Shown: positions 1 through 64,000 of the stretch, one piece after another
Layout of the letters: each line of letters starts with the position of its first letter
How positions within the stretch are numbered: the first letter of the stretch is position 1
Origin: Bradyrhizobium arachidis
GTDB taxonomy: Bacteria > Pseudomonadota > Alphaproteobacteria > Rhizobiales > Xanthobacteraceae
DNA: 64,000 bases
Assembly: GCF_024758505.1 (NCBI RefSeq)
Contig: NZ_CP077970.1
Coordinates: 6,944,001 to 7,008,000, forward strand
Reading direction: 5' to 3'
The notes under the pieces: model-generated
Database searches by the model: none
What the model was told of the DNA's origin: nothing
What the model saw: only the letters and a program-made list of their open reading frames with translations
Program-made: the position numbers and the translations under genes

Positions 1-151
1 CTCCGCGGATCAGGTCCCGGTCAAAACCTCGCATTCGATGATGCTGTGGCCCATGTGGGTTGTCCTGATCGCCGGATCGACCGGCACTGCATTACGTGCT
101 GTTCGCCCTCCCAACCGTTACGTCACACCGGGTTGTCCGGCGTGATTTCGT
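1..151. other. Left edge, no gene seen
   Basis: Short stretch before the IS110 transposase. No convincing reading frame was seen. It may hold the 3' end of the insertion sequence. Confidence 0.4.
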
Positions 152-1183
152 TCACGCCGCGAGAGCGACGGGTTCCTTGTAACGTTCGTTCCTGGCCATC
201 ATCGCCCAGGCCATCCGGGCGAGTTTGTTGGCGAGTGCGATGGCAGCGACCTTGGTGGGGCGCCGGGCCAACAATCGAGTGAGCCAGGGCCGATGATCGG
301 TGCCATGGATCTTGGCATAGCGGATCACGGCGAGCGCGCCAGCCGTGAACAGGCTGCGCAAATAGCGATCCCCTTGTTTGCTGATACTGCCAAGCTTGTC
401 CTTACCCCCACTCGAGTTCTGCTTCGGCACGAGCCCCACCCAGGCCGAGAAGTCCCGTCCCGATCGGAAAGCCTTGGGATCCGCAATACTGGCGACCAAA
501 GCTGTTGCCAACGCCGGCCCGACGCCGGGGATCGCGTCCAGCCGTTTGCTCGTCGCGCTGGATCGATGCCAGGCGATGATGCGGCGGTCGAACGCCAGGA
601 TCTGGGCCTTCAGTGCCCGCAATTGACTGCCGAGAGCAGCAAGACACGCACGGGCGACCTCGGGCAGCCGGTCATCGGCTGTATCGGCGACGACTTCCAG
701 CAGTTGCTCGACACCCCTGCGCCCGACAGGGGCGACAATCCCGAACTCGGCGAGATAGGCGCGGATTGAGTTGATCACGGCAGTCTGCTGACGGATGAAG
801 AGATGGCGGGCTCGGTGAAGCATCAAACAGCTCTGTTGCTCGACCGTCTTGGTCGGCACGAACCGCATGTTGGGTCTCGTGACCGCCTCGCAAATTGCCT
901 CCGCATCGGTGCTGTCGTTCTTCTGCCGCTTGACGTAAGGCTTCACATAGGCCGGAGGCATCAATCGCACCGTATGCCCCAATATCTCCAGCTCGCGGGA
1001 CCAATAGTGCGATGACGCGCAAGCCTCGATCCCCACCAGACAGGGCGGCAGCTTCTGGAAAAATGCCAGGACGTGCCGGCGCCTCAACTGGCGGCGCATG
1101 ATCACTTGGCCGGCTGCATCAACGCCATGCACTTGAAAGACCGACTTCGCGATATCCAGGCCGATTGTCGAAATTGACTGCAT
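152..1183 (-). CDS. IS110-family transposase
   Basis: DEDD transposase of 343 residues, full length for the family. The RuvC-like N-terminal domain shows GLDIAKS (first Asp near residue 9), GIEACASSHYW (Glu near 53) and KNDSTDAEA (Asp pair near 90). The C-terminal Tnp_20 part shows the helix-hairpin-helix IPGVGPALATALV near 220 and WVGLVPKQNSSGGK with the family serine. IS110 elements move by a site-specific, circle-forming route and in known cases use a bridge RNA from the non-coding end. No clear terminal inverted repeats were seen, as is usual for the group. The reading frame is intact, so the element may be active. Confidence 0.93.
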   Translation of the reverse strand: MQSISTIGLDIAKSVFQVHGVDAAGQVIMRRQLRRRHVLAFFQKLPPCLVGIEACASSHYWSRELEILGHTVRLMPPAYVKPYVKRQKNDSTDAEAICEAVTRPNMRFVPTKTVEQQSCLMLHRARHLFIRQQTAVINSIRAYLAEFGIVAPVGRRGVEQLLEVVADTADDRLPEVARACLAALGSQLRALKAQILAFDRRIIAWHRSSATSKRLDAIPGVGPALATALVASIADPKAFRSGRDFSAWVGLVPKQNSSGGKDKLGSISKQGDRYLRSLFTAGALAVIRYAKIHGTDHRPWLTRLLARRPTKVAAIALANKLARMAWAMMARNERYKEPVALAA

Positions 1184-1416
1184 AGCTTGCTCCTCCGAAT
1201 CGTGGGAGCCTCAAACGGCGCCCACTCCTTGGCACTCTCGTGCCGGTGGAGGAGCCGTCCACAGCATCAGAACCGGACTCATGCAACGCAGCAACGAGTC
1301 CCCGAGCGGCTTGCGATGAGAGAACGGCCGTAGCTGGACCATGTCAGGAGGTATATTATGCGAAGGAATGGCGCTGTTGAGCCATCCCTGCGACCGGCAT
1401 CGATGAGAGGGGTGCT
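1184..1416. other. Non-coding end of IS110 and promoter region of the GNAT gene
   Basis: About 230 bp between the IS110 transposase start and the acetyltransferase start. In IS110 elements this side can carry the bridge RNA, so structured RNA is possible here; none was folded. An AGAGGGG Shine-Dalgarno sequence sits at about 1406-1412. Confidence 0.35.
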
Positions 1417-2370
1417 GTGGAACAATCATCCCCGAGCATATCGATACGACCTCTCGACGTAAGCGACCTGCCGGAAGCCGGCGCAATCTTGCGTCGTGCA
1501 TTCGCGGCCCAGTTTGGGATGGCGCCAGATACGTTTTGGACGGATCGGGACTTCGTTACCGGACGTTGGATGACAGATCCCTCGCTGGCTTTTGGCGCAT
1601 GGATGGGAGATCGGTTGATCGGATCGAGCCTGGGAACTAGCTGGGGAAGCTTGGGAATATTCGGCCCGATCTCCACACACCCCGACACCTGGAATCACGG
1701 GACCGCCAGACTTCTCATCCCGCCGGTGCTCGAACGGTTGAATGCATTGGGAGCTCGGCATCTAGCCTTCTTCACGTTTGCCGAGAGTACAAAACACATT
1801 GCCTTGTATCAGAGGTTTGGCTTCTGGCCGCGGTTTCTCACCGCGATCATGACCCGCTTGGTCGAAGCCAATGAGATAATGCCAGAAACGACTCGCTATT
1901 CGACCGTTGCCGGCGCAGGTCAAGCACATTGGCTTGACGCATGCCGAGCTTTAACGACTGAGGTGCGCGACGGATTGGATCTCTCAGCGGAAATACGCAC
2001 TGCTCACGCGCATGGACACGGCGACAGCGTCTTTCTTACGGATGGATCACGAATGGAGGCGGTGGCATTGTGCGAGTATGGACCGAAGAGCCCCGCAGGG
2101 GCCGGTTCATGTTTGATCAGGTTCGGAGCGGTTCGCCCCAGCTCGGAGAGTGAAACGCGCTTCAGTCAATTGGTCACTGCCTGCGGAGCACTGGCAGTAG
2201 ACGAAGGGCTTAAGCAGGTGGTGGCATGTGTAAATGCCAGCCGGCCCAAAACATATCGACATCTCCTGTCAATGGGCTTCCGTGCCCAACGCAATGGCGT
2301 AACTATGCATCGCCCGAATGAGGACGCATACCATCAAACAGCCTCGTACATCCTTGATGATATGCGATAG
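1417..2370 (+). CDS. GNAT-type N-acetyltransferase, tandem domain
   Basis: A 317-residue protein with a GTG start at 1417 and AGAGGGG just upstream. The first half looks like a GNAT fold: SIRPLDVSDLPEAGAILRRAF at the N-terminus and the ending ALYQRFGFWPR near residue 130. The second half repeats a weaker GNAT ending (CVNASRPKTYRHLLSMGFRAQRNGV near 285), so this is probably a two-domain acetyltransferase using acetyl-CoA. The substrate cannot be told from sequence. It stands alone between mobile elements and may be cargo. Confidence 0.75.
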   Translation: MEQSSPSISIRPLDVSDLPEAGAILRRAFAAQFGMAPDTFWTDRDFVTGRWMTDPSLAFGAWMGDRLIGSSLGTSWGSLGIFGPISTHPDTWNHGTARLLIPPVLERLNALGARHLAFFTFAESTKHIALYQRFGFWPRFLTAIMTRLVEANEIMPETTRYSTVAGAGQAHWLDACRALTTEVRDGLDLSAEIRTAHAHGHGDSVFLTDGSRMEAVALCEYGPKSPAGAGSCLIRFGAVRPSSESETRFSQLVTACGALAVDEGLKQVVACVNASRPKTYRHLLSMGFRAQRNGVTMHRPNEDAYHQTASYILDDMR

Positions 2371-2724
2371 TCCGCGCTATGGCGTCCGACAAAGCGACTT
2401 TTGATCTGTCGCAGCACTGTTACAACCCCCTACCTTGACGTGAAGTATCGGGAGCACCTCGCAGACGGCTTGCTTCGCGCGGGCGTAACCAACTTGCGGC
2501 AATAGGCATTGGTGGAATGGCTGGTCGAACCCCGCAACAGCTCTCTGCCACGCGAAGCAGTGGCTCTGAACCGTTTGCTCTGGCAAGGGACTCCATCGGT
2601 AGGCCGAAGTCGCCTAAGGGTCAAAAGGTGCCCTATTCGACGTGTCCGGCCTTGGAACAAAGCGAATCTGGTGCAACGTGCGTAAGCCGCCTGTGCACCC
2701 ACCGTTAGCCGGCAGTCGGCCATT

Positions 2725-2759
2725 GGCCTGCTTCTTCCATAACTTTACATACGCGAATG
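2725..2759 (-). repeat. Dispersed repeat copy 1
   Basis: Read on the minus strand this matches other places in the window with the core CATTCGC(A/G)(A/T)ATG followed by TTATGGAAGAAG. Other copies are at 34626-34661, 44551-44581, 50944-50975 and 56354-56386. Confidence 0.55.
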
Positions 2760-2766
2760 CCGCCCA

Positions 2767-2943
2767 TCAAAAATGCTTGGCAGCAAGAAGCCCCAGTAGA
2801 ACCGTGCCCGAGACCGCGGATATTGCGACCATGTTAATCAAGTTTTGCGCGGCCACCGATAACGTCGGTGCGGCGAAGGCTGGCGGCGAGTTTCCTTTTG
2901 ATTTCTTGCGTTTTGAACTTTGTGGCGTTGTCTTTGCAGACAT
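2767..2943 (-). CDS. Small single-pass membrane protein, 58 aa
   Basis: A short frame beginning MSAKTTPQSSKRKKSKG with a basic, hydrophilic head and one hydrophobic segment at about residues 37-55 (MVAISAVSGTVLLGLLAAK). A GGGGAATGCA stretch precedes the ATG. Codon choice is GC-rich at third positions, as in neighbouring real genes. Small membrane proteins of this plan are common in Bradyrhizobium, but no family is recognised. The rest of 2371-3200 shows no convincing gene. Confidence 0.5.
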   Translation of the reverse strand: MSAKTTPQSSKRKKSKGNSPPAFAAPTLSVAAQNLINMVAISAVSGTVLLGLLAAKHF

Positions 2944-3202
2944 TGCATTCCCCGAGATGGTGGGTCAGACCGCATTGCAGCCTGACCCGGACGCTTCCCT
3001 GTCGGGAGTTTGTCCCCGATCTGCAGCCCCCATTGCATGCTGGCGGACGAGAAAGCTTAAGGGGCCTGGTAAACCAAAGCTGACCAGAGTTGATGGTCTA
3101 TGAATTCGCGATGTCCATCGCGCGGGAAGCCGCGCCAGGCCTCTGCAGTTGACGATATAACCTGGACTGCTCGCGGCAGCTTGCCACCGTGCGCCGGTAC
3201 CG

Positions 3203-3363
3203 CACGCTGACACGCCACCTCATCTATCCGGCCAGTGAAAACTCGACCGGCCTGATGGGCTCCAGACGGGTTCGCCGCCATCCCCATCGCCGCAATTGAT
3301 CCGCCCCAGCGTGCGGCTTCTCCTGCGGTCCCCGCGCTTTATGGGTCCGGGTCCCCTCGCTCG
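3203..3363 (-). other. Conserved non-coding tail of module copy 1
   Basis: After the TAA of the second ParB gene come about 150 bp that agree with 34402-34550 at all but about five of 136 aligned positions, apart from short length differences at the two ends. That is closer than the flanking coding sequence. It includes a GGCCGGT/ACTGGCC hairpin (stem with one G-T pair) and ends at GCGTGTCAGCGTG. Possible roles are a ParB-bound site, a recombination end or a small RNA. Confidence 0.6.
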
Positions 3364-4284
3364 TTATGCCGCCTCGCTTGGGAGCGTCGACGTCATTTCG
3401 GCGATCTTCTGAAACTCGATAAACAGCTCGGGCTGGTACTGCTCGAGGTAACGCGCCACGCGGTCGTTGGTGATCAGCTTGCGGAGATAGCCCTTCACGA
3501 CCGTGAGGTGGAGGTGATCCTGGCCGTATGAGTCTTGGATCGAAGATATCGCTTCCTGCAATCGTGAGAGTTCGCGTTCCATGCGGGCAATAGCTTCGGC
3601 CGTCATGCCCTTCAACCGTTTGGGCGTCTGTGGCGTCACCAACTGGGCCTGGGGAGTGCCGGCCAATATGGCTGCCGCATAACTCACAGAAAAATTGTTG
3701 GCATTGATGAGGAGTTCGGCGGCCTCGATCTGACGCAGGGGGCTCATCTTGCGAAGAACATCGAAGACAGCCAGAGGACATATCCTGTCCTTTAATAGGC
3801 CGACGACCTCCTCGCATATTCCATCAAGCAGCTGCGCTTTACGCGCTATGCTGCGAACATTGATGTCCAGAGCCCGAGCAATCTTATCCTTAGGGACGTT
3901 GCGCTCGATCGCTTTGGCGATCATTCTCTGCTCCTGGATCGGAGACAGGCGGCTAATGCGCTTGTTGTAAGTAAACGCTTCGTCGTCGGTCGAGACCAGG
4001 CATTCAACCTCACTCTCCCCGAGGTCGCGAAGCACTTCGATCCGCAAATGGCCGTCAAGCAACAGGTAGGAACCGGGATCTCTTGTGTCCTGAATGACGA
4101 CGGGCGGTTCGACTAGCCCCATTTCGCGAATAGAGGCTGCAATCTGGCGGTATTTGTGACTAGATTTCGCAGTTTTCTCGATCGACTTGACCGGCAAGAT
4201 CGAGGCGATTTGCACCACCACGAAATCGGAGCCAAAAGCCTGGGTGATCGTGTTCGGGGCACCGGTATCGACTGGTTTGCTCAT
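3364..4284 (-). CDS. ParB-like protein with RepB-type C-terminus (module copy 1, second ParB)
   Basis: A 306-residue ParB/RepB-type protein. The N-terminal ParB domain has LLLDGHLRIEVLRDLG near residues 80-95 in place of the classical GERR box. An HTH-like stretch, KDKIARALDINVRSIARK, lies near 150-168. The C-terminal half is helical (MTAEAIARMERELSRLQEAIS) and probably dimerises. The classical CTP-binding GERRxxA motif is altered, so ordinary ParB clamp behaviour should not be assumed. Its ATG overlaps the stop of the upstream ParB gene by 4 bp, which points to coupled translation. There is no ParA ATPase in the window. Confidence 0.85.
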   Translation of the reverse strand: MSKPVDTGAPNTITQAFGSDFVVVQIASILPVKSIEKTAKSSHKYRQIAASIREMGLVEPPVVIQDTRDPGSYLLLDGHLRIEVLRDLGESEVECLVSTDDEAFTYNKRISRLSPIQEQRMIAKAIERNVPKDKIARALDINVRSIARKAQLLDGICEEVVGLLKDRICPLAVFDVLRKMSPLRQIEAAELLINANNFSVSYAAAILAGTPQAQLVTPQTPKRLKGMTAEAIARMERELSRLQEAISSIQDSYGQDHLHLTVVKGYLRKLITNDRVARYLEQYQPELFIEFQKIAEMTSTLPSEAA

Positions 4285-5192
4285 GTCGCTAATCCATCGG
4301 CGATCCGCTGCTCCAGAAACGCAGGCATGGTGTCGAGACGCTCGGCCTTGAGCAGATTTGCAAAGTTCTCATCATCGCGGAGCTCTCGCATAGCTTCGAC
4401 GATGAACAGTAATCGGCTTTGTGTGACCTCGGCCTTCTTGACGAGCAGCTTTTGGCGGTCCGCCTCTTGGCGATAGACGCGAATGATCGATTCGCCGGTA
4501 AGTGGTCGCTTGGCGCCGTCGCGCCGTCCAAACCGGCTGTCATGAATGTGTTTGCCGCTGCGCCGTCGTTGCTCGATAATCCTGCGCACTGCGACCAGCT
4601 TCTTTCCGCGTAATTTCTTTTCCGTGTACGCCTGCGTCAGAGCTTGCTGAACATCCTCATCGCTCGATTTTGCAATCTCGATCGCCATATTCAGGGGAAG
4701 AATGCCTGCTTCGACAGCCGTGACGAGCCGTTCCTCACCCTTTTCCAGTAGGGTGCCAATCATATGAATGTATTCGACGCTAACGCCGATCTTCGGTCCA
4801 ATCTCGCGGTCGCTATAGCCGCGGCCGCGGAGCGTGCTGATATCCTGCAACAGGTCGATAGCTCGATGCTGACGCCTGGCGCAATTTTCAACCAGGCTCA
4901 TAACTAGGCAATCGCTTTCCTCGGCCTCGATGACTATGGCCGGAATCTCTGTCTGACCGAGCTGAATGAACGCTTCGATCCGGCCCTGGCCACACACAAG
5001 ATCATAGCTTGCTGCGTCCGCATCGCTCTTTCGTGGGCTAACCGTGACCGGACGCTTGAGCCCGACATTGGCGATGCTCTGCACGATCTCCTGAAAATTG
5101 CGACGATTGCGGACTCTCGGATTTAGAAAGCGAATCTGGTCAATCGGGATGGACTTTACATGTTTCGGTCCTCTCGACTTGGATTTACTCAT
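4281..5192 (-). CDS. ParB N-terminal domain protein (module copy 1, first ParB)
   Basis: A 303-residue ParB/Spo0J-like DNA-binding protein. It has VKSIPIDQIRFLNPRVRN at the N-terminus, the box CGQGRIEAFIQLG near residues 68-80, VENCARRQH near 101-109 and an HTH, YSDREIGPKIGVSVEYIHMI, near 124-143. The C-terminus is basic and helical. The gene lies between the recombinase and the second ParB gene with 4-bp overlaps on both sides, so the three are made as one operon. Being tied to a recombinase rather than to ParA suggests a role in choosing or organising recombination sites; this is inference. Confidence 0.87.
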   Translation of the reverse strand: MSKSKSRGPKHVKSIPIDQIRFLNPRVRNRRNFQEIVQSIANVGLKRPVTVSPRKSDADAASYDLVCGQGRIEAFIQLGQTEIPAIVIEAEESDCLVMSLVENCARRQHRAIDLLQDISTLRGRGYSDREIGPKIGVSVEYIHMIGTLLEKGEERLVTAVEAGILPLNMAIEIAKSSDEDVQQALTQAYTEKKLRGKKLVAVRRIIEQRRRSGKHIHDSRFGRRDGAKRPLTGESIIRVYRQEADRQKLLVKKAEVTQSRLLFIVEAMRELRDDENFANLLKAERLDTMPAFLEQRIADGLAT

Positions 5193-6760
5193 ACCGCCTC
5201 CAAAAATGACGTTTGGGCTGCCATCGAATAGAGAAAGTCGAGCGATTCGAATCGGTAAGCGTCCAGCGAAAGTACGTTGTCTTCCGCCATCCGAATCCGG
5301 CCCGTATTCATGTCGATACTTGGAAGAATGTAGTAGTCGAGAGGCTGTTCGTTCGAGCGATCCAGGCGAACGGCAATCGTGACGTCCGGCGCAAGACCCG
5401 TGTCAAACCGAATTTGCCATCGAAGCGCACCGGTCCGGGTCTCGAAAGACCGCGCGAGCACGATCGATGCGGTAAATTCATGATTGACCAGAAGGAGATG
5501 AGTTATGGGGTCACAGGCGACGGATCCGCCCGCGTTTTCGAGGCCCGCTACAATTTCGGCTAGTAGTCCAGGGAAGGACTCGCGTATGTGCCGGTTGATT
5601 TCGATGAATTTGTAGTCACGGTCGGGCGTGTAGCCTATAAGGCTGTAAGCTCTCAAAAGGCTGCCGAAGCGGTGCCGGTATAGACTTGATGAGGGCATAC
5701 CATCCCGCTCGTCGATAATGAGGCCTGACAGGGAGCCCTCCTCTGCAAGCACGGCTTGAAGAAGAGCGAGCAATTCCTCATCGGAATAATGATTGTGACG
5801 TTGGTCTATAATAAGTCTGGCTCGCTCAAATAGAGCGCGGTCGACAATTGAGGGAAAGGCACCATCCGCTCGAACCCAGGTGTCGCGCTGATTGACTACG
5901 CGTCGTTGCTTCAACTTGTAAGAAACGCGATTGAAGATGTTGTTGCCGATATATTTCTCGTTCGTCAGAATCTGATGGATTGATGCCCGAGTCCATGGAC
6001 GACCAAGGTCGCTCATGATGCCCCGCTGGTTTAACGCGAGTGCGATTTCGCGCTCCGACTTACCCCCTTCGACGAACATCGAATAGATGCTGTGAACGTG
6101 CTCGATTTCGTCGGGCGGGCCAGGAGTAAGGACGACGCGGTCGGTTTGGAGGCTCTTTCGATCGCCGCGGCCGAGTTCACCCTTGGGATTTCGACCCTCA
6201 TCGATTAAGAGGCGTCGCAAGCCAAATCCAGCCGGACCGCCCTGGCGAAAGCCGTGTTCGATGAGACGGCATTGGCCGGCAAAGACCTTGACCGATAGCT
6301 CGCGGCTGTATTCACCAGCCATGACCCGTTTGACGTTCTTGAGGAGGATCGAACCGATACTGCCGTCATTGTCAAACTGTTCGCCGCAATAATGAACACG
6401 TATCCCTGCCCGAGAGCAAATGTGCTCGTGGTATGCACCTTCGTCCGCATCCTGAAATCGTCCCCAGCGGCTGACGTCGTAGACTAAGATGGCTTGAAAG
6501 CCGGCCGTGCCGGATTGCACTTCCAGCATGAGAGATTGCAATCCGTCACGACCGTCTATTCTTAAACCGCTACGACCAGAATCTTCAAAGACACGCACAA
6601 TCGTGAAGCCCCGTTGCTCGGCATAGCGACGTATCGTGTGGAGTTGATTTTCGGTGGAGTATTTCTGTAGATCTGTCGACATCCGGACATAGGCAGCGGC
6701 TAGAGAAGGACCTTCTCTTCGATTTTGGCCCTTGCCGATGCTTTTGATGCGCCCTGTCAA
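5189..6760 (-). CDS. Large serine recombinase (module copy 1)
   Basis: A 523-residue serine recombinase. The resolvase catalytic domain shows AAYVRMSTD with the nucleophilic Ser near residue 29, EDSGRSGLR near 60 and the arginine motif LVYDVSRWGR near 93. A Recombinase domain follows (GFRQGGPAGFGLRR near 170), then a DNA-binding region with LNQRGIMSDLGRPWTRASIHQIL. The start is TTG, kept in the second copy, with no clear Shine-Dalgarno. The last codons overlap the ParB start (ATGA). Enzymes of this kind cut and rejoin DNA at specific att sites and integrate, excise or invert segments. It is first in the three-gene operon and divergent from the HTH gene. Confidence 0.92.
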   Translation of the reverse strand: MTGRIKSIGKGQNRREGPSLAAAYVRMSTDLQKYSTENQLHTIRRYAEQRGFTIVRVFEDSGRSGLRIDGRDGLQSLMLEVQSGTAGFQAILVYDVSRWGRFQDADEGAYHEHICSRAGIRVHYCGEQFDNDGSIGSILLKNVKRVMAGEYSRELSVKVFAGQCRLIEHGFRQGGPAGFGLRRLLIDEGRNPKGELGRGDRKSLQTDRVVLTPGPPDEIEHVHSIYSMFVEGGKSEREIALALNQRGIMSDLGRPWTRASIHQILTNEKYIGNNIFNRVSYKLKQRRVVNQRDTWVRADGAFPSIVDRALFERARLIIDQRHNHYSDEELLALLQAVLAEEGSLSGLIIDERDGMPSSSLYRHRFGSLLRAYSLIGYTPDRDYKFIEINRHIRESFPGLLAEIVAGLENAGGSVACDPITHLLLVNHEFTASIVLARSFETRTGALRWQIRFDTGLAPDVTIAVRLDRSNEQPLDYYILPSIDMNTGRIRMAEDNVLSLDAYRFESLDFLYSMAAQTSFLEAV

Positions 6761-6846
6761 TCAGCACCCGATTCCAACGCGATTCTGTCGGCCTCTCCCA
6801 AGGCATTCATGGATTACCGCCTGATCGTACGGGATAGGAGGGTGGA

Positions 6847-7266
6847 ATGTCGTTTCCAAAAAAGGGTAAGTCCTTTCCAGAAGGCGGTAAGTCCTTTCCA
6901 AAAAAGAGCGGAGACGGCAGTTCGGATTTCGGCGTTGACGATCATGCGTTCGCGATGAAAATTGCATCGGCATTGACGTCGGAGCTTAGGGATCGCAACT
7001 CGCGTGCAAAGTTGGTGGCGGGTTGGACGGGTGCGAATGAGCGTACGGTCAAAAATTGGATTTTAGGACGATATGCACCCTGCGGCAGACACCTCGTGGT
7101 TTTGGCTCAGCATTCAGACCAGGTGCTAAAGGCCATTCTGTCCATGGCGGATCGGCAGGATCTCCTTTTAGCTCCTAAGGTGGAGGACCTGAGGCGAAAG
7201 GTATTCGAATTGGCGGCTATCATCGGCGAGCCGAGCCGCTCATCGACTAGATCTCATATACTCTGA
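6847..7266 (+). CDS. Small HTH protein divergent from the recombinase (copy 1)
   Basis: A 139-residue protein. The core GANERTVKNWILGRYAPCG followed by HLVVLAQHSDQVLKAIL looks like a helix-turn-helix near residues 65-105. The N-terminus is a run of three SFP(K/E)(K/G) units made by 21-bp DNA repeats, two of which carry the run A_AAA_AAG in frame. The gene is read away from the recombinase across 86 bp and is a good candidate repressor of the module. A second, frameshifted copy lies at 30547-30920. Confidence 0.75.
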   Translation: MSFPKKGKSFPEGGKSFPKKSGDGSSDFGVDDHAFAMKIASALTSELRDRNSRAKLVAGWTGANERTVKNWILGRYAPCGRHLVVLAQHSDQVLKAILSMADRQDLLLAPKVEDLRRKVFELAAIIGEPSRSSTRSHIL

Positions 7267-7503
7267 ATTTCGTCCGTCCGTCCGTCGACGGTCGAGCCGG
7301 TAGCTTAGCCGGAACGGTAGTTAACTCCTATTGATCTCGCCTAAAGGCTGCGCCTTGATATCGACAAGGCCGCTTGGTGGCTCGCCGCGAGACTCAGCGG
7401 TCGACACGACAACATGTCCGAATTGCGCGCCTTCCGCGCTGACGGGAGATAGTCCTCGGTGCGCCAGTGTTGGACTCCGGCTGACCGCCAGGAAATCAGC
7501 AGA

Positions 7504-7525
7504 GGCTCGGCATCGCTGCCGAGCC
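7504..7525. terminator. Hairpin downstream of groEL
   Basis: Perfect 9-bp inverted repeat GGCTCGGCA-N4-TGCCGAGCC. It lies about 30 bp beyond the groEL stop; a T-rich tract is present only on the plus-strand side, so it is probably a terminator or a transcript-stabilising hairpin. The rest of 7267-7554 shows no gene. Confidence 0.6.
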
Positions 7526-7554
7526 TTCTTATTGTTGATCTCTGAACATCGGAC

Positions 7555-9228
<1,674 letters not shown>

Positions 9229-9297
9229 TCACCCTTGCTCACCTTTGGCGAGGCGCCCGGCAGGCGCTCCTCAGGGGTGAGCGGTGCGGGCGTTGGA

Positions 9298-9612
9298 TTA
9301 GGCGGCTTTCTTCTTGGAAGCGGGGACGTCGAGCACGCCCATGATGTCGCTTTCCTTCATGATCAGCAGGTCGACGTTGTCGATCTTGACTTCGGTGCCG
9401 GACCACTTGCCGAACAGCACACGGTCACCGACCTTCAGATCGATCGGGATCAGCTTGCCGGCTTCGTCGCGGCCACCGGGGCCGACGGCGACGACTTCGC
9501 CCTGGGAGGGCTTTTCCTTGGCAGTGTCGGGAATGATGATGCCGCCAGCGGTCTTCTCTTCTGCGTCGATGCGCTTGACCACGACGCGGTCGTGAAGCGG
9601 ACGGAATTTCAT
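9298..9612 (-). CDS. groES: Co-chaperonin GroES (10 kDa)
   Basis: A 104-residue co-chaperonin: [16 protein letters not shown] at the N-terminus, the mobile loop [21 protein letters not shown] near residues 17-37, and [13 protein letters not shown] near the end. It caps the GroEL ring. A good AGGAGG site lies 5 bp before the ATG. It is first gene of the groESL operon. Confidence 0.98.
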
Positions 9613-9652
9613 GCAGTCCTCCTATTTTCTAGTCGCTTTTATCTTGGATGAA

Positions 9653-9679
9653 ATAGCAGTCGAAGCTAGCGAGTGCTAA
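9653..9679 (-). promoter_or_regulatory. CIRCE-like operator upstream of groES
   Basis: Read on the minus strand: TTAGCACTC, nine bases, then GACTGCTAT. The first arm is a perfect CIRCE half; the second differs from GAGTGCTAA at two places. CIRCE is the binding site of the HrcA repressor. It sits between the promoter and the groES start, as expected. Confidence 0.8.
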
Positions 9680-9688
9680 CCGCTCCGG

Positions 9689-9716
9689 AAATAAGCCGGC
9701 CTGCCCGGCATACAAG
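9689..9716 (-). promoter_or_regulatory. RpoH (sigma-32) type promoter for groESL
   Basis: Minus strand CTTG, 17 bases, then CTTATTT, matching the alphaproteobacterial heat-shock consensus CTTG-N17/18-CYTATNT. It is directly upstream of the CIRCE-like operator, so groESL would be under both RpoH and HrcA. Confidence 0.7.
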
Positions 9717-9770
9717 ACAAAGCCGCGAAGGATTTTGAAAAACTTCTGCATTCGAGGATGCTCGCGCTCG

Positions 9771-10025
9771 TCACTCAGCGCGAACGTTCTTTGACGGTTT
9801 GCGCTTCTGGTCGGTGTTAGCCAGCAAGGAGCGCTGCTTTCTCAAAGCGCCCCGTCGTAATTGATCAGCAGCGACCGAACTGAGGGCTTTCGGGTTGGAC
9901 CGCCGCTTGCCGGGGCTCAGAACCTCAGTGATCGGCTGAACGGCCCAAGGACGCACCGGCTGGACGTCCATAGGATCTGCTGTGGAGGGCCTTTTTGTCA
10001 TTACGACAAAACGAGGAATCGGCAT
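9771..10025 (-). CDS. Hypothetical basic protein, 84 aa
   Basis: A short basic frame (VVMTKRPSTADPMDVQP at the N-terminus, ending KRKPSKNVRAE) with a GGGGAACC stretch before the ATG at 10025. No family was recognised. It could be a chance frame in the groESL upstream region. Confidence 0.3.
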   Translation of the reverse strand: MPIPRFVVMTKRPSTADPMDVQPVRPWAVQPITEVLSPGKRRSNPKALSSVAADQLRRGALRKQRSLLANTDQKRKPSKNVRAE

Positions 10026-10147
10026 CCCCGGTTCCCCATGGGCCTTACTTAGCCTCGATTAGGGTGACGGTTTCGCCAAAATCGAATTAACATATTGGTT
10101 TCACTTGGCTTTTCCGTGCATGTGAGCCTCGGCTGATACGGGCCTCC

Positions 10148-10183
10148 GGAGAAGGTTCGAACCCGGTTTCTCTCCCTCCGCTA
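10148..10183 (+). repeat. tRNA 3'-end-like fragment, copy A
   Basis: Contains GGTTCGAACCC followed by TCTCTCCCTCCGCTA, which looks like a tRNA T-loop and acceptor strand, but the T-stem does not pair, so it is not a working tRNA. It is inverted relative to the matching parts of the two direct repeats at 10387 and 30187. The stretch 10026-10386 shows no gene. Confidence 0.45.
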
Positions 10184-10386
10184 TGGCCCGAACTTCCGAA
10201 CGGACTGCCAGCGCGCTTTGGTCTGTTACGGAGGGTCATTTGCCGGGCTGCGACCTCTTAAGGCCAAAGAAGACCCAGCCATTCCATTTCGTGCCGGTGA
10301 TCTCAGAGGCCACCGAGGAAAGGGATTTGTACGGCCGGCCCAGATACTCGAAGTCGTCATGCCGGACGGTGACACAGTGCTCTACA

Positions 10387-10556
10387 CGCCTGACCGTCTG
10401 AGTACGCTCCGCCGCAAAAAGGCGAGCCAAATCAGCAGCAAAAGGGTGCTTTGGATATCGCGGGGAGGAGGTTCGAAAATCGAGATGGCGGAGGGAGAGA
10501 ACCCGGGGTCAAACCTTCTCCGCCCGAAACGGGTCATATGGCCGATTCCAGGTATT
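10387..10556. repeat. Direct repeat, left copy, with tRNA 3'-like core
   Basis: Matches 30187-30344 in the same orientation. Shared words include CTGAGTACG, AAAAAGGCGAGCCAAATCAG, TTCGAAA, TGGCGGAGGGAGAG, ACCTTCTCCG and CCAGGTA. The core at 10486-10522, read on the minus strand, resembles a tRNA T-arm and acceptor 3' end. The pair encloses about 20 kb of stress cargo and may be old att sites. Confidence 0.5.
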
Positions 10557-10577
10557 CCACCACTCCCTCGGGGCGTC

Positions 10578-10600
10578 AAAAAAGCCCGCCGCGGGCGGGC
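10578..10600 (-). terminator. Intrinsic terminator
   Basis: On the minus strand a GC-rich hairpin (GGCCCGCCCGCGGCGGGC) is followed by six T. It ends the exported low-complexity gene at 10623. Confidence 0.85.
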
Positions 10601-10622
10601 CTTTGATGAAGGCGAAGCTAAC

Positions 10623-11093
10623 CTACTTCTGGTCTTCGTTGCTGGTGCCGGTGCCCGGACTGCCGATCGGCAAGCCATTGGCGGAGTGGCCGACGCCAGC
10701 ATTCCGGTCCGCCTGGGCGGCAGCGGGCGACTTGCCATTCTGCGTTGGAGGCTGAACGTTTGAATTGACGTTAGCGCCGGTCGTGGTGCTGCTCTGCGTG
10801 GAGGACGGGGCAGCTGCTGTGCCGCTCGACGAAGTCCCGTTCGGTGTCGGCGGCTGAACATTCGGATTTGTCGGAGAGAGGTTGGTATGAGCACCCGTGG
10901 AGCTGCCGTGCGTGCCCATGCCGGACGGTGCCGACGAGCCGCCAGTTGCGCTGCTGGACGAGGTCCCGGTGCCCGCTCCGGAGCTGGCCGCTGCGCCAGC
11001 GCCGCTTCCTGCACCACCACCCCCGCCCTGGGCGAACGAAGGTGCGGACATTGCAATGCATGCTAGTGCCACGAGTAAGGGCTTGCGGATCAT
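10623..11093 (-). CDS. Exported low-complexity protein
   Basis: Starting at the ATG at 11093, which has GGGAG at a good distance; a longer frame would need a TTG with no site. The product is about 156 residues: a signal peptide (MIRKPLLVALACIAMSAPSFAQ), a Gly/Ala/Ser/Thr-rich linker, then two NVQPPT(P/Q)NG units and a charged end. It is predicted secreted or periplasmic and largely disordered. Similar exported proteins are at 21318 and 25912. Function unknown. Confidence 0.75.
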   Translation of the reverse strand: MIRKPLLVALACIAMSAPSFAQGGGGGAGSGAGAAASSGAGTGTSSSSATGGSSAPSGMGTHGSSTGAHTNLSPTNPNVQPPTPNGTSSSGTAAAPSSTQSSTTTGANVNSNVQPPTQNGKSPAAAQADRNAGVGHSANGLPIGSPGTGTSNEDQK

Positions 11094-11121
11094 GGGGTTT
11101 CTCCCTGGTTTTGAAGGCAAT

Positions 11122-11448
11122 TCATCGCGCCGGGGGAAGTTCCTGCCGCTTTCGGTTCACGCTTTCAGGAGAGGGGAATGTATCCGGCCGCCTGAGGATC
11201 GGCGACAAGAAGGAGATCGACAAAGCGGTCTGGTGTAAGCCGCGAGGTATCAGGCTAAGAGGGCCTGGGAAAAGCAGAAGGAAAAGCTCGAGGCCGCGCT
11301 GCGCCGACGCGGGATTAGCGTCAGCGTGCCAATCGCCCGGCACGCACCTCGCTTGCTGGCGGCCCCCCATCAGGACGAGGAAGGGGACGGTCCATGCCGC
11401 CGCGACGTTGCCCAGGAGCACCATCGTCAGAACGGCCTGCGAGGACAT
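11122..11448 (-). CDS. Possible small membrane protein overlapping its neighbour
   Basis: The frame starts MSSQAVLTMVLLGNVAAAWTV, a good membrane segment, followed by PFLVLMGGRQQ. The later part (rich in Pro, Leu, Arg) looks less natural. It overlaps the end of the 11427-11777 gene by 22 bp. It may be a real coupled membrane protein with a decayed C-terminus, or noise. Confidence 0.35.
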   Translation of the reverse strand: MSSQAVLTMVLLGNVAAAWTVPFLVLMGGRQQARCVPGDWHADANPASAQRGLELFLLLFPGPLSLIPRGLHQTALSISFLSPILRRPDTFPSPESVNRKRQELPPAR

Positions 11449-11777
11449 CCTGGCGCCTTCCGGAGCGCGGCGGCCCAAGGCCGCCGCAACCGCATCGGTA
11501 TCCCGCCGCCCGGAGGTGGATCGTCGTCCTCGCCATCGAGCTTGCGCAACGCGGCCAGGATGTCAGCGAGCCGGATGGTGCGGCCCATGCCGGGGATGTC
11601 GCGCAGCGCGGGACAGGATTCGACGGCGAACATGTCGGATGCCCATGACGACAGGATGATCCGCTTTTCCGATACCGAGAGCTCGTTGTCGTTCAGGACG
11701 TCCTCTGGGGACGCATAGTGCGCGGCCGGGTGGAAGATGGGATTGAGATTGCCGGTGTTCGTATTGGCATTGGTCAT
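11427..11777 (-). CDS. Conserved hypothetical protein, 116 aa
   Basis: The body ELSVSEKRIILSSWASDMFAVESCPALRDIPG followed by IRLADILAALRKLDGEDDDPPPGGG is of a type common in rhizobial stress loci. It is soluble and probably helical with an acidic linker. It lies downstream of the two hsp20 genes on the same strand, about 80 bp from the first, and may belong to the same heat-shock transcript. No enzyme motif seen. Confidence 0.7.
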   Translation of the reverse strand: MTNANTNTGNLNPIFHPAAHYASPEDVLNDNELSVSEKRIILSSWASDMFAVESCPALRDIPGMGRTIRLADILAALRKLDGEDDDPPPGGGIPMRLRRPWAAALRKAPGCPRRPF

Positions 11778-11859
11778 CGATTGCCTCCCTTTACGCTCCT
11801 TTCCTCGGGACGGATTTCGGTGGGGTCGGGCGGCGGAGACCGCCGCCCGTGATGGTCTC

Positions 11860-12351
11860 CTACTGCGTGTTGATTGCGATACGCTTGACGCCCGCTCGCG
11901 GGTTCACGGACTTCGGGAGCGAGATCGACAGGACGCCGTTTTTGAATGAGGCCTCGGCCTTGTCCTCCTCGACGTCCTGAAGCGCGATCTGCCGCTGGAA
12001 CGAGCCGTAGTGGCGCTCGGTAAAGTATCTGCCTTCGTCCTTGCGCTCGCTCTTCTTCTCGCCGCGGATGGTCAGCACCCCGTTTGCGATTTCGATCTGG
12101 ACGTCCTTTTCCGTCATGCCGGGGAGCTCGGCCGAGATCGTCAGCGCCTCGTCGGTCTCGCTGAGCTCGATCTTGGGCCAGCCGAAGTGCCCTTCCATGA
12201 GCGGCGACAGGCCCGTCCCGCCGAAGCCGCGGAAGACATCGTCGAACAGTCGGTTCATTTCGCGATGAAGCGTCATGAACGGATCGTGGGTGCCGCGCGC
12301 GGGCGCGAGTTCCTGGTTTCTCGACCAGGGAATTAGATCACGAACTGCCAT
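11860..12351 (-). CDS. Small heat-shock protein Hsp20 (alpha-crystallin family)
   Basis: A 163-residue small heat-shock protein with an N-terminal DPFMTLHREMNRLFDDVF segment and a full alpha-crystallin domain (PKIELSETDEALTISAELPGM, then GVLTIRGEKKSERKDEGRYFTERHYGSFQR, then AEASFKNGVLSISLPKS). It resembles the class with RYFTERHYG seen in bradyrhizobial class C proteins. It holds unfolding proteins in the cytoplasm. AAAGGAG lies before the ATG. It is second in an operon with the hsp20 gene at 12435. Confidence 0.95.
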   Translation of the reverse strand: MAVRDLIPWSRNQELAPARGTHDPFMTLHREMNRLFDDVFRGFGGTGLSPLMEGHFGWPKIELSETDEALTISAELPGMTEKDVQIEIANGVLTIRGEKKSERKDEGRYFTERHYGSFQRQIALQDVEEDKAEASFKNGVLSISLPKSVNPRAGVKRIAINTQ

Positions 12352-12434
12352 GGTGGTTCTCCTTTTTTGCCTGCGACACGGAGCGCGGCTGCGCTTGTGC
12401 GCGCCGCGTTCCTTCGTCGGACCTCGACCAGACG

Positions 12435-12896
12435 TCAGGCCGCCTTCTGCTGCTCGATCTGAGAGGCGGGAGAGGCGCCGCTTCCGATCTGGATGCGGCG
12501 CGGCTTCATGGCTTCCGGCACCTCGCGGACGAGATCGATGATCAGCAGTCCGTCGCGGAAAGCCGCCTCCTTCACTTGGACGTAGTCGGCCAGGTTGAAC
12601 ACGCGGCGGAACGGACGCGCGGCGATGCCTTGGTACAGGTACTCGCCGCTCGCCTTCTCGGGCTTCCTGCCCTCGATGGTGAGGGCGTTCTGCTCGGCCG
12701 TCACAGTGATGTCGTCGGCGCCGAAGCCGGCGACAGCGAGCGAGATCCGGTAGTGGTCTTCGCCGGAGCGTTCAATGTTGTACGGGGGATAGTGGTCTTC
12801 ACTCGCCTGGCGCAGCGTGCTGTCGACGAGGTCGGCGAGGTGGTCGAAGCCGATGGTGGAGCGCCACAGGGGCGCGAAGTCAAAGGTGGTCCTCAT
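12435..12896 (-). CDS. Small heat-shock protein Hsp20, IbpA-like
   Basis: Start taken at ATG 12896 because GGAGG precedes it; the frame is open much further upstream but that part is the 5' UTR. The 153-residue protein (MRTTFDFAPLWRSTIGFDHLADLVDS) has an alpha-crystallin domain (YRISLAVAGFGADDITV, LTIEGRK, YLYQGIAARPFRRVFNLADYVQV). It is the class A type typical of ROSE-controlled genes in bradyrhizobia. It is first gene of the hsp20 pair, with an RpoH-like promoter and a thermometer-like leader. Confidence 0.95.
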   Translation of the reverse strand: MRTTFDFAPLWRSTIGFDHLADLVDSTLRQASEDHYPPYNIERSGEDHYRISLAVAGFGADDITVTAEQNALTIEGRKPEKASGEYLYQGIAARPFRRVFNLADYVQVKEAAFRDGLLIIDLVREVPEAMKPRRIQIGSGASPASQIEQQKAA

Positions 12897-13018
12897 AGCC
12901 AAGTCCTCCAAAGAGCAAGATGGATACAAGGAGCGCAAGGCAGGGTCAGAGCGGGTCTGAAACCCGGCCCGGCGCCCGCGCCGGACCCGTGAAAGCGCCC
13001 GGCACACCGCTCTCGCGG
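12897..13018 (-). promoter_or_regulatory. ROSE-like RNA thermometer leader
   Basis: A 5' leader of about 120 nt. Its 3' end reads CTTGCTCTTTGGAGGACT just before the ATG, so TTGCTC can pair with the GGAGGA Shine-Dalgarno sequence, the hallmark of the ROSE family found before small heat-shock genes in bradyrhizobia. Upstream are GC-rich self-complementary stretches. At normal temperature the ribosome site would be hidden; heat would open it. Confidence 0.7.
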
Positions 13019-13026
13019 CGAAAAAT

Positions 13027-13055
13027 AAATTAGAAAAACGAGAAGTGGTTTCAAG
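13027..13055 (-). promoter_or_regulatory. RpoH-type promoter for the hsp20 operon
   Basis: Minus strand CTTGAAA, then CTAATTT 18 bases after CTTG. It is a fair match to the alphaproteobacterial RpoH consensus and lies at the right distance to make the thermometer leader. Confidence 0.6.
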
Positions 13056-13155
13056 AGGTCGGCCAAAAAAAATTGCAGCGTGGTGGCACCGAGCCTTCCC
13101 TAAGGGCCGGAGGCAATGAGGGCCTTGACAGCCACTCGCCGCCGGATATTTTTGC

Positions 13156-13184
13156 ATCGGGAATTTGTCTTTCCCGATTTTCTT
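13156..13184 (+). terminator. Hairpin with T-rich tail upstream of 13226
   Basis: ATCGGGAA, short loop, TTCCCGAT followed by TTTCTT. It could end a transcript or act as an attenuator before the small gene pair. Confidence 0.4.
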
Positions 13185-13225
13185 AACACCGAAAAGGACT
13201 GTGAAGACCGTCAGGAGTGACGACG

Positions 13226-13450
13226 ATGCTCGACGAAGATCTGGCCCGCATTCGTGCGCACCGCAACAACATCGACCGCTATCGACGGCTGCTTCGGACG
13301 AGGCTGTCGGAACTGGAACGTCAATTTATCGAAAGACGCCTCGCCGAGGAGCAGACCGCGCTGGATGCCCTGGTCGCCGACACCTTCCCCGTCGCTTTCA
13401 CGCTACCGAAAGGCCAGTCGGATTCCGCAACGATAGGGGCCGAGCGATGA
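13226..13450 (+). CDS. Small conserved helical protein, 74 aa
   Basis: Start chosen at ATG 13226 with CAGGAG eight bases upstream; a GTG nine bases earlier is also possible. The protein (MLDEDLARIRAHRNNIDRYRRLL, then LSELERQFIERRLAEEQ) is charged and helical. Its stop overlaps the next ATG by 4 bp. The second gene encodes a related protein, so the two may have arisen by duplication. Function unknown. Confidence 0.7.
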   Translation: MLDEDLARIRAHRNNIDRYRRLLRTRLSELERQFIERRLAEEQTALDALVADTFPVAFTLPKGQSDSATIGAER

Positions 13451-13626
13451 GCGACGTCCGCGACCTCCTCATCCGCTGCAGCGAAAAGGTCATCGGACAC
13501 TATCGCCTGCTGCTGGTGGGCGCCAAAACCGAGAGCGAACGCCAGCTTTACCAAAGCCGGATCGAGCGGGAGCAGCGGCTACTGGGCGAACTCCAAGGCA
13601 GCTTGCCGGACCGGTTCGCGGCGTAA
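13447..13626 (+). CDS. Small conserved helical protein, 59 aa
   Basis: Begins MSDVRDLLIRCSEKVIGHYRLLL and continues ESERQLYQSRIEREQRLLGELQ. It has the same H-Y-R-x-L-L then E-R-Q plan as the gene before it, to which it is joined by an ATGA overlap. Helical, soluble, function unknown. Confidence 0.68.
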   Translation: MSDVRDLLIRCSEKVIGHYRLLLVGAKTESERQLYQSRIEREQRLLGELQGSLPDRFAA

Positions 13627-14015
13627 GTGAGATCATCTTTGTGCGGGTGTCGGACGGCGTTCCGCTCTCGTTCGAGGCCTAATGCTGACGGCCACTTAAT
13701 GCGATCGAGCGACAAGAGCGCTCGCATTTTCGATCGCGTGACGCTACGATAAGTCTGTACTTAAGCGCCAATAGCCGAGAGACGACGTGGATGGGCCGAT
13801 GAAATCCAGAACTCGTTCGTCCGCCGCTGTTCATCGGTTCTCGCTATCCCCTGTAAGGTTGGCTGATGGTGCTGCTCCCATCGTGGTCGGGCAGCCACAT
13901 CGCCACTAGCTGCATTCGACGAGGCATCGTGGAGGCCTCGGGCTCTGCGTCACGATACCCGGCTTTCCGCCATGAGCGTGGACTGACGGCACAGCACCAG
14001 AAAGCCACTCGAATG
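13627..14015. other. Intergenic, no gene seen
   Basis: About 390 bp between the convergent small-gene pair and the 14016 gene. No convincing frame, repeat or RNA gene was recognised. Confidence 0.5.
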
Positions 14016-14714
14016 TTATGGAGCCCGAGTTGCCTGGCGAGCCGCATCCATGGCGTCGAGACCAGCTTGCTTTGCGCGATCCAAGGCCTCCTCGCCTAGA
14101 TCACCTAGTTCGGCCTTTAGAGTGTCCGAGGCCTCACGTAGACTCTGGGTAACGGCCTCAGTTCGCGTTCCGAGATCCGCCTTTACCTGATCGCTGAATT
14201 GCCCCATCAGGTCGTCTTCGAGATGCGACCTGCGAAATACACCCGCAACGGCCGCGCCTATCGCCAAACCGACGACGCCAATCAAAAGAGGTTGCCGTTC
14301 TAACGCGTCGGCGAGCGACGACTGCGCCTTCTCGAAGGATTGCTTCCCAGGGAGAGCGTCCCGTGCAGATGAGATACCCTCGTCGAGCCGTTCTTTCGCC
14401 TTGCCAGCCGCCTCTGACATCGCGTCGGACGCTCGCGTGCCCGCCCTCCGAACGGCCGCTCCCACGTCGAAAGACACTTCATCCTCGTTCATGTCGGGAG
14501 CCGTTGGAGGCGAGCGCTCAAATATGGTTCCGGCCGATTGCACGGCATCTACGACTGGGGTCGCTGCGGCCGTCGCTGATCTTGCCGCTCTTTTGACACC
14601 CTCGTTGCCGGCCAGCAGCCAAAGAGCACCACCGCCGACCAGTATCGCGGCCAGCGGATTTTCCTTTGCGGATTCCATCAGACTGTCGACAAAGCCAGTC
14701 TTCGTGTTGCTCAT
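14016..14714 (-). CDS. Helical membrane-associated protein, last gene of the envelope-stress operon
   Basis: 232 residues. Two hydrophobic segments (AAILVGGGALWLLAG near residue 22 and PLLIGVVGLAIGAAVAGVF near 143) are separated and followed by long Ala/Glu/Lys-rich amphipathic helices (SDAMSEAAGKAKERLDEG, LGDLGEEALDRAKQAGLDAM). The plan resembles DUF883/ElaB-like or LEA-like membrane-tethered proteins. It overlaps the holin-like gene by 4 bp. Probably supports the inner membrane under stress. Confidence 0.65.
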   Translation of the reverse strand: MSNTKTGFVDSLMESAKENPLAAILVGGGALWLLAGNEGVKRAARSATAAATPVVDAVQSAGTIFERSPPTAPDMNEDEVSFDVGAAVRRAGTRASDAMSEAAGKAKERLDEGISSARDALPGKQSFEKAQSSLADALERQPLLIGVVGLAIGAAVAGVFRRSHLEDDLMGQFSDQVKADLGTRTEAVTQSLREASDTLKAELGDLGEEALDRAKQAGLDAMDAARQATRAP

Positions 14715-15142
14715 CGCACCATTCCCTTCACAGTATCCCTGTCTTTTTCGAATTGTCGTATGGTCTCATGTGGGGCTAGCTTCCGTGCGTCGAGCCGATT
14801 GATACCAATCGCAAACAACAGGCCGGCGATGACGGCCGCTAAGATGGCGGACGTCAGGTGCGAGACGGGCTGCGACCAGCCGGCCGACACCAACGTGGAC
14901 GATAGGGCGAGGAGCAACATCACGAGCGCGGGGACGACCAGAATAGCTCCACCCGCGATCAGCCCGAATGCGACGCCCATGATCTGCGCCTTCTCGCTCA
15001 ACTCGGCCTTGGCGAGATCGATCTCGTTCTGAAGCAACTTGGAGAATTGCGACAGTGCGTCACCGAAGAGCTTCGATGAGGACCGAAGGTCCTGTTGAGT
15101 GGTCTTTATATCGTCCTGGATGCTCATGTCGGCTCGCTGCAT
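14711..15142 (-). CDS. Phage-holin-superfamily III-like membrane protein
   Basis: 143 residues (or 138 if started at MSIQDD). An amphipathic head (LFGDALSQFSKLLQNEIDLAKAELSEKA) is followed by two membrane segments near residues 55-80 and 98-115, then a short charged tail. This is the plan of the Phage_holin_3_6 family (DUF1469), widely found in non-phage settings. It lies in the middle of a four-gene operon of helical membrane proteins. Confidence 0.8.
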   Translation of the reverse strand: MQRADMSIQDDIKTTQQDLRSSSKLFGDALSQFSKLLQNEIDLAKAELSEKAQIMGVAFGLIAGGAILVVPALVMLLLALSSTLVSAGWSQPVSHLTSAILAAVIAGLLFAIGINRLDARKLAPHETIRQFEKDRDTVKGMVR

Positions 15143-15165
15143 TTATTGAGAAGGCCTGCCTGGTT

Positions 15166-15795
15166 TCACTCCGTGAAACTTGGCGATGCTTCGGTCGATT
15201 GCCGCTCTCGAGATGCTGATGGCCCGCCGGCCCCAGCCTCCGTCTCGCCTGACCCGTGCTCGCCTGTCCTTCGTTTGGAGGATGAAGCGCCGCCCTCGGT
15301 CGCTCTTAAGAATCGAACTGCCGCGAAGCCGGCTAGAACAGAAAGCCCGAGAAACGCCGCAGGTTGCCGCTTCGCGAAATCTGTCGCGTTATCGACGAGG
15401 TCGCGGAAGTTGCCGTCGCGGATTTTCTCCCCCGCCCCTTGGACGTAATCGGCGGCCGAATTGATGCCTTTGGTTGCGAAGGGTGCGTCGATTTCAAAAG
15501 CACGCGCGGCCTCTCTGATGTCATCCGAGAAGCGCTGAATGAAGTCCGCACCGGAGTATTGTTTCTGTTGAGCTTGGTCCTGAACTTGGTCTAGAGCGCC
15601 GGATGCTACACCCTTTGCGGCATCCGCAGCTTCTTTGGCCTTGTCCCGCGCTGTATCGACCGAGGCTCGTAGTGCCTCTTCGGCGCGATGCCTCATTTCA
15701 GCTCCAGCCCCGCCAACCTGGCTCTTGAGCTTTTCCGCAAGAGAGGCGTCTTGATCTTGGGACGGATGCTTTTCAGATGGATTCAGATCGCTCAT
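15166..15795 (-). CDS. Helical stress-type protein with a membrane segment
   Basis: Start at ATG 15795 with GAGG upstream; a GTG immediately before it is less likely. About 209 residues. An Ala/Lys/Glu-rich helix (DTARDKAKEAADAAKGVASGAL) is followed by a conserved block (YVQGAGEKIRDGNFRDLV, then ATDFAKRQPAAFLGLSVLAGFAAVRFL) where the last part is one membrane span. The tail is disordered. It resembles proteins named nutrient-deprivation-induced in rhizobia. Confidence 0.7.
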   Translation of the reverse strand: MSDLNPSEKHPSQDQDASLAEKLKSQVGGAGAEMRHRAEEALRASVDTARDKAKEAADAAKGVASGALDQVQDQAQQKQYSGADFIQRFSDDIREAARAFEIDAPFATKGINSAADYVQGAGEKIRDGNFRDLVDNATDFAKRQPAAFLGLSVLAGFAAVRFLRATEGGASSSKRRTGEHGSGETEAGAGGPSASRERQSTEASPSFTE

Positions 15796-15802
15796 CACAG
15801 CC

Positions 15803-16795
15803 TCACTTCTGGTCTTTCGTCGGATTGAATGCTGCCGCCACGATGTCGTCGGCAGCCTCTTTCAGCCTGTCGGCGAGCCCTTCAGTCATTCGGCTGGCGT
15901 GCTTGCCGAGATCCGCGCCGCTTACGCTCTTGGCCGCGGCGTCGGCTGCGGAAATGACAGCTTCCTTGGCGGTTTCAACGCCTGTCTCCGTCGCCTCACT
16001 GGCCGCTTCCCTCACGCGATCACTCGCTTGTCCCATGACCTTGGATTCGGCCCGCGTGGCTGGCAGAGCCGCGGCCAAGACCGCTCCGATTGCGATGCCC
16101 AGCCCTCCAATCAGAGCAGCGTTGTCACTAACAACCTGCTTGGCCTTGCGTGTCGCCTGTTCGCTGGCCCCCGCTGCGGATTCCCTCGCGGTCGTGGCTG
16201 CTTCGGCTATCTTGTCCTGAGCAGAATCAGCGCCGCCTGAGAGCTTGCCCGTTACGGTGTCGAACGCTTGCTGGGCTTTTCCCTTGAGAGCGCCGGCAGC
16301 ATCCCGCGCGGCGCTCGTCGCCTCAGCGGTCCTGCTTTCAACCGAAGACAGGACGTCACTTGCTTGGTCCCGCAAGCCCCGCGCGCGCTCCGCCACGCCT
16401 TCCAGCGAGGCATCTGCGTTTTCTCTGATGGGAGACGTCGCATCCTGGATGCCGGTTCGAACCGTTCTTGACGTCAGTGCAAGGCCTGCACCGATCATAA
16501 GAAGTGGTAGGGGGGCACCACGCATCAGCCGCATCAAAGGGACCGCCACGGCGGCGCCCGCGGCTACTGCCTGCAGAGGATTCTCCAGTACTCGTTCCTT
16601 GAGGGAATCGATCCAACTTTGGGTCTTATGGCTGACGTATTCCGAGACCTCCGACTTGATATGTTCAGGTGATACCTTGTGACGGATGTCCTCGGCGGTA
16701 CCCGCTAATTGTTCTCTGAGCTGGTCGACCGTCGCCGCCAGCTGCGCGCGGCTGCGCTCTGACTCGCGCCTCAGCTCCTCCACAGATTGTGTCAT
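15803..16795 (-). CDS. DUF3618-type helical membrane protein, first gene of operon
   Basis: 330 residues. The N-terminus MTQSVEELRRESERSRAQLA continues into a DUF3618-like start (TVDQLREQLAGTAEDIRHK). Hydrophobic spans lie near residues 78-125 (ENPLQAVAAGAAVAVPLM; LLMIGAGLALTS) and 235-250. The rest is Ala/Ser/Lys/Glu-rich with repeated helical units like those of LEA or apolipoprotein folds. An EcfG-like promoter sits 38 bp upstream. Confidence 0.75.
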   Translation of the reverse strand: MTQSVEELRRESERSRAQLAATVDQLREQLAGTAEDIRHKVSPEHIKSEVSEYVSHKTQSWIDSLKERVLENPLQAVAAGAAVAVPLMRLMRGAPLPLLMIGAGLALTSRTVRTGIQDATSPIRENADASLEGVAERARGLRDQASDVLSSVESRTAEATSAARDAAGALKGKAQQAFDTVTGKLSGGADSAQDKIAEAATTARESAAGASEQATRKAKQVVSDNAALIGGLGIAIGAVLAAALPATRAESKVMGQASDRVREAASEATETGVETAKEAVISAADAAAKSVSGADLGKHASRMTEGLADRLKEAADDIVAAAFNPTKDQK

Positions 16796-16832
16796 CGTTT
16801 CCTCTTGGACATTCTTATGATGTTTCGAGGCG

Positions 16833-16857
16833 AACCCACGGCGAATTGAATGGTTCC
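16833..16857 (-). promoter_or_regulatory. EcfG-type general stress promoter
   Basis: Minus strand GGAAC, 16 bases, GGTT. This fits the alphaproteobacterial general-stress sigma factor consensus GGAAC-N16/17-CGTT closely. It precedes the four-gene operon at 14016-16795. Confidence 0.6.
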
Positions 16858-17108
16858 TACCCTCGATGGAGCCGCGCGAGGCAGCTAGTGCGGCCTACCG
16901 CCACAGCTCGAACGCGACGCCCATCCGCGCCACGAAATTAAGTACAAAAGTGTACTCTTGGCGCTCGAACGAGAGCGAATGTCGACCTAACAATTGTTGG
17001 GGACGGAGTTCAGGCGAAGCAAAGAATTTCGCCGTCCGGGATCGAGGCGCAACCACAACCCAATCTGTGCCGAGGTCTTGGTCTTCATCCTTCGACGGAT
17101 GTTACGAC

Positions 17109-17276
17109 ATGCAATGCGTCGCCGCATCAAACACAAAGACATTTCACGAGTGCCTTGTTGAAGAAGCCCAGTGCTTCAAAGACGCCGCAGCGAAGCGACC
17201 GTCAGGCACAGCTAGAGAGCTGCTCGTTCGAAGAGCTCAACAAGCTGAATGCGCTTCGAGGATGATGACTGGCTAG
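17109..17276 (+). pseudogene. Remnant of a small rhizobial protein
   Basis: The frame reads CLVEEAQCFKDAAAKRPSGTARELLVRRAQQAE, close in plan to small bradyrhizobial proteins of the form EKAARYRELAA...ARELLLRRAQQAE. The N-terminus looks replaced. It may be a decayed or altered copy; 16858-17108 and 17277-17556 show no gene. Confidence 0.4.
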
Positions 17277-17556
17277 GGGTGCCTGCTCGGCGTTCGAGAG
17301 AGCGAGTGCATCGGAAGTCGTAGGTCTCCACAGGAACGTTCCTAGATCATTCGGTTTACTTGTCGTAATGCGACGACGCCGTCAAACGCAGCGGGCGCAC
17401 CGTTGCGAGCGCTTCGGCAAACAGGATGGTGCAGAACTCTGAGTGTAAGCGAGCCTAACTCTGCACAAGCAGAAACTGACATCGACCTTCGCCCGGATTC
17501 GCAGATGGAAAATTATGGAAGAATTCGGCCAATGGCCGAGTTGCTGCCAATCCACC

Positions 17557-17835
17557 TCAGACGAGCTTCTCGGGACTCTCCGACGATCTCTTGCGCTTGT
17601 CGCGCTGGCGCAAGAAGCTAACCCCCACCTCGTTGCCATTGACCACCTCGAGCTGGCAGCGACGGTAGGCAAGCCCCGCGGACGACAGCAGCAAGAAGAA
17701 CTCGTTCAAGGCAAGCCCCTGAATGGAGTCCTCAACCGAGATCCGATACGGCTTTGACCACACAGGCCCGACGCCATGTGCCATCGATCGCCATCATATG
17801 CGCCGGGATGGCATGCTCAAAGACAACGCTCGGCG
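17557..17835 (-). pseudogene. Frameshifted PilZ-domain protein
   Basis: The N-terminal half (FEHAIPAHMMAIDGTWRRAC, then SDLG) is read in one frame and meets a TGA. The C-terminal half (VEDSIQGLALNEFFLLLSS, then GLAYRRCQLEVVNGNEVGV) continues in another. A small deletion has removed the residues between. The intact relative at 51796 shows the same order. PilZ domains bind cyclic di-GMP; the RxxxR motif region is also missing here, so this copy is probably dead. Confidence 0.7.
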
Positions 17836-17867
17836 TTGCCTGGGGTTGTCCGCTCGCATGTCAGCGC

Positions 17868-18059
17868 TCAGGCGTCCAAACCTGCAATGCGTTGACCGGT
17901 CGGCGCTTGGCGCTTCGGAGGTGACGACCCCAGCCCGGCGATTTTGCGCTCATACGTCTTTGCAAGGTCGAGAAGCCGACGCTTGATAAATGGATCAGCA
18001 GCGGCGGCCAACGTGCGAATAACTTGCAGGCGCCCCTCCAAGAACTGATCATGTGTCAT
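17868..18059 (-). CDS. Small conserved protein, 63 aa
   Basis: Start at ATG 18059 with AGAGGGGG upstream. The protein (MTHDQFLEGRLQVIRTLAAA, then DPFIKRRLLDLAKTYERKI) is a helical, charged protein of a type common in bradyrhizobia. No known function. It is divergent from the 18252 gene across a region with a stress-type promoter. Confidence 0.6.
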   Translation of the reverse strand: MTHDQFLEGRLQVIRTLAAAADPFIKRRLLDLAKTYERKIAGLGSSPPKRQAPTGQRIAGLDA

Positions 18060-18193
18060 TTCAAGCCCCCTCTTTTGCGCTTTTGCAGAAGACTGCCAGA
18101 TTTTCCCGAAACTGCAACTAACCTTTGTTAGGCGCGCGCGTCGGTTCCAAACTGGAGCAACGCCCATAGCAGTGCAACCCGCCCCGCCGCTTT

Positions 18194-18219
18194 GGAACTT
18201 CCCGATTGGAACGACGGTT
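18194..18219 (+). promoter_or_regulatory. EcfG-type general stress promoter
   Basis: GGAAC, 16 bases, CGGTT, ending 32 bp before the ATG at 18252. Confidence 0.55.
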
Positions 18220-18251
18220 GATTTGATGCAGCTCATTCATGGGAGAACGCA

Positions 18252-18554
18252 ATGCCGCGTGGAGACAAATCCAGCTATACGAGCAAGCAAAAACGTCAGG
18301 CCGAGCACATCGAAGAAGGCTACGAGCATCGAGGCATACCCCGCAAGGAAGCCGAACGGCGTGCCTGGGCCACGGTCAACAAGGAGACCCACGGGGGAAA
18401 GAAAAGTGGATCGGGGCGCGGTAAGACGGAAGATCATTCGCCCTCCCGTAAAGGCGGCCGTCTCGGCGGAAAGGCTTCTGCCGAGCGTCCCGCGGCAGCC
18501 CGCTCGCGATCGGCCAAGAAAGCCGCCCGGACCCGAAAGCGCCGCGCGGCCTGA
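18252..18554 (+). CDS. Small basic KGG-like stress protein, 100 aa
   Basis: Begins MPRGDKSSYTSKQKRQAEHIEEGY, then RGIPRKEAERRAWATVNKETHGGKKSGSG, and ends in an Arg/Lys/Ala-rich tail. Such proteins are often named plasmid stabilisation protein in rhizobia, but the motif is more like a general stress or DNA-binding protein. It has its own stress promoter and is followed by a DUF2934 gene. Confidence 0.75.
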   Translation: MPRGDKSSYTSKQKRQAEHIEEGYEHRGIPRKEAERRAWATVNKETHGGKKSGSGRGKTEDHSPSRKGGRLGGKASAERPAAARSRSAKKAARTRKRRAA

Positions 18555-18573
18555 TTTACGAGGGGAAAAGCTT

Positions 18574-18735
18574 ATGCCAGATCTGCCCGAACAAGATGTT
18601 CGTAAGCGAGCCCACGAATTATGGGAGGAAGCCGGCAAGCCGCAAGGGCGTGAACAGGAGTTTTGGCTTGAAGCCGAGCGGCAGCTCCGCGAAGCGATGG
18701 TTCAACACGAACTCAAAACGCCCGACACGCTCTAA
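18574..18735 (+). CDS. DUF2934 protein, 53 aa
   Basis: Short protein with RKRAHELWEEAGKPQGREQE then FWLEAERQL, the DUF2934 signature (R-x-A-x-x-L-W-x-x-x-G-x-P-x-G-x-x-x-x-x-W). Start at ATG 18574 with GAGGGG upstream; 19 bp after the previous stop, so probably the same transcript. Function unknown. Confidence 0.85.
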   Translation: MPDLPEQDVRKRAHELWEEAGKPQGREQEFWLEAERQLREAMVQHELKTPDTL

Positions 18736-18836
18736 CCTCTCGCGAACCCGGGCACTGAAACCTCACCCCGACTCGCGCAAAAGCGCGCTGCGCGGAAGCA
18801 CGATTTCGGAAGATGTCGGCCAACGGCCGGGCCCGT

Positions 18837-19442
18837 TCAGGCCTGCGGCCACAGCGCAAGGATGCTCGCGGTCGAGGCGACCTCAATCTGCTGGCTGAAG
18901 CGGTCGGTGTAGAGGCTGATAAGCGCATCATGACTCTGGTCCGACTGACTGCACAGCGCATCCTCCGCGAGAATAACACGATACCCAAGATCGACCGCGG
19001 CAAGCACAGTCGAGAGGACGCAGACATCGGTCTCCCCACCGCTCACGATCACAGTGTCGACGTGACGTTCCTGCAAAAACCAGTGCAGCCGACCATTGGC
19101 AAACGCGCAATAGGTGCCCCGATCAAATACTGAAGCAGGTGGCACAAAGGCGCTGAGATCATCCACAAGCTCCAGATAGATCGGATCAAGCCGATCGCGC
19201 GTGACGCACTCCCATTTGCGGTAAAGCGCCTTCCACGCGCCAGGCGCATCGTCAGCAGAACGCGGCGGAATAAACCGGGTAAAAACCGTCCGCTCGCGCG
19301 CCTGCAGCACCAAGCATCTAATCTGTGGGAGCACACGCTCCAACCACGGCGTGGCCCAGGGCGCGCCGGGCGCGAACAGGCGCTGCATGTCGATGCAGAC
19401 GTGCGCGGCGTTCGCACCGACAGGAGTGAGCAAGACGCCCAT
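18837..19442 (-). CDS. Cysteine hydrolase, isochorismatase family
   Basis: Start at MGVLLTPVG (19442), 7 bp after the stop of the PAP2 gene. About 201 residues. It has the family Asp in HVCIDMQRLFAPG near residue 16 and the catalytic Cys in GGETDVCVLSTVLAAVDLG near 135. Members cut amides, nicotinamide-like compounds or isochorismate. The exact substrate is not clear from sequence. It forms an operon with the upstream phosphatase. Confidence 0.85.
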   Translation of the reverse strand: MGVLLTPVGANAAHVCIDMQRLFAPGAPWATPWLERVLPQIRCLVLQARERTVFTRFIPPRSADDAPGAWKALYRKWECVTRDRLDPIYLELVDDLSAFVPPASVFDRGTYCAFANGRLHWFLQERHVDTVIVSGGETDVCVLSTVLAAVDLGYRVILAEDALCSQSDQSHDALISLYTDRFSQQIEVASTASILALWPQA

Positions 19443-19449
19443 GATCCCC

Positions 19450-20004
19450 TCACCGCTTCTTTCCAAAGCCCGTGAGCGGCCGCAACAAGCGCTCAAGGCC
19501 GACGCCGACTACGAGCCCGGTCAGCACGTCGCTCGTCCAATGCGCGAGAAGCACGATCCGGGTCGACGCCAGCGCGGCCCCGATGGCCCAGACGATATTG
19601 CGCTGCTTGCTCGGAAGCTCGCATGCTGCACTCGCCAGCGCTCCGATATGAATCGCATGGCCGGAAGGAAAGGCGTCCTCTTGATTGCCGGAATAGGGCA
19701 CGCCCCGCAGATGCCCCGCGACGGTCAGCCGATCCGGCCGTTCCTGGTCGAACTCCGTCTTGAGTGCATGAGGTAGTAGTGAGGCAGCAAGCGTCGTGAC
19801 GAGAATATGATCGCCGGCGCAGCGCAGCGTTCGATCTTGCCGGCGGGTCCACAACCACCATCCGAGCGCCAAGCCACACAGGACGTGCTCGTCTGCACCC
19901 CACGTCGCGATATTGGCCCACGCCTCAATCGTGGGGTTGGCATGGCCGGCGACAAGCCTGGCAATCGCAACATCAGCGCTGGTAGGGCGAACAGAAACCG
20001 CCAT
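19450..20004 (-). CDS. PAP2-family membrane phosphatase
   Basis: Start placed at MAVSVRPTSADV (20004); earlier starts are possible but the frame there is Arg-rich. About 184 residues. The three acid phosphatase motifs are seen: KTEFDQERPDR, FPSGHAIHIG and STRIVLLAHWTSDV. Hydrophobic segments lie between them. Members remove phosphate from lipid phosphates such as phosphatidate or undecaprenyl diphosphate. The C-terminus ends GFGKKR. Confidence 0.85.
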   Translation of the reverse strand: MAVSVRPTSADVAIARLVAGHANPTIEAWANIATWGADEHVLCGLALGWWLWTRRQDRTLRCAGDHILVTTLAASLLPHALKTEFDQERPDRLTVAGHLRGVPYSGNQEDAFPSGHAIHIGALASAACELPSKQRNIVWAIGAALASTRIVLLAHWTSDVLTGLVVGVGLERLLRPLTGFGKKR

Positions 20005-20176
20005 GGCAACCCGGAAGATCGGTCTACAGACAAATAAAACGCCGCGTTCACGACGGCGTTCCCGCGCGGGACCTCGCTTGCCCCTCAGAAGCTCTGACGC
20101 GCTCGTCGGACGGCAGGAGGCTTCGAAAGGCAGACGATCATCTGCCATCTCGCAGCCGCGAACCCTAGGCCTGATA

Positions 20177-20201
20177 GGAACTGCGATCTCAGCGGCTTGT
20201 T
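20177..20201 (+). promoter_or_regulatory. EcfG-type general stress promoter
   Basis: GGAAC, 16 bases, TGTT, ending 31 bp before the ATG at 20233. Confidence 0.5.
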
Positions 20202-20232
20202 GTGTCACACGGCGTCGCGGCGCCATACGCCG

Positions 20233-20613
20233 ATGCGCGCAAAGTCAAAAGTGAAAAACCAACGGAAGCTGTCGGTGGACTATGCTTTTCGCTTCATGAT
20301 TGGAGGCGCAATCGTATCAATATTCGCCGTGGTTGGCGATATATTGCGGCCTAAGAGCTTCGCCGGCCTCTTTGGTGCCGCCCCCTCGGTCGCGCTCGCC
20401 ACACTCGCTCTGGGCTTCTGGCGACATGACGCGACCTATGTCAGCGCCGAGTGTGCCTCCATGATGCTTGGAGCAGTGGCACTGTGTGCCTACAGCTTTG
20501 TCGTCTGCCAAACACTCATGCGGCTCAAATGGTCCGCCAGCGCTGCAAGCATCTTCGCCCTCGCGTTTTGGGCCGCTGTTGCCTTCGGGAGCGAAAAATT
20601 GCTGATCGGATAG
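20233..20613 (+). CDS. Inner-membrane protein, DUF3147-like
   Basis: About 126 residues with four hydrophobic segments (FRFMIGGAIVSIFAVVGDIL; LFGAAPSVALATLALGFW; MMLGAVALCAYSFVVCQ; ASIFALAFWAAVAFG). Start at MRAKSKVKNQ since the earlier part is not natural. It is followed 4 bp later by a second related membrane gene; the pair resembles the paired DUF3147 subunits found in rhizobia. Confidence 0.72.
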   Translation: MRAKSKVKNQRKLSVDYAFRFMIGGAIVSIFAVVGDILRPKSFAGLFGAAPSVALATLALGFWRHDATYVSAECASMMLGAVALCAYSFVVCQTLMRLKWSASAASIFALAFWAAVAFGSEKLLIG

Positions 20614-20617
20614 CGCT

Positions 20618-21118
20618 ATGATCGTCACAGCTAAGCTAACCGCGCTCGCCCAAGATCGCTGGTACGATTACGTCGTGCGCTATGTACTCGGTGGTTTTGC
20701 GACCTTGATTGCGGGCTTGGTCGCTGACGCATTCGGCCCCTCCATTGGAGGACTGATGCTTGCCTTTCCTGCGATCCTTTGTGCGAGCACCACGCTTATC
20801 GAAAGGAACGAGCGCAAACGAAAGGAGCGCAAGGGCCTGCCTGGCGGGGAGAGAGGCAGACAAGCCGCAGCTTTGGATGCCGCTGGCGCCGCATTGGGGA
20901 GCGTTGCGCTCCTGTGCTTCGCCGCCACGGTCTGGCAACTGGCGCCTCATGGACCGTGGGTTTCGCTTCCTCTTGCCTGTCTGATCTGGCTGCCCGTCGC
21001 AATCATGATGTGGTGGCTGCGTCGCCTCACGCGACGCGTGCGGTTTCCGGGCCGCAGCTCAGAGACAAACCTATCGTCAGCGCTGACTGCCCGGCGCCGC
21101 CGCCGCCGCCCGTTCTAG
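20618..21118 (+). CDS. Inner-membrane protein, DUF3147-like, second subunit
   Basis: 166 residues with about four membrane segments (YVLGGFATLIAGLVADAFGPSIGG, then LMLAFPAILCASTTLI; VALLCFAATVWQL; VSLPLACLIWLPVAIMMWW) and a cytoplasmic charged loop (ERNERKRKERKGLPGGERG). The C-terminus is very Arg-rich. Probably works together with the upstream protein. Function unknown. Confidence 0.72.
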   Translation: MIVTAKLTALAQDRWYDYVVRYVLGGFATLIAGLVADAFGPSIGGLMLAFPAILCASTTLIERNERKRKERKGLPGGERGRQAAALDAAGAALGSVALLCFAATVWQLAPHGPWVSLPLACLIWLPVAIMMWWLRRLTRRVRFPGRSSETNLSSALTARRRRRRPF

Positions 21119-21251
21119 AAGGCACCGCGGAATCCTAAGCGAGGCGCCGCTGCGACCAGGGCGATACGCAAGACACATTGACGTAATCAAGCTCAGCGCG
21201 ATCAGCTCATTGCGGGTGCTTCCACAACGCGTGTTGGCGAGACGCAAATTT

Positions 21252-21276
21252 GGAACGGCGTGTCGACTGCTCTGTT
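21252..21276 (+). promoter_or_regulatory. EcfG-type general stress promoter
   Basis: GGAAC, 16 bases, TGTT, ending 41 bp before the ATG at 21318. Confidence 0.5.
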
Positions 21277-21317
21277 TATTTTCAATCTGAGGGAGAATTC
21301 GTCAATGGAGAACGCTT

Positions 21318-21725
21318 ATGCGGGTTTCAGTTCTTACAGCGCTCGTGATCGCAACGGTCGCCAGCTTTCCCGTGAACGCCCAACAGACCACTGGACAGAA
21401 CCTACAGACCGAGGCCGACAAGGGCATGAAAACCCAAAACTCGGGAGCGTCCGGCTTCGTCGGAGATCAAGAAAAGCCCGGGGCGGCTGCTCGTCCGCCC
21501 GGAGAGCCAAGCTCCACCGCAAGCAACCCCGCAACAGCGCCCAGCGCACATAATTCCGGCGCTGGGATTAGCGGGGCGTCCGGTAACAAGAACGGCCCAG
21601 CAGTGCAGAAGGGAACGGTCGGCGCAAGTCAGCATAACCCAACCGTGCAGCAGCAAGACTCATCCAACATCAAGGGGCTTCCGGGGGGCAAGAGCGGTCC
21701 TGCCGCAAAGCAACCATCTCGTTGA
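21318..21725 (+). CDS. Exported low-complexity protein
   Basis: 135 residues with a signal peptide (MRVSVLTALVIATVASFPVNA) and then a Gly/Ser/Asn/Gln/Pro-rich body (NPATAPSAHNSGAGISG; KNGPAVQKGTVGASQHNP). No Cys, predicted disordered and exported. It resembles in style the proteins at 10623 and 25912. It has its own stress promoter. Confidence 0.75.
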   Translation: MRVSVLTALVIATVASFPVNAQQTTGQNLQTEADKGMKTQNSGASGFVGDQEKPGAAARPPGEPSSTASNPATAPSAHNSGAGISGASGNKNGPAVQKGTVGASQHNPTVQQQDSSNIKGLPGGKSGPAAKQPSR

Positions 21726-21779
21726 AGTTGGCCGCGACCCGATTAGCATTCGCCGTCCGCGCATGGCGGACGGCGAGTG

Positions 21780-21950
21780 CTAAGGACCGCCCGCAACCGA
21801 TCCGGCGATCACCATAACCAGTTCATCGAGATCAATATTGCCATTGACAATCAACTTCTCGGAGACACGGATCTGCAGGCCTTTCGGATCGACGGAGGCC
21901 TGATATTTCAGCTCGTCAATGATCGCCTCCTTGAGCTTCTCTTCCAGCAT
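21780..21950 (-). CDS. Small conserved protein, 56 aa
   Basis: Start at MLEEKLKEAIIDELKYQA (21950). The rest (PKGLQIRVSEKLIVNGNIDLDELVMVIAGS) has a regular alpha/beta plan. Recognised only as a type common in bradyrhizobia. Function unknown. Confidence 0.62.
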   Translation of the reverse strand: MLEEKLKEAIIDELKYQASVDPKGLQIRVSEKLIVNGNIDLDELVMVIAGSVAGGP

Positions 21951-22078
21951 GAGCTTACCCCAACACGTTAACCGGCCATGGCGCGACACGATTCCGCGCA
22001 AGCGCGGCATGCCGCAACTAGCTTGGACACATCTTGAGAACGATCAAAGGTGAGAGCGCGGTCAAGCATCAAAAACCT

Positions 22079-22711
22079 CTAGGCGCGGACAAATCGAAAT
22101 TGCTGAGTACCGCGCTCGCGCGGATCAGATCCGCACTCAACGATCCGGTAGCCCTCGTGAGCTGCGACAAAGGCTTGCCTGGAAATGCGGCGCCTGGTGT
22201 ATTTGACGAGCTTGTCCTTTGCGATTCCCAACGACCCAGGCCCGTTGTCGCTGAGATAGGAGGTCTGGACCTCTGGTTCGGCGTCAGCCTCACCAATCGG
22301 CACTCGATACCAAACCATCCTTGCCGGCTGTGCGGCGCACAGGCCCCTGAAGGTCTCGATCGCATTAGGAACGTACTGGATGGCTCCGTTTGAGTGCATC
22401 AGATCCACTGCACCGAGCCAATCAGCAGCCTCTTTGAGGCTATCAAAGAACCTCAGTCGATCAGTGGCGAGTTCGCTGGCACGCCGCACCATGGTCGGCG
22501 TCTCGACCACCGCCCATCGGACGTCGACCGTTTGCTGTCGCGCCACCTTGTAATGCAGCCCGGCGCCGCCGCCAAAATCCAGGACCGTCTTTGTATCCGC
22601 GATGAGTGGCCAATCGCCGGCCGGCTCATAGGCAACCGTTTTGCGAAAGATCGCCTCGACGAGATCGCGGTGCTCATAGCCTTCGATCACCGCGCCCGCG
22701 ACCGCCTGCAT
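22079..22711 (-). CDS. SAM-dependent methyltransferase-like protein (TIGR04325 type)
   Basis: 210 residues. It has a SAM-binding glycine motif, KTVLDFGGGAGLHYKVA, near residue 41, and VDVRWAVVETPTMVRRASE. The family is usually found in surface polysaccharide loci and its target is unknown. Here it lies near a group-4 glycosyltransferase 6 kb away, which would fit an envelope role. Confidence 0.75.
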   Translation of the reverse strand: MQAVAGAVIEGYEHRDLVEAIFRKTVAYEPAGDWPLIADTKTVLDFGGGAGLHYKVARQQTVDVRWAVVETPTMVRRASELATDRLRFFDSLKEAADWLGAVDLMHSNGAIQYVPNAIETFRGLCAAQPARMVWYRVPIGEADAEPEVQTSYLSDNGPGSLGIAKDKLVKYTRRRISRQAFVAAHEGYRIVECGSDPRERGTQQFRFVRA

Positions 22712-22772
22712 GGCAGGTCATCCCGAACAGCAAAGATGCCGCAGGATATTGCTTCGCGGCGCCGTGCTGAAA

Positions 22773-22794
22773 TGGTGTCCCCGATTTGGGGACA
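22773..22794. repeat. Inverted repeat GTGTCCCC/GGGGACAC
   Basis: Perfect 8-bp arms around a 5-base loop between two genes. No T tract, so a protein site or a mobile-element scar is as likely as a terminator. Confidence 0.4.
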
Positions 22795-22890
22795 CTCCCA
22801 TGACGTATGTTCAAGAACGAGATCGTGCATTCGCAAGGCTGCACTTCCAAACGACCGTTGCCTTTTTGGCGGAGGTACGCGGCATCGCGT

Positions 22891-23304
22891 TCAGCACCCG
22901 CTCCGCCGGCACGCCGCCCTTGCGCCCCGTTCGCGCGCCTCGCGCCGACGCTCGCGACGTTCGCTCCGCCGCTTCGCCCGCTCGGCAGGCTGCGGCAGCA
23001 GAGGCACCGGGGCATCCACTCTCTCGGCCGGCACCGTCTCTATGTCGACTAGGGGGCGCGTTTCCATGAATTCGAGGACGGAGCGTCCCTGGGCGGTGAT
23101 CTTCCAGCCGCCGTTTTCGCGCTCGACTAGGGTTTGCGAGAAGATGTCGAGGTCCGGCACGCGCGCAGCCAGCCGCTTGGTGCGGTCGGCCCAGTCCCGA
23201 CCGCTGGTCGCCAGGATGGCCATGTCGCGCTTGAGGTCGGACAGAAAGGCGAAACCGTCGGGACAGGCCACCAGGATCTTCAGTACCGTGACCTGAAAAT
23301 TCAC
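22891..23304 (-). CDS. Conserved hypothetical winged-helix-like protein
   Basis: 137 residues from a GTG at 23304 with a G-rich site upstream. The N-terminal 90 residues (FQVTVLKILVACPDGFAFLSDLKRDMAIL, then ERENGGWKITAQGRSVLEFME) look like a winged-helix fold, since the pattern NGGWKITAQGR is typical of the wing. The Arg-rich C-terminus is low complexity and may be artefactual or a nucleic-acid-binding tail. It resembles proteins common in bradyrhizobia. Confidence 0.65.
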   Translation of the reverse strand: MNFQVTVLKILVACPDGFAFLSDLKRDMAILATSGRDWADRTKRLAARVPDLDIFSQTLVERENGGWKITAQGRSVLEFMETRPLVDIETVPAERVDAPVPLLPQPAERAKRRSERRERRREARERGARAACRRSGC

Positions 23305-23320
23305 CCCGCCCCCCGGCCGG

Positions 23321-23521
23321 TCAGCGCCACATGGTTGGCGCTTGCGAGAGAGCTTGGCGCCCGACCTGCTTGAGCTGCTCCGGTGACGTGTCGCCTCTGG
23401 TCGCGGCTTCCAGGATTTTCGAAGCCACGTGGGTACGGGCGCCGGTCTCGGCCTGGGAAACGCTTTCGCAGACTTCGTCCAGGACCGCGCGCAAAATCGC
23501 GGTGGTAGCAGGATCGAACAT
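23321..23521 (-). CDS. Small conserved protein, 66 aa
   Basis: Start at MFDPATTAILRAVLDEVCES (23521) with GGGGGT upstream. The rest (TGARTHVASKILEAATRGDTSPEQLKQVGRQAL) is a pattern common in rhizobia. Soluble, helical. Function unknown. Confidence 0.72.
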   Translation of the reverse strand: MFDPATTAILRAVLDEVCESVSQAETGARTHVASKILEAATRGDTSPEQLKQVGRQALSQAPTMWR

Positions 23522-23723
23522 GGGGGACCCCCAGAAGAAAGAACTATCGTAACGCAATCGCTCGGGCGTCGAATTCAACAATGTTAAGAAATCTCTAGGA
23601 ATCTACATCCCGGCTCGGATTTGGCAATAGACTCAGAATGCGTCGCGCCTAGAACGGCCTCAGGCTGGCCCGCTTGAAACGCCGGCGCGGACCTGGACCT
23701 TTCGCACCGCGGCATAGATCGTT
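23522..23723. other. Intergenic, no gene seen
   Basis: Upstream region of the 23521 gene; no further features recognised. Confidence 0.45.
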
Positions 23724-23915
23724 TTAGCGCTCTAGTCGAGAAACCGGATGATGGTTCGAGCGGTCGAGAGCGTGCACCAGCTCGTCGCTGTCGAGTACGG
23801 CCTGCAGGCGCCGCAAGGTCTGTACAAGATCCAAAGAGCCCAGTCGATCCTCACTGAGAATTCGTCGAGCGTCCACGATCGCGCGATAAAGGACATCCTG
23901 GTCGGGGCTATTCAT
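23724..23915 (-). CDS. Small conserved protein, 63 aa
   Basis: Start at MNSPDQDVLYRAIVDARRIL (23915); a longer frame exists but looks non-coding. The sequence is helical and charged (LVQTLRRLQAVLDSDELVHALDR). Its upstream region has GGAAC but only a weak match to a stress -10 box. Function unknown. Confidence 0.6.
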   Translation of the reverse strand: MNSPDQDVLYRAIVDARRILSEDRLGSLDLVQTLRRLQAVLDSDELVHALDRSNHHPVSRLER

Positions 23916-24194
23916 TTTCGGCGCTCCAAACACAAACCAATCCCGCCGGAGGGCGGAACGTTCCCAGGTTCTCCCTGCGATGATCGTCGACTTTCGGCGA
24001 AGCGAGAAAACTCGGAAACATTCGCAGCAGGGTGGCTTCGGCATCGAACATTGGAGCGTGGACGGCGGTGTCGGCGAGGAGCTCGCGCCGGTGCGGCAAA
24101 ATGGATCAGTGGCCGCATGCGCCGGGAAAGCGGAGGAACGAGCACCTGCCGATCTCACTTGTCTTGCATCAATCTTTCGTGGAGGAGAATGACA

Positions 24195-24551
24195 ATGGAA
24201 ATGGAAAGGCGTGAAACAGGAACGCTGATCGGTAGCGACAAGGTCGAAGGCACCACCGTCTATGGCGCCGACGCCCAAAAGATCGGCTCGATCGAGCGCG
24301 TCATGATCGACAAGGTCAGCGGCCAGGTGTCGTACGCGGTTCTCGGCTTCGGCGGCTTCTTGGGCATCGGAGACGATCACTACCCCCTGCCATGGCAGTC
24401 GTTGAAGTACGACACGAGCCTTGGCGGGTACCGAACCAATCTCACCGCCGACCGGCTCGAGGGCGCGCCAAAGTACGGCAATGACAACGATTGGAATTGG
24501 GACGACCCGGGACGGGCGCGAGCCGTGAACGACTACTATTCCGGGTTCTAA
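24195..24551 (+). CDS. PRC-barrel domain protein
   Basis: 118 residues. Start taken at ATG 24195 because GGAGGAG lies seven bases upstream; two nearby ATGs are in frame. The PRC-barrel pattern is clear: GTLIGSDKVEGTTVYG, KIGSIERVMIDKVSGQVSYAVLGFGG, LGIGDDHYPLPWQSLKYD. PRC barrels bind RNA or proteins; stress-associated forms are common in rhizobia. Soluble, cytoplasmic; compare the exported form at 27622. Confidence 0.87.
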   Translation: MEMERRETGTLIGSDKVEGTTVYGADAQKIGSIERVMIDKVSGQVSYAVLGFGGFLGIGDDHYPLPWQSLKYDTSLGGYRTNLTADRLEGAPKYGNDNDWNWDDPGRARAVNDYYSGF

Positions 24552-24886
24552 CCGATGCCGGCGACCTAGGTCGCAGCGCGCTCACATGCTGTTGCGGTTG
24601 CGGGGACCCGGACTCCGAGGCACTTCGGGTCCCCCTTCTAGGCTGCTCGAGCGACCGGCGGCCTCTCAGAGCTTTCCGCCCATCTCCGTACCGCTGGATC
24701 TTGGAGCGGATCGATCCCGTCGCAGCATGCGCACAGCGCCCAGCCTCGGCGCGCCACTGCCCGGCCTCGTCGGCGACGCGCTTCATCAGCTTGCCGCAAA
24801 GCGGGCATAGCCTGCGGTTCGGTGGAGCCCCAGCGTCATCTGAATTGTCCCTGCCGCCGGCTAATCTAGGCCCACCATCGGCCTTG
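24552..24886. other. Intergenic with possible gene remnant on the minus strand
   Basis: On the minus strand around 24700-24870 a frame reads PPNRRLCPLCGKLMKRVADEAG. The CPLC pair looks like half of a zinc ribbon, but no good start or second CxxC is seen. It may be the remains of a small zinc protein. Confidence 0.3.
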
Positions 24887-25105
24887 CTAGACGCCCAGTT
24901 CTTTGATCGCCATATCGGAAATTTGCGCGGGATCTTTCACCCCCGTTTGGGCGATCTCGATTATCTTCTTCGCGAGCATCTCGGCTAAGGGGTCCTTGCG
25001 GTCGACAATACCGATCCCGCGCAAGGCCAGTTCATAGGCCGTGGTGATGCGATTGATCTCTTCCGGGCCCATCGGCAGGTTTTGTAGCAACCGATAGATT
25101 GGCAC
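24887..25105 (-). CDS. Small conserved protein, 72 aa
   Basis: Begins MPIYRLLQNLPMGPEEINRI and continues with TAYELALRGIGIVDRKDPLAEMLAKK, IIEIAQTGVKDP. This is a well-conserved rhizobial type, helical and soluble. Function unknown. Confidence 0.75.
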   Translation of the reverse strand: MPIYRLLQNLPMGPEEINRITTAYELALRGIGIVDRKDPLAEMLAKKIIEIAQTGVKDPAQISDMAIKELGV

Positions 25106-25323
25106 GGCTCAGCCCTCCGAAACCCAGCGGCTTACCTGATCACGACGGAACTTGAGCCATCCGAAAATTGATAACGAGGTTAAAGCACCCCGACTGCCGC
25201 TTAAGGAGCGCGCTCGACAGGGACGGCCGGCGGCATTGAGCGCAAGCCAGGTGGGCAGATCCGGATTGCAGCCACCGACGTAAGGCGTATGATTCTCCTG
25301 ATTTGCAACTCAAGGGGGTGCAC
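25106..25323. other. Intergenic
   Basis: Divergent promoter region between the 24887-25105 gene and the small gene at 25324. No match to the stress promoter was clear. Confidence 0.4.
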
Positions 25324-25413
25324 ATGGCAGCCGACCTGGTTTTGAAAATCGCCATCGTGGGACTGGGCATCTTTGCGACGGTTCTCGCGTCTATGCTGTA
25401 TCTTAATCTGTAG
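25324..25413 (+). CDS. Tiny single-pass membrane protein, 29 aa
   Basis: ATG preceded by AAGGGGG at a good distance. The product is MAADLVLKIAIVGLGI then FATVLASMLYLNL, almost entirely one membrane helix. Such tiny membrane proteins are often part of stress responses. Function unknown. Confidence 0.6.
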   Translation: MAADLVLKIAIVGLGIFATVLASMLYLNL

Positions 25414-25573
25414 GAGGGCCACTCAGTTCGTGACACCTATAACGCGAATGCCGAAGAGACAGCCGCTTTCTTTCTCCACTGTGTATTGATGATGCAGCCG
25501 CCCGAGGCCAGCCCGAAGATGTCATCCAAGCGGAAATGGGCCGCCCCGGAGGGCGACCCATTGTTCGTTCAGT

Positions 25574-25888
25574 TCACCAGCTCCGGGTGCCGAAGCTGAA
25601 GCCGATGCTCGGCCCGCCGCCGTAGTAGCCGTAGCCGCGATCGTAGTAGCCGGGACCGCCATAGTATCCATAGCTGCGCCTAACGACGTAGTCGTCACCG
25701 CCGTAATAGCGCTGGACGTAACGGGGGCCGCGGGCCCGGAAGCAGCGGCCGTACTCGTTACAGACCAGCCGCACCTGGTCGACGCCGGAGACCTCGGTCG
25801 AACCAATGGCGGCAGGGTTGAGCGGGGCGGCAATCGCGGCCGATCCCAGAAGGGTGGCGGCGAAGATTCCCAGTGCAAGGGTCTTCAT
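25574..25888 (-). CDS. Exported Gly/Tyr-rich protein
   Basis: 104 residues: signal peptide (MKTLALGIFAATLLGSAAIA), a small conserved part with a Cys pair (VRLVCNEYGRCFRARG), and a Gly/Tyr-rich tail (SYGYYGGPGYYDRGYGYYGG). Predicted periplasmic or surface-exposed. It follows the DUF1236 gene by 23 bp and is probably in the same operon. The stretch 25414-25573 has no gene. Confidence 0.75.
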   Translation of the reverse strand: MKTLALGIFAATLLGSAAIAAPLNPAAIGSTEVSGVDQVRLVCNEYGRCFRARGPRYVQRYYGGDDYVVRRSYGYYGGPGYYDRGYGYYGGGPSIGFSFGTRSW

Positions 25889-25911
25889 GGACGTTTCTCC
25901 TTCTGGCTAAA

Positions 25912-26988
25912 TCAATCGATCTCTTCGATGATCATGCGTTCCTGGGGTTCGATGATATAGGTGCGGCTATCCCGGTTGATGTACCGGTACTCCCGCAAGG
26001 TCGGCGCATCGCGATAGACCTCCTCTGGGAACGTCTCGATTGCCATCCCTTCCGGCACCCGCTCGCCCCTGCGGATCTCGGTTCGCACCGTGCTACCGGT
26101 GGTACCCCGCTCGCGCTCGACCGGACGCGCCTTGGCGTGCTTGCGAACCACGTCGCGATCGCGGTCGCTGAAGGTCGTCTTGCGCTGCTCGGTGCGTGCC
26201 GGCGCTGCCGCCGTGGAGCGGCCCGAGTACGGCAGGACGGCGACGATCTTATAGCTGGATGGCTCCACGATCACGATCTCGTCCTTCACCAGGACGAAGT
26301 TGTAGCCGCGATACTGCGGCACCACCTCGACGACCTCGGCTGGCAGCGGCTGCAGGCGCACATCCCGGGGGACCGCGGTGCCGACCGACAGCGAGAAGTT
26401 CACGCTGTTCAGCGGCTGGACATTGAGATGCGAGATGGACGCGCTGATGCGGGTCCGCTGCTGGTCGTTGATGTTGACCGACGCATTCACGTTGGTGTTC
26501 GACGACCGATCGGCCGTGTTCTGCTGGCTGTTCGGCTGCTGAGCCGTGTTGGTCGAGCCGCCGCTAGCCGCCGGCGATTGCGCCTGATTGCCGGTTGAGG
26601 CAGGCGGGTTTGCGCTCTGAGCCTGGTTGTTGGAAGGCGGATTGGTCTGCGCCTGGTTCGACGGCGGATTGGTCTGGTTGGCGGGCTGGTTGGTCTGCGC
26701 CTGGCTAGACTGGTTGCCCGAGGTCGGCGCTTGCGTGGTGTTGGTGCCGGTGCCGGAATTCGACGGTTGGCCCGCAGCGCTCTGGCCGGTCGAGGCCGGC
26801 GGCTGTGGCTGGGCCGAATTGGTCGGCGGATTGGTGGTCTGTGCGGATCCCGAAGGCGTCGTGGTGGAATCCTGCTGACGTTGAGCGGCCGGCGGATTAG
26901 AGCTCGAAGTGTTCGGAGAGGATTGCGCGAAGGCCGATGTCGCGATCGCGACTGCAGCAGTCGTGGCTAACAATAAGCGTTTGTTCAT
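25912..26988 (-). CDS. Exported DUF1236-domain protein
   Basis: Start at MNKRLLLATTAAVAIATSAFA (26988), with AGGAGG upstream; about 358 residues. After the signal peptide comes a long Gln/Asn/Pro/Ser/Thr-rich linker with tandem NPPSNQAQT-like units. The C-terminal part has two copies of the DUF1236 motif, LPAEVVEVVPQYRGYNFVLV with IVIVEPSSYKIVAVLP, and YRYINRDSRTYIIEPQERMI. The domain is common in rhizobial periplasmic proteins. A stress promoter sits 28 bp upstream. Confidence 0.85.
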   Translation of the reverse strand: MNKRLLLATTAAVAIATSAFAQSSPNTSSSNPPAAQRQQDSTTTPSGSAQTTNPPTNSAQPQPPASTGQSAAGQPSNSGTGTNTTQAPTSGNQSSQAQTNQPANQTNPPSNQAQTNPPSNNQAQSANPPASTGNQAQSPAASGGSTNTAQQPNSQQNTADRSSNTNVNASVNINDQQRTRISASISHLNVQPLNSVNFSLSVGTAVPRDVRLQPLPAEVVEVVPQYRGYNFVLVKDEIVIVEPSSYKIVAVLPYSGRSTAAAPARTEQRKTTFSDRDRDVVRKHAKARPVERERGTTGSTVRTEIRRGERVPEGMAIETFPEEVYRDAPTLREYRYINRDSRTYIIEPQERMIIEEID

Positions 26989-27016
26989 CTGAAACCTCCT
27001 GAATGTCGTGCCAAAC

Positions 27017-27041
27017 AACATCCGACGAATGCGCGGGTTCC
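27017..27041 (-). promoter_or_regulatory. EcfG-type general stress promoter
   Basis: Minus strand GGAAC, 16 bases, TGTT, 28 bp upstream of the DUF1236 start. Confidence 0.55.
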
Positions 27042-27179
27042 TGTGCGGGAAAGTTCGGCAAGCGCCCTCGCCTCGCTTGGCGCGCGCACAGTGATGCGCT
27101 CGCCCAGGAACAACTGGAACATCGGATAAACCTCGTCGTTGGCAATGACGACTTGCGAGCCAATGGAGGAGACAACATC

Positions 27180-27407
27180 ATGAAGAAGCTAATCGTGTGC
27201 GGCGCCCTCGCCGCTTTCGCCCTGGGTACACAGGCCGCCAGCGCCGCCGAGTTCTACATCGTGCGCGATGCGACCACCAAGAAGTGCACCATCGTCGATA
27301 CCAAGCCGACGACGACCACGACGACGGTCGTGGGCGACGGCATCTACAAGACCAAGACCGAAGCCGAGTCCGCCGTGAAGACCGTCAAGGTCTGCACCGA
27401 GCAGTAA
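27180..27407 (+). CDS. Small exported protein, 75 aa
   Basis: Begins MKKLIVCGALAAFALGTQA, a signal peptide cut after ASA, then AEFYIVRDATTKKCTIVDTKP and VGDGIYKTKTEAESAVKTVKVC. The mature protein of about 50 residues has two Cys that may pair. This small secreted type is frequent in bradyrhizobia. A GGAGG site lies before the ATG. Confidence 0.78.
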   Translation: MKKLIVCGALAAFALGTQAASAAEFYIVRDATTKKCTIVDTKPTTTTTTVVGDGIYKTKTEAESAVKTVKVCTEQ

Positions 27408-27576
27408 GGATTTCGGACGGGTCGATGCTCGCTCGAAAGAGTGAGAAGTAGAGAGCAGCCGGCGGTGATCTTCATCGGCGGGCCGCCTGGAACGGCTCGT
27501 CCGGCGACCCGGACGAGCCATTTCCATGCCTGCCGATGCGTGCATGGGAGTCTGCAACTGGCTCCAAAGCAGCAAA

Positions 27577-27596
27577 AGGGCCCCAATTGGGGCCCT
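27577..27596. terminator. Intrinsic terminator for the 27622 gene
   Basis: Perfect palindrome AGGGCCCC-AATT-GGGGCCCT, followed by TTTT on the minus strand. Confidence 0.8.
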
Positions 27597-27621
27597 CAGT
27601 CTTACCGCGCACTCGCTCTAC

Positions 27622-28134
27622 TTAATTGTAGTCGGAGTATTTGAACTGCGGAAGCACCTTCAATTGCTCCTTGTTGCCGCTCATCACGGCGTGGTCCGGA
27701 ACCCAATCGTTTGTGGTGCGATTGGTGGTGGTCGTCGGCGCCGCGCCGGTGGTCGTATCGCGGGCCGTGGTCGAGGTGCTGGTCGAACTCGTCCGCACCG
27801 GCTCCTCCACGAATTTCAGCTTGTCGATGGACACCGCGATGTCGTGCTCACCCATACCCAAAAAGCCGCCAATGCCGATCACCACAGCGTTGATCTTGCC
27901 GCTCTTGTCGACGAGCAGCTCGTTAATGTCGCCAAGCTTCTCGTTGGCCTCATTATATACGTTCAGGCCCATGAGCTTGGAGGCGCGCCAACTTCCCTTG
28001 AGCGCCACATGCGCATTGGCCGGCTGGCTGGTCGCCGCCGGCGCGGCACGATCCGCCGGCTGGGTCGATTGTGCGAACGCTGCGCTACCGATCACGGCGC
28101 CGCCGAGCAGAGCAATGGCAAGAATACTTTTCAT
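27622..28134 (-). CDS. Exported PRC-barrel domain protein
   Basis: 170 residues: signal peptide (MKSILAIALLGGAVIGSAAFA), a short linker, then a PRC barrel (SWRASKLMGLNVYNEANEKL, GDINELLVDKSGKINAVVIG, GGFLGMGEHDIAVSIDKLKF) and a Thr-rich tail. Predicted periplasmic. The start has GGAGGAG upstream, and a near-perfect EcfG promoter lies about 50 bp before it. Confidence 0.88.
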   Translation of the reverse strand: MKSILAIALLGGAVIGSAAFAQSTQPADRAAPAATSQPANAHVALKGSWRASKLMGLNVYNEANEKLGDINELLVDKSGKINAVVIGIGGFLGMGEHDIAVSIDKLKFVEEPVRTSSTSTSTTARDTTTGAAPTTTTNRTTNDWVPDHAVMSGNKEQLKVLPQFKYSDYN

Positions 28135-28182
28135 CGATCATCTCCTCCAACTGAGTCAGCACCCGTCTGGATGCCCGGCCCC

Positions 28183-28208
28183 AACGCTCCGAGATTGCCA
28201 CTTGTTCC
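28183..28208 (-). promoter_or_regulatory. EcfG-type general stress promoter
   Basis: Minus strand GGAAC, 17 bases, CGTT. This is the best match of the set to the published consensus. Confidence 0.65.
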
Positions 28209-28283
28209 CGATGACACCTGCGGTTCAGGGTGAAAGGAAATCGCTATCTCTAACCTTGCGTTCCGACGGATTCACGGACTCCT

Positions 28284-29354
28284 TCACGTTCGTTGCGGCT
28301 TCGAAGCGCACTCACGCTCGGTGCAACTAGCGTCATCGATCAGCTTGCGGTATTGGCTTTCGTACGCTCTAGCCATCCGGCTCGCGGTGAAGCGCTCCTC
28401 AAACCGCGACCGAATCTTTCTTCTGTCCAGCCGCGCCAACTCCTTCACAGCCTTGATCGCTTGCTCCTCGCCATCCACGATGAAGCCGGTCACGCCGTCC
28501 TCGACCACTTCAGGCACGGAGCCGGAGCGGTAGGCGATGACGGGTGTTCCGCAGGCCATCGCCTCGATCATGACGAGACCGAACGGTTCCGGCCAGTTGA
28601 TAGGAAACAATAGCGCCGCGGCGCCGGCGAGGAATGGCTGCTTCCTCGTTTCGTCGACCTCACCCACGAGCTGGATCTTCTCGCCATCGATGTGGGGCTC
28701 GAGCTTCTTCTTGAAGAAAGCGGTCTCGCTGCGCGGGATTTTCGCGGCGATCCGCAGTGGCATCCGCGCGGCGCGCGCGATGCGTATGGCATCTTCAGGA
28801 CCCTTGTCCGCAGTCAGGCGCCCGAGGAAGGCCACGTACCGACCAACTTCGTAGCAGGGCTGGAACGAGTCCTTGGGCAAACCGTGCTGAATCGTTCCGA
28901 TCCAACGCGCGTCCGGAAGCGGCAGGCGCTGATCGTCGGAAATCGACACGAAGCTTGCTTCGGCAAACTGGCGAGCGACGTCCGACAAGCCGGGCAGATC
29001 TAGCCGACCGTGCATGGTCGTCAGGAACGGGATGCCCGTCCGGCGCAGCACCGGAAGGGGCAGCCAGTCGACATGGGAGTGGATCACGTCGAAGTCGCCT
29101 GCGCGCTTGGCGATGGCTTCGATCAGCAACGTGCAGGCGGCGTTCGGATCCGCGCCCCTCCGGCCGAGGCGCAGCGCGCGCGGCCACACGGGGTGGAGCT
29201 TTCCGCTGGTGCGGGAGTCGCCGCTCGCAAAGAGGGTGACATCGTGTCCAAAGCCGACCAGCTCGTCGACCAGCCAGGCGATGACCCGCTCCGTGCCGCC
29301 GTAGAGCTTCGGAGGGACGCTCTCGGCCAATGGAGCAAGCTGGGCAATCCGCAT
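28284..29354 (-). CDS. Glycosyltransferase family 4
   Basis: 356-residue GT-B fold enzyme. The N-terminal domain has [17 protein letters not shown] and [12 protein letters not shown]. The C-terminal domain has [18 protein letters not shown] near residue 190 and the nucleotide-sugar motif [20 protein letters not shown] near 275. Such enzymes add sugars to lipids, polysaccharides or small molecules. It is the last of three genes read together on the minus strand. Confidence 0.9.
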
Positions 29355-29357
29355 CGG

Positions 29358-29480
29358 CTAAGCCCCAAACGCGGACCGCAGGACCAACACGATAGCCGCG
29401 GAAATGAGATATGAAATCGTGAGCAGCGTCCAGCTGGGCCTTGTGCTTTCGCCGGCCACTCGCGTCACGAGCCTTTTCAT
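29358..29480 (-). CDS. Small single-pass membrane protein, 40 aa
   Basis: ATG at 29480: MKRLVTRVAGESTRPSW then a membrane segment TLLTISYLISAAIVLVL. It lies 3 bp upstream of the glycosyltransferase and 5 bp downstream of another small gene, so the three probably share one transcript. Confidence 0.58.
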   Translation of the reverse strand: MKRLVTRVAGESTRPSWTLLTISYLISAAIVLVLRSAFGA

Positions 29481-29485
29481 CCACC

Positions 29486-29695
29486 CTAACATTCGTCCGT
29501 GGGAAGCCCGTGCAGGTAGGCGAGTCCGAAGCCGGCGAGTTCTTCGGCATCGCTCTCTCGCTCTTCCCATCTCCTGTGCAGATGGCGCTCGAGGAGGCAG
29601 CGGCAGCTGTCCTGAGCGTCGACTTCCGGGTGCGTCGAACGGTACACCGTCCAAGCCGTCTCTGCCGCCCTTCTCACCGCGATCTCGTTGACCAT
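29486..29695 (-). CDS. Small conserved protein, 69 aa
   Basis: Start at ATG 29695 (MVNEIAVRRAAETAWTVYRS). It is helical with Cys and His (CRCLLERHLHRRWEERE). This is a common bradyrhizobial small protein. First of the three-gene group ending with the glycosyltransferase. Confidence 0.65.
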   Translation of the reverse strand: MVNEIAVRRAAETAWTVYRSTHPEVDAQDSCRCLLERHLHRRWEERESDAEELAGFGLAYLHGLPTDEC

Positions 29696-30186
29696 TCTCG
29701 CGCTCCGAGGATCGAAACCAGTCGCTGCCAACTCAGCACGATCCGGAAAGTTTCCGTTTTTTCCCGGAGCCTTGGAAGTGCCTACTGAGAACCGCGCCGG
29801 AGGAGTCAGGATGTCTTCGCCCGCGCACGCTCCCGTGCGACTCGGCTGCGCTGAGGGCGTTGGTCTCGGCCGGACCGGGTCGAAACAAGAAGCCGAGGCA
29901 TAGGCGGCGCTCGCCCCCGTCAGGTCTTGGCAATACAACGGGCGAACGTACCCACAGCCTATGCAAAACGGGACACCGGCGGGCCCAATAAGCGGGTTGT
30001 ATATATCCTAAATGGTCGACCGAGCTTTTGACGATCTTGGCCGCCGAGTGAAATACGAATTCTTCTGCTATTCCGATGAGGAAAATGCCCTTGGTTTCAA
30101 TAGCTTTTGTCTTCCGTTACGCGCCCGCGAAGTACAGAGCTTTGGAGAAAACACGGGCATTGGAGAAGGAGTCGGTAAAAGCCCGA
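29696..30186. other. Intergenic, no gene seen
   Basis: No convincing reading frame. It separates the stress cargo from the right direct repeat. Confidence 0.45.
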
Positions 30187-30344
30187 CCCTCTGAGTACGG
30201 TCCGCCGGCAAAAAGGCGAGCCAAATCAGCAACAACAAGCGCTTAGACTAATGCGGAGAGGACGTTCGAAACGCAGGGTGGCGGAGGGAGAGGAACTGGG
30301 ATCGAACCTTCTCCGCGTCGTCCAAGTACTCCCAGGTACTCTGG
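30187..30344. repeat. Direct repeat, right copy, with tRNA 3'-like core
   Basis: Matches 10387-10556 in the same orientation. The core at 30279-30314, read on the minus strand, has GGTTCGATCCC and ends CCTCTCCCTCCGCCA, like a tRNA T-arm and acceptor end. It may be an old att site. Confidence 0.5.
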
Positions 30345-30546
30345 CGGATTAGGTGCCCTTTGACCGGACGGTCGGAAGCGCCGGCGTGCCCTAGGACCTT
30401 TCTAGGCCTGCCTGGGGGGCGAGAGGCCTTCCCAAGGCCATGCTGTCCTCAGCGCGGAGGCCGGCTTCGTTGTGGCAAGGGGGGTGCCTAAGGACACCAG
30501 CGAGCGTCCCGCGCCCGATCTAGTCCACCAATTCGGTGGGTGTCGG

Positions 30547-30920
30547 CTAGGGATTGGGCTTCCCCAAGATATCCGCCAATTCAAACACCTTTCGCCTCAG
30601 ATCCACAACTTTGCAAGCTAGGACCAACTCCTGCCGACCTGCCATCGACAGAATGGCATTTAGCACCTGGTCTGAGTGCTCGGCCAACATGACCAGGTGT
30701 CGGCCGCAGGGTGCGTACCGTCCCAACATCCAATTCTTGACCGTGCGCTCATTCGCACCCGTCCAACCCGCAATCAACTTTGCGCGCGAGTTTCGATCTT
30801 TGAATTCCAAGCTCAATGCCGCTGCAATTTTCATCGCGAAAGCATGGTCGTCAAGGCTGAAAACTCCACCGCCGTGTCCGCCGCTTTTTGGAAAGGACTT
30901 CCCTTTTTTGGAAACGACAT
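30547..30920 (-). pseudogene. Small HTH protein of module copy 2, frame interrupted
   Basis: Homolog of the gene at 6847-7266. From the ATG at 30920 (MSFPKKG) the frame runs to a stop, while the body (from MKIAAALSLEF to ILGKPNP, with GANERTVKNWMLGRY) lies in the -1 frame. A single base is missing relative to copy 1 just after CCAAAAAAG. The word A_AAA_AAG sits in frame exactly there, and a -1 shift would give GKSFPKSG, restoring a product like copy 1 of about 124 residues. It may be a simple mutation, or the body may start from the internal ATG at 30834. Confidence 0.65.
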
Positions 30921-31007
30921 TCCACGCTCCTGTCTCATATCATCAGGCGGGTAACTCCTGAGCGCCTTGGGTGCGGCCGACAATATCGCGTTGGAATGGG
31001 GTGCTGA

Positions 31008-32579
31008 TTGACAAGGCAAATCAAAAGCTTCGGAAAAAACTTAAGTCGAGGAGAAAGGCCTTCTCTAGCTGCCGCCTACGTCCGGATGTCGACCGATCTG
31101 CAGAAGTACTCTACCGAAAATCAACTCCATACGATCCGTCACTATGCCGAGCAACGCGGCTACACGATTGTCCGTGTCTTTGAAGATTCCGGCCGTAGCG
31201 GTTTGCGAATGGACGGTCGTGACGGGTTGCAGTCTCTAATGCAGGACGTGCAATCCGGCAAAGCCGGCTTTCACGCAATCCTGGTGTACGACGTCAGCCG
31301 GTGGGGACGATTTCAGGATGCGGATGAAGGTGCGTATTATGAGCACGTCTGCTCGCGCGCTGGGATCCGAGTTCATTATTGCGGCGAGCAATTCGATAAT
31401 GACGGCAGCATCGGCTCGATACTTCTCAAGAACGTCAAACGGGTTATGGCTGGCGAATACAGCCGTGAGCTATCCGTCAAGGTTTTTGCTGGGCAATGCC
31501 GCCTCATCGAACACGGCTTTCGCCAAGGCGGTCCTGCGGGATTCGGCCTGCGACGCCTCTTAATCGACGAGGGTCGGAACCCAAAAGGCGAGCTGGGGCG
31601 TGGCGACCGAAAGAGCCTTCAGACCGACCGTGTCGTTCTGACCCTTGGTCCGCTCGAAGAAATCGAGCACGTGCACAGCATTTACTCAATGTTCGTTGAA
31701 GAAGGTAAGTCAGAAAGTGAAATTGCCGTCGCGCTTAATCAACAGGGGATAATGAGCGATCTTGGTCGTCCCTGGACACGCGCGTCGATCCACCAAATTT
31801 TGACTAACGAGAAATACATCGGCAACAACGTCTTTAATCGCGTTTCTTACAAACTAAAGCAACGCCGCGTGGTCAATCGGCGAGATACCTGGGTGCGAGC
31901 TGACGGTGTCTTCCCATCGGTTGTAGACCGAGCTCTCTTTGAGCGCGCGAGAGTCATCATAGACCAGCGCGGCAATCACTACTCCGATGAAGAATTGCTC
32001 TCCTTGCTCCAAGCTGTTCTTGACGAAGAAGGGGCGTTGTCCGGTCTCATCATCGATGAGCGCGACGGCATGCCGTCGTCGAGCTTGTACAGATCCCGAT
32101 TTGGCAGTCTGTTAAGGGCCTATAGCCTTATAGGATACGAGCCAGATCGCGATTATCGATACATTGAGATCAACCGACATATACGCGAATCCTTTCATGC
32201 AATATTGGCCGAAATTGTAGCGGGGCTCGAGAACGCCGGCGGATTCGTCGTCTGTGATCCCATAAGTCATCTGCTCTCAATCAATCGAGAGTTTACAGCA
32301 TCCATCGTGCTCGCAAGGTCCTTCGAGACCTAGGCTGGCGCACTTCGATGGCAAATCCGGTTTGACACGGGTCTCGCTCCGGACGTCACGATTGCCGTAC
32401 GCCTCGATCGTTCGAACGAACAACCGCTCGACTATTACGTTCTTCCCAGTATCGACATGAATGCCGGCCGGATCCGGATGGCGGAAGACAACGGGCTATC
32501 GCTGGATGCTTACAGATTCGAAACGCTCGACTTTCTCTATTCGATGGCAACCCAAACGTCATTTCGGGAGGCAGCATGA
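31008..32579 (+). pseudogene. Large serine recombinase of module copy 2 with in-frame amber codon
   Basis: Starts at TTG 31008, as in copy 1. The catalytic residues are intact (AAYVRMSTD with Ser; EDSGRSGLR; LVYDVSRWGR), so the resolvase and recombinase domains (441 residues) would be made. Codon 442 is TAG where copy 1 has an Arg codon. After it the frame stays open for 81 codons and ends with the same ATGA overlap to the ParB gene, giving exactly the same total length (1572 nt) as copy 1. The lost part is the C-terminal arm. It is either a recent nonsense mutation or a case of read-through. Confidence 0.85.
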
Positions 32580-33484
32580 CCAATCCTAAACCCAGACATC
32601 CCAAGCACGTAAGGACCATCCCGATTGACCAGATTCGCTTTCTAAATCCGCGAGTGAGAAATCGTCGAAATTTTCAGGAAATCGTCCAAAGCATCGCTAA
32701 CGTCGGGCTCAAACGTCCGATTACCGTCAGCCCGCGAAAGAGCGAGGCGGATTCGGCAAGCTACGACCTAGTTTGTGGCCAGGGCCGAATTGAAGCCTTC
32801 ATTCAGCTCGGTCAAACGGAGATTCCTGCCATCGTCATTGAAGCCGAGGAAAGTGACTGCCTGGTCATGAGCCTCGTTGAGAACTGCGCAAGACGCCAGC
32901 ATCGAGCGATCGACCTGTTACAGGATATCAGCACCCTACGCGGCCGCGGATATAGCGACCGGGAAATTGCGCCAAAGATCGGCGTCAGTGTTGAGTATAT
33001 TCATATGATCGGGACCCTTTTGGAGAAAGGTGAAGAACGTCTCGTTACTGCCGTCGAGGCAGGTATCCTTCCACTGAATATGGCGATCGAGATTGCAAAA
33101 TCGAGCGATGAGGATGTCCAAACAGCTTTGACACAAGCCTACACAGAAAACAAGTTACGCGGAAAGAAGCTCGTTGCTGTACGGAGAATCATTGAGCAGC
33201 GACGGCGCCGCGGAAAACAAATACATGATAGCAGATTTGGACGACGCGGCGCAAAGCGTCCACTCACCGGCGAATCGATTATCCGCGTCTACCGACAAGA
33301 GGCTGACCGCCAAAAGCTGCTCGTCAAGAAGGCCGAGGTCACCCAAAGTCGCCTTCTCTTCATTGTCGAAGCCATCCGAGCACTACGCGACGATGAAAAT
33401 TTCGCCAATTTGCTGAGGGCTGAAAGTCTCGATTCGATGCCAGCGTTTCTGGAGCAGCGGATAGCTGATGGATCGGCGATATGA
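32576..33484 (+). CDS. ParB N-terminal domain protein (module copy 2, first ParB)
   Basis: 302 residues, close to the 303-residue copy 1 protein. It keeps CGQGRIEAFIQLG, VENCARRQH, and the HTH YSDREIAPKIGVSVEYIHMI. Many synonymous differences from copy 1 with few amino acid changes point to purifying selection. Overlaps both neighbours by 4 bp. Confidence 0.87.
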   Translation: MTNPKPRHPKHVRTIPIDQIRFLNPRVRNRRNFQEIVQSIANVGLKRPITVSPRKSEADSASYDLVCGQGRIEAFIQLGQTEIPAIVIEAEESDCLVMSLVENCARRQHRAIDLLQDISTLRGRGYSDREIAPKIGVSVEYIHMIGTLLEKGEERLVTAVEAGILPLNMAIEIAKSSDEDVQTALTQAYTENKLRGKKLVAVRRIIEQRRRRGKQIHDSRFGRRGAKRPLTGESIIRVYRQEADRQKLLVKKAEVTQSRLLFIVEAIRALRDDENFANLLRAESLDSMPAFLEQRIADGSAI

Positions 33485-34401
33485 GCAAACCAGCAGGTCA
33501 GGACGTCTCACCTACCATCGCCCAGGCATTCGGCTCCGATTGCGTCGTCGTACCCATCGCTTCAATACTGCCTGTGAAGGCGATAGAAAAGACCACCAAA
33601 TCCAGTCATAAGTACCGCCAGATTGCAGCATCTATTCGCGAGATCGGACTTGTCGAACCGCCAGTGGTAATTCGAGATGCCCGAGATACCAATTCCTACC
33701 TTCTGCTTGATGGCCATTTGCGGATCGAAGTGCTCCGAGATCTAGGTCAGACAGAGGTGGAATGCCTGATCTCGACCGACGACGAGGCTTTCACATACAA
33801 TAAGCGGATTAGCCGTCTGTCTCCGGTTCAGGAGCAGCGAATGATCGCAAAAGCAATTGAGCGAAACGTTCCCAAGGACAAAATAGCAAGGGCTTTAGAC
33901 ATCAACGTTCGCAGCATAGCGCGTAAGGTTCAGTTGCTCGACGGAATCTGCGAAGAGGTCGTTGGCTTGTTAAAGGACAAGATGTGTCCGCTGGCCGTCT
34001 TTGACGTTCTACGAAAAATGAACCCGCTTCGTCAGATTGAGGCCGCTGAACTCCTCATCAATGCCAACAATTTTTCTGTTAGCTACGCGTCGGCCATTTT
34101 GGCAGGTACGCCACAAGCCCAGCTGGTTACCCCGCAGACGTCAAAGCGATTGAGGGGTATGACGGCTGAGGCCATTGCGCGCATGGAGCGGGAGCTTTCA
34201 CGATTGCAGGAAGCGATATCGTCGATCCAAGATTCGTACGGCCAGGATCACCTCCATCTCACCGTCGTAAAGGGATATCTGCGCAAGCTGATCACCAATG
34301 ACCGCGTGGCGCGCTACCTTGAACAGTTTCAGCCTGAGCTATTTGTCGAATTTCAGAAGATCGCCGAAATGACGTCGACGTTGCCAAGCGAAGCTGCGTA
34401 A
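33481..34401 (+). CDS. ParB-like protein with RepB-type C-terminus (module copy 2, second ParB)
   Basis: 306 residues, same length as in copy 1. It has LLLDGHLRIEVLRDLG, the HTH-like KDKIARALDINVRSIARK, and the same C-terminal helices. The last residues (FQKIAEMTSTLPSEAA) are identical to copy 1. It is followed directly by the conserved non-coding tail. Confidence 0.85.
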   Translation: MSKPAGQDVSPTIAQAFGSDCVVVPIASILPVKAIEKTTKSSHKYRQIAASIREIGLVEPPVVIRDARDTNSYLLLDGHLRIEVLRDLGQTEVECLISTDDEAFTYNKRISRLSPVQEQRMIAKAIERNVPKDKIARALDINVRSIARKVQLLDGICEEVVGLLKDKMCPLAVFDVLRKMNPLRQIEAAELLINANNFSVSYASAILAGTPQAQLVTPQTSKRLRGMTAEAIARMERELSRLQEAISSIQDSYGQDHLHLTVVKGYLRKLITNDRVARYLEQFQPELFVEFQKIAEMTSTLPSEAA

Positions 34402-34550
34402 GGGGACCCGGACCCTTCAAGCGCGGGGACCGCAGGAGAAGCCGCACGTTGGGGCGGATCAATTGCGGTGATGGGGATGGCGGCGAACCCGTCTGGAGCC
34501 CATCAGGCCGGTCGAGTTTTCACTGGCCGAATAGATAGCGTGTCAGCGTG
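34402..34550 (+). other. Conserved non-coding tail of module copy 2
   Basis: Nearly identical to the 3203-3363 tail (about five differences in 136 aligned positions). It starts with GGGGACCCGGACCC and ends at the outer hairpin. Confidence 0.6.
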
Positions 34551-34575
34551 TTTAGACCGGCGCACGCTGACACGC
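34538..34575. repeat. Perfect 13-bp inverted repeat at the outer end of module copy 2
   Basis: GCGTGTCAGCGTG, 12-base loop, CACGCTGACACGC. In copy 1 only the proximal arm is intact (3203-3215); the other arm (about 3179-3191) is diverged. It marks the point where similarity between the copies ends. Confidence 0.75.
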
Positions 34576-34625
34576 GGCGGCAATCAGGCCCCATTCCAGT
34601 GTTGCAGCACTTTGGCGCGCAGGCT

Positions 34626-34661
34626 GCATTCGCATATGTGATGTTGTTGAAGAACTCGGCC
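34626..34661 (+). repeat. Dispersed repeat copy 2
   Basis: CATTCGCATATG then TTGAAGAACTCGG, a diverged member of the family at 2725, 44551, 50944 and 56354. The region 34576-35025 has no gene. Confidence 0.45.
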
Positions 34662-35025
34662 TTTGGGCGGCTGACGCAAGTCCTCACAGCCCTCCCTCCG
34701 CACGCAAGCGGCGCGTCCGCATTTACCTCAGAACCAGACATCGGAACCGTTTGGATGCAAGTCAGCGAAGGGCCACTAACGGAAGTGGCCACTTTCCGCT
34801 CGACCTCCCTATCGGCACGCGATGGGAGAGCGAGCGCCTTAGCGGTCTTGAGGTTGACTGTAAGATCCAACTTGGCTTGAGCCGGAAGAGCGCACTCACA
34901 TACCGGGATCCGGTTGAGGGCGGCACGCAGCGAAAAGCATCGACCCGAGACGCCAGATTAGTTAGAATCCAAGCCGGAGCAAGAGCCACCTGTTCGCATG
35001 AACCGCAGCATAACTAGGCCTGCGA

Positions 35026-38000
35026 ATGGCCGTCGCCAGCGAGGGCTCCAGGATGCGCTGTGCAAGCTGTAGGACGGAAAACAGTTCAGACCGTCGGTTC
35101 TGTGCCGAGTGCGGTTGCGCACTGCCGGTTTCATGCCGACAGTGCGGCTTCCTCAACCAGCCGAATGTGAAATTCTGTGGCGGCTGCGGCGCTGCTGTGG
35201 CAATAGCCGCCTCCGAGCCTGACCTCCGAACGGCGCGCGTAAGTGACCAATCGATATTGGGTGAGCGGCGACAGGTTACAGTCCTCTTTGCCGACCTGTC
35301 AGGCTTCACCCGTCTCAGTAGTGTCCTCGATCCGGAGGAGACGCATGGCCTTCTCAACTCCTATTTTGAGGTCATCGACCACATCGTCGTGAGCTACGGC
35401 GGCTCGATAGACAAGCACATCGGCGATTGCGTGATGGCCGTCTTCGGCGCGCCCACCGCCCACAGCGATGATTCAGAACGGGCGGTGCGCGCAGCGCTCG
35501 CCATTCATCCCGCCATGCAGAGTCTCAGCGAGAAAGCCGGGCGGACCTTGAAGGTCCATGTCGGGCTCGCCTCTGGCCAGGTGGTCGCGAGCAAAACCGG
35601 CAGTGGCGAGCGCCAAGAGTACACTGTCACAGGCGATACAGTGAATCTTGCCTCACGGCTGACGGCGCAGGCTGGACCTGGCGAAACTTTTACCTCCAAT
35701 GCAGTCTATCAGTCCTTGCTGGACCGCCTCGATGGCGAAGATGTCGGCGCGATTTCCATCAAGGGCCTTGACCGGCCGGTCCCGGTCTGGCGCGTGCGAG
35801 GCCTGCGGAGCAGCGGTTCGCACCGAATTCACAGGCGGTTGGTGGGCAGACAGGGCGAACTGGGTCAGTTCAGCGGGATTGTTGCGAGTTGCCGGGAAGC
35901 GGGTAGCGGGCTCGCCCTCTATGTCCGCGGCGAGGCTGGTATCGGCAAGACACGGCTGGTTGAGGAATTCCAGCGGATCGCCTCTAGTCAGAACTTCGCT
36001 TGTCATCTTGGTCTTGTACTCGATTTCGGTGTCGGTAAAGGGCAGGACGCGATCCGGGCGATTGTCCGCAGCTGTCTGGAATGCTCCGGACAGGCTGAGA
36101 CGGCCGCCCGCGCTGCGGCGAAACGGGCTCTCTCAGAGGAGCTCCTAGATTCGGACCAGCTAGTGTATTTGAACGATCTGCTGGACCTGCCGCAACCAAC
36201 GGAGCTGCGGGCGCTGTATAACGCCATGGATAACGCGGCCCGCAACCGCGGGAAACAGAAGACCGTCGCGCAGTTGCTCCGTCGGCTGAGCGCCCGCAGT
36301 TCGCAAATGGTTACAATTGAAGATCTACACTGGGCCGACCCAGTCACCCTTGCGCACGCGGCTGAGCTGACAATGCTCACCGCGTTATGTCCTTTTGTCC
36401 TGGTGATGACCTCACGCACGGAAGGAGACCAACTCGATCCAATGTGGCGCAGCCGGACACGAGCCGCGCCGTTGATTACAATTGACCTCGGTCCCCTCCG
36501 CGAGCAGGACGCTCTAGCACTCGCGGGCGAGTACAGCGATGCGAGCAAGGTGTTTGCCCTCGCGTGCGTCAAACGATCCGAAGGACACCCGCTATTTCTG
36601 GAGCAGCTCCTACGAAGCGGTGTGGACAGCGATCTGGATAGCATTCCTGGATCAATTCAGAGCCTCGTGCAGGCGAGGATGGATGCACTCGAACCGACGG
36701 ATAAACAGGCGTTGCAAGCCGCCTCAGTGCTGGGCCAACGCTTCTCACTTGATGTCCTGCGCCATCTCGTCAACAACGACCAGTACGTCTGCACGAGGTT
36801 CATCGAGCAGGATCTTGTCCGCTCCGATGGCAACGACTTTCTGTTTTCTCATGCCCTCGTCCAGGAAGCGATATATTCCTCGCTGCTAACCACAAATCGC
36901 AGGGAGCTGCATCGACAGGCCGCAGCCTGCTTCGCAGAATCAGACCCCGTGCTTCGTGCAGCTCATCTCGACCGGGCTGCTGATCCGGCTGCACCCCAGG
37001 CGTATTTGTGGGCAGCACGGTCGCAGGCCGCGGCCTACCATAATGAGCGCGCGCTGCGCCTAGTCGAACGGGGCCATGCTCTAGCGATCGAGCGGGCCGA
37101 TATCTACGCGGTGACTCATTTTAGAGGTGAGCTTCTACATGATCTCGGCGCAATCCCCGAGGCGCGCCAAGCCTTTGAACGAGCGCTCGAAGTCGCCGGA
37201 GATGACGTTGAGAGCTGCCGGGCCTGGATCGGCTTGGCCACCGTCATGCGGATCAGCGACCAAATGCAAGACGCACTTCAAGCCTTGGACCGAGCCCAGG
37301 CGCTCGCGACCGCCGAGGACCTGATCGTCGAGCTATCGCGAATTCACCATCTTCGGGGCAATCTGTACTTCCCACTTGGCAGAATCGAGGGCTGCGTCGA
37401 GCAGCATGAGCTGGCGCTGCGCTACGCGCGGCAAGCCGGCTCCGCTGAGTGCGAAGCTCAAGCGCTGGGTGGATTGGGCGATGCTGCGTATGTTCGAGGC
37501 CGCATGCTAACCGCACATCGAAACTTCGACCTGTGCGTAGCTGTGAGCCGCCAGCACGGCTTCGGCCGCATTGAGGTCGCCAATCTCAATATGGCTGCAC
37601 TAACACGCCAATATGCAAACGAGTTGCCTGCAGCTGCGGAGGACGCTCTGGCGGCCGCTGAAGCGGCCGTGCGCGTTGGCCACCAGCGGGCGGAGTTGCT
37701 CGCTCGGAACATAGCGGCGTTTGCATTGTATGACATGGCCGAGCTGCAGCGTGCCCGCGACCAACTGCTAGAAGCCGGCAAGCTCATTGAGCGCATCGGC
37801 GCTCGGCGATTCGTGCCGGAAAACCTCACCTATCTCGCAAAGATTATGCGGGCTGAGGGGCAACGGCTCGAAGCCAGCCATCTGCTTGATGAAGCCTTGG
37901 CTGTGAGCCGTGAGACGGGACTCTTGTTCTTTGGACCGCGTATCCTGGCCGAACGGGCCCTTGCCGCGGAAGACCCGGCGGAGCAACGGAAAGCATTGCG

Positions 38001-38322
38001 CGAAGGCGAGAGCATCCTGGGCGAAGGCTGTGTTGGACACAATCATCTTTGGTTCTATCGAGACGCCATTGAGACAGCACTCGGCGGACGTGACTGGAGT
38101 GCTGTCGACCGTTATGCTGCGTCACTAGCGGCGTTTACCGAACCGGAGCCACTCCCATGGAGCAATTTCTTCATCGCGCGAGGGCGTGCGCTGGCGGACA
38201 TCGGTCGTGGGCGATGCGGTGACAGCATATTGGCGGAGTTGCGGCGTCTGCAAAGCCAGGCAGGACAGGCTGGCCACAAGCTGAGCGTTGCGACAATCGA
38301 GCAGGCGATGTCGACGGGCTAA
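35026..38322 (+). CDS. Zinc-ribbon / class III nucleotide cyclase / ATPase / TPR protein
   Basis: 1098 residues (or about 1089 from MRCASC at 35053). A double zinc ribbon opens the protein: CASC...CAECGC and CRQCG...CGGCG. Next comes a class III cyclase domain near residues 80-240, with VTVLFADLSGFTRLS (metal Asp), IDKHIGDCVMAVFG (second metal Asp) and VTGDTVNLASRL (Asn/Arg pair). Then an AAA/STAND-like ATPase with Walker A GEAGIGKTRLVEEF near 306 and a Walker-B-like region VTIEDLHWADP. The last 450 residues are TPR-like helical repeats. It probably makes cAMP in response to a bound partner. It stands alone as one transcript. Confidence 0.9.
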   Translation: MAVASEGSRMRCASCRTENSSDRRFCAECGCALPVSCRQCGFLNQPNVKFCGGCGAAVAIAASEPDLRTARVSDQSILGERRQVTVLFADLSGFTRLSSVLDPEETHGLLNSYFEVIDHIVVSYGGSIDKHIGDCVMAVFGAPTAHSDDSERAVRAALAIHPAMQSLSEKAGRTLKVHVGLASGQVVASKTGSGERQEYTVTGDTVNLASRLTAQAGPGETFTSNAVYQSLLDRLDGEDVGAISIKGLDRPVPVWRVRGLRSSGSHRIHRRLVGRQGELGQFSGIVASCREAGSGLALYVRGEAGIGKTRLVEEFQRIASSQNFACHLGLVLDFGVGKGQDAIRAIVRSCLECSGQAETAARAAAKRALSEELLDSDQLVYLNDLLDLPQPTELRALYNAMDNAARNRGKQKTVAQLLRRLSARSSQMVTIEDLHWADPVTLAHAAELTMLTALCPFVLVMTSRTEGDQLDPMWRSRTRAAPLITIDLGPLREQDALALAGEYSDASKVFALACVKRSEGHPLFLEQLLRSGVDSDLDSIPGSIQSLVQARMDALEPTDKQALQAASVLGQRFSLDVLRHLVNNDQYVCTRFIEQDLVRSDGNDFLFSHALVQEAIYSSLLTTNRRELHRQAAACFAESDPVLRAAHLDRAADPAAPQAYLWAARSQAAAYHNERALRLVERGHALAIERADIYAVTHFRGELLHDLGAIPEARQAFERALEVAGDDVESCRAWIGLATVMRISDQMQDALQALDRAQALATAEDLIVELSRIHHLRGNLYFPLGRIEGCVEQHELALRYARQAGSAECEAQALGGLGDAAYVRGRMLTAHRNFDLCVAVSRQHGFGRIEVANLNMAALTRQYANELPAAAEDALAAAEAAVRVGHQRAELLARNIAAFALYDMAELQRARDQLLEAGKLIERIGARRFVPENLTYLAKIMRAEGQRLEASHLLDEALAVSRETGLLFFGPRILAERALAAEDPAEQRKALREGESILGEGCVGHNHLWFYRDAIETALGGRDWSAVDRYAASLAAFTEPEPLPWSNFFIARGRALADIGRGRCGDSILAELRRLQSQAGQAGHKLSVATIEQAMSTG

Positions 38323-38715
38323 TCCCACACAGCGGCGACTGGCGCATCCGCAGTGTGACCGCTTGCCAAATTTGATACCCATGGCGTCTTTCCAACGATC
38401 CCCTTGGACCAGCGCCGCAAAGGCTTGAGAAAGTGGCTGCAGCTCGCATCACGAAACAGGCGCGCTCGCCGTTGGTGATCAATAGGTCAGTCTCGCTGGA
38501 CATATCCACAGCGCCGTCGAGGACCTTAGTGAACTGCTTCGACGCGCAATGATAGTTCGTCGCAGTGATCTTGGCCGCCATTTGGCGTCCTCATCCATCT
38601 TCTCGTTTGGCAAATGCGTTGAGGGCCATGCGCTATCGTTGCCAATGGCTAAGGCCCGAAGTTGGGAGTAACCTTAAGCTGAACTAGCCGATCATGCGTG
38701 AAACAGGAGGACGTG
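38323..38715 (-). other. Intergenic with possible small minus-strand gene
   Basis: From ATG 38581 a minus-strand frame reads MAAKITATNYHCASKQFTKV then DMSSETDLLITNGERACFVM, which has natural composition and a GAGG upstream. It runs into the end of the cyclase gene, where it looks less natural. It may be a small protein fused or truncated by rearrangement. Confidence 0.35.
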
Positions 38716-40101
38716 ATGCAAGCCATGGCCACCGAAACCTTCATCGGCAACATGCGCGGCCCGGTCATCAGACGAACCGACGCCGACTATGACGTCGTGC
38801 GGAGCCTCTATAACGGGATGATCGATAAGTGTCCCATGCTTATCGCGCGATGCACTGACGTCGCCGACGTTGTCACGGCCCTGAATTTTGCCAAGCAGAA
38901 CGACCTCCAGGTTGCGATCCGCGGAGGCGGACACAACGGGCCGGGACTTGGTAGTGTCAGCGAGGGGCTGATGATCGACATGTCGATGATGAAAGGCGTG
39001 CGGGTCAATCCCACGGCCCGCACCGTCCGCGTCGGCCCCGGCTGCACCCAGGGCGATGTCGACCATGCTACGCATGTCTATGGGCTCGCCGTGCCGGCCG
39101 GCATAGTCTCGACTACCGGTATCGCGGGCCTCACGCTTGGTGGTGGTACTGGATACCTCACTCGCAAGCATGGCCTCACCATCGACAACCTGCTGGAGGC
39201 GGATGTCGTGCTCGCCGATGGCAGCATCGTCACTGCGAACAAATCGGAGAACGCTGACCTCTATTGGGGATTGCGCGGCGGCGGTGGCAATTTCGGAATC
39301 GTCACGAGCTTCCTGTTCCAGGCTCATCCGGTGAACATGGTCTATGCCGGTCCTGTCTTCTGGGATCTCGAAAATGCCCGGACTGTCATGCAGAAGTACA
39401 GGGATTTTCTGCCTGGCGCCCCCGAGGAGCTCGGGGCCTTTGTCGGATTGAAGACCGTTCTACCGGTGGACCCGTTCCCGGCGGAGCATCAGGGCAAGCG
39501 CGCCTGCGCCATCATCGCTTGCTACAATGGCCCGACAGAAGATGGACAGGCGGTCATCGCCAAGTTGCTTGGTGAGCTGCCTCCGCCGCTCTTCAACTGG
39601 ATGGCCGAAATGCCCTATCCAACCCTCCAGTCCATGTTTGATCCGTTCCTCCCGAAGGGCCTGCAATGGTACTGGCGCGGCGATTTCGTGAAAGAACTGA
39701 CTGACGAAGCGATTGACGCCCACATCGCCCAAGCACAGAAACTGCCGAGCGCGCTTTCGCTCATGCATCTTTATCCGATCGACGGTGCCGTCCAGCGCAT
39801 CGGCAGCAGCGATACCGCCTGGAACGCGCGCAACGCGACCTGGTCGATGGTGATCGCCGGCATTGATCCGAACCCGCAGAAGGCGGGAGAGATCACGCGC
39901 TGGACCAAGGGCTACTGGGAGGCCGTGCATCCCTACTCGGCTGACGGCTGCTACGTGAATTTCATGATGGACGATGGGGACGACAGTAGGCTCAAGGCCA
40001 CTTACGGCGACAACTACGATCGCCTTGTCGCCTTGAAGGGCAAATACGATCCGACGAACTTCTTCCGTGTCAACCAAAACATCAGGCCGCTGCATTCATA
40101 A
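38716..40101 (+). CDS. FAD-linked oxidase, berberine-bridge (BBE) type
   Basis: Start at ATG 38716 with AGGAGG five bases upstream; about 461 residues. The FAD domain carries AIRGGGHNGPGLG (the His that can bind FAD covalently) near residue 75, and GIAGLTLGGGTGYLTRKHGL near 135 with LRGGGGNFGIVTSF. The C-terminal BBE motif is YVNFMMDDGDD and YDPTNFFRVNQNI. These enzymes oxidise sugars, alkaloids or related compounds. A frameshifted relative lies at 53847. Confidence 0.9.
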   Translation: MQAMATETFIGNMRGPVIRRTDADYDVVRSLYNGMIDKCPMLIARCTDVADVVTALNFAKQNDLQVAIRGGGHNGPGLGSVSEGLMIDMSMMKGVRVNPTARTVRVGPGCTQGDVDHATHVYGLAVPAGIVSTTGIAGLTLGGGTGYLTRKHGLTIDNLLEADVVLADGSIVTANKSENADLYWGLRGGGGNFGIVTSFLFQAHPVNMVYAGPVFWDLENARTVMQKYRDFLPGAPEELGAFVGLKTVLPVDPFPAEHQGKRACAIIACYNGPTEDGQAVIAKLLGELPPPLFNWMAEMPYPTLQSMFDPFLPKGLQWYWRGDFVKELTDEAIDAHIAQAQKLPSALSLMHLYPIDGAVQRIGSSDTAWNARNATWSMVIAGIDPNPQKAGEITRWTKGYWEAVHPYSADGCYVNFMMDDGDDSRLKATYGDNYDRLVALKGKYDPTNFFRVNQNIRPLHS

Positions 40102-40429
40102 ATGATCGCGTCTCCTTGCGGTTCAATCGCGCCAAAGGGTGTCGGGGGCGCTCTTTCGATTCATGGGAGAGCGCCCACGCGATTCATCATCTCTGCCAGT
40201 CGGTCACTCCCGTCGAACATCGCCGAATTCATATCGGGTGATGCAGGCGATCGACAGAGATACAAAAACTGCCATTTCGGAAGGTCGGACAGGTCCGCTC
40301 CGGGTCAATCGCGTCACTTCGGCCGCGTGCCGTTCTCTTCCGGTCTACCCCTGTGAACGGACATCGTCAGACCGCCCCGGCATGTCTCAAACGGGCCAGA
40401 CGCCGACATCACGCCACCGCGCGGGACGT
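40102..40429. other. Intergenic, no gene seen
   Basis: No convincing frame or repeat was recognised. Confidence 0.45.
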
Positions 40430-40813
40430 TTAAGGCCTCACTATGACGAACGGAAGTTCTGTGTTCTTCGACCGTCGATCGATCGCACTTTGCACATACA
40501 GGCGCCGTTGAGCCTCTTCAAACACCATTATGAGACGCTTAGCGTCCACACTCTGGTCAGAGCAATACTTTGACTGCTTGCAAATCGGCAAGATTTCGTC
40601 TGCCTCGCATCCGCCAAGCGGAAAATACCTACTGAACAGAGCTTGGATCGGATACACCGAGGTCGCGTGCGGAAACAGAAGTTCTAACTCGTGAACGAAT
40701 TGCTGAAGCCGAATGGTGCACCCCGAGTTTTCGGCGGCCCGTGTTTCGGAAATTGGGTGGGCGCATGATACGAGTAACAAGACAACCAATGCCCAAAAGC
40801 CGAGCCCCGTCAT
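40430..40813 (-). CDS. Exported lipoprotein-like protein, 127 aa
   Basis: N-terminus MTGLGFWALVVLLLVSCAHP has a lipobox (LVSC) near residue 17. The rest has four more Cys (GCTIRL; GGCEADEILPICKQSKYCSD), suggesting disulfides in the periplasm. No family recognised. Confidence 0.6.
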   Translation of the reverse strand: MTGLGFWALVVLLLVSCAHPISETRAAENSGCTIRLQQFVHELELLFPHATSVYPIQALFSRYFPLGGCEADEILPICKQSKYCSDQSVDAKRLIMVFEEAQRRLYVQSAIDRRSKNTELPFVIVRP

Positions 40814-40839
40814 CGTCGCCGCTGTGTTGTTTGGGCGCT

Positions 40840-41028
40840 TCAGATGCCATGCGGCGGATTGCGGCGGGCGATCTCGAAGGCGCGCTCGCGGGCATGCGGA
40901 TCGGCGCGATCCTGCATCCAGCCGTGCGCCTCACACTCGCGGATGGCACCGGCGTCGTTCAAGACGGCGATCGCCCAGCCCCGCAATGTCCAGAATCCTG
41001 GCCGTCTTTCCCTCGTCATCAGCATCAA
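40840..41028 (-). CDS. Small conserved protein, 62 aa
   Basis: MTRERRPGFWTLRGWAIAV then LNDAGAIRECEAHGWMQDRADPHARERAFEIARR. A type frequent in bradyrhizobia. The real start may be MLMT or MTRE a few codons in. Function unknown. Confidence 0.7.
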   Translation of the reverse strand: MMLMTRERRPGFWTLRGWAIAVLNDAGAIRECEAHGWMQDRADPHARERAFEIARRNPPHGI

Positions 41029-41150
41029 GATGGCTCCGCCCGGAAGGAATCCTTAGCACCCCTCCTCGTTCCCGGCGGTTAGCACAGACCAGGGATTCGA
41101 AATGACGAGAGCTCACGCTTGTCCCCCTGTTCCAGCCCTCTGTGCAAAAG

Positions 41151-41873
41151 TCAGGCAGCGGGATCTTCTTTTTCTCCGCTCGCGACGATCTTGAGTGCCC
41201 CGTCTGGGAGCTGGCGCTGCAACGCCTTGGCCTCGTCCCAGGGGGCGCGCATCCAGACATCGTACTCTTCGCTCGTCGTGAGGATGACAGGCATCGCCGT
41301 CGGATGAACGCGCTTCACCTCGGCATTCGGATCACAGGTCAGAAAACCGAAGACGTCGATGGTGACTTCGCCTTCCTTTGCCTTGCGGACGCTCGTCCAG
41401 TTGGTCCAAAGGCCTGCAAAAGCGATCAAGGGGCGGCTTTCGTCGGGTGCAAACCACACCGGCACCTTCCTGCCATCGATGGTGTCGTACTCACTGAATG
41501 AGGTGAACGGCACCAGGCAGCGATGCTCCGGATCAAGCCATCGTTTCCAGTGGGCGCTGCCGACGTTGCGGATGTTGGTCGTTCCCGAATCGGGTTCCAT
41601 TCGCAACAATTCCTTGAAGTCGACTGACGTGCCCTTGGCTTCGAGTTTTTGCGCCCGCTTCTTGGTGGCGTTCAATAACGCCTGCCGAGAGGAGGGCATG
41701 CCCCAGCGGGCCATGGTGATCTCATGGCCGTCGGCTGCGTTGCGAACGATCGGAGCCGGATAGTCCGGAAAGATGCCGGGCATCGAAGGCAGGTTGCCGA
41801 CGCGGTTGTTGAGAGCATCGAACAGTCGGCGAATGGCGTCGACGTTCTTGGTCATGGAGTAGAGATTACACAT
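41151..41873 (-). CDS. SRAP protein (YedK/HMCES family)
   Basis: Start at MCNLYS (41873), because the catalytic Cys must be residue 2 after Met removal; about 240 residues. The family motifs are seen: [14 protein letters not shown] with Asn and Arg, [11 protein letters not shown] with the key Glu, and [11 protein letters not shown] with the His. The protein forms a covalent link with abasic sites in single-stranded DNA and shields them. It lies near Ku and may belong to a DNA-repair group. Confidence 0.93.
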
Positions 41874-41875
41874 GA

Positions 41876-42325
41876 TCACGTCTCCGGAGCGGCATGGCGT
41901 GGCCGCTGCGTGAGCTGGAGGAGGGTGGCGGCGGGGCGACGACCGGCCTTAGCACATTTGCTGCAGCGGAGCCTGCCAGCGAGGTCGTGGACGAAGGTCG
42001 TGGAGACATGCGGCAGCGTCGCCAAGTCGACGTCCCGCGCTGTCTTGCAACGCGAGCACCGAATCTCGAGCCAGGGATAGCCGCCGTTGATCGCCTGATC
42101 GATTGTCGGCGACGGGTCGATCGGCTCGCCATCCGCCCACATTCGCTCGTTCCAGCTTTCGCACAGCAGCCTGTCCGCCTGCCTTATCAGCGCGTCCCCC
42201 TTCGCCCGGGCCTCAGCAGATTGCGCGGCGAGAATGGTCGTCATCGCGCGCGCCTTGCCCAGCTCCGTCTTCAAAACCTTTCGATCGCCTCCAGAAAGCG
42301 GCGTTGGATGATGCTTCGGCGCCAT
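41876..42325 (-). CDS. Hypothetical protein with zinc-binding Cys pairs
   Basis: 149 residues. The N-terminal half is helical ([26 protein letters not shown]); the C-terminal half has [16 protein letters not shown] and [13 protein letters not shown], two CxxC pairs likely to hold one zinc. It has the style of small rhizobial proteins found with the SRAP gene. It is 2 bp from that gene. Confidence 0.65.
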
Positions 42326-42355
42326 CCGGTGCGGTCCTTCGGCAGCGCAAGATGA

Positions 42356-42760
42356 TTAAGAGCGGTCGAAAGCAGGCCAGCAGCCGTCCTCCTCATGACG
42401 CCCGGTTCGCTGCTGACACGTGTGGTCCAGGAGCCGCTGCCCGACATCCTTCCAGAGGGCCTTTGGGCCATACATGCGGACCGCATCTGCCTTTTGCATT
42501 TCGACGATACGGTCACATCGGCGACAAGTGACCCGCAGCACGTGTTGTTGGATTTCGGATAGCCGCCGCGTCTGGATCGCCGGTCCGGGCGCCTCTGCAC
42601 CCAGGCGCGGATCGCTCAGGACGGCCTCCCAATATTCCGGCGGCAACTCGTCGATCGATTCCGAAGAACTTGCCGGCCGAGCCTGCCCGTCGGCCGAAAA
42701 GGCAAGTTTTTCCATTTGCTTAGGGGATTGCATGCGCCAACTCGCGGGTCGATCGCTCAT
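42356..42760 (-). CDS. Hypothetical protein with a Cys pair
   Basis: 134 residues with LPPEYWEAVLSDPRLGA, then VTCRRCDRIVEMQKADAVRMYG and HTCQQRTGRHEEDGC. The CRRC and later Cys/His residues could bind zinc. Same strand as the next two genes; probably one transcript. Confidence 0.58.
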   Translation of the reverse strand: MSDRPASWRMQSPKQMEKLAFSADGQARPASSSESIDELPPEYWEAVLSDPRLGAEAPGPAIQTRRLSEIQQHVLRVTCRRCDRIVEMQKADAVRMYGPKALWKDVGQRLLDHTCQQRTGRHEEDGCWPAFDRS

Positions 42761-42954
42761 GGCGCAATTTAGAACATAAGAAGAACAAATGTCGAGTCCG
42801 GGGGAATACGGCTAGCATGATTTTCTGAGGCCGCACCAGGCGCGCTTTGCGGGTGGACGGCGCCTGGAAGGGCAGAAATTCGGGGCCGACCTTGTCGGAA
42901 CTAGCCTCCCCTGTTCGTCTTGAATCCTAGCAGCCCTATCGGAGTATCGCGTTC

Positions 42955-43881
42955 ATGGCCCCTCGAGCAAATTGGAAAGGCTTTCTGCGTTTGTCTCTCG
43001 TGACCTGCCCCGTGGCGTTGTTTCCGGCCACCTCCGAGAGCGAGAAGATTTCCTTCAACCAGCTCAATCGGCAGACGGGTCACCGCATCAAGTACCTCAA
43101 GGTCGACGCGGACACTGGCGACGAGGTAGCGAACGACGACATCGTAAAGGGCTATGAACTCGAAAAGGGCCAGTACATTGAGGTGACGAAGGAGGAGCTC
43201 GAAGAGATCGCGCTGGAATCCACCCGGACGATCAAGATCGACGAGTTCGTCGAGAAGTCCGATATCGATCCGCGCTATCTGATCCGACCCTACTATCTTC
43301 GCCCCGACGGCAAGGTCGGACACGACGCCTTTGCGGTCATTCGCGAGACTATCAAGGAGATGAATAAGGTCGCCATCGGCCGCGTGGTCCTAACCAACCG
43401 CGAGCACATCATCGCGCTCGAGCCTCTGGAAAAGGGCCTCGTAGGCACGCTGCTGCGTTACCCCTACGAAGTGCGCAACGAAGACGAGTACTTTGACGAG
43501 ATCCAGAACGTCAAAGTCACCAAGGATATGCTCGACCTCGCCAGGCACATTGTAAATCAAAAGGCCGGCCGTTTCGAACCCGACAAGTTTGAGGACCAAT
43601 ACGAAACCGCCCTGATCGACCTCATCAACCAGAAGCGCGCGGGTAAGCCAATTACGCCGAAGGAGCGGCCTCGCGGTGAGAACGTTGTCGACCTTATGGA
43701 GGCCCTTCGTCGTAGCGTCGGCGGCGCATCTGCAGAATCCAAGGCTCCGAAGAAGTCCGCAAAGAAACCGCGAAAAGCGGCAGCCGGGCAAAAGGAACTG
43801 CTGATGCCAATCTCTGGTAAGAAGCAGGCGAAGGAGGCAACGAAAAAACCCGCAGCCAAGCCGCAACGCAAGTCCGCCTAA
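42955..43881 (+). CDS. ku: Ku protein of bacterial non-homologous end joining
   Basis: 308 residues. The Ku core is complete: MAPRANWKGFLRLSLVTCPV at the start, QLNRQTGHRIKYLKVDADTG, then ALEPLEKGLVGTLLRYPYEVR. A Lys/Ala/Pro-rich C-terminal tail (PKKSAKKPRKAAAG) follows. Ku binds double-strand ends and usually recruits LigD; no ligD gene is in the window. Confidence 0.95.
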   Translation: MAPRANWKGFLRLSLVTCPVALFPATSESEKISFNQLNRQTGHRIKYLKVDADTGDEVANDDIVKGYELEKGQYIEVTKEELEEIALESTRTIKIDEFVEKSDIDPRYLIRPYYLRPDGKVGHDAFAVIRETIKEMNKVAIGRVVLTNREHIIALEPLEKGLVGTLLRYPYEVRNEDEYFDEIQNVKVTKDMLDLARHIVNQKAGRFEPDKFEDQYETALIDLINQKRAGKPITPKERPRGENVVDLMEALRRSVGGASAESKAPKKSAKKPRKAAAGQKELLMPISGKKQAKEATKKPAAKPQRKSA

Positions 43882-43913
43882 TCGAAATCCAGCGAGGCCG
43901 TTAGACCACCCAG

Positions 43914-44531
43914 ATGGCGAGGAAACTGAAAACCTACCAAACCTCGTTAGGCTTCTTTGACCTTGTAATAGCGGCGCCTTCCATGAAGGCGGCCCTGCAA
44001 GCCTGGGGCGCCGACAGCAATCTCTTTCACCAAGGCTTCGCGAAGGAAAGCGAGGATGCCGACGTGATAGAGGCGGCCATGGCTGTGCCGGGCGTCGTCC
44101 TCAAGCGCCCCGTTGGGTCAACCGGTCCCTACAAAGAGCAAGCCGAGTTGCCCACAAATCTTGCGGACGATGGCGATGCGACAAAGGCGCAGCCCAAGTC
44201 GAGGAACCACAAGCCACCGAAGCATTCAACGAGACCCAAGGATCCGAAAGCCGAGCGAAGGGCCGCACTTGCCTTCGAGAACGAAGAAAAGCGCCGCGCA
44301 CAGGAGCGAGTTAAGGAAGCTGCCGTGCAGCAGAGGGAGCGAGAGCGTCGGCAGCGCGCCATTTCTAAAGCCCAGAACGCCTTGGATGCAGCCCGTCAGA
44401 AGTACCAAACGAAAGCTGCTGAAATAAAAGCGCAGATCAATGTTCTCGAAAGGAAGTCGCAAACCCAACAAGCCCGGTGGGAAAAGGAAAGGGTTAGGCT
44501 GGAGGCGGCATTGCAAAAAGTGCGAGGGTGA
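43914..44531 (+). CDS. TolA-like coiled-coil protein next to ku
   Basis: 205 residues. It opens KLKTYQTSLGFFDLVIAAPSM, KAALQAWGADSNLFHQGFA, a pattern found next to ku in rhizobia, and ends in a long charged coiled coil (NEEKRRAQERVKEAAVQQRE, AEIKAQINVLERKSQTQQAR). Usually annotated as cell envelope biogenesis protein TolA, though no membrane segment is present. Likely in one transcript with ku, 32 bp after it. Confidence 0.75.
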   Translation: MARKLKTYQTSLGFFDLVIAAPSMKAALQAWGADSNLFHQGFAKESEDADVIEAAMAVPGVVLKRPVGSTGPYKEQAELPTNLADDGDATKAQPKSRNHKPPKHSTRPKDPKAERRAALAFENEEKRRAQERVKEAAVQQRERERRQRAISKAQNALDAARQKYQTKAAEIKAQINVLERKSQTQQARWEKERVRLEAALQKVRG

Positions 44532-44550
44532 AAGCCGGCAGGTTTATGCC

Positions 44551-44610
44551 GTTCGGATATGAGATGCTACGGAAGAAATCGTCCACGGGCCGATGTCTGC
44601 TTTGACACGG
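44551..44610. repeat. Dispersed repeat copy 3
   Basis: GTTCGGATATGAGATG then CTACGGAAGAAATC, followed by a GATGTCTGCTTTGACAC word that resembles the outer part of the repeat copies at 50885 and 56293. Confidence 0.5.
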
Positions 44611-44699
44611 TCATCGGACCATCAAACATCTAGGTTGGACATCAGCGACGGGCCAACAGGCGACATTCCAAATGATGGAAACCGCCAACCGAGGCGGCC

Positions 44700-44873
44700 T
44701 TACTTTCCTTCCGATTTCACGATATCCGCAAGGTTCTCAAGCTGATGCCCTAGTGCTGTCCAGCTCCGTGAAATGCTCATGAGCACGGCAGACCGGCGTG
44801 CTGAATTTTTCGGATCAGCTCCTCGGATTTTGCATTCCGCCGCATAGGCTCTGCATTGTTCGATTGACAGCAT
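44700..44873 (-). CDS. Small conserved protein, 57 aa
   Basis: ATG preceded by GGAGGAG. MLSIEQCRAYAAECKIRGAD then RRSAVLMSISRSWTALGHQL. The AAECK/RGAD style is common in bradyrhizobial small stress proteins. Function unknown. Confidence 0.62.
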   Translation of the reverse strand: MLSIEQCRAYAAECKIRGADPKNSARRSAVLMSISRSWTALGHQLENLADIVKSEGK

Positions 44874-44908
44874 TTGCCGCTCCTCCGCCGAGATCCAGTG
44901 GTTAGCCC

Positions 44909-45145
44909 TTATTGAGGTTGCTTTCTTTGCTGCCCCACGCTAGCTCGCTTTCGAGCTAACCGCTTTGTTCTCGACTTCATTGGTCCCTCTGCCAGCGCCT
45001 TGTAGGTCAGTTCGCACGTTGGACATTCAAGTGTGCGCAAATTGGGACCACCAAAGCTGGGCTCGACACCGACCAGTATCATGCGAACCTCGCACTTGGG
45101 GCAGCGAGATTGCTCGATCTTCGGGTAGGAGCGAGATTCCGGCAT
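44909..45145 (-). CDS. Small zinc-ribbon-like protein, 78 aa
   Basis: CPKCEVRMILVGVEPSF and LECPTCELTYKAL give two CxxC pairs about 28 residues apart, a small zinc ribbon. The C-terminus is basic. The upstream region has an EcfG-type promoter and a conserved leader shared with the next two small genes. Confidence 0.7.
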   Translation of the reverse strand: MPESRSYPKIEQSRCPKCEVRMILVGVEPSFGGPNLRTLECPTCELTYKALAEGPMKSRTKRLARKRASVGQQRKQPQ

Positions 45146-45166
45146 GTGATGAACTCCCTTGGATCA

Positions 45167-45195
45167 GGCGGGAGCACAACACTCTCAGTCACCGA
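45167..45195 (-). promoter_or_regulatory. Conserved leader element copy 1
   Basis: On the minus strand TCGGTGACTGAGAG leads to GCTCCCGCC before the gene start. Copies 2 and 3 are at 45608-45639 and 45897-45928, each upstream of a small gene on the same strand. Confidence 0.55.
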
Positions 45196-45226
45196 TAACA
45201 GCCGAGGGCAGAGCGATGATGAGGCG

Positions 45227-45251
45227 AACCGTATCACCGTAGCGTGGTTCC
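45227..45251 (-). promoter_or_regulatory. EcfG-type general stress promoter
   Basis: Minus strand GGAAC, 16 bases, GGTT, about 80 bp upstream of the 45145 start and upstream of the leader element. Confidence 0.55.
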
Positions 45252-45340
45252 CGACAGGGCAAACTGGGACACTGCCAGCTTGAAACTGTCGCGATCAAAT
45301 GCCCGTCGTCGACGTGGAAAGTGCGCCCACCGAGGCGGCT

Positions 45341-45589
45341 CTACTGCTTGTGTCGTTCAATCTCGAACGTGAAACTTGCTTGGAGCACTGGTCCGACCGC
45401 GTCGCGAACTTCGACTGCCATCTGATGGCCTAGCTGAGATTTCGCTTTCGTCCATAAGGTCTGCTTAGTCATGCTGCCCAATGCTCGTGCGGCTTCGATT
45501 TGCACTGCTTTGAGATTGGGTAGTTCAAGTCCCTCCTCATCGGGAAAGAGGTCTGCCCCATCGCGCATGTCAAAGAAATAAAGGGTCAT
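45341..45589 (-). CDS. DUF6894-type small protein, 82 aa
   Basis: MTLYFFDMRDGADLFPDEEGLELPNLKAVQIEAARAL matches the DUF6894 pattern (YFFDxxDG...DEEGxELPxLxAVQxEAARxL). Short, acidic, soluble. Function unknown; frequent in rhizobia, often under stress control. Confidence 0.85.
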   Translation of the reverse strand: MTLYFFDMRDGADLFPDEEGLELPNLKAVQIEAARALGSMTKQTLWTKAKSQLGHQMAVEVRDAVGPVLQASFTFEIERHKQ

Positions 45590-45607
45590 CTCGGCGCTCC
45601 AAACGCA

Positions 45608-45639
45608 GGCGGGAGCGCAAGCGGTCTCTCAGCCACCGA
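45608..45639 (-). promoter_or_regulatory. Conserved leader element copy 2
   Basis: On the minus strand TCGGTGGCTGAGAG then GCGCTCCCGCC, directly before the DUF6894 gene. Confidence 0.55.
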
Positions 45640-45791
45640 CGCCTACAGATATAGTCTTGGCCGGTGATGCCTGGATAACGATCCCATTGCCCAGGAGTTG
45701 CTAGTGAGAGCTTTGGCGGCCGAAGTCCGGGGACGACAGCCACTCGCTTACACAGTCGCCTACAAGAAAGAGGTTGTCAGATGAGAGCTCC

Positions 45792-45878
45792 TTACCGCCA
45801 GAATACCGCGACGATCATAATGGCGACCGGAAGCATGCTAAGTGTGATGAAAAATGCAAGGCTGATGCGATCTCTCAT
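45792..45878 (-). CDS. Tiny membrane protein, 28 aa
   Basis: ATG preceded by GGAGGAG. MRDRISLAFFITLSMLPVAI then MIVAVFWR is a single membrane helix with charged ends. It shares the leader element with the two genes above. Confidence 0.6.
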   Translation of the reverse strand: MRDRISLAFFITLSMLPVAIMIVAVFWR

Positions 45879-45896
45879 GTCGCGCTCCTCCTATAG

Positions 45897-45928
45897 GGCG
45901 GGAGCGCAACGCGCGTTCTCATCACCGA
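45897..45928 (-). promoter_or_regulatory. Conserved leader element copy 3
   Basis: On the minus strand TCGGTGATGAGAACG then GCGCTCCCGCC, before the tiny membrane gene at 45878. The stretch 45929-46220 has no gene. Confidence 0.5.
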
Positions 45929-46220
45929 TAGTGGCCACGGTCCGGGCGGTGATGTTCTCAATGTACTTCCACGGAGCCGAAGGAGCCAGTGATTTACTTG
46001 TGCTTGGAACTATCAGGTCACTCGATGATCAGAATAGGCCAGCGCGACCGTCCAATTGGAAGCGCGATGGGTCACAAGCGGCAGTCGAGGCACGTACGCT
46101 CCCGCGTCCGGTCCACCGCCGATAACCGAAATCGCAATAGCCTCAGCCCTTTTTTCGACTAAAGGCCAACAGCGGGATGGCTCGCACCCTGTATAACGGA
46201 GGCCGCCAACCGAGGCGATA

Positions 46221-46370
46221 CTAATTCATCTTGCGGCGCAACTTCCGAATAATCTCCCGCAGGTCATCTGCGTAGTCCGAAAGGATCCGCTGAGGTTCGT
46301 CCGTGCGGGAGGGCTTCGGCTCCTTCGCTTTGTTCTGATTGTCAATCGGCTTCCAAGTTTGACCCCTCAT
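46221..46370 (-). CDS. Possible small protein, 49 aa
   Basis: MRGQTWKPIDNQNKAKEPKP, then SDYADDLREIIRKLRRKMN. The C-terminal amphipathic helix looks natural, but the start lies inside what may be an IS21-type end, so this could be a fusion or remnant. Confidence 0.4.
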   Translation of the reverse strand: MRGQTWKPIDNQNKAKEPKPSRTDEPQRILSDYADDLREIIRKLRRKMN

Positions 46371-46381
46371 CGGCTTCCAAT
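46345..46381. repeat. Possible IS21-type end repeats
   Basis: The word ATCGGCTTCCAA occurs twice 24 bp apart with a GTTTGACCC between. IS21-family ends carry multiple short repeats of this type. No IS21 genes remain. Confidence 0.35.
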
Positions 46382-46414
46382 TTTGGCTCTGACGCAAGTT
46401 TGGTGCAGCGCCGA

Positions 46415-46657
46415 CTATTCTGCACCGATTAGTCTGGCTTGAAGCAGATCGATCTTGCCGCGGCCGTACATTTGACGTCGGACGAGCTTGAGGCGCGTGA
46501 TCTGACCTTCAGTCTGGCCGTTGGACCATGGTGAAGTGATCGCCGCCCGTACCGCCGCCTCATCCTTCGCGACGCCGCTGGAGAACGAGGCGACGAGACT
46601 GGCGCGGGCGCGCTCGATCCATGGGATGAGGCCCGCCTCGGTCTTGCGTCGGATCAT
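46415..46657 (-). pseudogene. ISL3-family transposase, C-terminal fragment
   Basis: About 80 residues ending ITSPWSNGQTEGQITRLKLVRRQMYGRGK, the ISL3 (Tnp_ISL3) C-terminal DDE motif region with WSNGQTEG. The N-terminal part is missing. Interrupted by neighbouring mobile DNA. Confidence 0.8.
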
Positions 46658-46778
46658 CAGGTGGAATTCGGCGATGATGGACGCCGATCCCCCGGCTTAG
46701 GGGGTCAATATTGCAGGCCGAATAACACACGATGTTTGACTTGCCGGAAAACTGCTCTCTCGTCTGAAGTCTGGGTCA

Positions 46779-47063
46779 ATGTTGCTTGCCGACCGTGGCT
46801 ACGATGCCGATTGGATCAGAGAGCTTGCGATGAAAAAAGGCGCTTGGGTAAACATCCCGCCGAAAAGCAATCGCAGCGATCCGATCTGCTTCAGTCCGTA
46901 TCTCTATCGTGCTCGCAACCAGGTCGAACGGTTCTTCAACAGGATCAAACAATGTCGTCGTGTGGCGACGCGCTACGATAGGCTTGCGGGAAACTACCTT
47001 GCCTTTGTCCAACTCGCATCTATTCGGCTATGGTTGGCCGCGCGTTATGAGTCCGCGCCCTAG
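46779..47063 (+). pseudogene. IS5-family transposase, C-terminal fragment
   Basis: About 94 residues: LLADRGYDADWIRE, IPPKSNRSDPICFSPYLYRARN, VERFFNRIKQCRRVATRYDR, which is the IS5/IS427-group C-terminus with the DDE Glu region RARNQVERFFNRIK. The N-terminal part is gone. The IS701-type element has inserted right at its stop codon. Confidence 0.82.
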
Positions 47064-48506
47064 CACTACTTTGGCAGATTGTTGATTTTGTCGCGTTTTA
47101 TAGGATTCCCGAATCCATTTTTCAATGATTCATGGGTGGTCGGCTCTTGGAGGGCTGACCATGCCGGGATGGGAAGACGAACTCGAACGCTGGCTGATGC
47201 CGTTCTTGGACCGGCTGGGTCATAAGACCCGGCAGCGGATGTGTCCTCTGTATGTTGCGGGATTGATCGGTCCTGGCGATCGCAAGAGCGTTCAGCCGAT
47301 GGCGGAGCGCCTTGCCACGAGCAACTACGACCAGTTGCACCATTTCATTGCGGACGGTGTCTGGGACGCGACGCCGCTGGAGACAGAGCTGCTCAACCAG
47401 GCGGACCGACTTGTCGGCGGCAGGGATGCGGTGCTGGTTATTGATGACACCTCACTGCCGAAGAAGGGTGAGCGCTCGGTCGGTGTTGCGGCTCAATACG
47501 CGTCGGCTCTCGGTAAAACGGCAAATTGCCAAACGCTGGTGTCTTTAACGCTTGCGCGCGGCGAAGTGCCAGTGATGGTCGCGTTACGTCTCTTTCTGCC
47601 TAACAGTTGGACAAGCGACATATCTCGTTTGAAGCGCGCTCGCGTGCCAGTCGAACACCGAACGCCACGGTCCAAGCCGGAGATTGCTTTGGCCGAGATT
47701 GACCGCGCGATGGCAGCCAACGTGCGCCTTGGATGTGTGCTGGCGGATGCAGGATACGGCCTTAGCGCACCGTTTCGACAAGGGCTAACAGAGCGCGGGC
47801 TGGCCTGGGCTGTCGGTATCCCTCGGCACCTGAAAGTGTATCCGGTCGATGTGAAGCTCATTTGGCCGATTACCAAAGTCCGCGGGAAACCACGAAAGCA
47901 CCACGTGCCCGATATCTTATCGATTGCGGCAGAACAAATGCTGGCCAGCGCCAGATGGAAAACCGTGAGCTGGCGTAGCGGGACGAAAGGTCGGCTCAAA
48001 GCCCAATTTGCTGCTCTCCGTGTCCGGACCGCCGACGGCCCTCCGCAGCGGATATGGGATAAAGGTCAGCAGCATCTCCCAGGCGACGAAGCCTGGCTCA
48101 TTGGCGAGCAACGTGCCTCCGGGGAGAAGAAATACTATCTTGCCAATCTTCCGGCGGCGACGGATCTGCGCACGCTGGCCGCCACCATCAAGGCACGGTG
48201 GATTTGTGAGCAGGCGCATCAGCAGTTGAAGGAGGAGCTTGGACTTGATCACTTCGAAGGGCGATCATGGCAAGGTCTTCATCGCCACGCCCTGATGACA
48301 ATGATTGCCTACTCCTTCCTGCAACATCGTCGCCTCGCATACGCGGGGCGGAAAAAAAAGAATCAACGGGCCTCCGCCTCAACCAACCATGCCCGCCGTA
48401 CGTCACGCCATCGTCGATCTCATCCTTCGGCCGCCGTCTCAGCAGTACTGCCGAAAACAAATCCTTGAAAAACAGTGGCGCAAACACATTCTGCCAAAGT
48501 AGTGCT
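47064..48506. mobile_element. IS701-family insertion sequence with terminal repeats and target duplication
   Basis: About 1.44 kb. The ends carry inverted CACTACTTTGGCAGA (47064-47078 and 48492-48506) and are flanked on each side by CTAG (47060-47063 and 48507-48510), a 4-bp target duplication of the YTAR type that is characteristic of IS701 elements. The element is complete, but the transposase C-terminus is frameshifted. Confidence 0.85.
47125..48502 (+). pseudogene. IS701-family transposase with probable frameshift at the C-terminus
   Basis: The main frame (start likely MPGWEDELERWL, 47161) gives the DDE domain: AVLVIDDTSLPKKGERSVGV with the first Asp, CVLADAGYGLSAPFRQGL with the second, and ICEQAHQQLKEELGLDHFEG with the Glu. 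After LQHRRLAYAGRKKK it runs into an Arg/Ser-rich tail. At that place an A8 run lets the third frame give INGPPPQPTMPAVRHAIVDL and end at 48502, much more natural. One A too many, or slippage on the run, explains the break. Catalytic residues are intact. Confidence 0.85.
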
Positions 48507-48508
48507 AG

Positions 48509-48775
48509 CTAGGACGCTTCACAACTAATATCAGCGTTGCGACGCTTAATTTCTGCTGCGCGGACCTCGACCGACATCTTGGTGCGGTCGAGGAAGGCGG
48601 CGATTGCCTCCCATGATGCAGCAGCAGCTCGCATTTCTAGCAGTACGGCCTCGTCCTGTTTCGTCCAAGCCTTTTGTCGGCGCACCGAAATCCTCCCGTC
48701 TGAATGAAAGTCCTTTAAGCAAAGTTCCCTTACGAGGAGCTGACGGAACCCGCGACAGATGGCCGCTTGGCTCAA
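48509..48775 (-). CDS. Conserved hypothetical protein, 88 aa
   Basis: The C-terminal half (WTKQDEAVLLEMRAAAASWEAIAAFLDRTKMSVEVRAAEIKRR) looks like a Myb/SANT or GcrA-like helix-turn-helix. The N-terminal part is less conserved. It begins 4 bp inside the stop of the upstream small gene. Confidence 0.62.
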   Translation of the reverse strand: MSQAAICRGFRQLLVRELCLKDFHSDGRISVRRQKAWTKQDEAVLLEMRAAAASWEAIAAFLDRTKMSVEVRAAEIKRRNADISCEAS

Positions 48776-49005
48776 ATTTCGCCGCTCCGCGTCGAAACAA
48801 GCCGCACGGCGAAAGCGCCTTCGATATTGGCCTTGGCATAGTCCTGCACGGCCGCAATGAGCTGGTGGACAGCCGTGCGGTTGTATGACGGATGCTTTGG
48901 ATTCAAGTGAAGGTCTGTTTCGACGATCATCACTTGAGTTATTCCTGAGGATAAAACCTCGACGGCAAATGAAACAAACGAGACGTGGGGAGCTTTGAAT
49001 GGCAT
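48772..49005 (-). CDS. Small conserved protein, 77 aa
   Basis: Start at MPFKAPHVSFVSFAVEVLSS (49005). Regular alternation of strands and helices (GITQVMIVETDLHLNPKHPS; QLIAAVQDYAKANIEGAFAV). Overlaps the next gene by 4 bp. Function unknown. Confidence 0.55.
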   Translation of the reverse strand: MPFKAPHVSFVSFAVEVLSSGITQVMIVETDLHLNPKHPSYNRTAVHQLIAAVQDYAKANIEGAFAVRLVSTRSGEI

Positions 49006-49015
49006 TGCGGTGCCT

Positions 49016-50356
49016 TCACGAACGTCGCTGGGAACTGAATCCCCAGCCAAGACCAAGAGTTGCGGCGACAAGCGACCCTAGGAGGACGCCCAGTTTCGCG
49101 GCCCTCAACAATCCTTCGTCGGAGAAGGCGAGCATCGCGATGAAGATCGACATGGTGAAGCCGATCCCCGCAAGCAGGCCGACCAGCCAGACGCCGCCCC
49201 ACGAAACTCCAGGCGGAAGCCGACACCATCCAAGACGTACCGCGACCCAGCTAAAGGCGACGATGCCAAAGGGTTTACCCAGCGCAAGTGCGAGGGCCGT
49301 GCCGAACAGAATGAACTGTGTCCCACCGTAGAGTCCGCTCGCCGTTAAACTCACGCCGGCATTTGCGAGTGCAAATAGAGGCATCACGCCGTAAGCGACC
49401 CACGGGTGCAACACCATTTGAACCCGCGACACCGGTGGCAACAACTCACGCTGGGCCACGTGAAGCTCGCGGAGTGGCTGCCCCAGCCGGTGCGGGTCCT
49501 TTGCCTCCACTGCATCAGTTCTTCGCAATTGCTTGAGTACGCGCGAAACCACCTCCAATGGGTGCTCCCGCATGGGAATCGACCGTGCTGGCGTCATCAG
49601 ACCGAGCACGACCCCAGCCAGGGTCGGATGGATGCCGGCAACAAAGAAGCCCACCCACACCAACGCGCCGGGCAGGATGTAGGCGGGTGCGGAACCGACA
49701 CCGATCCGCTGAAAGCCGAGCACCAGGAGAATACCAAGTGCTGCAACAACAAAACCACCAAAATGAAGAGTGTCGGTATAGAAGAAGGCGATGACCAAAA
49801 CCGCGATGATGTCATCGATAATCGCGAGAGAAAGCAGGAACACCCGTATATTGACCGGGATTGATCGCCCCAGCAAGGTGAGCACGCCAACAGCAAAAGC
49901 AATGTCGGTCGCGGTGGGCACTGCCCATCCCTGGGCACGAACAGCATCGGTGTTAAAGCCGAGATAGATGCACGCTGGGACGATCACCCCACCGCTTGCG
50001 GCAATGAGGGGAAGAAGCGCGTAGTCTACTTTACTGAGTGCCCCTTCATGGATTTCGCGGCGGATCTCCATCCCGACAACCAAGAAGAAGGCAACCATCA
50101 ACGCGTCGTTGACGAAGAAGTGCAACGATCGCGAAAAAGCGAACTCACCGATGCCGATGGTAAGAGGCAGGTCCCAGAGTGTGTGATAACTGTGGGCGAA
50201 GGGCGAGTTGGCCCATATGAGCGCTGCTGCGGCCGCGGCCATAAGCGCGCCGCCACTAACGGCCTCCACGTGTAGGAAGCGTTGCAGGGTATGGATAGCC
50301 TGCTCTGCTAAGCGCTGGGAGCGGGAGATGTCCTCGAAAGGCGGTCGGTTAAGCAT
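49016..50356 (-). CDS. nhaA: Na+/H+ antiporter NhaA
   Basis: Start at [10 protein letters not shown] (50356), preceded by GGAG; about 446 residues, normal for NhaA. Motifs include [43 protein letters not shown] with the two Asp region TDIAFAVG, and [20 protein letters not shown]. It pumps sodium out in exchange for protons in the inner membrane and supports salt and pH tolerance. Confidence 0.96.
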
Positions 50357-50488
50357 GGGGCGCGCGTGCTCCGCGAGGCGGCCCGACCATCGCTTGACCT
50401 GTCGCTGCGGCACGCAGCGAGCACCCGAGCGCCGTTATACATCGCGATGGTAACAATTCAAGCTTGGAGGAATGATCCGCAAGCCAAC

Positions 50489-50821
50489 TCAGCGCTTACA
50501 AATCACGCGCGTGGTTCGATAATCGCATTTGCCGCCCATAGACTGGAACTCGGGGGCTAACATGATCTCATAGCGGCGACAGTTCTTCGCTGCCACTGCC
50601 TCTAGACCGTCGGCGCAACTCACGAAATGGGTATGATAAGGGCAGTCATCCTCTTTTTCGCCCTGGCAGACTAAAAGATCCGTCGGCCGGTAAAGGTACG
50701 TGAGTCCGATCCAGATCATCAGACCGAAAAGGCCGACAAAGAACGCCCCTAGGGCCGCCCAAATGCTTTTCAAAGATCGAACTCCAGCATGGTAGGTCCA
50801 GCTAGACGGCCAGAGCGTCAT
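50489..50821 (-). CDS. Single-pass membrane protein with Cys-rich domain
   Basis: Start uncertain; the ATG at 50821 (MTLWPSSWTYHAG) is used. About 110 residues with a membrane segment (IWAALGAFFVGLFGLMIWIG) and an outer part with many Cys (LLVCQGEKEDDCPYH; FVSCADGLEAVAAKNCRR; GGKCDYRTTRVICKR), probably disulfide-bonded. No family recognised. Confidence 0.6.
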   Translation of the reverse strand: MTLWPSSWTYHAGVRSLKSIWAALGAFFVGLFGLMIWIGLTYLYRPTDLLVCQGEKEDDCPYHTHFVSCADGLEAVAAKNCRRYEIMLAPEFQSMGGKCDYRTTRVICKR

Positions 50822-50884
50822 TTCTTGGTAGTTTACATGAATGCTCGTGTCCAAGATTTTGAACGGCCGCAAGTCAGCTATGGT

Positions 50885-50975
50885 TCCAAAGACGGACCTT
50901 GATCAGTGGTGCAGACATGTGCTTCCGCCTAAGCACCACACATCATTCGCAAATGAGATTCTATGGAATAAGTCG
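50885..50975. repeat. Dispersed repeat copy 4
   Basis: GACGGACCTTGATCAGTGG, then ACATGTGCTTCCGCC and CATTCGCAAATGAGATTC, TATGGAATAAG. Matches 56293-56386 closely and includes the core seen in all copies. Confidence 0.6.
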
Positions 50976-51118
50976 TCCCTTGAACGAGTCGACGACACGA
51001 TGCGCGCCTCCGGCTCCCCGTCAATTTCGATGATACTCATGTGAACTGTGTCTCTCCCTCCCAACTAACTTGCTTGGATAGCAACACTTGTCATGTCTTT
51101 CCTCGAACAGAGGCCAGC

Positions 51119-51420
51119 ATGAAAATTTACACACGCCAACAGCTCTACGAATTGATCTAGTCGGAGCCGATGCGGGACGTTTTGCGCAGACGGTCGGGAT
51201 ATCTGATAGCGGGGACTGCGGAAACGCCGTTTAAATGCGTTATACCGTTCCCGCCCCAGGGACGCAGGAACCGAGCACGCGCTGGACATATCATCGAAGT
51301 TATTCCACTGACACCACGGCCACCAGGCGTTCCCGATGAGAGATTGACCTCGGTGCTTGGAGCGATCGTGCACGTGACCATCGGCTCAAGACGATTGAAT
51401 TTTCTGCTCCGTCGTTCGAG
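51119..51420 (+). pseudogene. Decayed HTH-type regulator
   Basis: The frame reads MKIYTRQQLYELI, amber, SEPMRDVLRR and later VIPFPPQGRRNRARAGH, EVIPLTPRPPGVPDE. This matches the plan of a known family of DNA-binding proteins with YTRQELYELVWSEP, a helix-turn-helix and VPPQGYW. The Trp codon is now TAG and the HTH region is scrambled, so the gene is dead. Confidence 0.6.
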
Positions 51421-51781
51421 CCAATTGAAGCCGTCGGGGAGCGAGTGGCGCGGAAGCTGGGTTTCGCGCAGCCTTAGCTCCAATTCCGATGCCGTCAGCG
51501 CCATTTACCTGTGCCGTGCGGCAGATGTAAAGGACGCCGCGGTGATTTCGCCTTCTTACGCAGAACGATCCTTGATCCTCTGGAGGCTCGTTGAGCCATA
51601 TCAGCGCCTCTCGCGGTCCTAGAAACAAGACACGCTCTTCCGTGGCCGATGATGACTCACCGCTGGAGAGGTAAAGGATAAAGCCTTTGCGATGGTCGTG
51701 CAGTAGCGCTTCTCTGGCCTGACTGATTGAGAGAGAGTGGGTATCGATGAAGGGAATAATCCTAGAAGAAATAAGCTGCAT
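51386..51781 (-). CDS. Hypothetical protein
   Basis: 131 residues. The first 85 (FIDTHSLSISQAREALLHDHRKGFILYLSSG; FLGPREALIWLNEPPE) look coding, the rest less so. It overlaps the pseudogene on the other strand. No family recognised; a shortened or frameshifted gene is possible. Confidence 0.4.
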   Translation of the reverse strand: MQLISSRIIPFIDTHSLSISQAREALLHDHRKGFILYLSSGESSSATEERVLFLGPREALIWLNEPPEDQGSFCVRRRNHRGVLYICRTAQVNGADGIGIGAKAARNPASAPLAPRRLQLARTTEQKIQSS

Positions 51782-51795
51782 ATAAGTGGCTCTTC

Positions 51796-52119
51796 TTATT
51801 GTGAAGGAGCAAGGGGTCTCGGTGCGTTCGCTTTGCCCTTTGTCGTTGCGGTGACAAAGTGAACGCCGACGCGTGTGCCATCAACCCAAATCAGTTCGCA
51901 CCGTCGAAATGCCAGGCCGGTGGAGGATAGAACCAGGAAGAATTCCTGTGCCTTCAGCGGCTCGGTCGAGCCCTCTACCTCAAGCTGGGCACCCGTTGTA
52001 GAAATGTCGAGCAGAATGCAGCTTCGCTGCCATGTTCCATCAACACCCATGATGTTGACATTATGCTTGTGATCGAACCGGACACGGTCGGCTTTTCGCT
52101 TGTTTGCGATCATCTGCAA
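51796..52119 (-). CDS. PilZ-domain protein
   Basis: 107 residues. The PilZ motifs are present: the basic RKADRVRFDHK at the start and LLDISTTGAQLEV with the second motif DxSxxG. It binds cyclic di-GMP. The C-terminal half (AQEFFLVLSSTGLAFRRCEL) closely resembles the frameshifted copy at 17557. Confidence 0.88.
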   Translation of the reverse strand: MQMIANKRKADRVRFDHKHNVNIMGVDGTWQRSCILLDISTTGAQLEVEGSTEPLKAQEFFLVLSSTGLAFRRCELIWVDGTRVGVHFVTATTKGKANAPRPLAPSQ

Positions 52120-52130
52120 TTCTCAAGTGA

Positions 52131-52448
52131 CTAATCATTTTTCAAAAAGATCGGTGCCTCCTTGCGCACAGCCTCAATAAGCTGCTCGATCCTCGCAGAC
52201 CGAGCCACTAATGTCGTTCTGGCTGCCTCATCCATGTTGATCTGCCTGATGATCAATCGGATGGACGTACTCGCGAGATCTAGAATGAAGATGGCCTGGC
52301 GCAGGTCTTCTGTTGTTTCAATCTGTAGAGCTTCAACTTGTGCCACCAGAGCAACGACGGTCGTTAGAATGTCAGACGGCCCTGGGCGGGAGAGGCTTGG
52401 CTCGGACTTCCGCTGGCAGGGCGGCTGAAATTTCACAAGCTTAGGCAT
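52131..52448 (-). CDS. Hypothetical helical protein
   Basis: Start at MPKLVKFQPPCQRKSEPSLS (52448); about 105 residues. The C-terminal half is helical (VALVAQVEALQIETTEDLRQ; LASTSIRLIIRQINMDEAAR). It lies 11 bp upstream of the PilZ gene and may share its transcript. Function unknown. Confidence 0.55.
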   Translation of the reverse strand: MPKLVKFQPPCQRKSEPSLSRPGPSDILTTVVALVAQVEALQIETTEDLRQAIFILDLASTSIRLIIRQINMDEAARTTLVARSARIEQLIEAVRKEAPIFLKND

Positions 52449-52773
52449 TCTCGCTGTGCTCCAGCGCTTTGCAATCACTGCCGTTACAGTTTCGTGTTTT
52501 CAAAAGCGAAAGATGAGAATGAAAAAGCAATAACTCGACGGACCACACGCGAGGGCCGCTTTGTGACAACCGGGGCTCCGCCAACTCGCTTTGGAACGAC
52601 TAAGTTTAATGATTGGATTTCACGCTCAACTGGTTAACAAAGACTTATGGAGTTGCGGCAGTCGGTATTGCGGTATTAGGGTTGCGCAAGAATACGCGAT
52701 CGAAATTCGGCAAACTTTGGGAGCCGTCGTTTCGTGGTCAAATGCTCAACCCGTAATATCCCGGGGTTTCTAA
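52449..52773. other. Intergenic, no gene seen
   Basis: No convincing frame; promoter region of the broken AraC-type gene lies here. Confidence 0.45.
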
Positions 52774-53743
52774 ATGAGAGCGATGTCTGGCACCCTGACA
52801 GGGACAAATAGCGAAGCTCTCCCACGGCTGGCGCCAAAGATATATCGCTTTACCGATCTCGATCAGTATCGAACTGCCGTGCGAAATCTGGAGGTGGAGT
52901 TTACACCTCTGGTGCGAAAGGATTTCTGCTGAGCAAATCATCCTAAATCTCCCAGGATGCGGCATCAATTTCGCCAAGTCCTTTCCACGTATCGCCAATG
53001 GTCGGCTTGCCAAAAATTGCACCGCTATCGGCTTTTCGATGGACGACGGCGTCCCTATTCGCTTCAACGGGGTGGAAAGAGACCGTTCCGCTGTCGTGAT
53101 TGGAAGCAGCGGCGCCGCATACACCACAGTCGAACTGGCCGAGCGGCAATTTGCGTCGATCATCTTTACGCAAGAGATACGGGATCGCGGCTGGCCGAAA
53201 CCAGGTCCAAATTGGAACGTGTTTGAAACGAGCGCCACTGCGCAGCATCACTTGCGGGAGCTAGTGAGGCAGGTCTTAACGGTTTCCCCTACGTTCGACG
53301 CCAGCGAGACAGGCGATATTTCTTTTGCGATCAGGGAGTCCTTGCTTGCCGGCGTCGATGCCGCATTCGCCCACTTGGTTGACGCAAGCTGGGCCTCTCG
53401 TGCGAACTCCGTTCGGCATTTCCAGATCTATCGGGACATCCAGGCCGTATTGTCTGCTAACATTGGGCGTCCGATCTACAGCGAAGAACTTGCGCGCCAA
53501 GTTGATGTCTCTGTACGCAGCATGCACGCTGCGGTTCAGCGATACCAAGGAATGAGTCTGCATCGATATTTGCGCCTGAGGCGTCTTTGGCTCGTTCGGC
53601 AACGGCTGCTGGCCGGAGCGGATAGCGTAAAGGCGAGTGCGCTCGCTTTCGGGTTCTGGCACCTGGGTGATTTCGCCAGGAGCTATCGCCTTCACTTCGG
53701 TGAAACGCCCTCGGCCAGTCTGGCAAAATTGCGCCAGCTCTGA
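52774..53743 (+). pseudogene. AraC-family regulator with one frameshift
   Basis: The N-terminal part (MRAMSGTLTGTNSEALPRL, IYRFTDLDQYRTAVRNLEV) stops after VRKDFC. Removing one base in that place leads straight into AEQIILNLPGCGINFAKSFP and on through the rest, which ends with two HTH motifs of the AraC type (RPIYSEELARQVDVSVRSMHAAVQ and ALAFGFWHLGDFARSYRLHFGETP). A single-base insertion near 52930 is the likely cause. It lies next to the broken BBE oxidase it may have controlled. Confidence 0.8.
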
Positions 53744-53846
53744 TCGGCGGCATCGGAGAATCTTGTGGCTTTACCGCCTCCTTCGCGCGGTTTGAAGTCT
53801 CCCGCGCTAAGTCGCGCTATCCGGCACCACTAGCACACGATTTCAG

Positions 53847-55222
53847 TCAGACTAATGGCCTGATGTTTTGATTCATGCGGAAGAAGTTTTTGGGATCGTA
53901 TTTGCTCTTCAGCTCACGAAGACGACGGTAATTCGATCCGTAGGCAGCGGGAACGGGATCGATGCCTTCATCGTCCCCGAGATAGTTCACATATCTGCCA
54001 GTCGCGGCGAAGGGCTCCAGCTGTGCGTAGGTATCGCGGGTCCAGGCGATGCATCGATCGGTCATCGCAGCATCCAACCATTGGGTCAGGATCAGGAAAT
54101 TGTAGCCCTCTTGTCGATGCGGGAAAGCCGTTTCCTCGACGCCGACCCGCACTGCGGCCCCGTGGACGTGCTCGACAAGAATCTGCCCCATAGAGGTCGG
54201 GCAGCGCGCGAAGCAGGCGATCATTGTCCCGATCGCGTCATCGCTGAGTTCTCGCAGGAAGGTAGATTTCCAGTAGTTGAACGCGCCCTTGGGATATCCT
54301 GCGTCCAGCATGCTGTTGAGCTCGCAATAGTCCATGGGACCGATCCCGTCCAATGCCGGAGTGCCGAATTGCTTAAGCCGACGCACCGCCAATTCGCCAG
54401 CTGCGAGTGGACCGCAATGACACGTCACCATCGCCGCCAGTTTCATGCCTGATCCATCAGGTGCATGAGCCAACGTGGCGACAAGAATTTGTTCATCAGG
54501 AAGCGATGATGTGCTTTCGCGGAACAGCGACAGCACATCACGGCTACGATCGAACGGATGCGCGATCAGACCGCCCGTGATGGCGGGCCCTATTGGGTGA
54601 AGCTGATATTCCAGGGTGGTGGCGATACCAAAATTGCCGCCGCCACCACGAGCAGCCCAAAACAGGTCCGGCTCCTCCGTTTTGCTGGCGCGTACCAATT
54701 CGCCTTGGGCATTGACCAACTCGAGCGACGTAAGGTTGTCGAGTGCCAGACCATATTTGCCCATGAGCCAACCGAGACCCCGCCAAGGGTCAGCCCCGCG
54801 ATGCCCGTGCTCGAAACAACTCCGCCTGTGACCGCCAGGCTGTGCCGCTGGGTTTCGCGATTGAGCTCTGCCCAAGTGACGCCGCCCTGCGCGCGCACCC
54901 TTCGGCGTTCGGTGTCGACGCGGATTCCTTTCATCTGCGAGAGATCGATCATCACGCCGCCGTCGATCGTTGCGCGTCCTGCTACATTGTGACCGCCACC
55001 ACGGACCGCAACCTCGAGACCAAGTCGTTGGGCGAGCCTTATCGCATCGGTTACGTCGGAGGTATCGCGACATTGCGCGATGAGCGCTGGCCGTTTGTCG
55101 ACAAGTCCATTGTGGACCTTTCTTGCCTCCTCGTAGCCCGCATCGCCTGGCTGCATAAGTGAGCCTCGGAAGGTTTTGCCAAACTCCGCCGCCTCGGCGG
55201 CAACCGATCGGACTGTCGTCAT
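53847..55222 (-). pseudogene. BBE-type FAD oxidase with one frameshift
   Basis: The N-terminal half (VAVRGGGHNVAGRATIDGG; SSTGIAGLTLGG) and the C-terminal half (LGWLMGKYGLALDNL; YVNYLGDDEGIDPV; YDPKNFFRMNQNIRPLV) are in different frames. A run of four G at about 54779 where five are expected joins them as GLTLGGGLGWLMGKYGL. Relative of the intact enzyme at 38716. The FAD-binding His region is present, so the break is probably recent. Confidence 0.83.
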
Positions 55223-55331
55223 GGTGCGCTATCCCTTCGTTGTGCCTCGTCACTTGTCACACCCTCTGTGCGGGGAAGGCAAATTCAAAGAATTTGGCTT
55301 GAAGATGAATATAGTTCATCTAGGCTGGGGC

Positions 55332-56243
55332 ATGAGCAAGTTGCCGCCGCTTATCGAACTACGGGCGTTTGAAGCTGCCGCACGGCACCTTAGCTTTAAG
55401 AAGGCTGCCTCCGAACTCGGAGTAACGCCGACTGCGATCAGCCACCAAGTCCGCTTGTTGGAGCAATATTGCGGGAGGGCACTATTCCGGCGCAGACCGA
55501 GACCACTATCATTGACAGATGCCGGCGCTCGGCTCTTTCCAGTCGTGCACGCCGGTCTCGAAGCCTTCGCCACCGCTCTCGGCACGATCAGGCGCAAGGA
55601 CGATCGGCAGGCCCTTCGTATCACGACAACGAACGCATTTGCCGCTCGATGGCTCGTGCCGCGCCTGCCGCACTGGAGAAAACAGCGCCCCGATGCACCG
55701 CTTGATATCATCGGCACCGACAATGTTCTTGACTTACCTGCGGGAGACGCGGATGTCGCAATCCGCTATGCCACGTCCCGCCAAGCGCCGCGAGAGGGCA
55801 TTGCAGAAGAGTTTTTGAGCGATACGTATTGGCCGGTGTGCAGCCCTGACTTGCTTTCCGCCAGAGGCCGGCTGAAGAATGTGGCCGATCTTCGAAAGCA
55901 GGTCCTCGTTCATTCCTATTGGTTTCCGTCTGACATAGACCCACCTAGCTGGCAGCGATGGCTCTCAGTCGCCAGGCGCAGGTGGCGCAACCTGCCCGAT
56001 TTCACGGACATGCAACATCTGAGTTTCCGAGAGGAGCTTCACGCCATCGAGGCGGTCGTCGCAGGCCAAGGCGTCGGGATTTTTAGCGATGTGCTTGTGG
56101 CGGCTGAACTCGCATCCGGCGCGCTTGTAAAGGCGTTTGATCTCAGTTTACCCGGCTACCAGTTCTACGTCGTCCGCAGGCCAAGCCATCCCCGCGAAAG
56201 GATCATTCGCGCATTCTCCGCCTGGTTGCGATCGGTTCGATAG
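55332..56243 (+). CDS. LysR-family transcriptional regulator
   Basis: Start at MSKLPPLIELRAFEAAARHL (55332); about 303 residues. The HTH is FKKAASELGVTPTAISHQVRLLE near residues 22-44 and the co-inducer domain follows. The GcvA-like set (LRITTTNAFAARWLVPRLPHW) suggests this subgroup. It is divergent from the BBE oxidase, so it may control it. Confidence 0.9.
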   Translation: MSKLPPLIELRAFEAAARHLSFKKAASELGVTPTAISHQVRLLEQYCGRALFRRRPRPLSLTDAGARLFPVVHAGLEAFATALGTIRRKDDRQALRITTTNAFAARWLVPRLPHWRKQRPDAPLDIIGTDNVLDLPAGDADVAIRYATSRQAPREGIAEEFLSDTYWPVCSPDLLSARGRLKNVADLRKQVLVHSYWFPSDIDPPSWQRWLSVARRRWRNLPDFTDMQHLSFREELHAIEAVVAGQGVGIFSDVLVAAELASGALVKAFDLSLPGYQFYVVRRPSHPRERIIRAFSAWLRSVR

Positions 56244-56292
56244 GCTCGGATCGACACCGCACACGAAGGCGCAGAGGCAGGTTCGCTCTGGG

Positions 56293-56386
56293 GTCAAATA
56301 CGGACCTTGAGCAATGGTTCGGACACGTCCGCTTCTGGCAGAGCACCGGACTTCATTCGCAAATGAGATGTTATGGAAGAAGCAGG
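56293..56386. repeat. Dispersed repeat copy 5
   Basis: GGGGTCAAATACGGACCTTGAG, ACACGTCCGCTTCTGGC, CATTCGCAAATGAGATGTT, ATGGAAGAAG. It abuts the truncated end of the IS1182-type gene. Confidence 0.6.
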
Positions 56387-56392
56387 CAATGG

Positions 56393-57723
56393 CTAGGCGA
56401 GCGTCAGGAAGTGCGTGGCACCCATCCAGGCCTTTATGGTTCCGAAGGGATGCTCGGCCGTCTGACGGCGTAAGGTCATCTTGTTGGGGTCTTGGTCGAG
56501 CCGCCGCTGAACCTTCTCCAGCACGGCCTCGTGCTCCCAGCGCGCGATGCGCCGCTCAGGGCCGGTCGTGCACTGAGCTTTGAGCGCGCAGCTTTGGCAG
56601 GCGGTCGTCCAGTAACGGCGCAGCATCTTACCATCCTCTTGGCCGGTGAAGCGGTACGTCAGCCGTTCGCCAGCAGGGCAGCGATAGACGTCCTCGGCCG
56701 CAACATAGACGAAGTCCTGCTTGCCAAAACGACCTGCGGCTTTCGCGCCTGAGGTCAGCGGTTTCGGCAATGTGACCGTGATGCCGGCCTGCTCACAGGC
56801 GCGAAGCTCTTCGCCGTCGTAGTAGCCGCGATCAGCAACGACCTCGAGCGTCTCGACAGCCATCTCGGCACGGGCCTGTCCGGCCATGTCGGCGAGCTGG
56901 TGGCGATCTGTGCCCACGTTGGTCACATCGTGAGCCACGATAAGATGATGCTGCGTATCAACGGCAATCTGCACGTTGTAGCCAACGATGCCGGTATCCT
57001 TGCCACTTGTCGCCATCGAGCGTGCGTCAGGATCGGAGAGCGAGATCTGCCTGTCCTCGCTCTTCATCATCTCCGCGTTGATCGCGTTGAGACGGACGAT
57101 CTCCTCCTTGAGCTTCTCGATCTTGCCCTTCAACCGCTCAACCTTCGCCTCCGGCACCGCATCGCCATGCCGATCGGCGGTTTCAAGCTGAGAGAGGTAG
57201 CCGGCGATGCTCTCATCGATCCTCTCAAAGCGCCTCTTCATCTTGGCCTCGGTGAAGTTCTTATCCCGTGCATTGCAGCCTTGAACTTTGATCCGTCAAT
57301 GGCGACGCTCGCGGTACTGAGCAGCTCAAGCTTGCGGCACAGCGCGACGAACTCGCGACAGACCTCACGAATGGCCTTGCCATTGTCCTTGCGGAAGTCC
57401 GCGATCGTCTTGAAGTCCGGCGCCAGCTGCCCGGTTAACCAGATCATCTCGATATTGCGCAGGCATTCCCGCTCCAGGCATCGGCTCGACGGAACCCGAT
57501 TCAGATAGCCGTAGATGTAGAGCTTGAGCATAGTGCCCGGGTGATAGCTGGGTCGGCCCGTGTCAAATGGCTGGACCCCGATGAACCCGAGCTTGTCGAG
57601 ATCGAGACCATCGACGAACACGTCGACCGCTCGCACCGGATTATCCTCGGTCACATAGTCATCGAGCGATGCCGGGAACAGCGTGCTCTGCCCGCGGTTC
57701 ACCCCTTCAACAAAGCGCTTCAT
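56393..57723 (-). pseudogene. IS1182-family transposase, frameshifted and truncated
   Basis: The N-terminal part (57723 to about 57240; LDDYVTEDNPVRAVDVFVD, IYGYLNRVPSSRCLERE, DFKTIADFRKDNGKAIREVC, VAIDGSKFKA) and the C-terminal part (GYNVQIAVDTQHHLIVAHDV; EVVADRGYYDGEELRAC; CSALKAQC-like CQSCALKAQC; EHPFGTIKAWMG) are in two frames that overlap by a few bases. The last residues are missing and the dispersed repeat follows. Catalytic Asp and Glu regions are intact but the product is not. Confidence 0.82.
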
Positions 57724-57898
57724 TAGATGCAGGGAATCTTATCGCGCGAATCACGGCAAACAGAGCGTTTTCACACAGCCTGGGCCAACAGCAGAAATCC
57801 AGGACCCGGCTTGCTATGAGGAGACCTTCGACTGAAAATCTTGATCGGGACTTCCTCGCGCTAATCCTCAGTCACAACGCCGCTTTCCCAGCGCCTCC
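57724..57898. other. Intergenic, no gene seen
   Basis: Between the IS1182-type element and the caspase-like gene. May contain the IS end. Confidence 0.4.
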
Positions 57899-59761
57899 TC
57901 AGTTGCAGACTTCGACGCTGCCAGTAGAGCCGCCCGCGTTATTAGCGCCCCGCTGGGCCGCTGCCGCTCCACTCAAGATTTCGATGTGACACCCCGGCCG
58001 GACCGGCCGACAGCCCGCATTGCTACAATAGATTTGCCCAGTCGCCTGCGGCTTCGAGGGCGCAGCTTCGGTTTTCTTCCTCTCGTCGTCCCGCGGCTTG
58101 GCATCGTCGCGGGTCGCAACCGGCTTCTTGTCCTGGACCCTCTCGCACTCGTTGTCGTCGTTGACGCGATAGCCCGCGCGGCAGGTGATTTTCACGCAAG
58201 CGTCGCCATCAGCTTTGAAGCCGCGGTCGCAGACCAGCGGGCAGACGCGTCCCTGCTTCCTCTTGATCGCATCGAGGGCGTCGAAGCTCGCGAGATTGGT
58301 GTCCAACTTCGTTCCTGCATGTTTGTTGAACAGCGTCAGCGACCGCTGCGACGTCGCATTCCACTCTCCATCCGATGCACCGGTCAGGCATCCAACGCGG
58401 CGAAGTTCCGACTGCACCAGTTTGGCCGTCTCCTGCGGCGAGAGACTGGACGGCGACTGCGTTGGAGCAACGGCTGCAACTTTCTGCTCGCCGTCACGCT
58501 GCGCCTTTTCGGCCGCCTGTCTTGCGGCAAGCTCGGCAGCCGCCTTGTCGTTCGCGATCTTGTCGGCGAGCGCCTTCTCGGCGGCCTGCTTGTCGGCCAG
58601 CGCCTTGGCCACGGCGGTCTCGGCATCCTTCCTGCGCTGTTCGGCTGCGGCGGCCTTGGCTTCCTCGATCTGCTTGGCCTTCTCGGCGGCGAGCCGCGCG
58701 TCCTCGGCAGCCTTGGCAGCGGCGGCGGCCTTGTCCTGCTCGGCCTTCTTGGCCTTCTCAGCCATAAGCCGCGCCTTCTCCTCTTCGGCTTGGCGGGCCT
58801 TCTCGACGGCGGCGGCGCGGGTCTCTTCCGCGGCGATCCGGTTCAACTGCCCCTTGGCCAAGCTGGCGTAGAATCCGTCTGCGTACTTTGCGAGGAATGC
58901 GGTCCAGACCTCGCGAGTGCCGATTTGCAGGGCCAGCTCATAGTCGCGACGGATCGCCTCATCGGGGTTCGCCTGTGGTCCCGTGGCAACCGGCTTCGCT
59001 ACGACCAACGGTACGTCGTCGCCGCCGAGCGAGCCGTAGACATAGGGCTCCTGCTTGTTGCCGGTATTTTTCAAGACATCGTCGCGGACGAAGCGGAAGG
59101 CCTTCCCCAGGTCGAGCCCCGGGGTCGGGAGGCGATCGACCAAGGCCGCCGCGAACGGACTGTTTCTGGAATCGCCATCTGACGCTGTCGAGCCCGCCTT
59201 CGCTGCGAAAGCAATCATGGTGTTCGGGCTCGTCGGCTCGATCTTGGCGAGGCCGCGCCCGATGGCGCGCGAGGCGATCGTCCGCTTCATCGTCTTGGCG
59301 AACGGATTGTCACGGCAAGCATCGAGAATGATAAGGCGGAGCTTCTTCGCGGGATCGACCGCGAATAGCGCGCGGTCCAGAGCAATCGTCTCGTCGAGAA
59401 CGTCGCTATCCCTCTCCAGCGTTGCGTCGGTGGGGATCAGATAGTTGATGCCATCAAGTTCGATGCCGTGACCGGCGTAATAGATCACGGCGACCTCGGC
59501 ATCCCTGGTCTTGTCGCCAAAGTCACGCAGTGCCCTTCGCATCTCCGCTACATTGAGGTCGAGCTTGATGTCGACAGCATCGAAACCGGCCTTCTTGAAC
59601 ATGCCCCCGACCAAGGTGGCATCGTTCGCCGGGTTGGTGAGACGGGCCACGCTCTTGTAGGCCGAATTGCCGATCACCAGCGCCACGCGCCGCTCGGCCA
59701 TCGCCGGTTCACATCCCAGCCACACACCAAAAATGATCAAGAGAAACCGAAGCGCGCCCAT
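57899..59761 (-). CDS. Exported caspase-like (peptidase C14) protein
   Basis: 620 residues with a signal peptide (MGALRFLLIIFGVWLGCEPAMA). The caspase fold has YYAGHGIEL with the catalytic His near residue 98 and LDACRDNPF with the Cys near 149. A long Ala/Lys/Glu-rich coiled coil follows, then a peptidoglycan-binding-like segment (LVQSELRRVGCLTGASDGEW) and a Cys-rich C-terminus (CPLVCDRGFKADGDACVKITC; GQIYCSNAGCRPVRPGCHIEIL). Predicted periplasmic. Confidence 0.9.
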   Translation of the reverse strand: MGALRFLLIIFGVWLGCEPAMAERRVALVIGNSAYKSVARLTNPANDATLVGGMFKKAGFDAVDIKLDLNVAEMRRALRDFGDKTRDAEVAVIYYAGHGIELDGINYLIPTDATLERDSDVLDETIALDRALFAVDPAKKLRLIILDACRDNPFAKTMKRTIASRAIGRGLAKIEPTSPNTMIAFAAKAGSTASDGDSRNSPFAAALVDRLPTPGLDLGKAFRFVRDDVLKNTGNKQEPYVYGSLGGDDVPLVVAKPVATGPQANPDEAIRRDYELALQIGTREVWTAFLAKYADGFYASLAKGQLNRIAAEETRAAAVEKARQAEEEKARLMAEKAKKAEQDKAAAAAKAAEDARLAAEKAKQIEEAKAAAAEQRRKDAETAVAKALADKQAAEKALADKIANDKAAAELAARQAAEKAQRDGEQKVAAVAPTQSPSSLSPQETAKLVQSELRRVGCLTGASDGEWNATSQRSLTLFNKHAGTKLDTNLASFDALDAIKRKQGRVCPLVCDRGFKADGDACVKITCRAGYRVNDDNECERVQDKKPVATRDDAKPRDDERKKTEAAPSKPQATGQIYCSNAGCRPVRPGCHIEILSGAAAAQRGANNAGGSTGSVEVCN

Positions 59762-59820
59762 TACAGCCCCAAATCAAACGTGAGCAGCGTATTCGCAGCC
59801 TGCCCAAAGGCAAGCCTAGG

Positions 59821-60084
59821 TTATGTGAGGTCGGTCACAAAGACGCTGTCAGCCAACGCGATCAGGATTGGCACTTTGTCTATGTCAGCCAAGGGTCCAT
59901 TCGCGTCGGTTTGGTATGCCTGCAACCGCGTCCGGATTTCCCCGAACAGCCGACTCCGAAGTGAGGGTTGCGGCTCGACGCGAAGGGCCAAGACTGACCC
60001 TGCTCCCGTCGAGCCGGCCACCTGAGTGCGAAAGGTAACCGCAAGAAGCCAGCGGATGAGGCCACCGATCAGTCTGCCGCGCAA
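59821..60084 (-). CDS. Hypothetical protein
   Basis: 87 residues, MRGRLIGGLIRWLLAVTF..., with SRLFGEIRTRLQAYQTDANG. It may be the end of a longer gene or noise. It lies upstream of the caspase-like gene on the same strand. Confidence 0.3.
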   Translation of the reverse strand: MRGRLIGGLIRWLLAVTFRTQVAGSTGAGSVLALRVEPQPSLRSRLFGEIRTRLQAYQTDANGPLADIDKVPILIALADSVFVTDLT

Positions 60085-60129
60085 AGGCTAGTGGGCCGCG
60101 CGGTGCGGACTGTGACGACGACAGCGACG

Positions 60130-60417
60130 CTACATACTGAGCGTATGTGCCTCGAACGCGGTTTCCTGCGGCGGCCCGGCCAATCCCCCTGCGATGCCTT
60201 GCTTCAAGCGCGGCATGAGAATCTGTTCGCGGAACCGTTCCCAGCTCTCCTTCGTGTCATGCACCGCGATCACGGTCCAACCACCCGGCGTGGGCCCGGC
60301 GGTGTGGAAGATCTGACCCGTCGGAAGGCCGCCCGAACTCGGATGTACAGCGGCAATCGACTTCTCGTACTGATCCTTCGTGCCGCCGGGGAAGTAATGA
60401 ATGATCGCGTAGGCCAT
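60130..60417 (-). CDS. Small dimeric-barrel-like protein, 95 aa
   Basis: Start at MAYAIIHYFPGGTKDQYEKS (60417), with AGAGAA upstream. The plan (IIHYFPGG; TGQIFHTAGPTPGGWTVIAVHD; ESWERFREQILMPRLKQG) is like ferredoxin-like dimeric alpha/beta barrels. A common rhizobial type; activity unknown. Confidence 0.72.
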   Translation of the reverse strand: MAYAIIHYFPGGTKDQYEKSIAAVHPSSGGLPTGQIFHTAGPTPGGWTVIAVHDTKESWERFREQILMPRLKQGIAGGLAGPPQETAFEAHTLSM

Positions 60418-60591
60418 GGTTTCTCTCCAACGGATCAAGTGGCCCCCTGCTGTATCGTAGTTCGCGAATGTTGGTGCGTCACGCGAAACGTTCAATCGCT
60501 TCTAGCCCGCCGCCCCTCGGATCAACGGTCGCAACGATCATGAGCCGAGGCGATCCCGCTGGGTAGCTTCGCCTGCCCTATGGCGCTTTGG

Positions 60592-60670
60592 GTCAAAGAC
60601 GGACTTTGGAGCACCGGTGCCGGCATGTCTGCTTCAGTCTGAGCACCGGACATTATGGCAGAGCCCGTGA
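60592..60670. repeat. Dispersed repeat copy 6, partial
   Basis: GGTCAAAGACGGACTTTGGAG, GGCATGTCTGCTTCAGTC, GAGCACCGGACATTATGGCAGA. Shares the outer words of the repeats at 50885 and 56293 but not the ATTCGCAAATG core. Confidence 0.45.
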
Positions 60671-60860
60671 AACTATCGCCGCAGGGTTCGATGCTCCGGC
60701 TTCAATCGCTGAAGGTCAAGGCGACCCAGAACCACTGCACCACCGACGTAGATAGTCCTGCTGCATATGCAGGACGGCCACGGGTCCCTCTGGCACTTGG
60801 ATTCGGCTGCGGGTAATTCGCACCCCTCGATCTCGCTAGCTGGAGCACTCCAAAAGTTAG

Positions 60861-60965
60861 GTTGACACGGTTGACAAAGTTGACGTCGGTTGACACGCGC
60901 CCGGCCCCTTACCAGCTAGCAGACCAAACTTTCGAGGTTAACGCGGTTAACACGTCGGTTAACAC
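60861..60965. repeat. GTTGAC/GTTAAC iterons
   Basis: Four GTTGAC units (about 60862-60895) are followed by three GTTAAC units (about 60937-60964), each joined to CACG- or CGCG-like words. Further along (61037-61130) GTGTCG and GTCGGG words repeat. The cluster lies just downstream of the primase C-terminal half. It may be a binding site for the element's own proteins. Confidence 0.5.
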
Positions 60966-61130
60966 CCCGACACTTCCTGTCCGAAACCAAGCCTTCCTGC
61001 GCGCGCGGGCGCGCGCCTAAGGAGTTATGTGCAAAGAAGTGTCGAAAGTGTCGCAACTGTCGGGAGGGGCCATTTTTCCCGAGCTTTTCGGCCCCCGACA
61101 GTTTCTGGGGTCTCGTAATTTCCGACACTT

Positions 61131-61640
61131 TCAACCGTCGTTTTCCGCCTCATCGTCCCCCAAATCGTCTTCGGCGGGGGCGGCATCTGCAAAGTCACTC
61201 ACCGCCTTGGTGGCTGCGATGTCCTTCCAATAGCGTTCCTCCCCGCGAGACTGCTCGTAATCTCGCTCTTTCATCGCACTCGTCAAACTTTTCTTTTTCC
61301 ACGGCCGTTCGCCGTTCTTCCTGCTCCAAACTATGAATAAGTTATGGAGTTCTCCGTTGGACATCCGCTGCCCCTCCGCCCGCGTCGTACATTCTTGGAG
61401 GAAGCGACCAAGAACGTCGCTATCGCTGCGGTATTCTTCCGTCGTCTCCTTGATCTCATCGGGGACGAGAAGGCCATGGTCGATCCAATCGCGGAGGCCA
61501 TCGAGCAATCGATTCAAAATGCCCGAAGCCTCCGCCTTTAGCTTTGCCGATAACTGCCTATCAATGTCCTGCTCCGGAATCGTGATTGCCCACCGGACCA
61601 TGATCAGGCGGCGCCACGTCCCCTGAGAAGCCTCACCGTC
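61131..61640 (-). pseudogene. P4-type primase-helicase, C-terminal half
   Basis: About 160 residues from DGEASQGTWRRLIMVRWAITIPEQDIDRQL (read upstream to about 61640) to the acidic end AEDDLGDDEAENDG. The D5/P4 primase motif TWRRL and the C-terminal winged-helix-like region are seen. It has no start of its own and is read toward the N-terminal half on the opposite strand; an inversion of about 0.77 kb would join the two. Confidence 0.75.
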
Positions 61641-62405
61641 GTCGAAGTTCGATCTCCTGGTGCCAAGTGCGAGCGGGAAATCAGGTTATCCGACAAGCTA
61701 AGGGATTGGGGCCGAGAGACAGAAAACGATCGGCATTTGACGGCGCTGCGTAAGCAGGCCGAACCGATGATGGCGGTCGACCAGGCTCGGCTTGATGCTG
61801 ATCCGATGAAGATCAACACAAAGAACGGGACCCTACAGGTCAATCGCAAATGCGGTGATGATGATCCGGTCAGCTTTTGCCCTCACGATCCTGCCGATCT
61901 GATCACGAAGGTCATCGATGCCGAATACGACCCTAGTTCGACGTGTCCGGTGTACGATGCCTTCCTGAAAAAAGTGCAGCCCTCATCTAAAGTACAGCGC
62001 TTCCTGCACCAATGGGCTGGACTCGGGCTGACCGGTGACACGTCAGAACAGAAGCTGGTGTTCTTTTGGGGAAAGGGACGCAACGGCAAAACCACGCTGG
62101 TCGAGGCGTGGGCCTCGATCTATGGCGACTACGCGTGCTCGCTTGCCGTTGAGACCTTCATGGACAATGGCAGGGGGCGGAGCGGAGGTCAGGCAACGCC
62201 AGATCTCGCGCTCCTGCCGGGGATCAGGTTCGTTCATACCGATGAGCCGGCGCGGAATGCGCGGTTATCGGAAAGCCATGTGAAGTTGCTGACAGGCGGC
62301 GACACCATCCAGGCCCGCGAGCTGAACAAGGGCTTTTTCAGTTTCAAGCCGCAGTTCAAGTTGACGATGTCGGGCAACTATCGGCCAAAGGTGGATGGCG
62401 GTGAT
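61628..62405 (+). pseudogene. P4-type primase-helicase, N-terminal part of the helicase domain
   Basis: Read from about 61628 (VVEVRSPGAKCEREIRLSDK) through WGKGRNGKTTLVEAW (Walker A near 62075), FVHTDEP (Walker-B-like), LTGGDTIQARELNKGFFSF and ends at GNYRPKVDGGD near 62400. The primase domain is missing upstream. After this the frame runs into unrelated sequence. Confidence 0.78.
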
Positions 62406-62519
62406 TCGAACTCGCGACACGGCACTAAGCATGTTCAGGTGCGCCGATCAAAAGGCGACGCCAATTCGCAGAAAGATCGCAGATTTCAGCGTGGCGACTC
62501 GGTGGCGATTCCGGACAAA

Positions 62520-62547
62520 CAAAAAGCCGCTCGTCAGAGTGGCTTTT
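62520..62547. terminator. Bidirectional intrinsic terminator
   Basis: AAAAAGCCGCTC and GAGTGGCTTTTT form a hairpin with A/T runs on both sides. Lies after the primase remnant. Confidence 0.7.
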
Positions 62548-62582
62548 TGAATTTACGCTGCAAATTCAGCGGCTTGTTTGAT

Positions 62583-62621
62583 TGCAGGAATTGAACCTAT
62601 GACCTTATGAGCCTGACGAGC
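62583..62621 (-). other. tRNA(CAU)-like 3' fragment
   Basis: On the minus strand GCTCGTCAGG, CTCATAA, AGGTCATAGG and TTCAATTCC resemble part of a methionine tRNA (anticodon loop CTCATAA, T-loop TTCAATT). The 3' strand of the anticodon stem is missing, so it is not a working gene. It may be an att site of the element that carried the primase. Confidence 0.4.
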
Positions 62622-63387
62622 TATGAGCGTATTCCTCCGGTCTCTCGGAGCTTTCAATAAGCAAAATCCTAACTCCAACAGCCGAGCGGGCGTGCCCTAT
62701 AAGCCTTGCAACATCCTCTTGCCAATGAGGCGCGTAGACAAGCACCGTCTCATAAAGGCCGGCGGCGACCAGAACGTTGCGCAGGAATTCCTTGCGCTGC
62801 CTCATGAACGAGGCAGCCGTCCCCCCGACTTTCCGGCCATCCATGGCCACCATCGGCGGCTTTCCAGGAAGTCTGATGACGAGGGAAGGCTTGGTCTGGG
62901 AATCGAAGTATCGGGCGTCGCCGTCGTCATCGAAGCTCAAGATCGACAGGCCTTTGAGATCGACCTGTCTCTCCTTGAGCTCCTCGATCACCAAGTCCTC
63001 CAACCCCACGAAAGAAGTATTCCTACGCCGCTTGGCACTCTTCCTGGTCGTCTCCAGTTCGGCCGCAACTTCATCGATCGTCATGTTGCCGGCCGCGACC
63101 TTGTCGAGCAGTATCCGCCGGCGTGAGGGATCGTGGGCGGCGATGCGCGCAATATTCTCGACCGCCCCGAGCGGCAGACGGCCGCCGGGAGGAAGATCGG
63201 TGATCCCCTCCGCCTCGAGGAACTGCGCGGCCGCGATGTACCGGCGCAGGCTGTTGTCTGAGAGCTTGGTCTGCTTCGAGAGCTTCTCGATGTATTTGCG
63301 ACGCTCGCCGCGGCCCAGTGCCAGATAGGGTTTGATGTGCGGCCGGATGTAGACCAGCCAGTTCGGGAGGGTGGGTTTGCCGACCAT
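62605..63387 (-). CDS. Hypothetical DNA-binding protein
   Basis: 260 residues. An HTH-like region (SKQTKLSDNSLRRYIAAAQFL; NMTIDEVAAELETTRKSAKRR) is followed by a C-terminal domain (LKGLSILSFDDDGDARYFDSQTK; LVYAPHWQEDVARLIGHARSA). No known family; it has the style of phage or ICE control proteins. It lies at the edge of the element with the primase. Confidence 0.6.
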   Translation of the reverse strand: MVGKPTLPNWLVYIRPHIKPYLALGRGERRKYIEKLSKQTKLSDNSLRRYIAAAQFLEAEGITDLPPGGRLPLGAVENIARIAAHDPSRRRILLDKVAAGNMTIDEVAAELETTRKSAKRRRNTSFVGLEDLVIEELKERQVDLKGLSILSFDDDGDARYFDSQTKPSLVIRLPGKPPMVAMDGRKVGGTAASFMRQRKEFLRNVLVAAGLYETVLVYAPHWQEDVARLIGHARSAVGVRILLIESSERPEEYAHSSSGS

Positions 63388-64000
63388 GATCGTTCATGAG
63401 GCGGGAATCGATTGCGTCATGATGCCTAACTGATGTGTTGCTTGCAATGGGCAGCAACCCGGCTATAGTTATTGACTTCAGGAAGCTACTTCCGATGCTG
63501 GGGACTCGGGGCGCGTTAGGGAGCAGAAGAAGTTCATAGCTGTCGGCGTTACCATCGGAGTAACGTGGGGCCAGCAGGGCTTTGCTTCGGAATCCGATCA
63601 GGAACGCGCAATGTCCTACGCGCAGCGGCTGGTGTCGTTCACAAAGCTGCAGACGGCTCACGTGACGTCGACGGCTCTCGTGGAAAGTTCGTGGAAATCA
63701 CCTCCCCTCCGACCGACAGCACGATGGTTAAGTCGTTGGAGAAGATGACGGGCCCGAGAGGGGTCGAACCTGCGTCTCTTCCCATGTCAATGTCGGTCCA
63801 GTGGCCGAAGCTTGTATCGGGAGAAGCTTCGCTCGAACCGCAACGACCATAGCTGGTCCCTGCCTTTTTGATCTCCCATCGCAACCAGACTTGACGGCGC
63901 CTCCCAGCGCCGGGAGCGGCTCGAGCGCACGCTAAGCGCTGCTGCAATTCCCTGCATTCGATCGCAGCGCCATGCATGTCACTGCATGTCCATGCAGGAA
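63388..64000. other. Right edge with tRNA-like piece and TGCATG words
   Basis: No convincing gene. On the minus strand near 63740-63775 GGTTCGACCCC appears, a T-loop-like stretch. The end has repeated TGCATG words (63951-63997). Both would fit an att region or the start of a neighbouring element. Confidence 0.35.

Follow-up and report, generated by a model that had tools for sequence, protein, structure and literature searches.

A large serine recombinase operon with two ParB proteins and a structured RNA, a probable integration module of tandem genomic islands in Bradyrhizobium arachidis

The nearest known counterpart of the unit described here belongs to the ssrA islands of Dehalococcoides. 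As far as the excerpted account describes them, these islands lie in tandem at an RNA gene; their large serine recombinase (LSR) module encodes a ParBc-domain protein together with a small tRNA-like RNA that is conserved, and islands that have no module are numerous (PMC3146451). The same excerpt assigns to this module DsiB and DsiA, RecF-like, Mom and polymerase-domain genes, and a 20-bp ssrA repeat (PMC3146451). For the SCC and ECC cassette chromosomes, the excerpted text names a CcrA/CcrB pair (CcrAB) and rlmH as the target (PMC6222049). In a 64,000-nucleotide stretch of Bradyrhizobium arachidis DNA, hereafter the window, an LSR gene, two genes for RepB-type ParB proteins (ParB1 and ParB2), a small divergent gene and a structured RNA form a module that occurs twice. 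Like the Dehalococcoides islands as excerpted, this system has an LSR module with a ParB-type protein and tandem islands, some of them module-less. Unlike them, it has one LSR, two RepB-type ParBs, the small divergent gene and a 130-nt RNA; no tmRNA was found at its sites with ARAGORN, and one class of its sites (class II) targets tRNA-Arg(CCG) instead of ssrA. With SCC and ECC, again as excerpted, it shares cargo cassettes at one place, here probably LSR-driven, and multiple att-type sites, whereas the tRNA-Arg target (class II), the ParBs and the RNA set it apart. Nor does the LSR come near the cut-offs of the Ccr families (CcrB, 71 bits against a cut-off of 900). In open-licence PMC text, nothing was recognized as an LSR-ParB1-ParB2-RNA module, and among the modules described in the excerpted sources the Dehalococcoides one, with its one ParBc protein and tRNA-like RNA, is the nearest.

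Two better-known groups also invite comparison. Integrons use a tyrosine recombinase, IntI, and folded attC sites, and CALINs are rows that have no module. The present system resembles them in having a module at one end of a row of sites in the same orientation and in forming module-less rows, and differs in its serine recombinase, its sites, of which the four examined do not fold as single strands, and its long blocks. IS607-type and RNA-guided elements likewise place a serine recombinase near a structured RNA; here, however, no TnpB or IscB was found among the ORFs scanned, and the RNA has no Rfam match.

The original prediction of a recombinase-ParB-ParB-small gene unit present twice in inverted orientation was confirmed, with copies at ~3.2-7.3 kb on the minus strand and ~30.5-34.6 kb on the plus strand (Table 1) that are 79-84% identical across the module. 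Both copies keep the predicted gene order and the 4-bp overlaps, which read ATGA, except that in copy 2 the LSR/ParB1 overlap exists only in the LSR frame past the stop. The Resolvase and Recombinase domains of the LSR were matched by Pfam at E=2.8e-20 and 6e-21, and the Ser of its YVRMST motif is kept in 36/36 sequences aligned at that position, from 37 loci. ParB1 keeps the CTP-type motifs GxGRxxA and ENxAR in 37/37 loci. A genome-contig search bore out the proposal that the recombinase and two ParBs form a fixed unit: LSR, ParB1 and ParB2 occur together in 26 of 29 loci (of the other three, one is a fragment at a contig end and two have a partial ParB2 match), and a homologue of the small divergent gene lies at the same position in 17 of the 29. 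The small protein had been taken for a helix-turn-helix protein, an assignment that found no support: no such family was returned by Pfam, NCBIfam or PADLOC, and its sole PHROG match is of unknown function. Between the copies lies the stress-gene block that had been described, with GroEL, two Hsp20 genes and a ROSE element.

Table 1. Positions of module parts, class I sites and shared blocks in the window
Feature	Position	Strand	Basis
Gene block (acetyltransferase, IS110 copy) common to array B, breaks at site cores	1..2763	-	
Class I site adjoining module 1	2710..2764	-	profile match
Imperfect inverted repeat after RNA, copy 1	3180..3216	-	sequence
Structured RNA, copy 1	3225..3356	-	covariation; model R1 156.2 bits (copy in training set)
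ParB2, copy 1, RepB PF07506, ParB_N below cut-off	3364..4284	-	Pfam
ParB1, copy 1, ParB_N + RepB PF07506	4281..5192	-	Pfam
LSR, copy 1, 523 aa, Resolvase + Recombinase domains	5189..6760	-	Pfam
Small divergent gene, copy 1, 139 aa	6847..7266	+	PHROG_23106 (unknown function) E=8e-6
Class I site between modules, upstream of module 2	17491..17544	+	profile match
Small gene, copy 2, start out of frame	30547..30834	-	
LSR, copy 2, in-frame TAG at 32331-32333	31008..32579	+	
ParB1, copy 2	32576..33484	+	Pfam
ParB2, copy 2	33481..34401	+	Pfam
Structured RNA, copy 2	34402..34533	+	model R1 156.5 bits (copy in training set)
13-bp-stem hairpin after RNA, copy 2	34538..34575	+	
Class I site adjoining module 2	34621..34676	+	profile match
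3.7-kb piece with Ku, 93.6% to array B, ends at site core in both	40842..44581	+	
Class I site	44548..44597	+	profile match
Class I site	50940..50991	+	profile match
Class I site, last of right array	56348..56393	+	profile match

Comparison of the two copies agrees with the selection at the protein level that had been proposed, dN/dS being 0.052 for the LSR, 0.032 for ParB1 and 0.041 for ParB2 at a dS of 1.06-1.30 for these three operon genes, and 0.18 for the small gene at a dS of 0.68. Copy 2 is decaying, and 95 aa of its small gene remain after the out-of-frame start. In the LSR tree, copy 1 is sister to the module of Bradyrhizobium sp. Leo170; because it groups with a module from another genome, the window pair is not a local or built-in duplication. 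That the inverted copies or their sites serve to flip the 23-32 kb block between them is very unlikely: the module-adjacent sites are mutually inverted and could in principle do so, but no sign of block inversion was found, the copies are of different lineages, the copy 2 LSR holds a stop, and direct-repeat rows occur in two genomes (G107, G189) with a single module. Least credible of all is a remnant of a plasmid partition system. Like RepB of repABC and ParB, the unit has ParB_N and PF07506 domains and CTP-type motifs in ParB1, and 110 plasmid records carry a ParB2 match, which in 86 covers 80% or more of the query. Unlike repABC, however, it couples two ParBs to an LSR, as in the 26 of 29 loci above; the unit is chromosomal and adjoins recombination sites, and no ParA appeared among the window ORFs tabled, which are a subset, or among the 25 of 83 families listed in a further scan.

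The noncoding stretch past each ParB2 gene and the sites beyond it were overlooked by the original prediction. This stretch is 96% identical between the window copies and holds an RNA of ~130 nt whose identity stays at ~80-90% in comparisons in which that of the proteins is ~50%. The predicted fold is supported by its alignment, in which 11 of 27 pairs show two-sided changes and 96.3% of cells are paired. On four of five measures 0/500 shuffles were as high, the measure "further pair types" being reached by 77/500; with 25 further copies, 0/500 shuffles were as high on all five. Pair 34-62 is often unpaired. Rfam gave no gathering match at the RNA in the window, only two MIR1437 matches in the copy 2 stretch at E<=10, both on the hairpin, and no match for the RNA in six relatives at E<=1. 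Protein coding was ruled out by single-base gaps and two-sided pair changes in the alignment, and a HEARO or IscB-type RNA was dropped for want of an Rfam match. As a component of the unit, the RNA is old and frequently retained. A strict tie to the module was rejected, since many modules have no RNA and the RNA also occurs without a module, where it sometimes adjoins phage-type genes.

Beyond the RNA of each window copy lies a recombination-type site (class I) with the core GTTATGGAA. All 17 site matches in the 9.43-Mb genome (17/17 at E<=0.1, 13 of them in the profile's training set) fall in two arrays, 11 around the window and six at 0.59-0.61 Mb (array B), the latter with no module near, and a reversed-pattern control gave 0 matches. 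Six sites on the module 1 side are on the minus strand, five on the module 2 side are on the plus strand, each side thereby matching the orientation of its module, and the six of array B are on the minus strand. The earlier view of a unit with cargo very probably stands, but the inner block is not diagnostic cargo: just one of the 11 window-array sites (17491) lies between the copies, and the other ten run from the outer (RNA) ends outward, over ~47 kb on the left and ~22 kb on the right. Same-orientation rows are also present in three other genomes (L039, Tardiphaga L042 and G189), and a site lies directly past the module in both window copies and in six further loci (L039, L003, L042, L041, L043 and L045). 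No site was detected beside the L040 module, and around the end of the class I element that bears the small gene no clear site was found. Sites at E<=1e-6 occur in 10 family genomes, 4 of which have a module; in G138 the best sites are >2 Mb from its module. When 41 module loci were each compared with themselves, few showed a repeated site downstream, the matches being the site itself in L041, the stretch just past both sites in L039 and a duplicated module end in L045; the remaining matches were not site-like. Past the RNA of modules from Falsiroseomonas, Roseomonas, Sphingobium and others, no common site motif was recognized. An attB in a conserved gene was rejected for class I, with no clear target at the sites of six genomes (G024, G105, G167, G138, G189 and G107), as were tRNA ends, with no tRNA in the array stretches; ARAGORN found no tmRNA in the window or array stretches.

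The LSR tree contains a class I clade (support 0.71) and a sister clade (class II, 0.99) that has another class of site, whose rows in L041, L043 and L045 follow the orientation of the module; site class agrees with LSR clade. The class II site lies within tRNA-Arg(CCG), as 5'-half direct repeats of 91-133 bp in 4/4 genomes examined, and its flanks are not syntenic with the tRNA-Arg of the B. arachidis genome, so these loci provide no true empty site. The unit very probably belongs to a cargo-bearing system of site-specific recombination. We consider it likely that tandem genomic islands of one family have it as their integration module, and module and site rows together look like a way of building islands peculiar to a soil bacterium. 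We infer that the LSR is the enzyme of these sites and would recombine short same-orientation sites, one of them just beyond the module's RNA end; as it would act there, cargo blocks would accrete in a row downstream of the module, and they may be able to pass between arrays. Both ParB/RepB proteins probably have an accessory role and might load at or near the site and aid synapsis or set direction, and a regulator of the operon may be encoded by the small divergent gene. The RNA is presumably transcribed at the 3' end of the operon and perhaps regulates the operon or read-through into the array. Soil- and plant-associated alphaproteobacteria would thereby gain a defined, testable engine for building chromosomal islands, one that sets a large serine recombinase next to a pair of ParB/RepB proteins and a structured RNA so far uncatalogued. 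Through the RNA, the site motifs and the switch between class I and class II, the recombinase's choice of site and direction would become open to testing.

A possible but distinctly less likely explanation is an integron-like platform, in which one LSR module acts in trans on many recombinase-less cassettes with sites of a single kind and module-free arrays correspond to CALINs; it differs from the island reading in positing repeated cassette exchange instead of accretion of once-autonomous islands. In keeping with it, of the five LSR relatives in this genome only those of the two modules lie within the arrays, array B carries six sites without a module, module-less rows of one orientation occur in G153 and G064, and the arrays differ in how left and right half-sites are paired. 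On the other hand, the blocks are long (~3-16 kb), mostly multigenic and of mixed gene orientation, and attC-like hairpins were rejected for the four sites whose folding as DNA was examined (z -0.65 to 1.37), which, unlike attC, give no single-strand fold. More speculatively, and in our view rather improbably, the RNA with ParB clamps might license, orient or regulate LSR synapsis at the adjoining site; the system would then be a serine-recombinase version of the integron that employs an RNA and acts in trans on module-free arrays.

The island reading draws further on blocks common to arrays or genomes: of 130 homology ends, 7 fall at a site core in both partners. Three of these concern one site, so that the seven are not independent; a circular-shift control gave a mean of 0.0026 and a maximum of 1 in 5000. 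The 51 array ORFs scanned include two tyrosine recombinases (Phage_integrase) and four IS110 transposases, and there is an IS701; another enzyme could therefore have made some junctions. That an array tyrosine recombinase or IS110 near the sites built the arrays, with the module as a passenger, is nevertheless unlikely. IS110 copies do end near some sites, but both window copies and the six loci named above have a site immediately after the module, site class tracks LSR clade, and reversed-pattern controls are empty. The acetyltransferase block common to array B reaches ~0.2 kb left of the window, to the site at 6943832. By sequence, the Ku-bearing piece at 40842..44581 also holds SRAP.

Self-comparison of the window revealed inverted repeats across a module consisting of a small divergent gene, a large serine recombinase (LSR), and two ParB-like proteins (ParB1 and ParB2), with each side 79-84% identical. 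The two units put forward in the original prediction are present, gene order and 4-bp overlaps included, and a 136-nt noncoding stretch 3′ of each ParB2 is 96% identical between copies. The conservation at the protein level that had been claimed was borne out by dN/dS values of 0.052 (LSR), 0.032 (ParB1), 0.041 (ParB2), and 0.18 (small gene), with dS between copies of 1.06-1.30 for the three larger genes and 0.68 for the small gene. Pfam places Resolvase and Recombinase domains in the LSR and PF07506 RepB in both ParB1 and ParB2, while ParB_N is clear in ParB1 and under the cut-off in ParB2. The small protein had been called a helix-turn-helix (HTH) protein, a label found only in the original prediction, as no library assigns HTH to it. 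Copy 2 is decaying, with a TAG in its LSR and the start of its small gene out of frame. In a tree of 33 LSR sequences, copy 1 is sister to the module of Bradyrhizobium sp. Leo170 (L039) rather than to copy 2, which indicates that the window pair represents two lineages with no built-in duplication. Besides the two modules, this genome has three LSR relatives, all located outside the site arrays described below.

The predicted unit also holds together elsewhere: LSR, ParB1, and ParB2 are adjacent and in order in 26 of 29 loci on genome contigs, counting two with broken LSRs (L044 and L047) and a nearly identical pair (L061 and L062). Of the remainder, L064 is a fragment at the end of a contig, and L066 and L067 are partial ParB2 matches. 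A divergent small-gene homologue occurs in 17 of the 29. Some match to the protein query P0003, often weak, was found in 38 of 198 family genomes, and in all 17 fetched relatives (L003-L019), each with a strong, near-full-length match, LSR and ParB1 sequence lies next to ParB2. Matches were obtained in 110 plasmid records (86 covering at least 80% of the query); eight regions were fetched, and in all six that were annotated, two ParB/RepB proteins come after a recombinase. A second two-module genome, G127 (L088 and L089), has its modules ~56 kb apart with the RNA ends face to face. Near the module on two Agrobacterium plasmids lie DUF1403-ScpB genes and TniQ/TniB/Mu-type transposition genes, the latter on both sides in L073 and on one side in L069.

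A motif lies ~460 bp past a structured RNA that follows ParB2, and homology between copy 1 and the Leo170 module stops 7 bases from this motif's core. The class I motif, ATTCGCNNATGNNATGTTATGGAAGAAGTCGGCCA, is found beyond the RNA in both window copies; L003 and L004/L042, which lack the RNA, have it past ParB2, as does L012 in a weak version. A 59-column profile built from 21 sites found 17 sites at E<=0.1 in the 9.43-Mb genome, all within two arrays; 13 of these had been used for training, and the count therefore speaks more for a lack of further sites than for discovery. A pattern search of nine genome handles matched seven (six of eight distinct genomes, as G107 and G203 give the same places), and the reversed-pattern control gave 0 matches. 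The profile matched 16 of 196 family genomes at E<=0.01 and 10 at E<=1e-6, four of the latter with the module; rows of sites in one direction occur without the module in G153 (four sites) and G064 (five sites). The two halves of class I sites are similar from site to site. LSRs usually use distinct attP/attB pairs, and the departure from this pattern suggests that exchange is reversible or that the sites are heavily re-used.

Positions of sites and other features (in the genome of the window unless marked otherwise)
Feature	Position	Strand	Remark
Array A, left, six sites	6899746 to 6946764	minus	last at module 1
Array A, right, five sites	6961491 to 7000393	plus	first site between the modules; 6978621 belongs to module 2
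Array B, six sites	589574-614878	minus	no module
Ku-carrying array block	6984842-6988581; 606044-609795		one per array
IS110 copies	6898303; 6943880; 600769; 604576; 610009		89-99.9% identical; some end 50-100 bp from sites
nhaA-I riboswitch	window 50374-50426		at NhaA gene start
ROSE element	window 12890-13002		near hsp20 genes
Direct repeat, 76 nt	window 10448-10523; 30241-30316		78% identical
Stretch similar to the 76-nt repeat	L040 6797-6879		small-gene side of the module
tRNA-His call (ARAGORN)	window 27684-27772		89 nt, long for tRNA-His; perhaps spurious
Small-gene end and RNA 3′ end	L045 14514-14700		~30 nt apart; possible scar of a second module

Some breakpoints of homology coincide with these sites. 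Arrays A and B share, at 93.6% identity, a Ku-carrying piece of 3.76 kb that ends just beyond a core in both, and an acetyltransferase block has cores at both ends in both arrays, the array B version being ~2 kb longer. Across 18 regions, leaving out two pairs of overlapping same-genome regions, 7 of 130 homology ends lie no more than 30 bp from a core in both partners, and these are not independent since three concern the site of module 1; 5000 circular shifts of the sites averaged 0.0026 such ends and never gave more than 1. Two site pairs alike on one side only place the crossover inside GTTATGGAA. The 0.39-kb segment preceding the site of copy 1 recurs in G138, by a site distant from that genome's module.

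A sister LSR clade (L041, L043, L045, and L046; support 0.99) is associated with a second site class, GATRGACCNNKGCCC plus variable right halves. With one mismatch allowed, the short pattern matched 18 times across five class II loci, and 15 of these matches are on the strand of the module; 4 of 14 further loci had a single match, and the reversed control gave 2. The three opposite-strand matches (L041, L043, and the module remnant L094), in which the usual right halves are absent, are probably due to chance. Rows extend beyond the module in L041, L043, and L045, and L046 has the tRNA copy only. The class II left half also occurs on the small gene's flank of the module, 2.0-2.5 kb from that gene (1.2 kb in L045), where it falls within the 5′ half of a tRNA-Arg(CCG) gene. 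A second copy, an intact tRNA-Arg by ARAGORN, lies 10-34.5 kb off in all four genomes examined (G198, G199, G200, and G169), with a repeat length of 91-133 bp. Such a layout is what a tRNA-targeted island ordinarily shows; the one intact tRNA-Arg(CCG) of the window's own genome has flanks unlike those of class II islands. Because LSR clade and site class agree, we infer that the LSR is the enzyme acting at the sites.

The RNA element, ~130 nt and beginning GGGGACCCGGACCC, is 81-90% identical (aligned part) between copy 1 and modules with ~50% protein identity, and 80-86% identical on plasmids outside the genus. Across 18 sequences, the 27 named pairs are formed in 96.3% of cells, with two-sided changes in 11 pairs, as opposed to 30-51% of cells paired when the structure is slid. 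None of 500 shuffles reached four of five measures and 77 reached the fifth (further pair types), a comparison biased in favor of the structure because it was derived from folds of the same sequences. In another 25 copies (24 distinct), which came from pattern or blastn searches and were aligned by fitting to the model, the structure outscored every one of 500 shuffles on each of the five measures, with nine two-sided pairs; pair 34-62 is unpaired in 21 of 24. The frequent G-U pairs are in keeping with an RNA. Rfam gave no match. A model of the RNA (R1) found 12 matches in 10 of 196 family genomes: two in the window, eight by ParB2 or its remnant (G127 twice, G136, G159, G185, G080, G169, and, weakly, G133), and two by inserted transposase-like genes (G096 and G163). 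Such genes are inserted at or within the RNA in L091 and L090. Among 25 of the 26 modules on genome contigs (L062 left out), R1 matched 10 strongly and one weakly. The RNA is present in several deep LSR clades and missing from others, a patchiness that makes it look old and repeatedly lost.

The RNA also occurs away from the module. Ten plasmid records carry it, eight with a ParB2 relative directly upstream (seven by match coordinates and L187 by upstream comparison) and two with none (L185 and L186); neither LSR nor ParB1 was seen near the ParB2 relative and RNA of L187. The RNA core is matched exactly in 22 viral contigs, of which 13 have ParB2 just upstream, seven do not (among them L163, with 177 bases upstream), and two are too short to tell. 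In L168, without ParB2, an apparent small-gene start adjoins the RNA (E=0.02). A pectate-lyase-like gene adjoins it in L165, L174, and L181, with only the L165 match above the curated cut-off; in L165 a phage-tail gene comes next, as in the module-bearing L051. Most module-less copies lose upstream homology at or near GGGGACC, and all except L168 score 98-119 bits. These copies argue against an RNA role restricted to this LSR.

The sequences themselves show the unit, the sites, the breakpoints, and the RNA fold, and the roles of the parts are inferred from them. The motifs kept in 37 of 37 ParB1 proteins are of the CTP type, which we take as a clamp signature, and ParB1 would thus act as a CTP-type clamp. 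ParB2, without the EN motif, may be a degenerate partner, the small gene a putative regulator, and the RNA a regulator or structural part. The nearest precedent for the Bradyrhizobium module is the ssrA islands of Dehalococcoides (PMC3146451), which are tandem and often module-less; their LSR module includes a ParBc protein as well as a small RNA that is tRNA-like. SCC and ECC (PMC6222049) are cassette systems that use LSRs and have several att sites. Integrons have the layout alone in common with this system. Searches of open-licence PMC text turned up no description recognized as this LSR-ParB1-ParB2 module. We rate the module as a variant of an already known kind with an uncatalogued RNA, which is the most novel part of the system.

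The arrays hold 66 candidate ORFs of at least 180 aa, not counting the inner block and four ORFs across stretch ends. We scanned 51; the 15 omitted were module genes, an IS110 copy, ORFs past the array ends, and doubtful ORFs. Among the families shown (25 of 83), the cargo includes ABC substrate-binding proteins, TPR and adenylate cyclase domains, FAD enzymes, Ku, and SRAP, and the mobile enzymes are four IS110 transposases and two tyrosine recombinases. The right array holds NhaA with its riboswitch, plus IS701. The 76-nt window repeat looks like the 3′ end of a tRNA-Ser.
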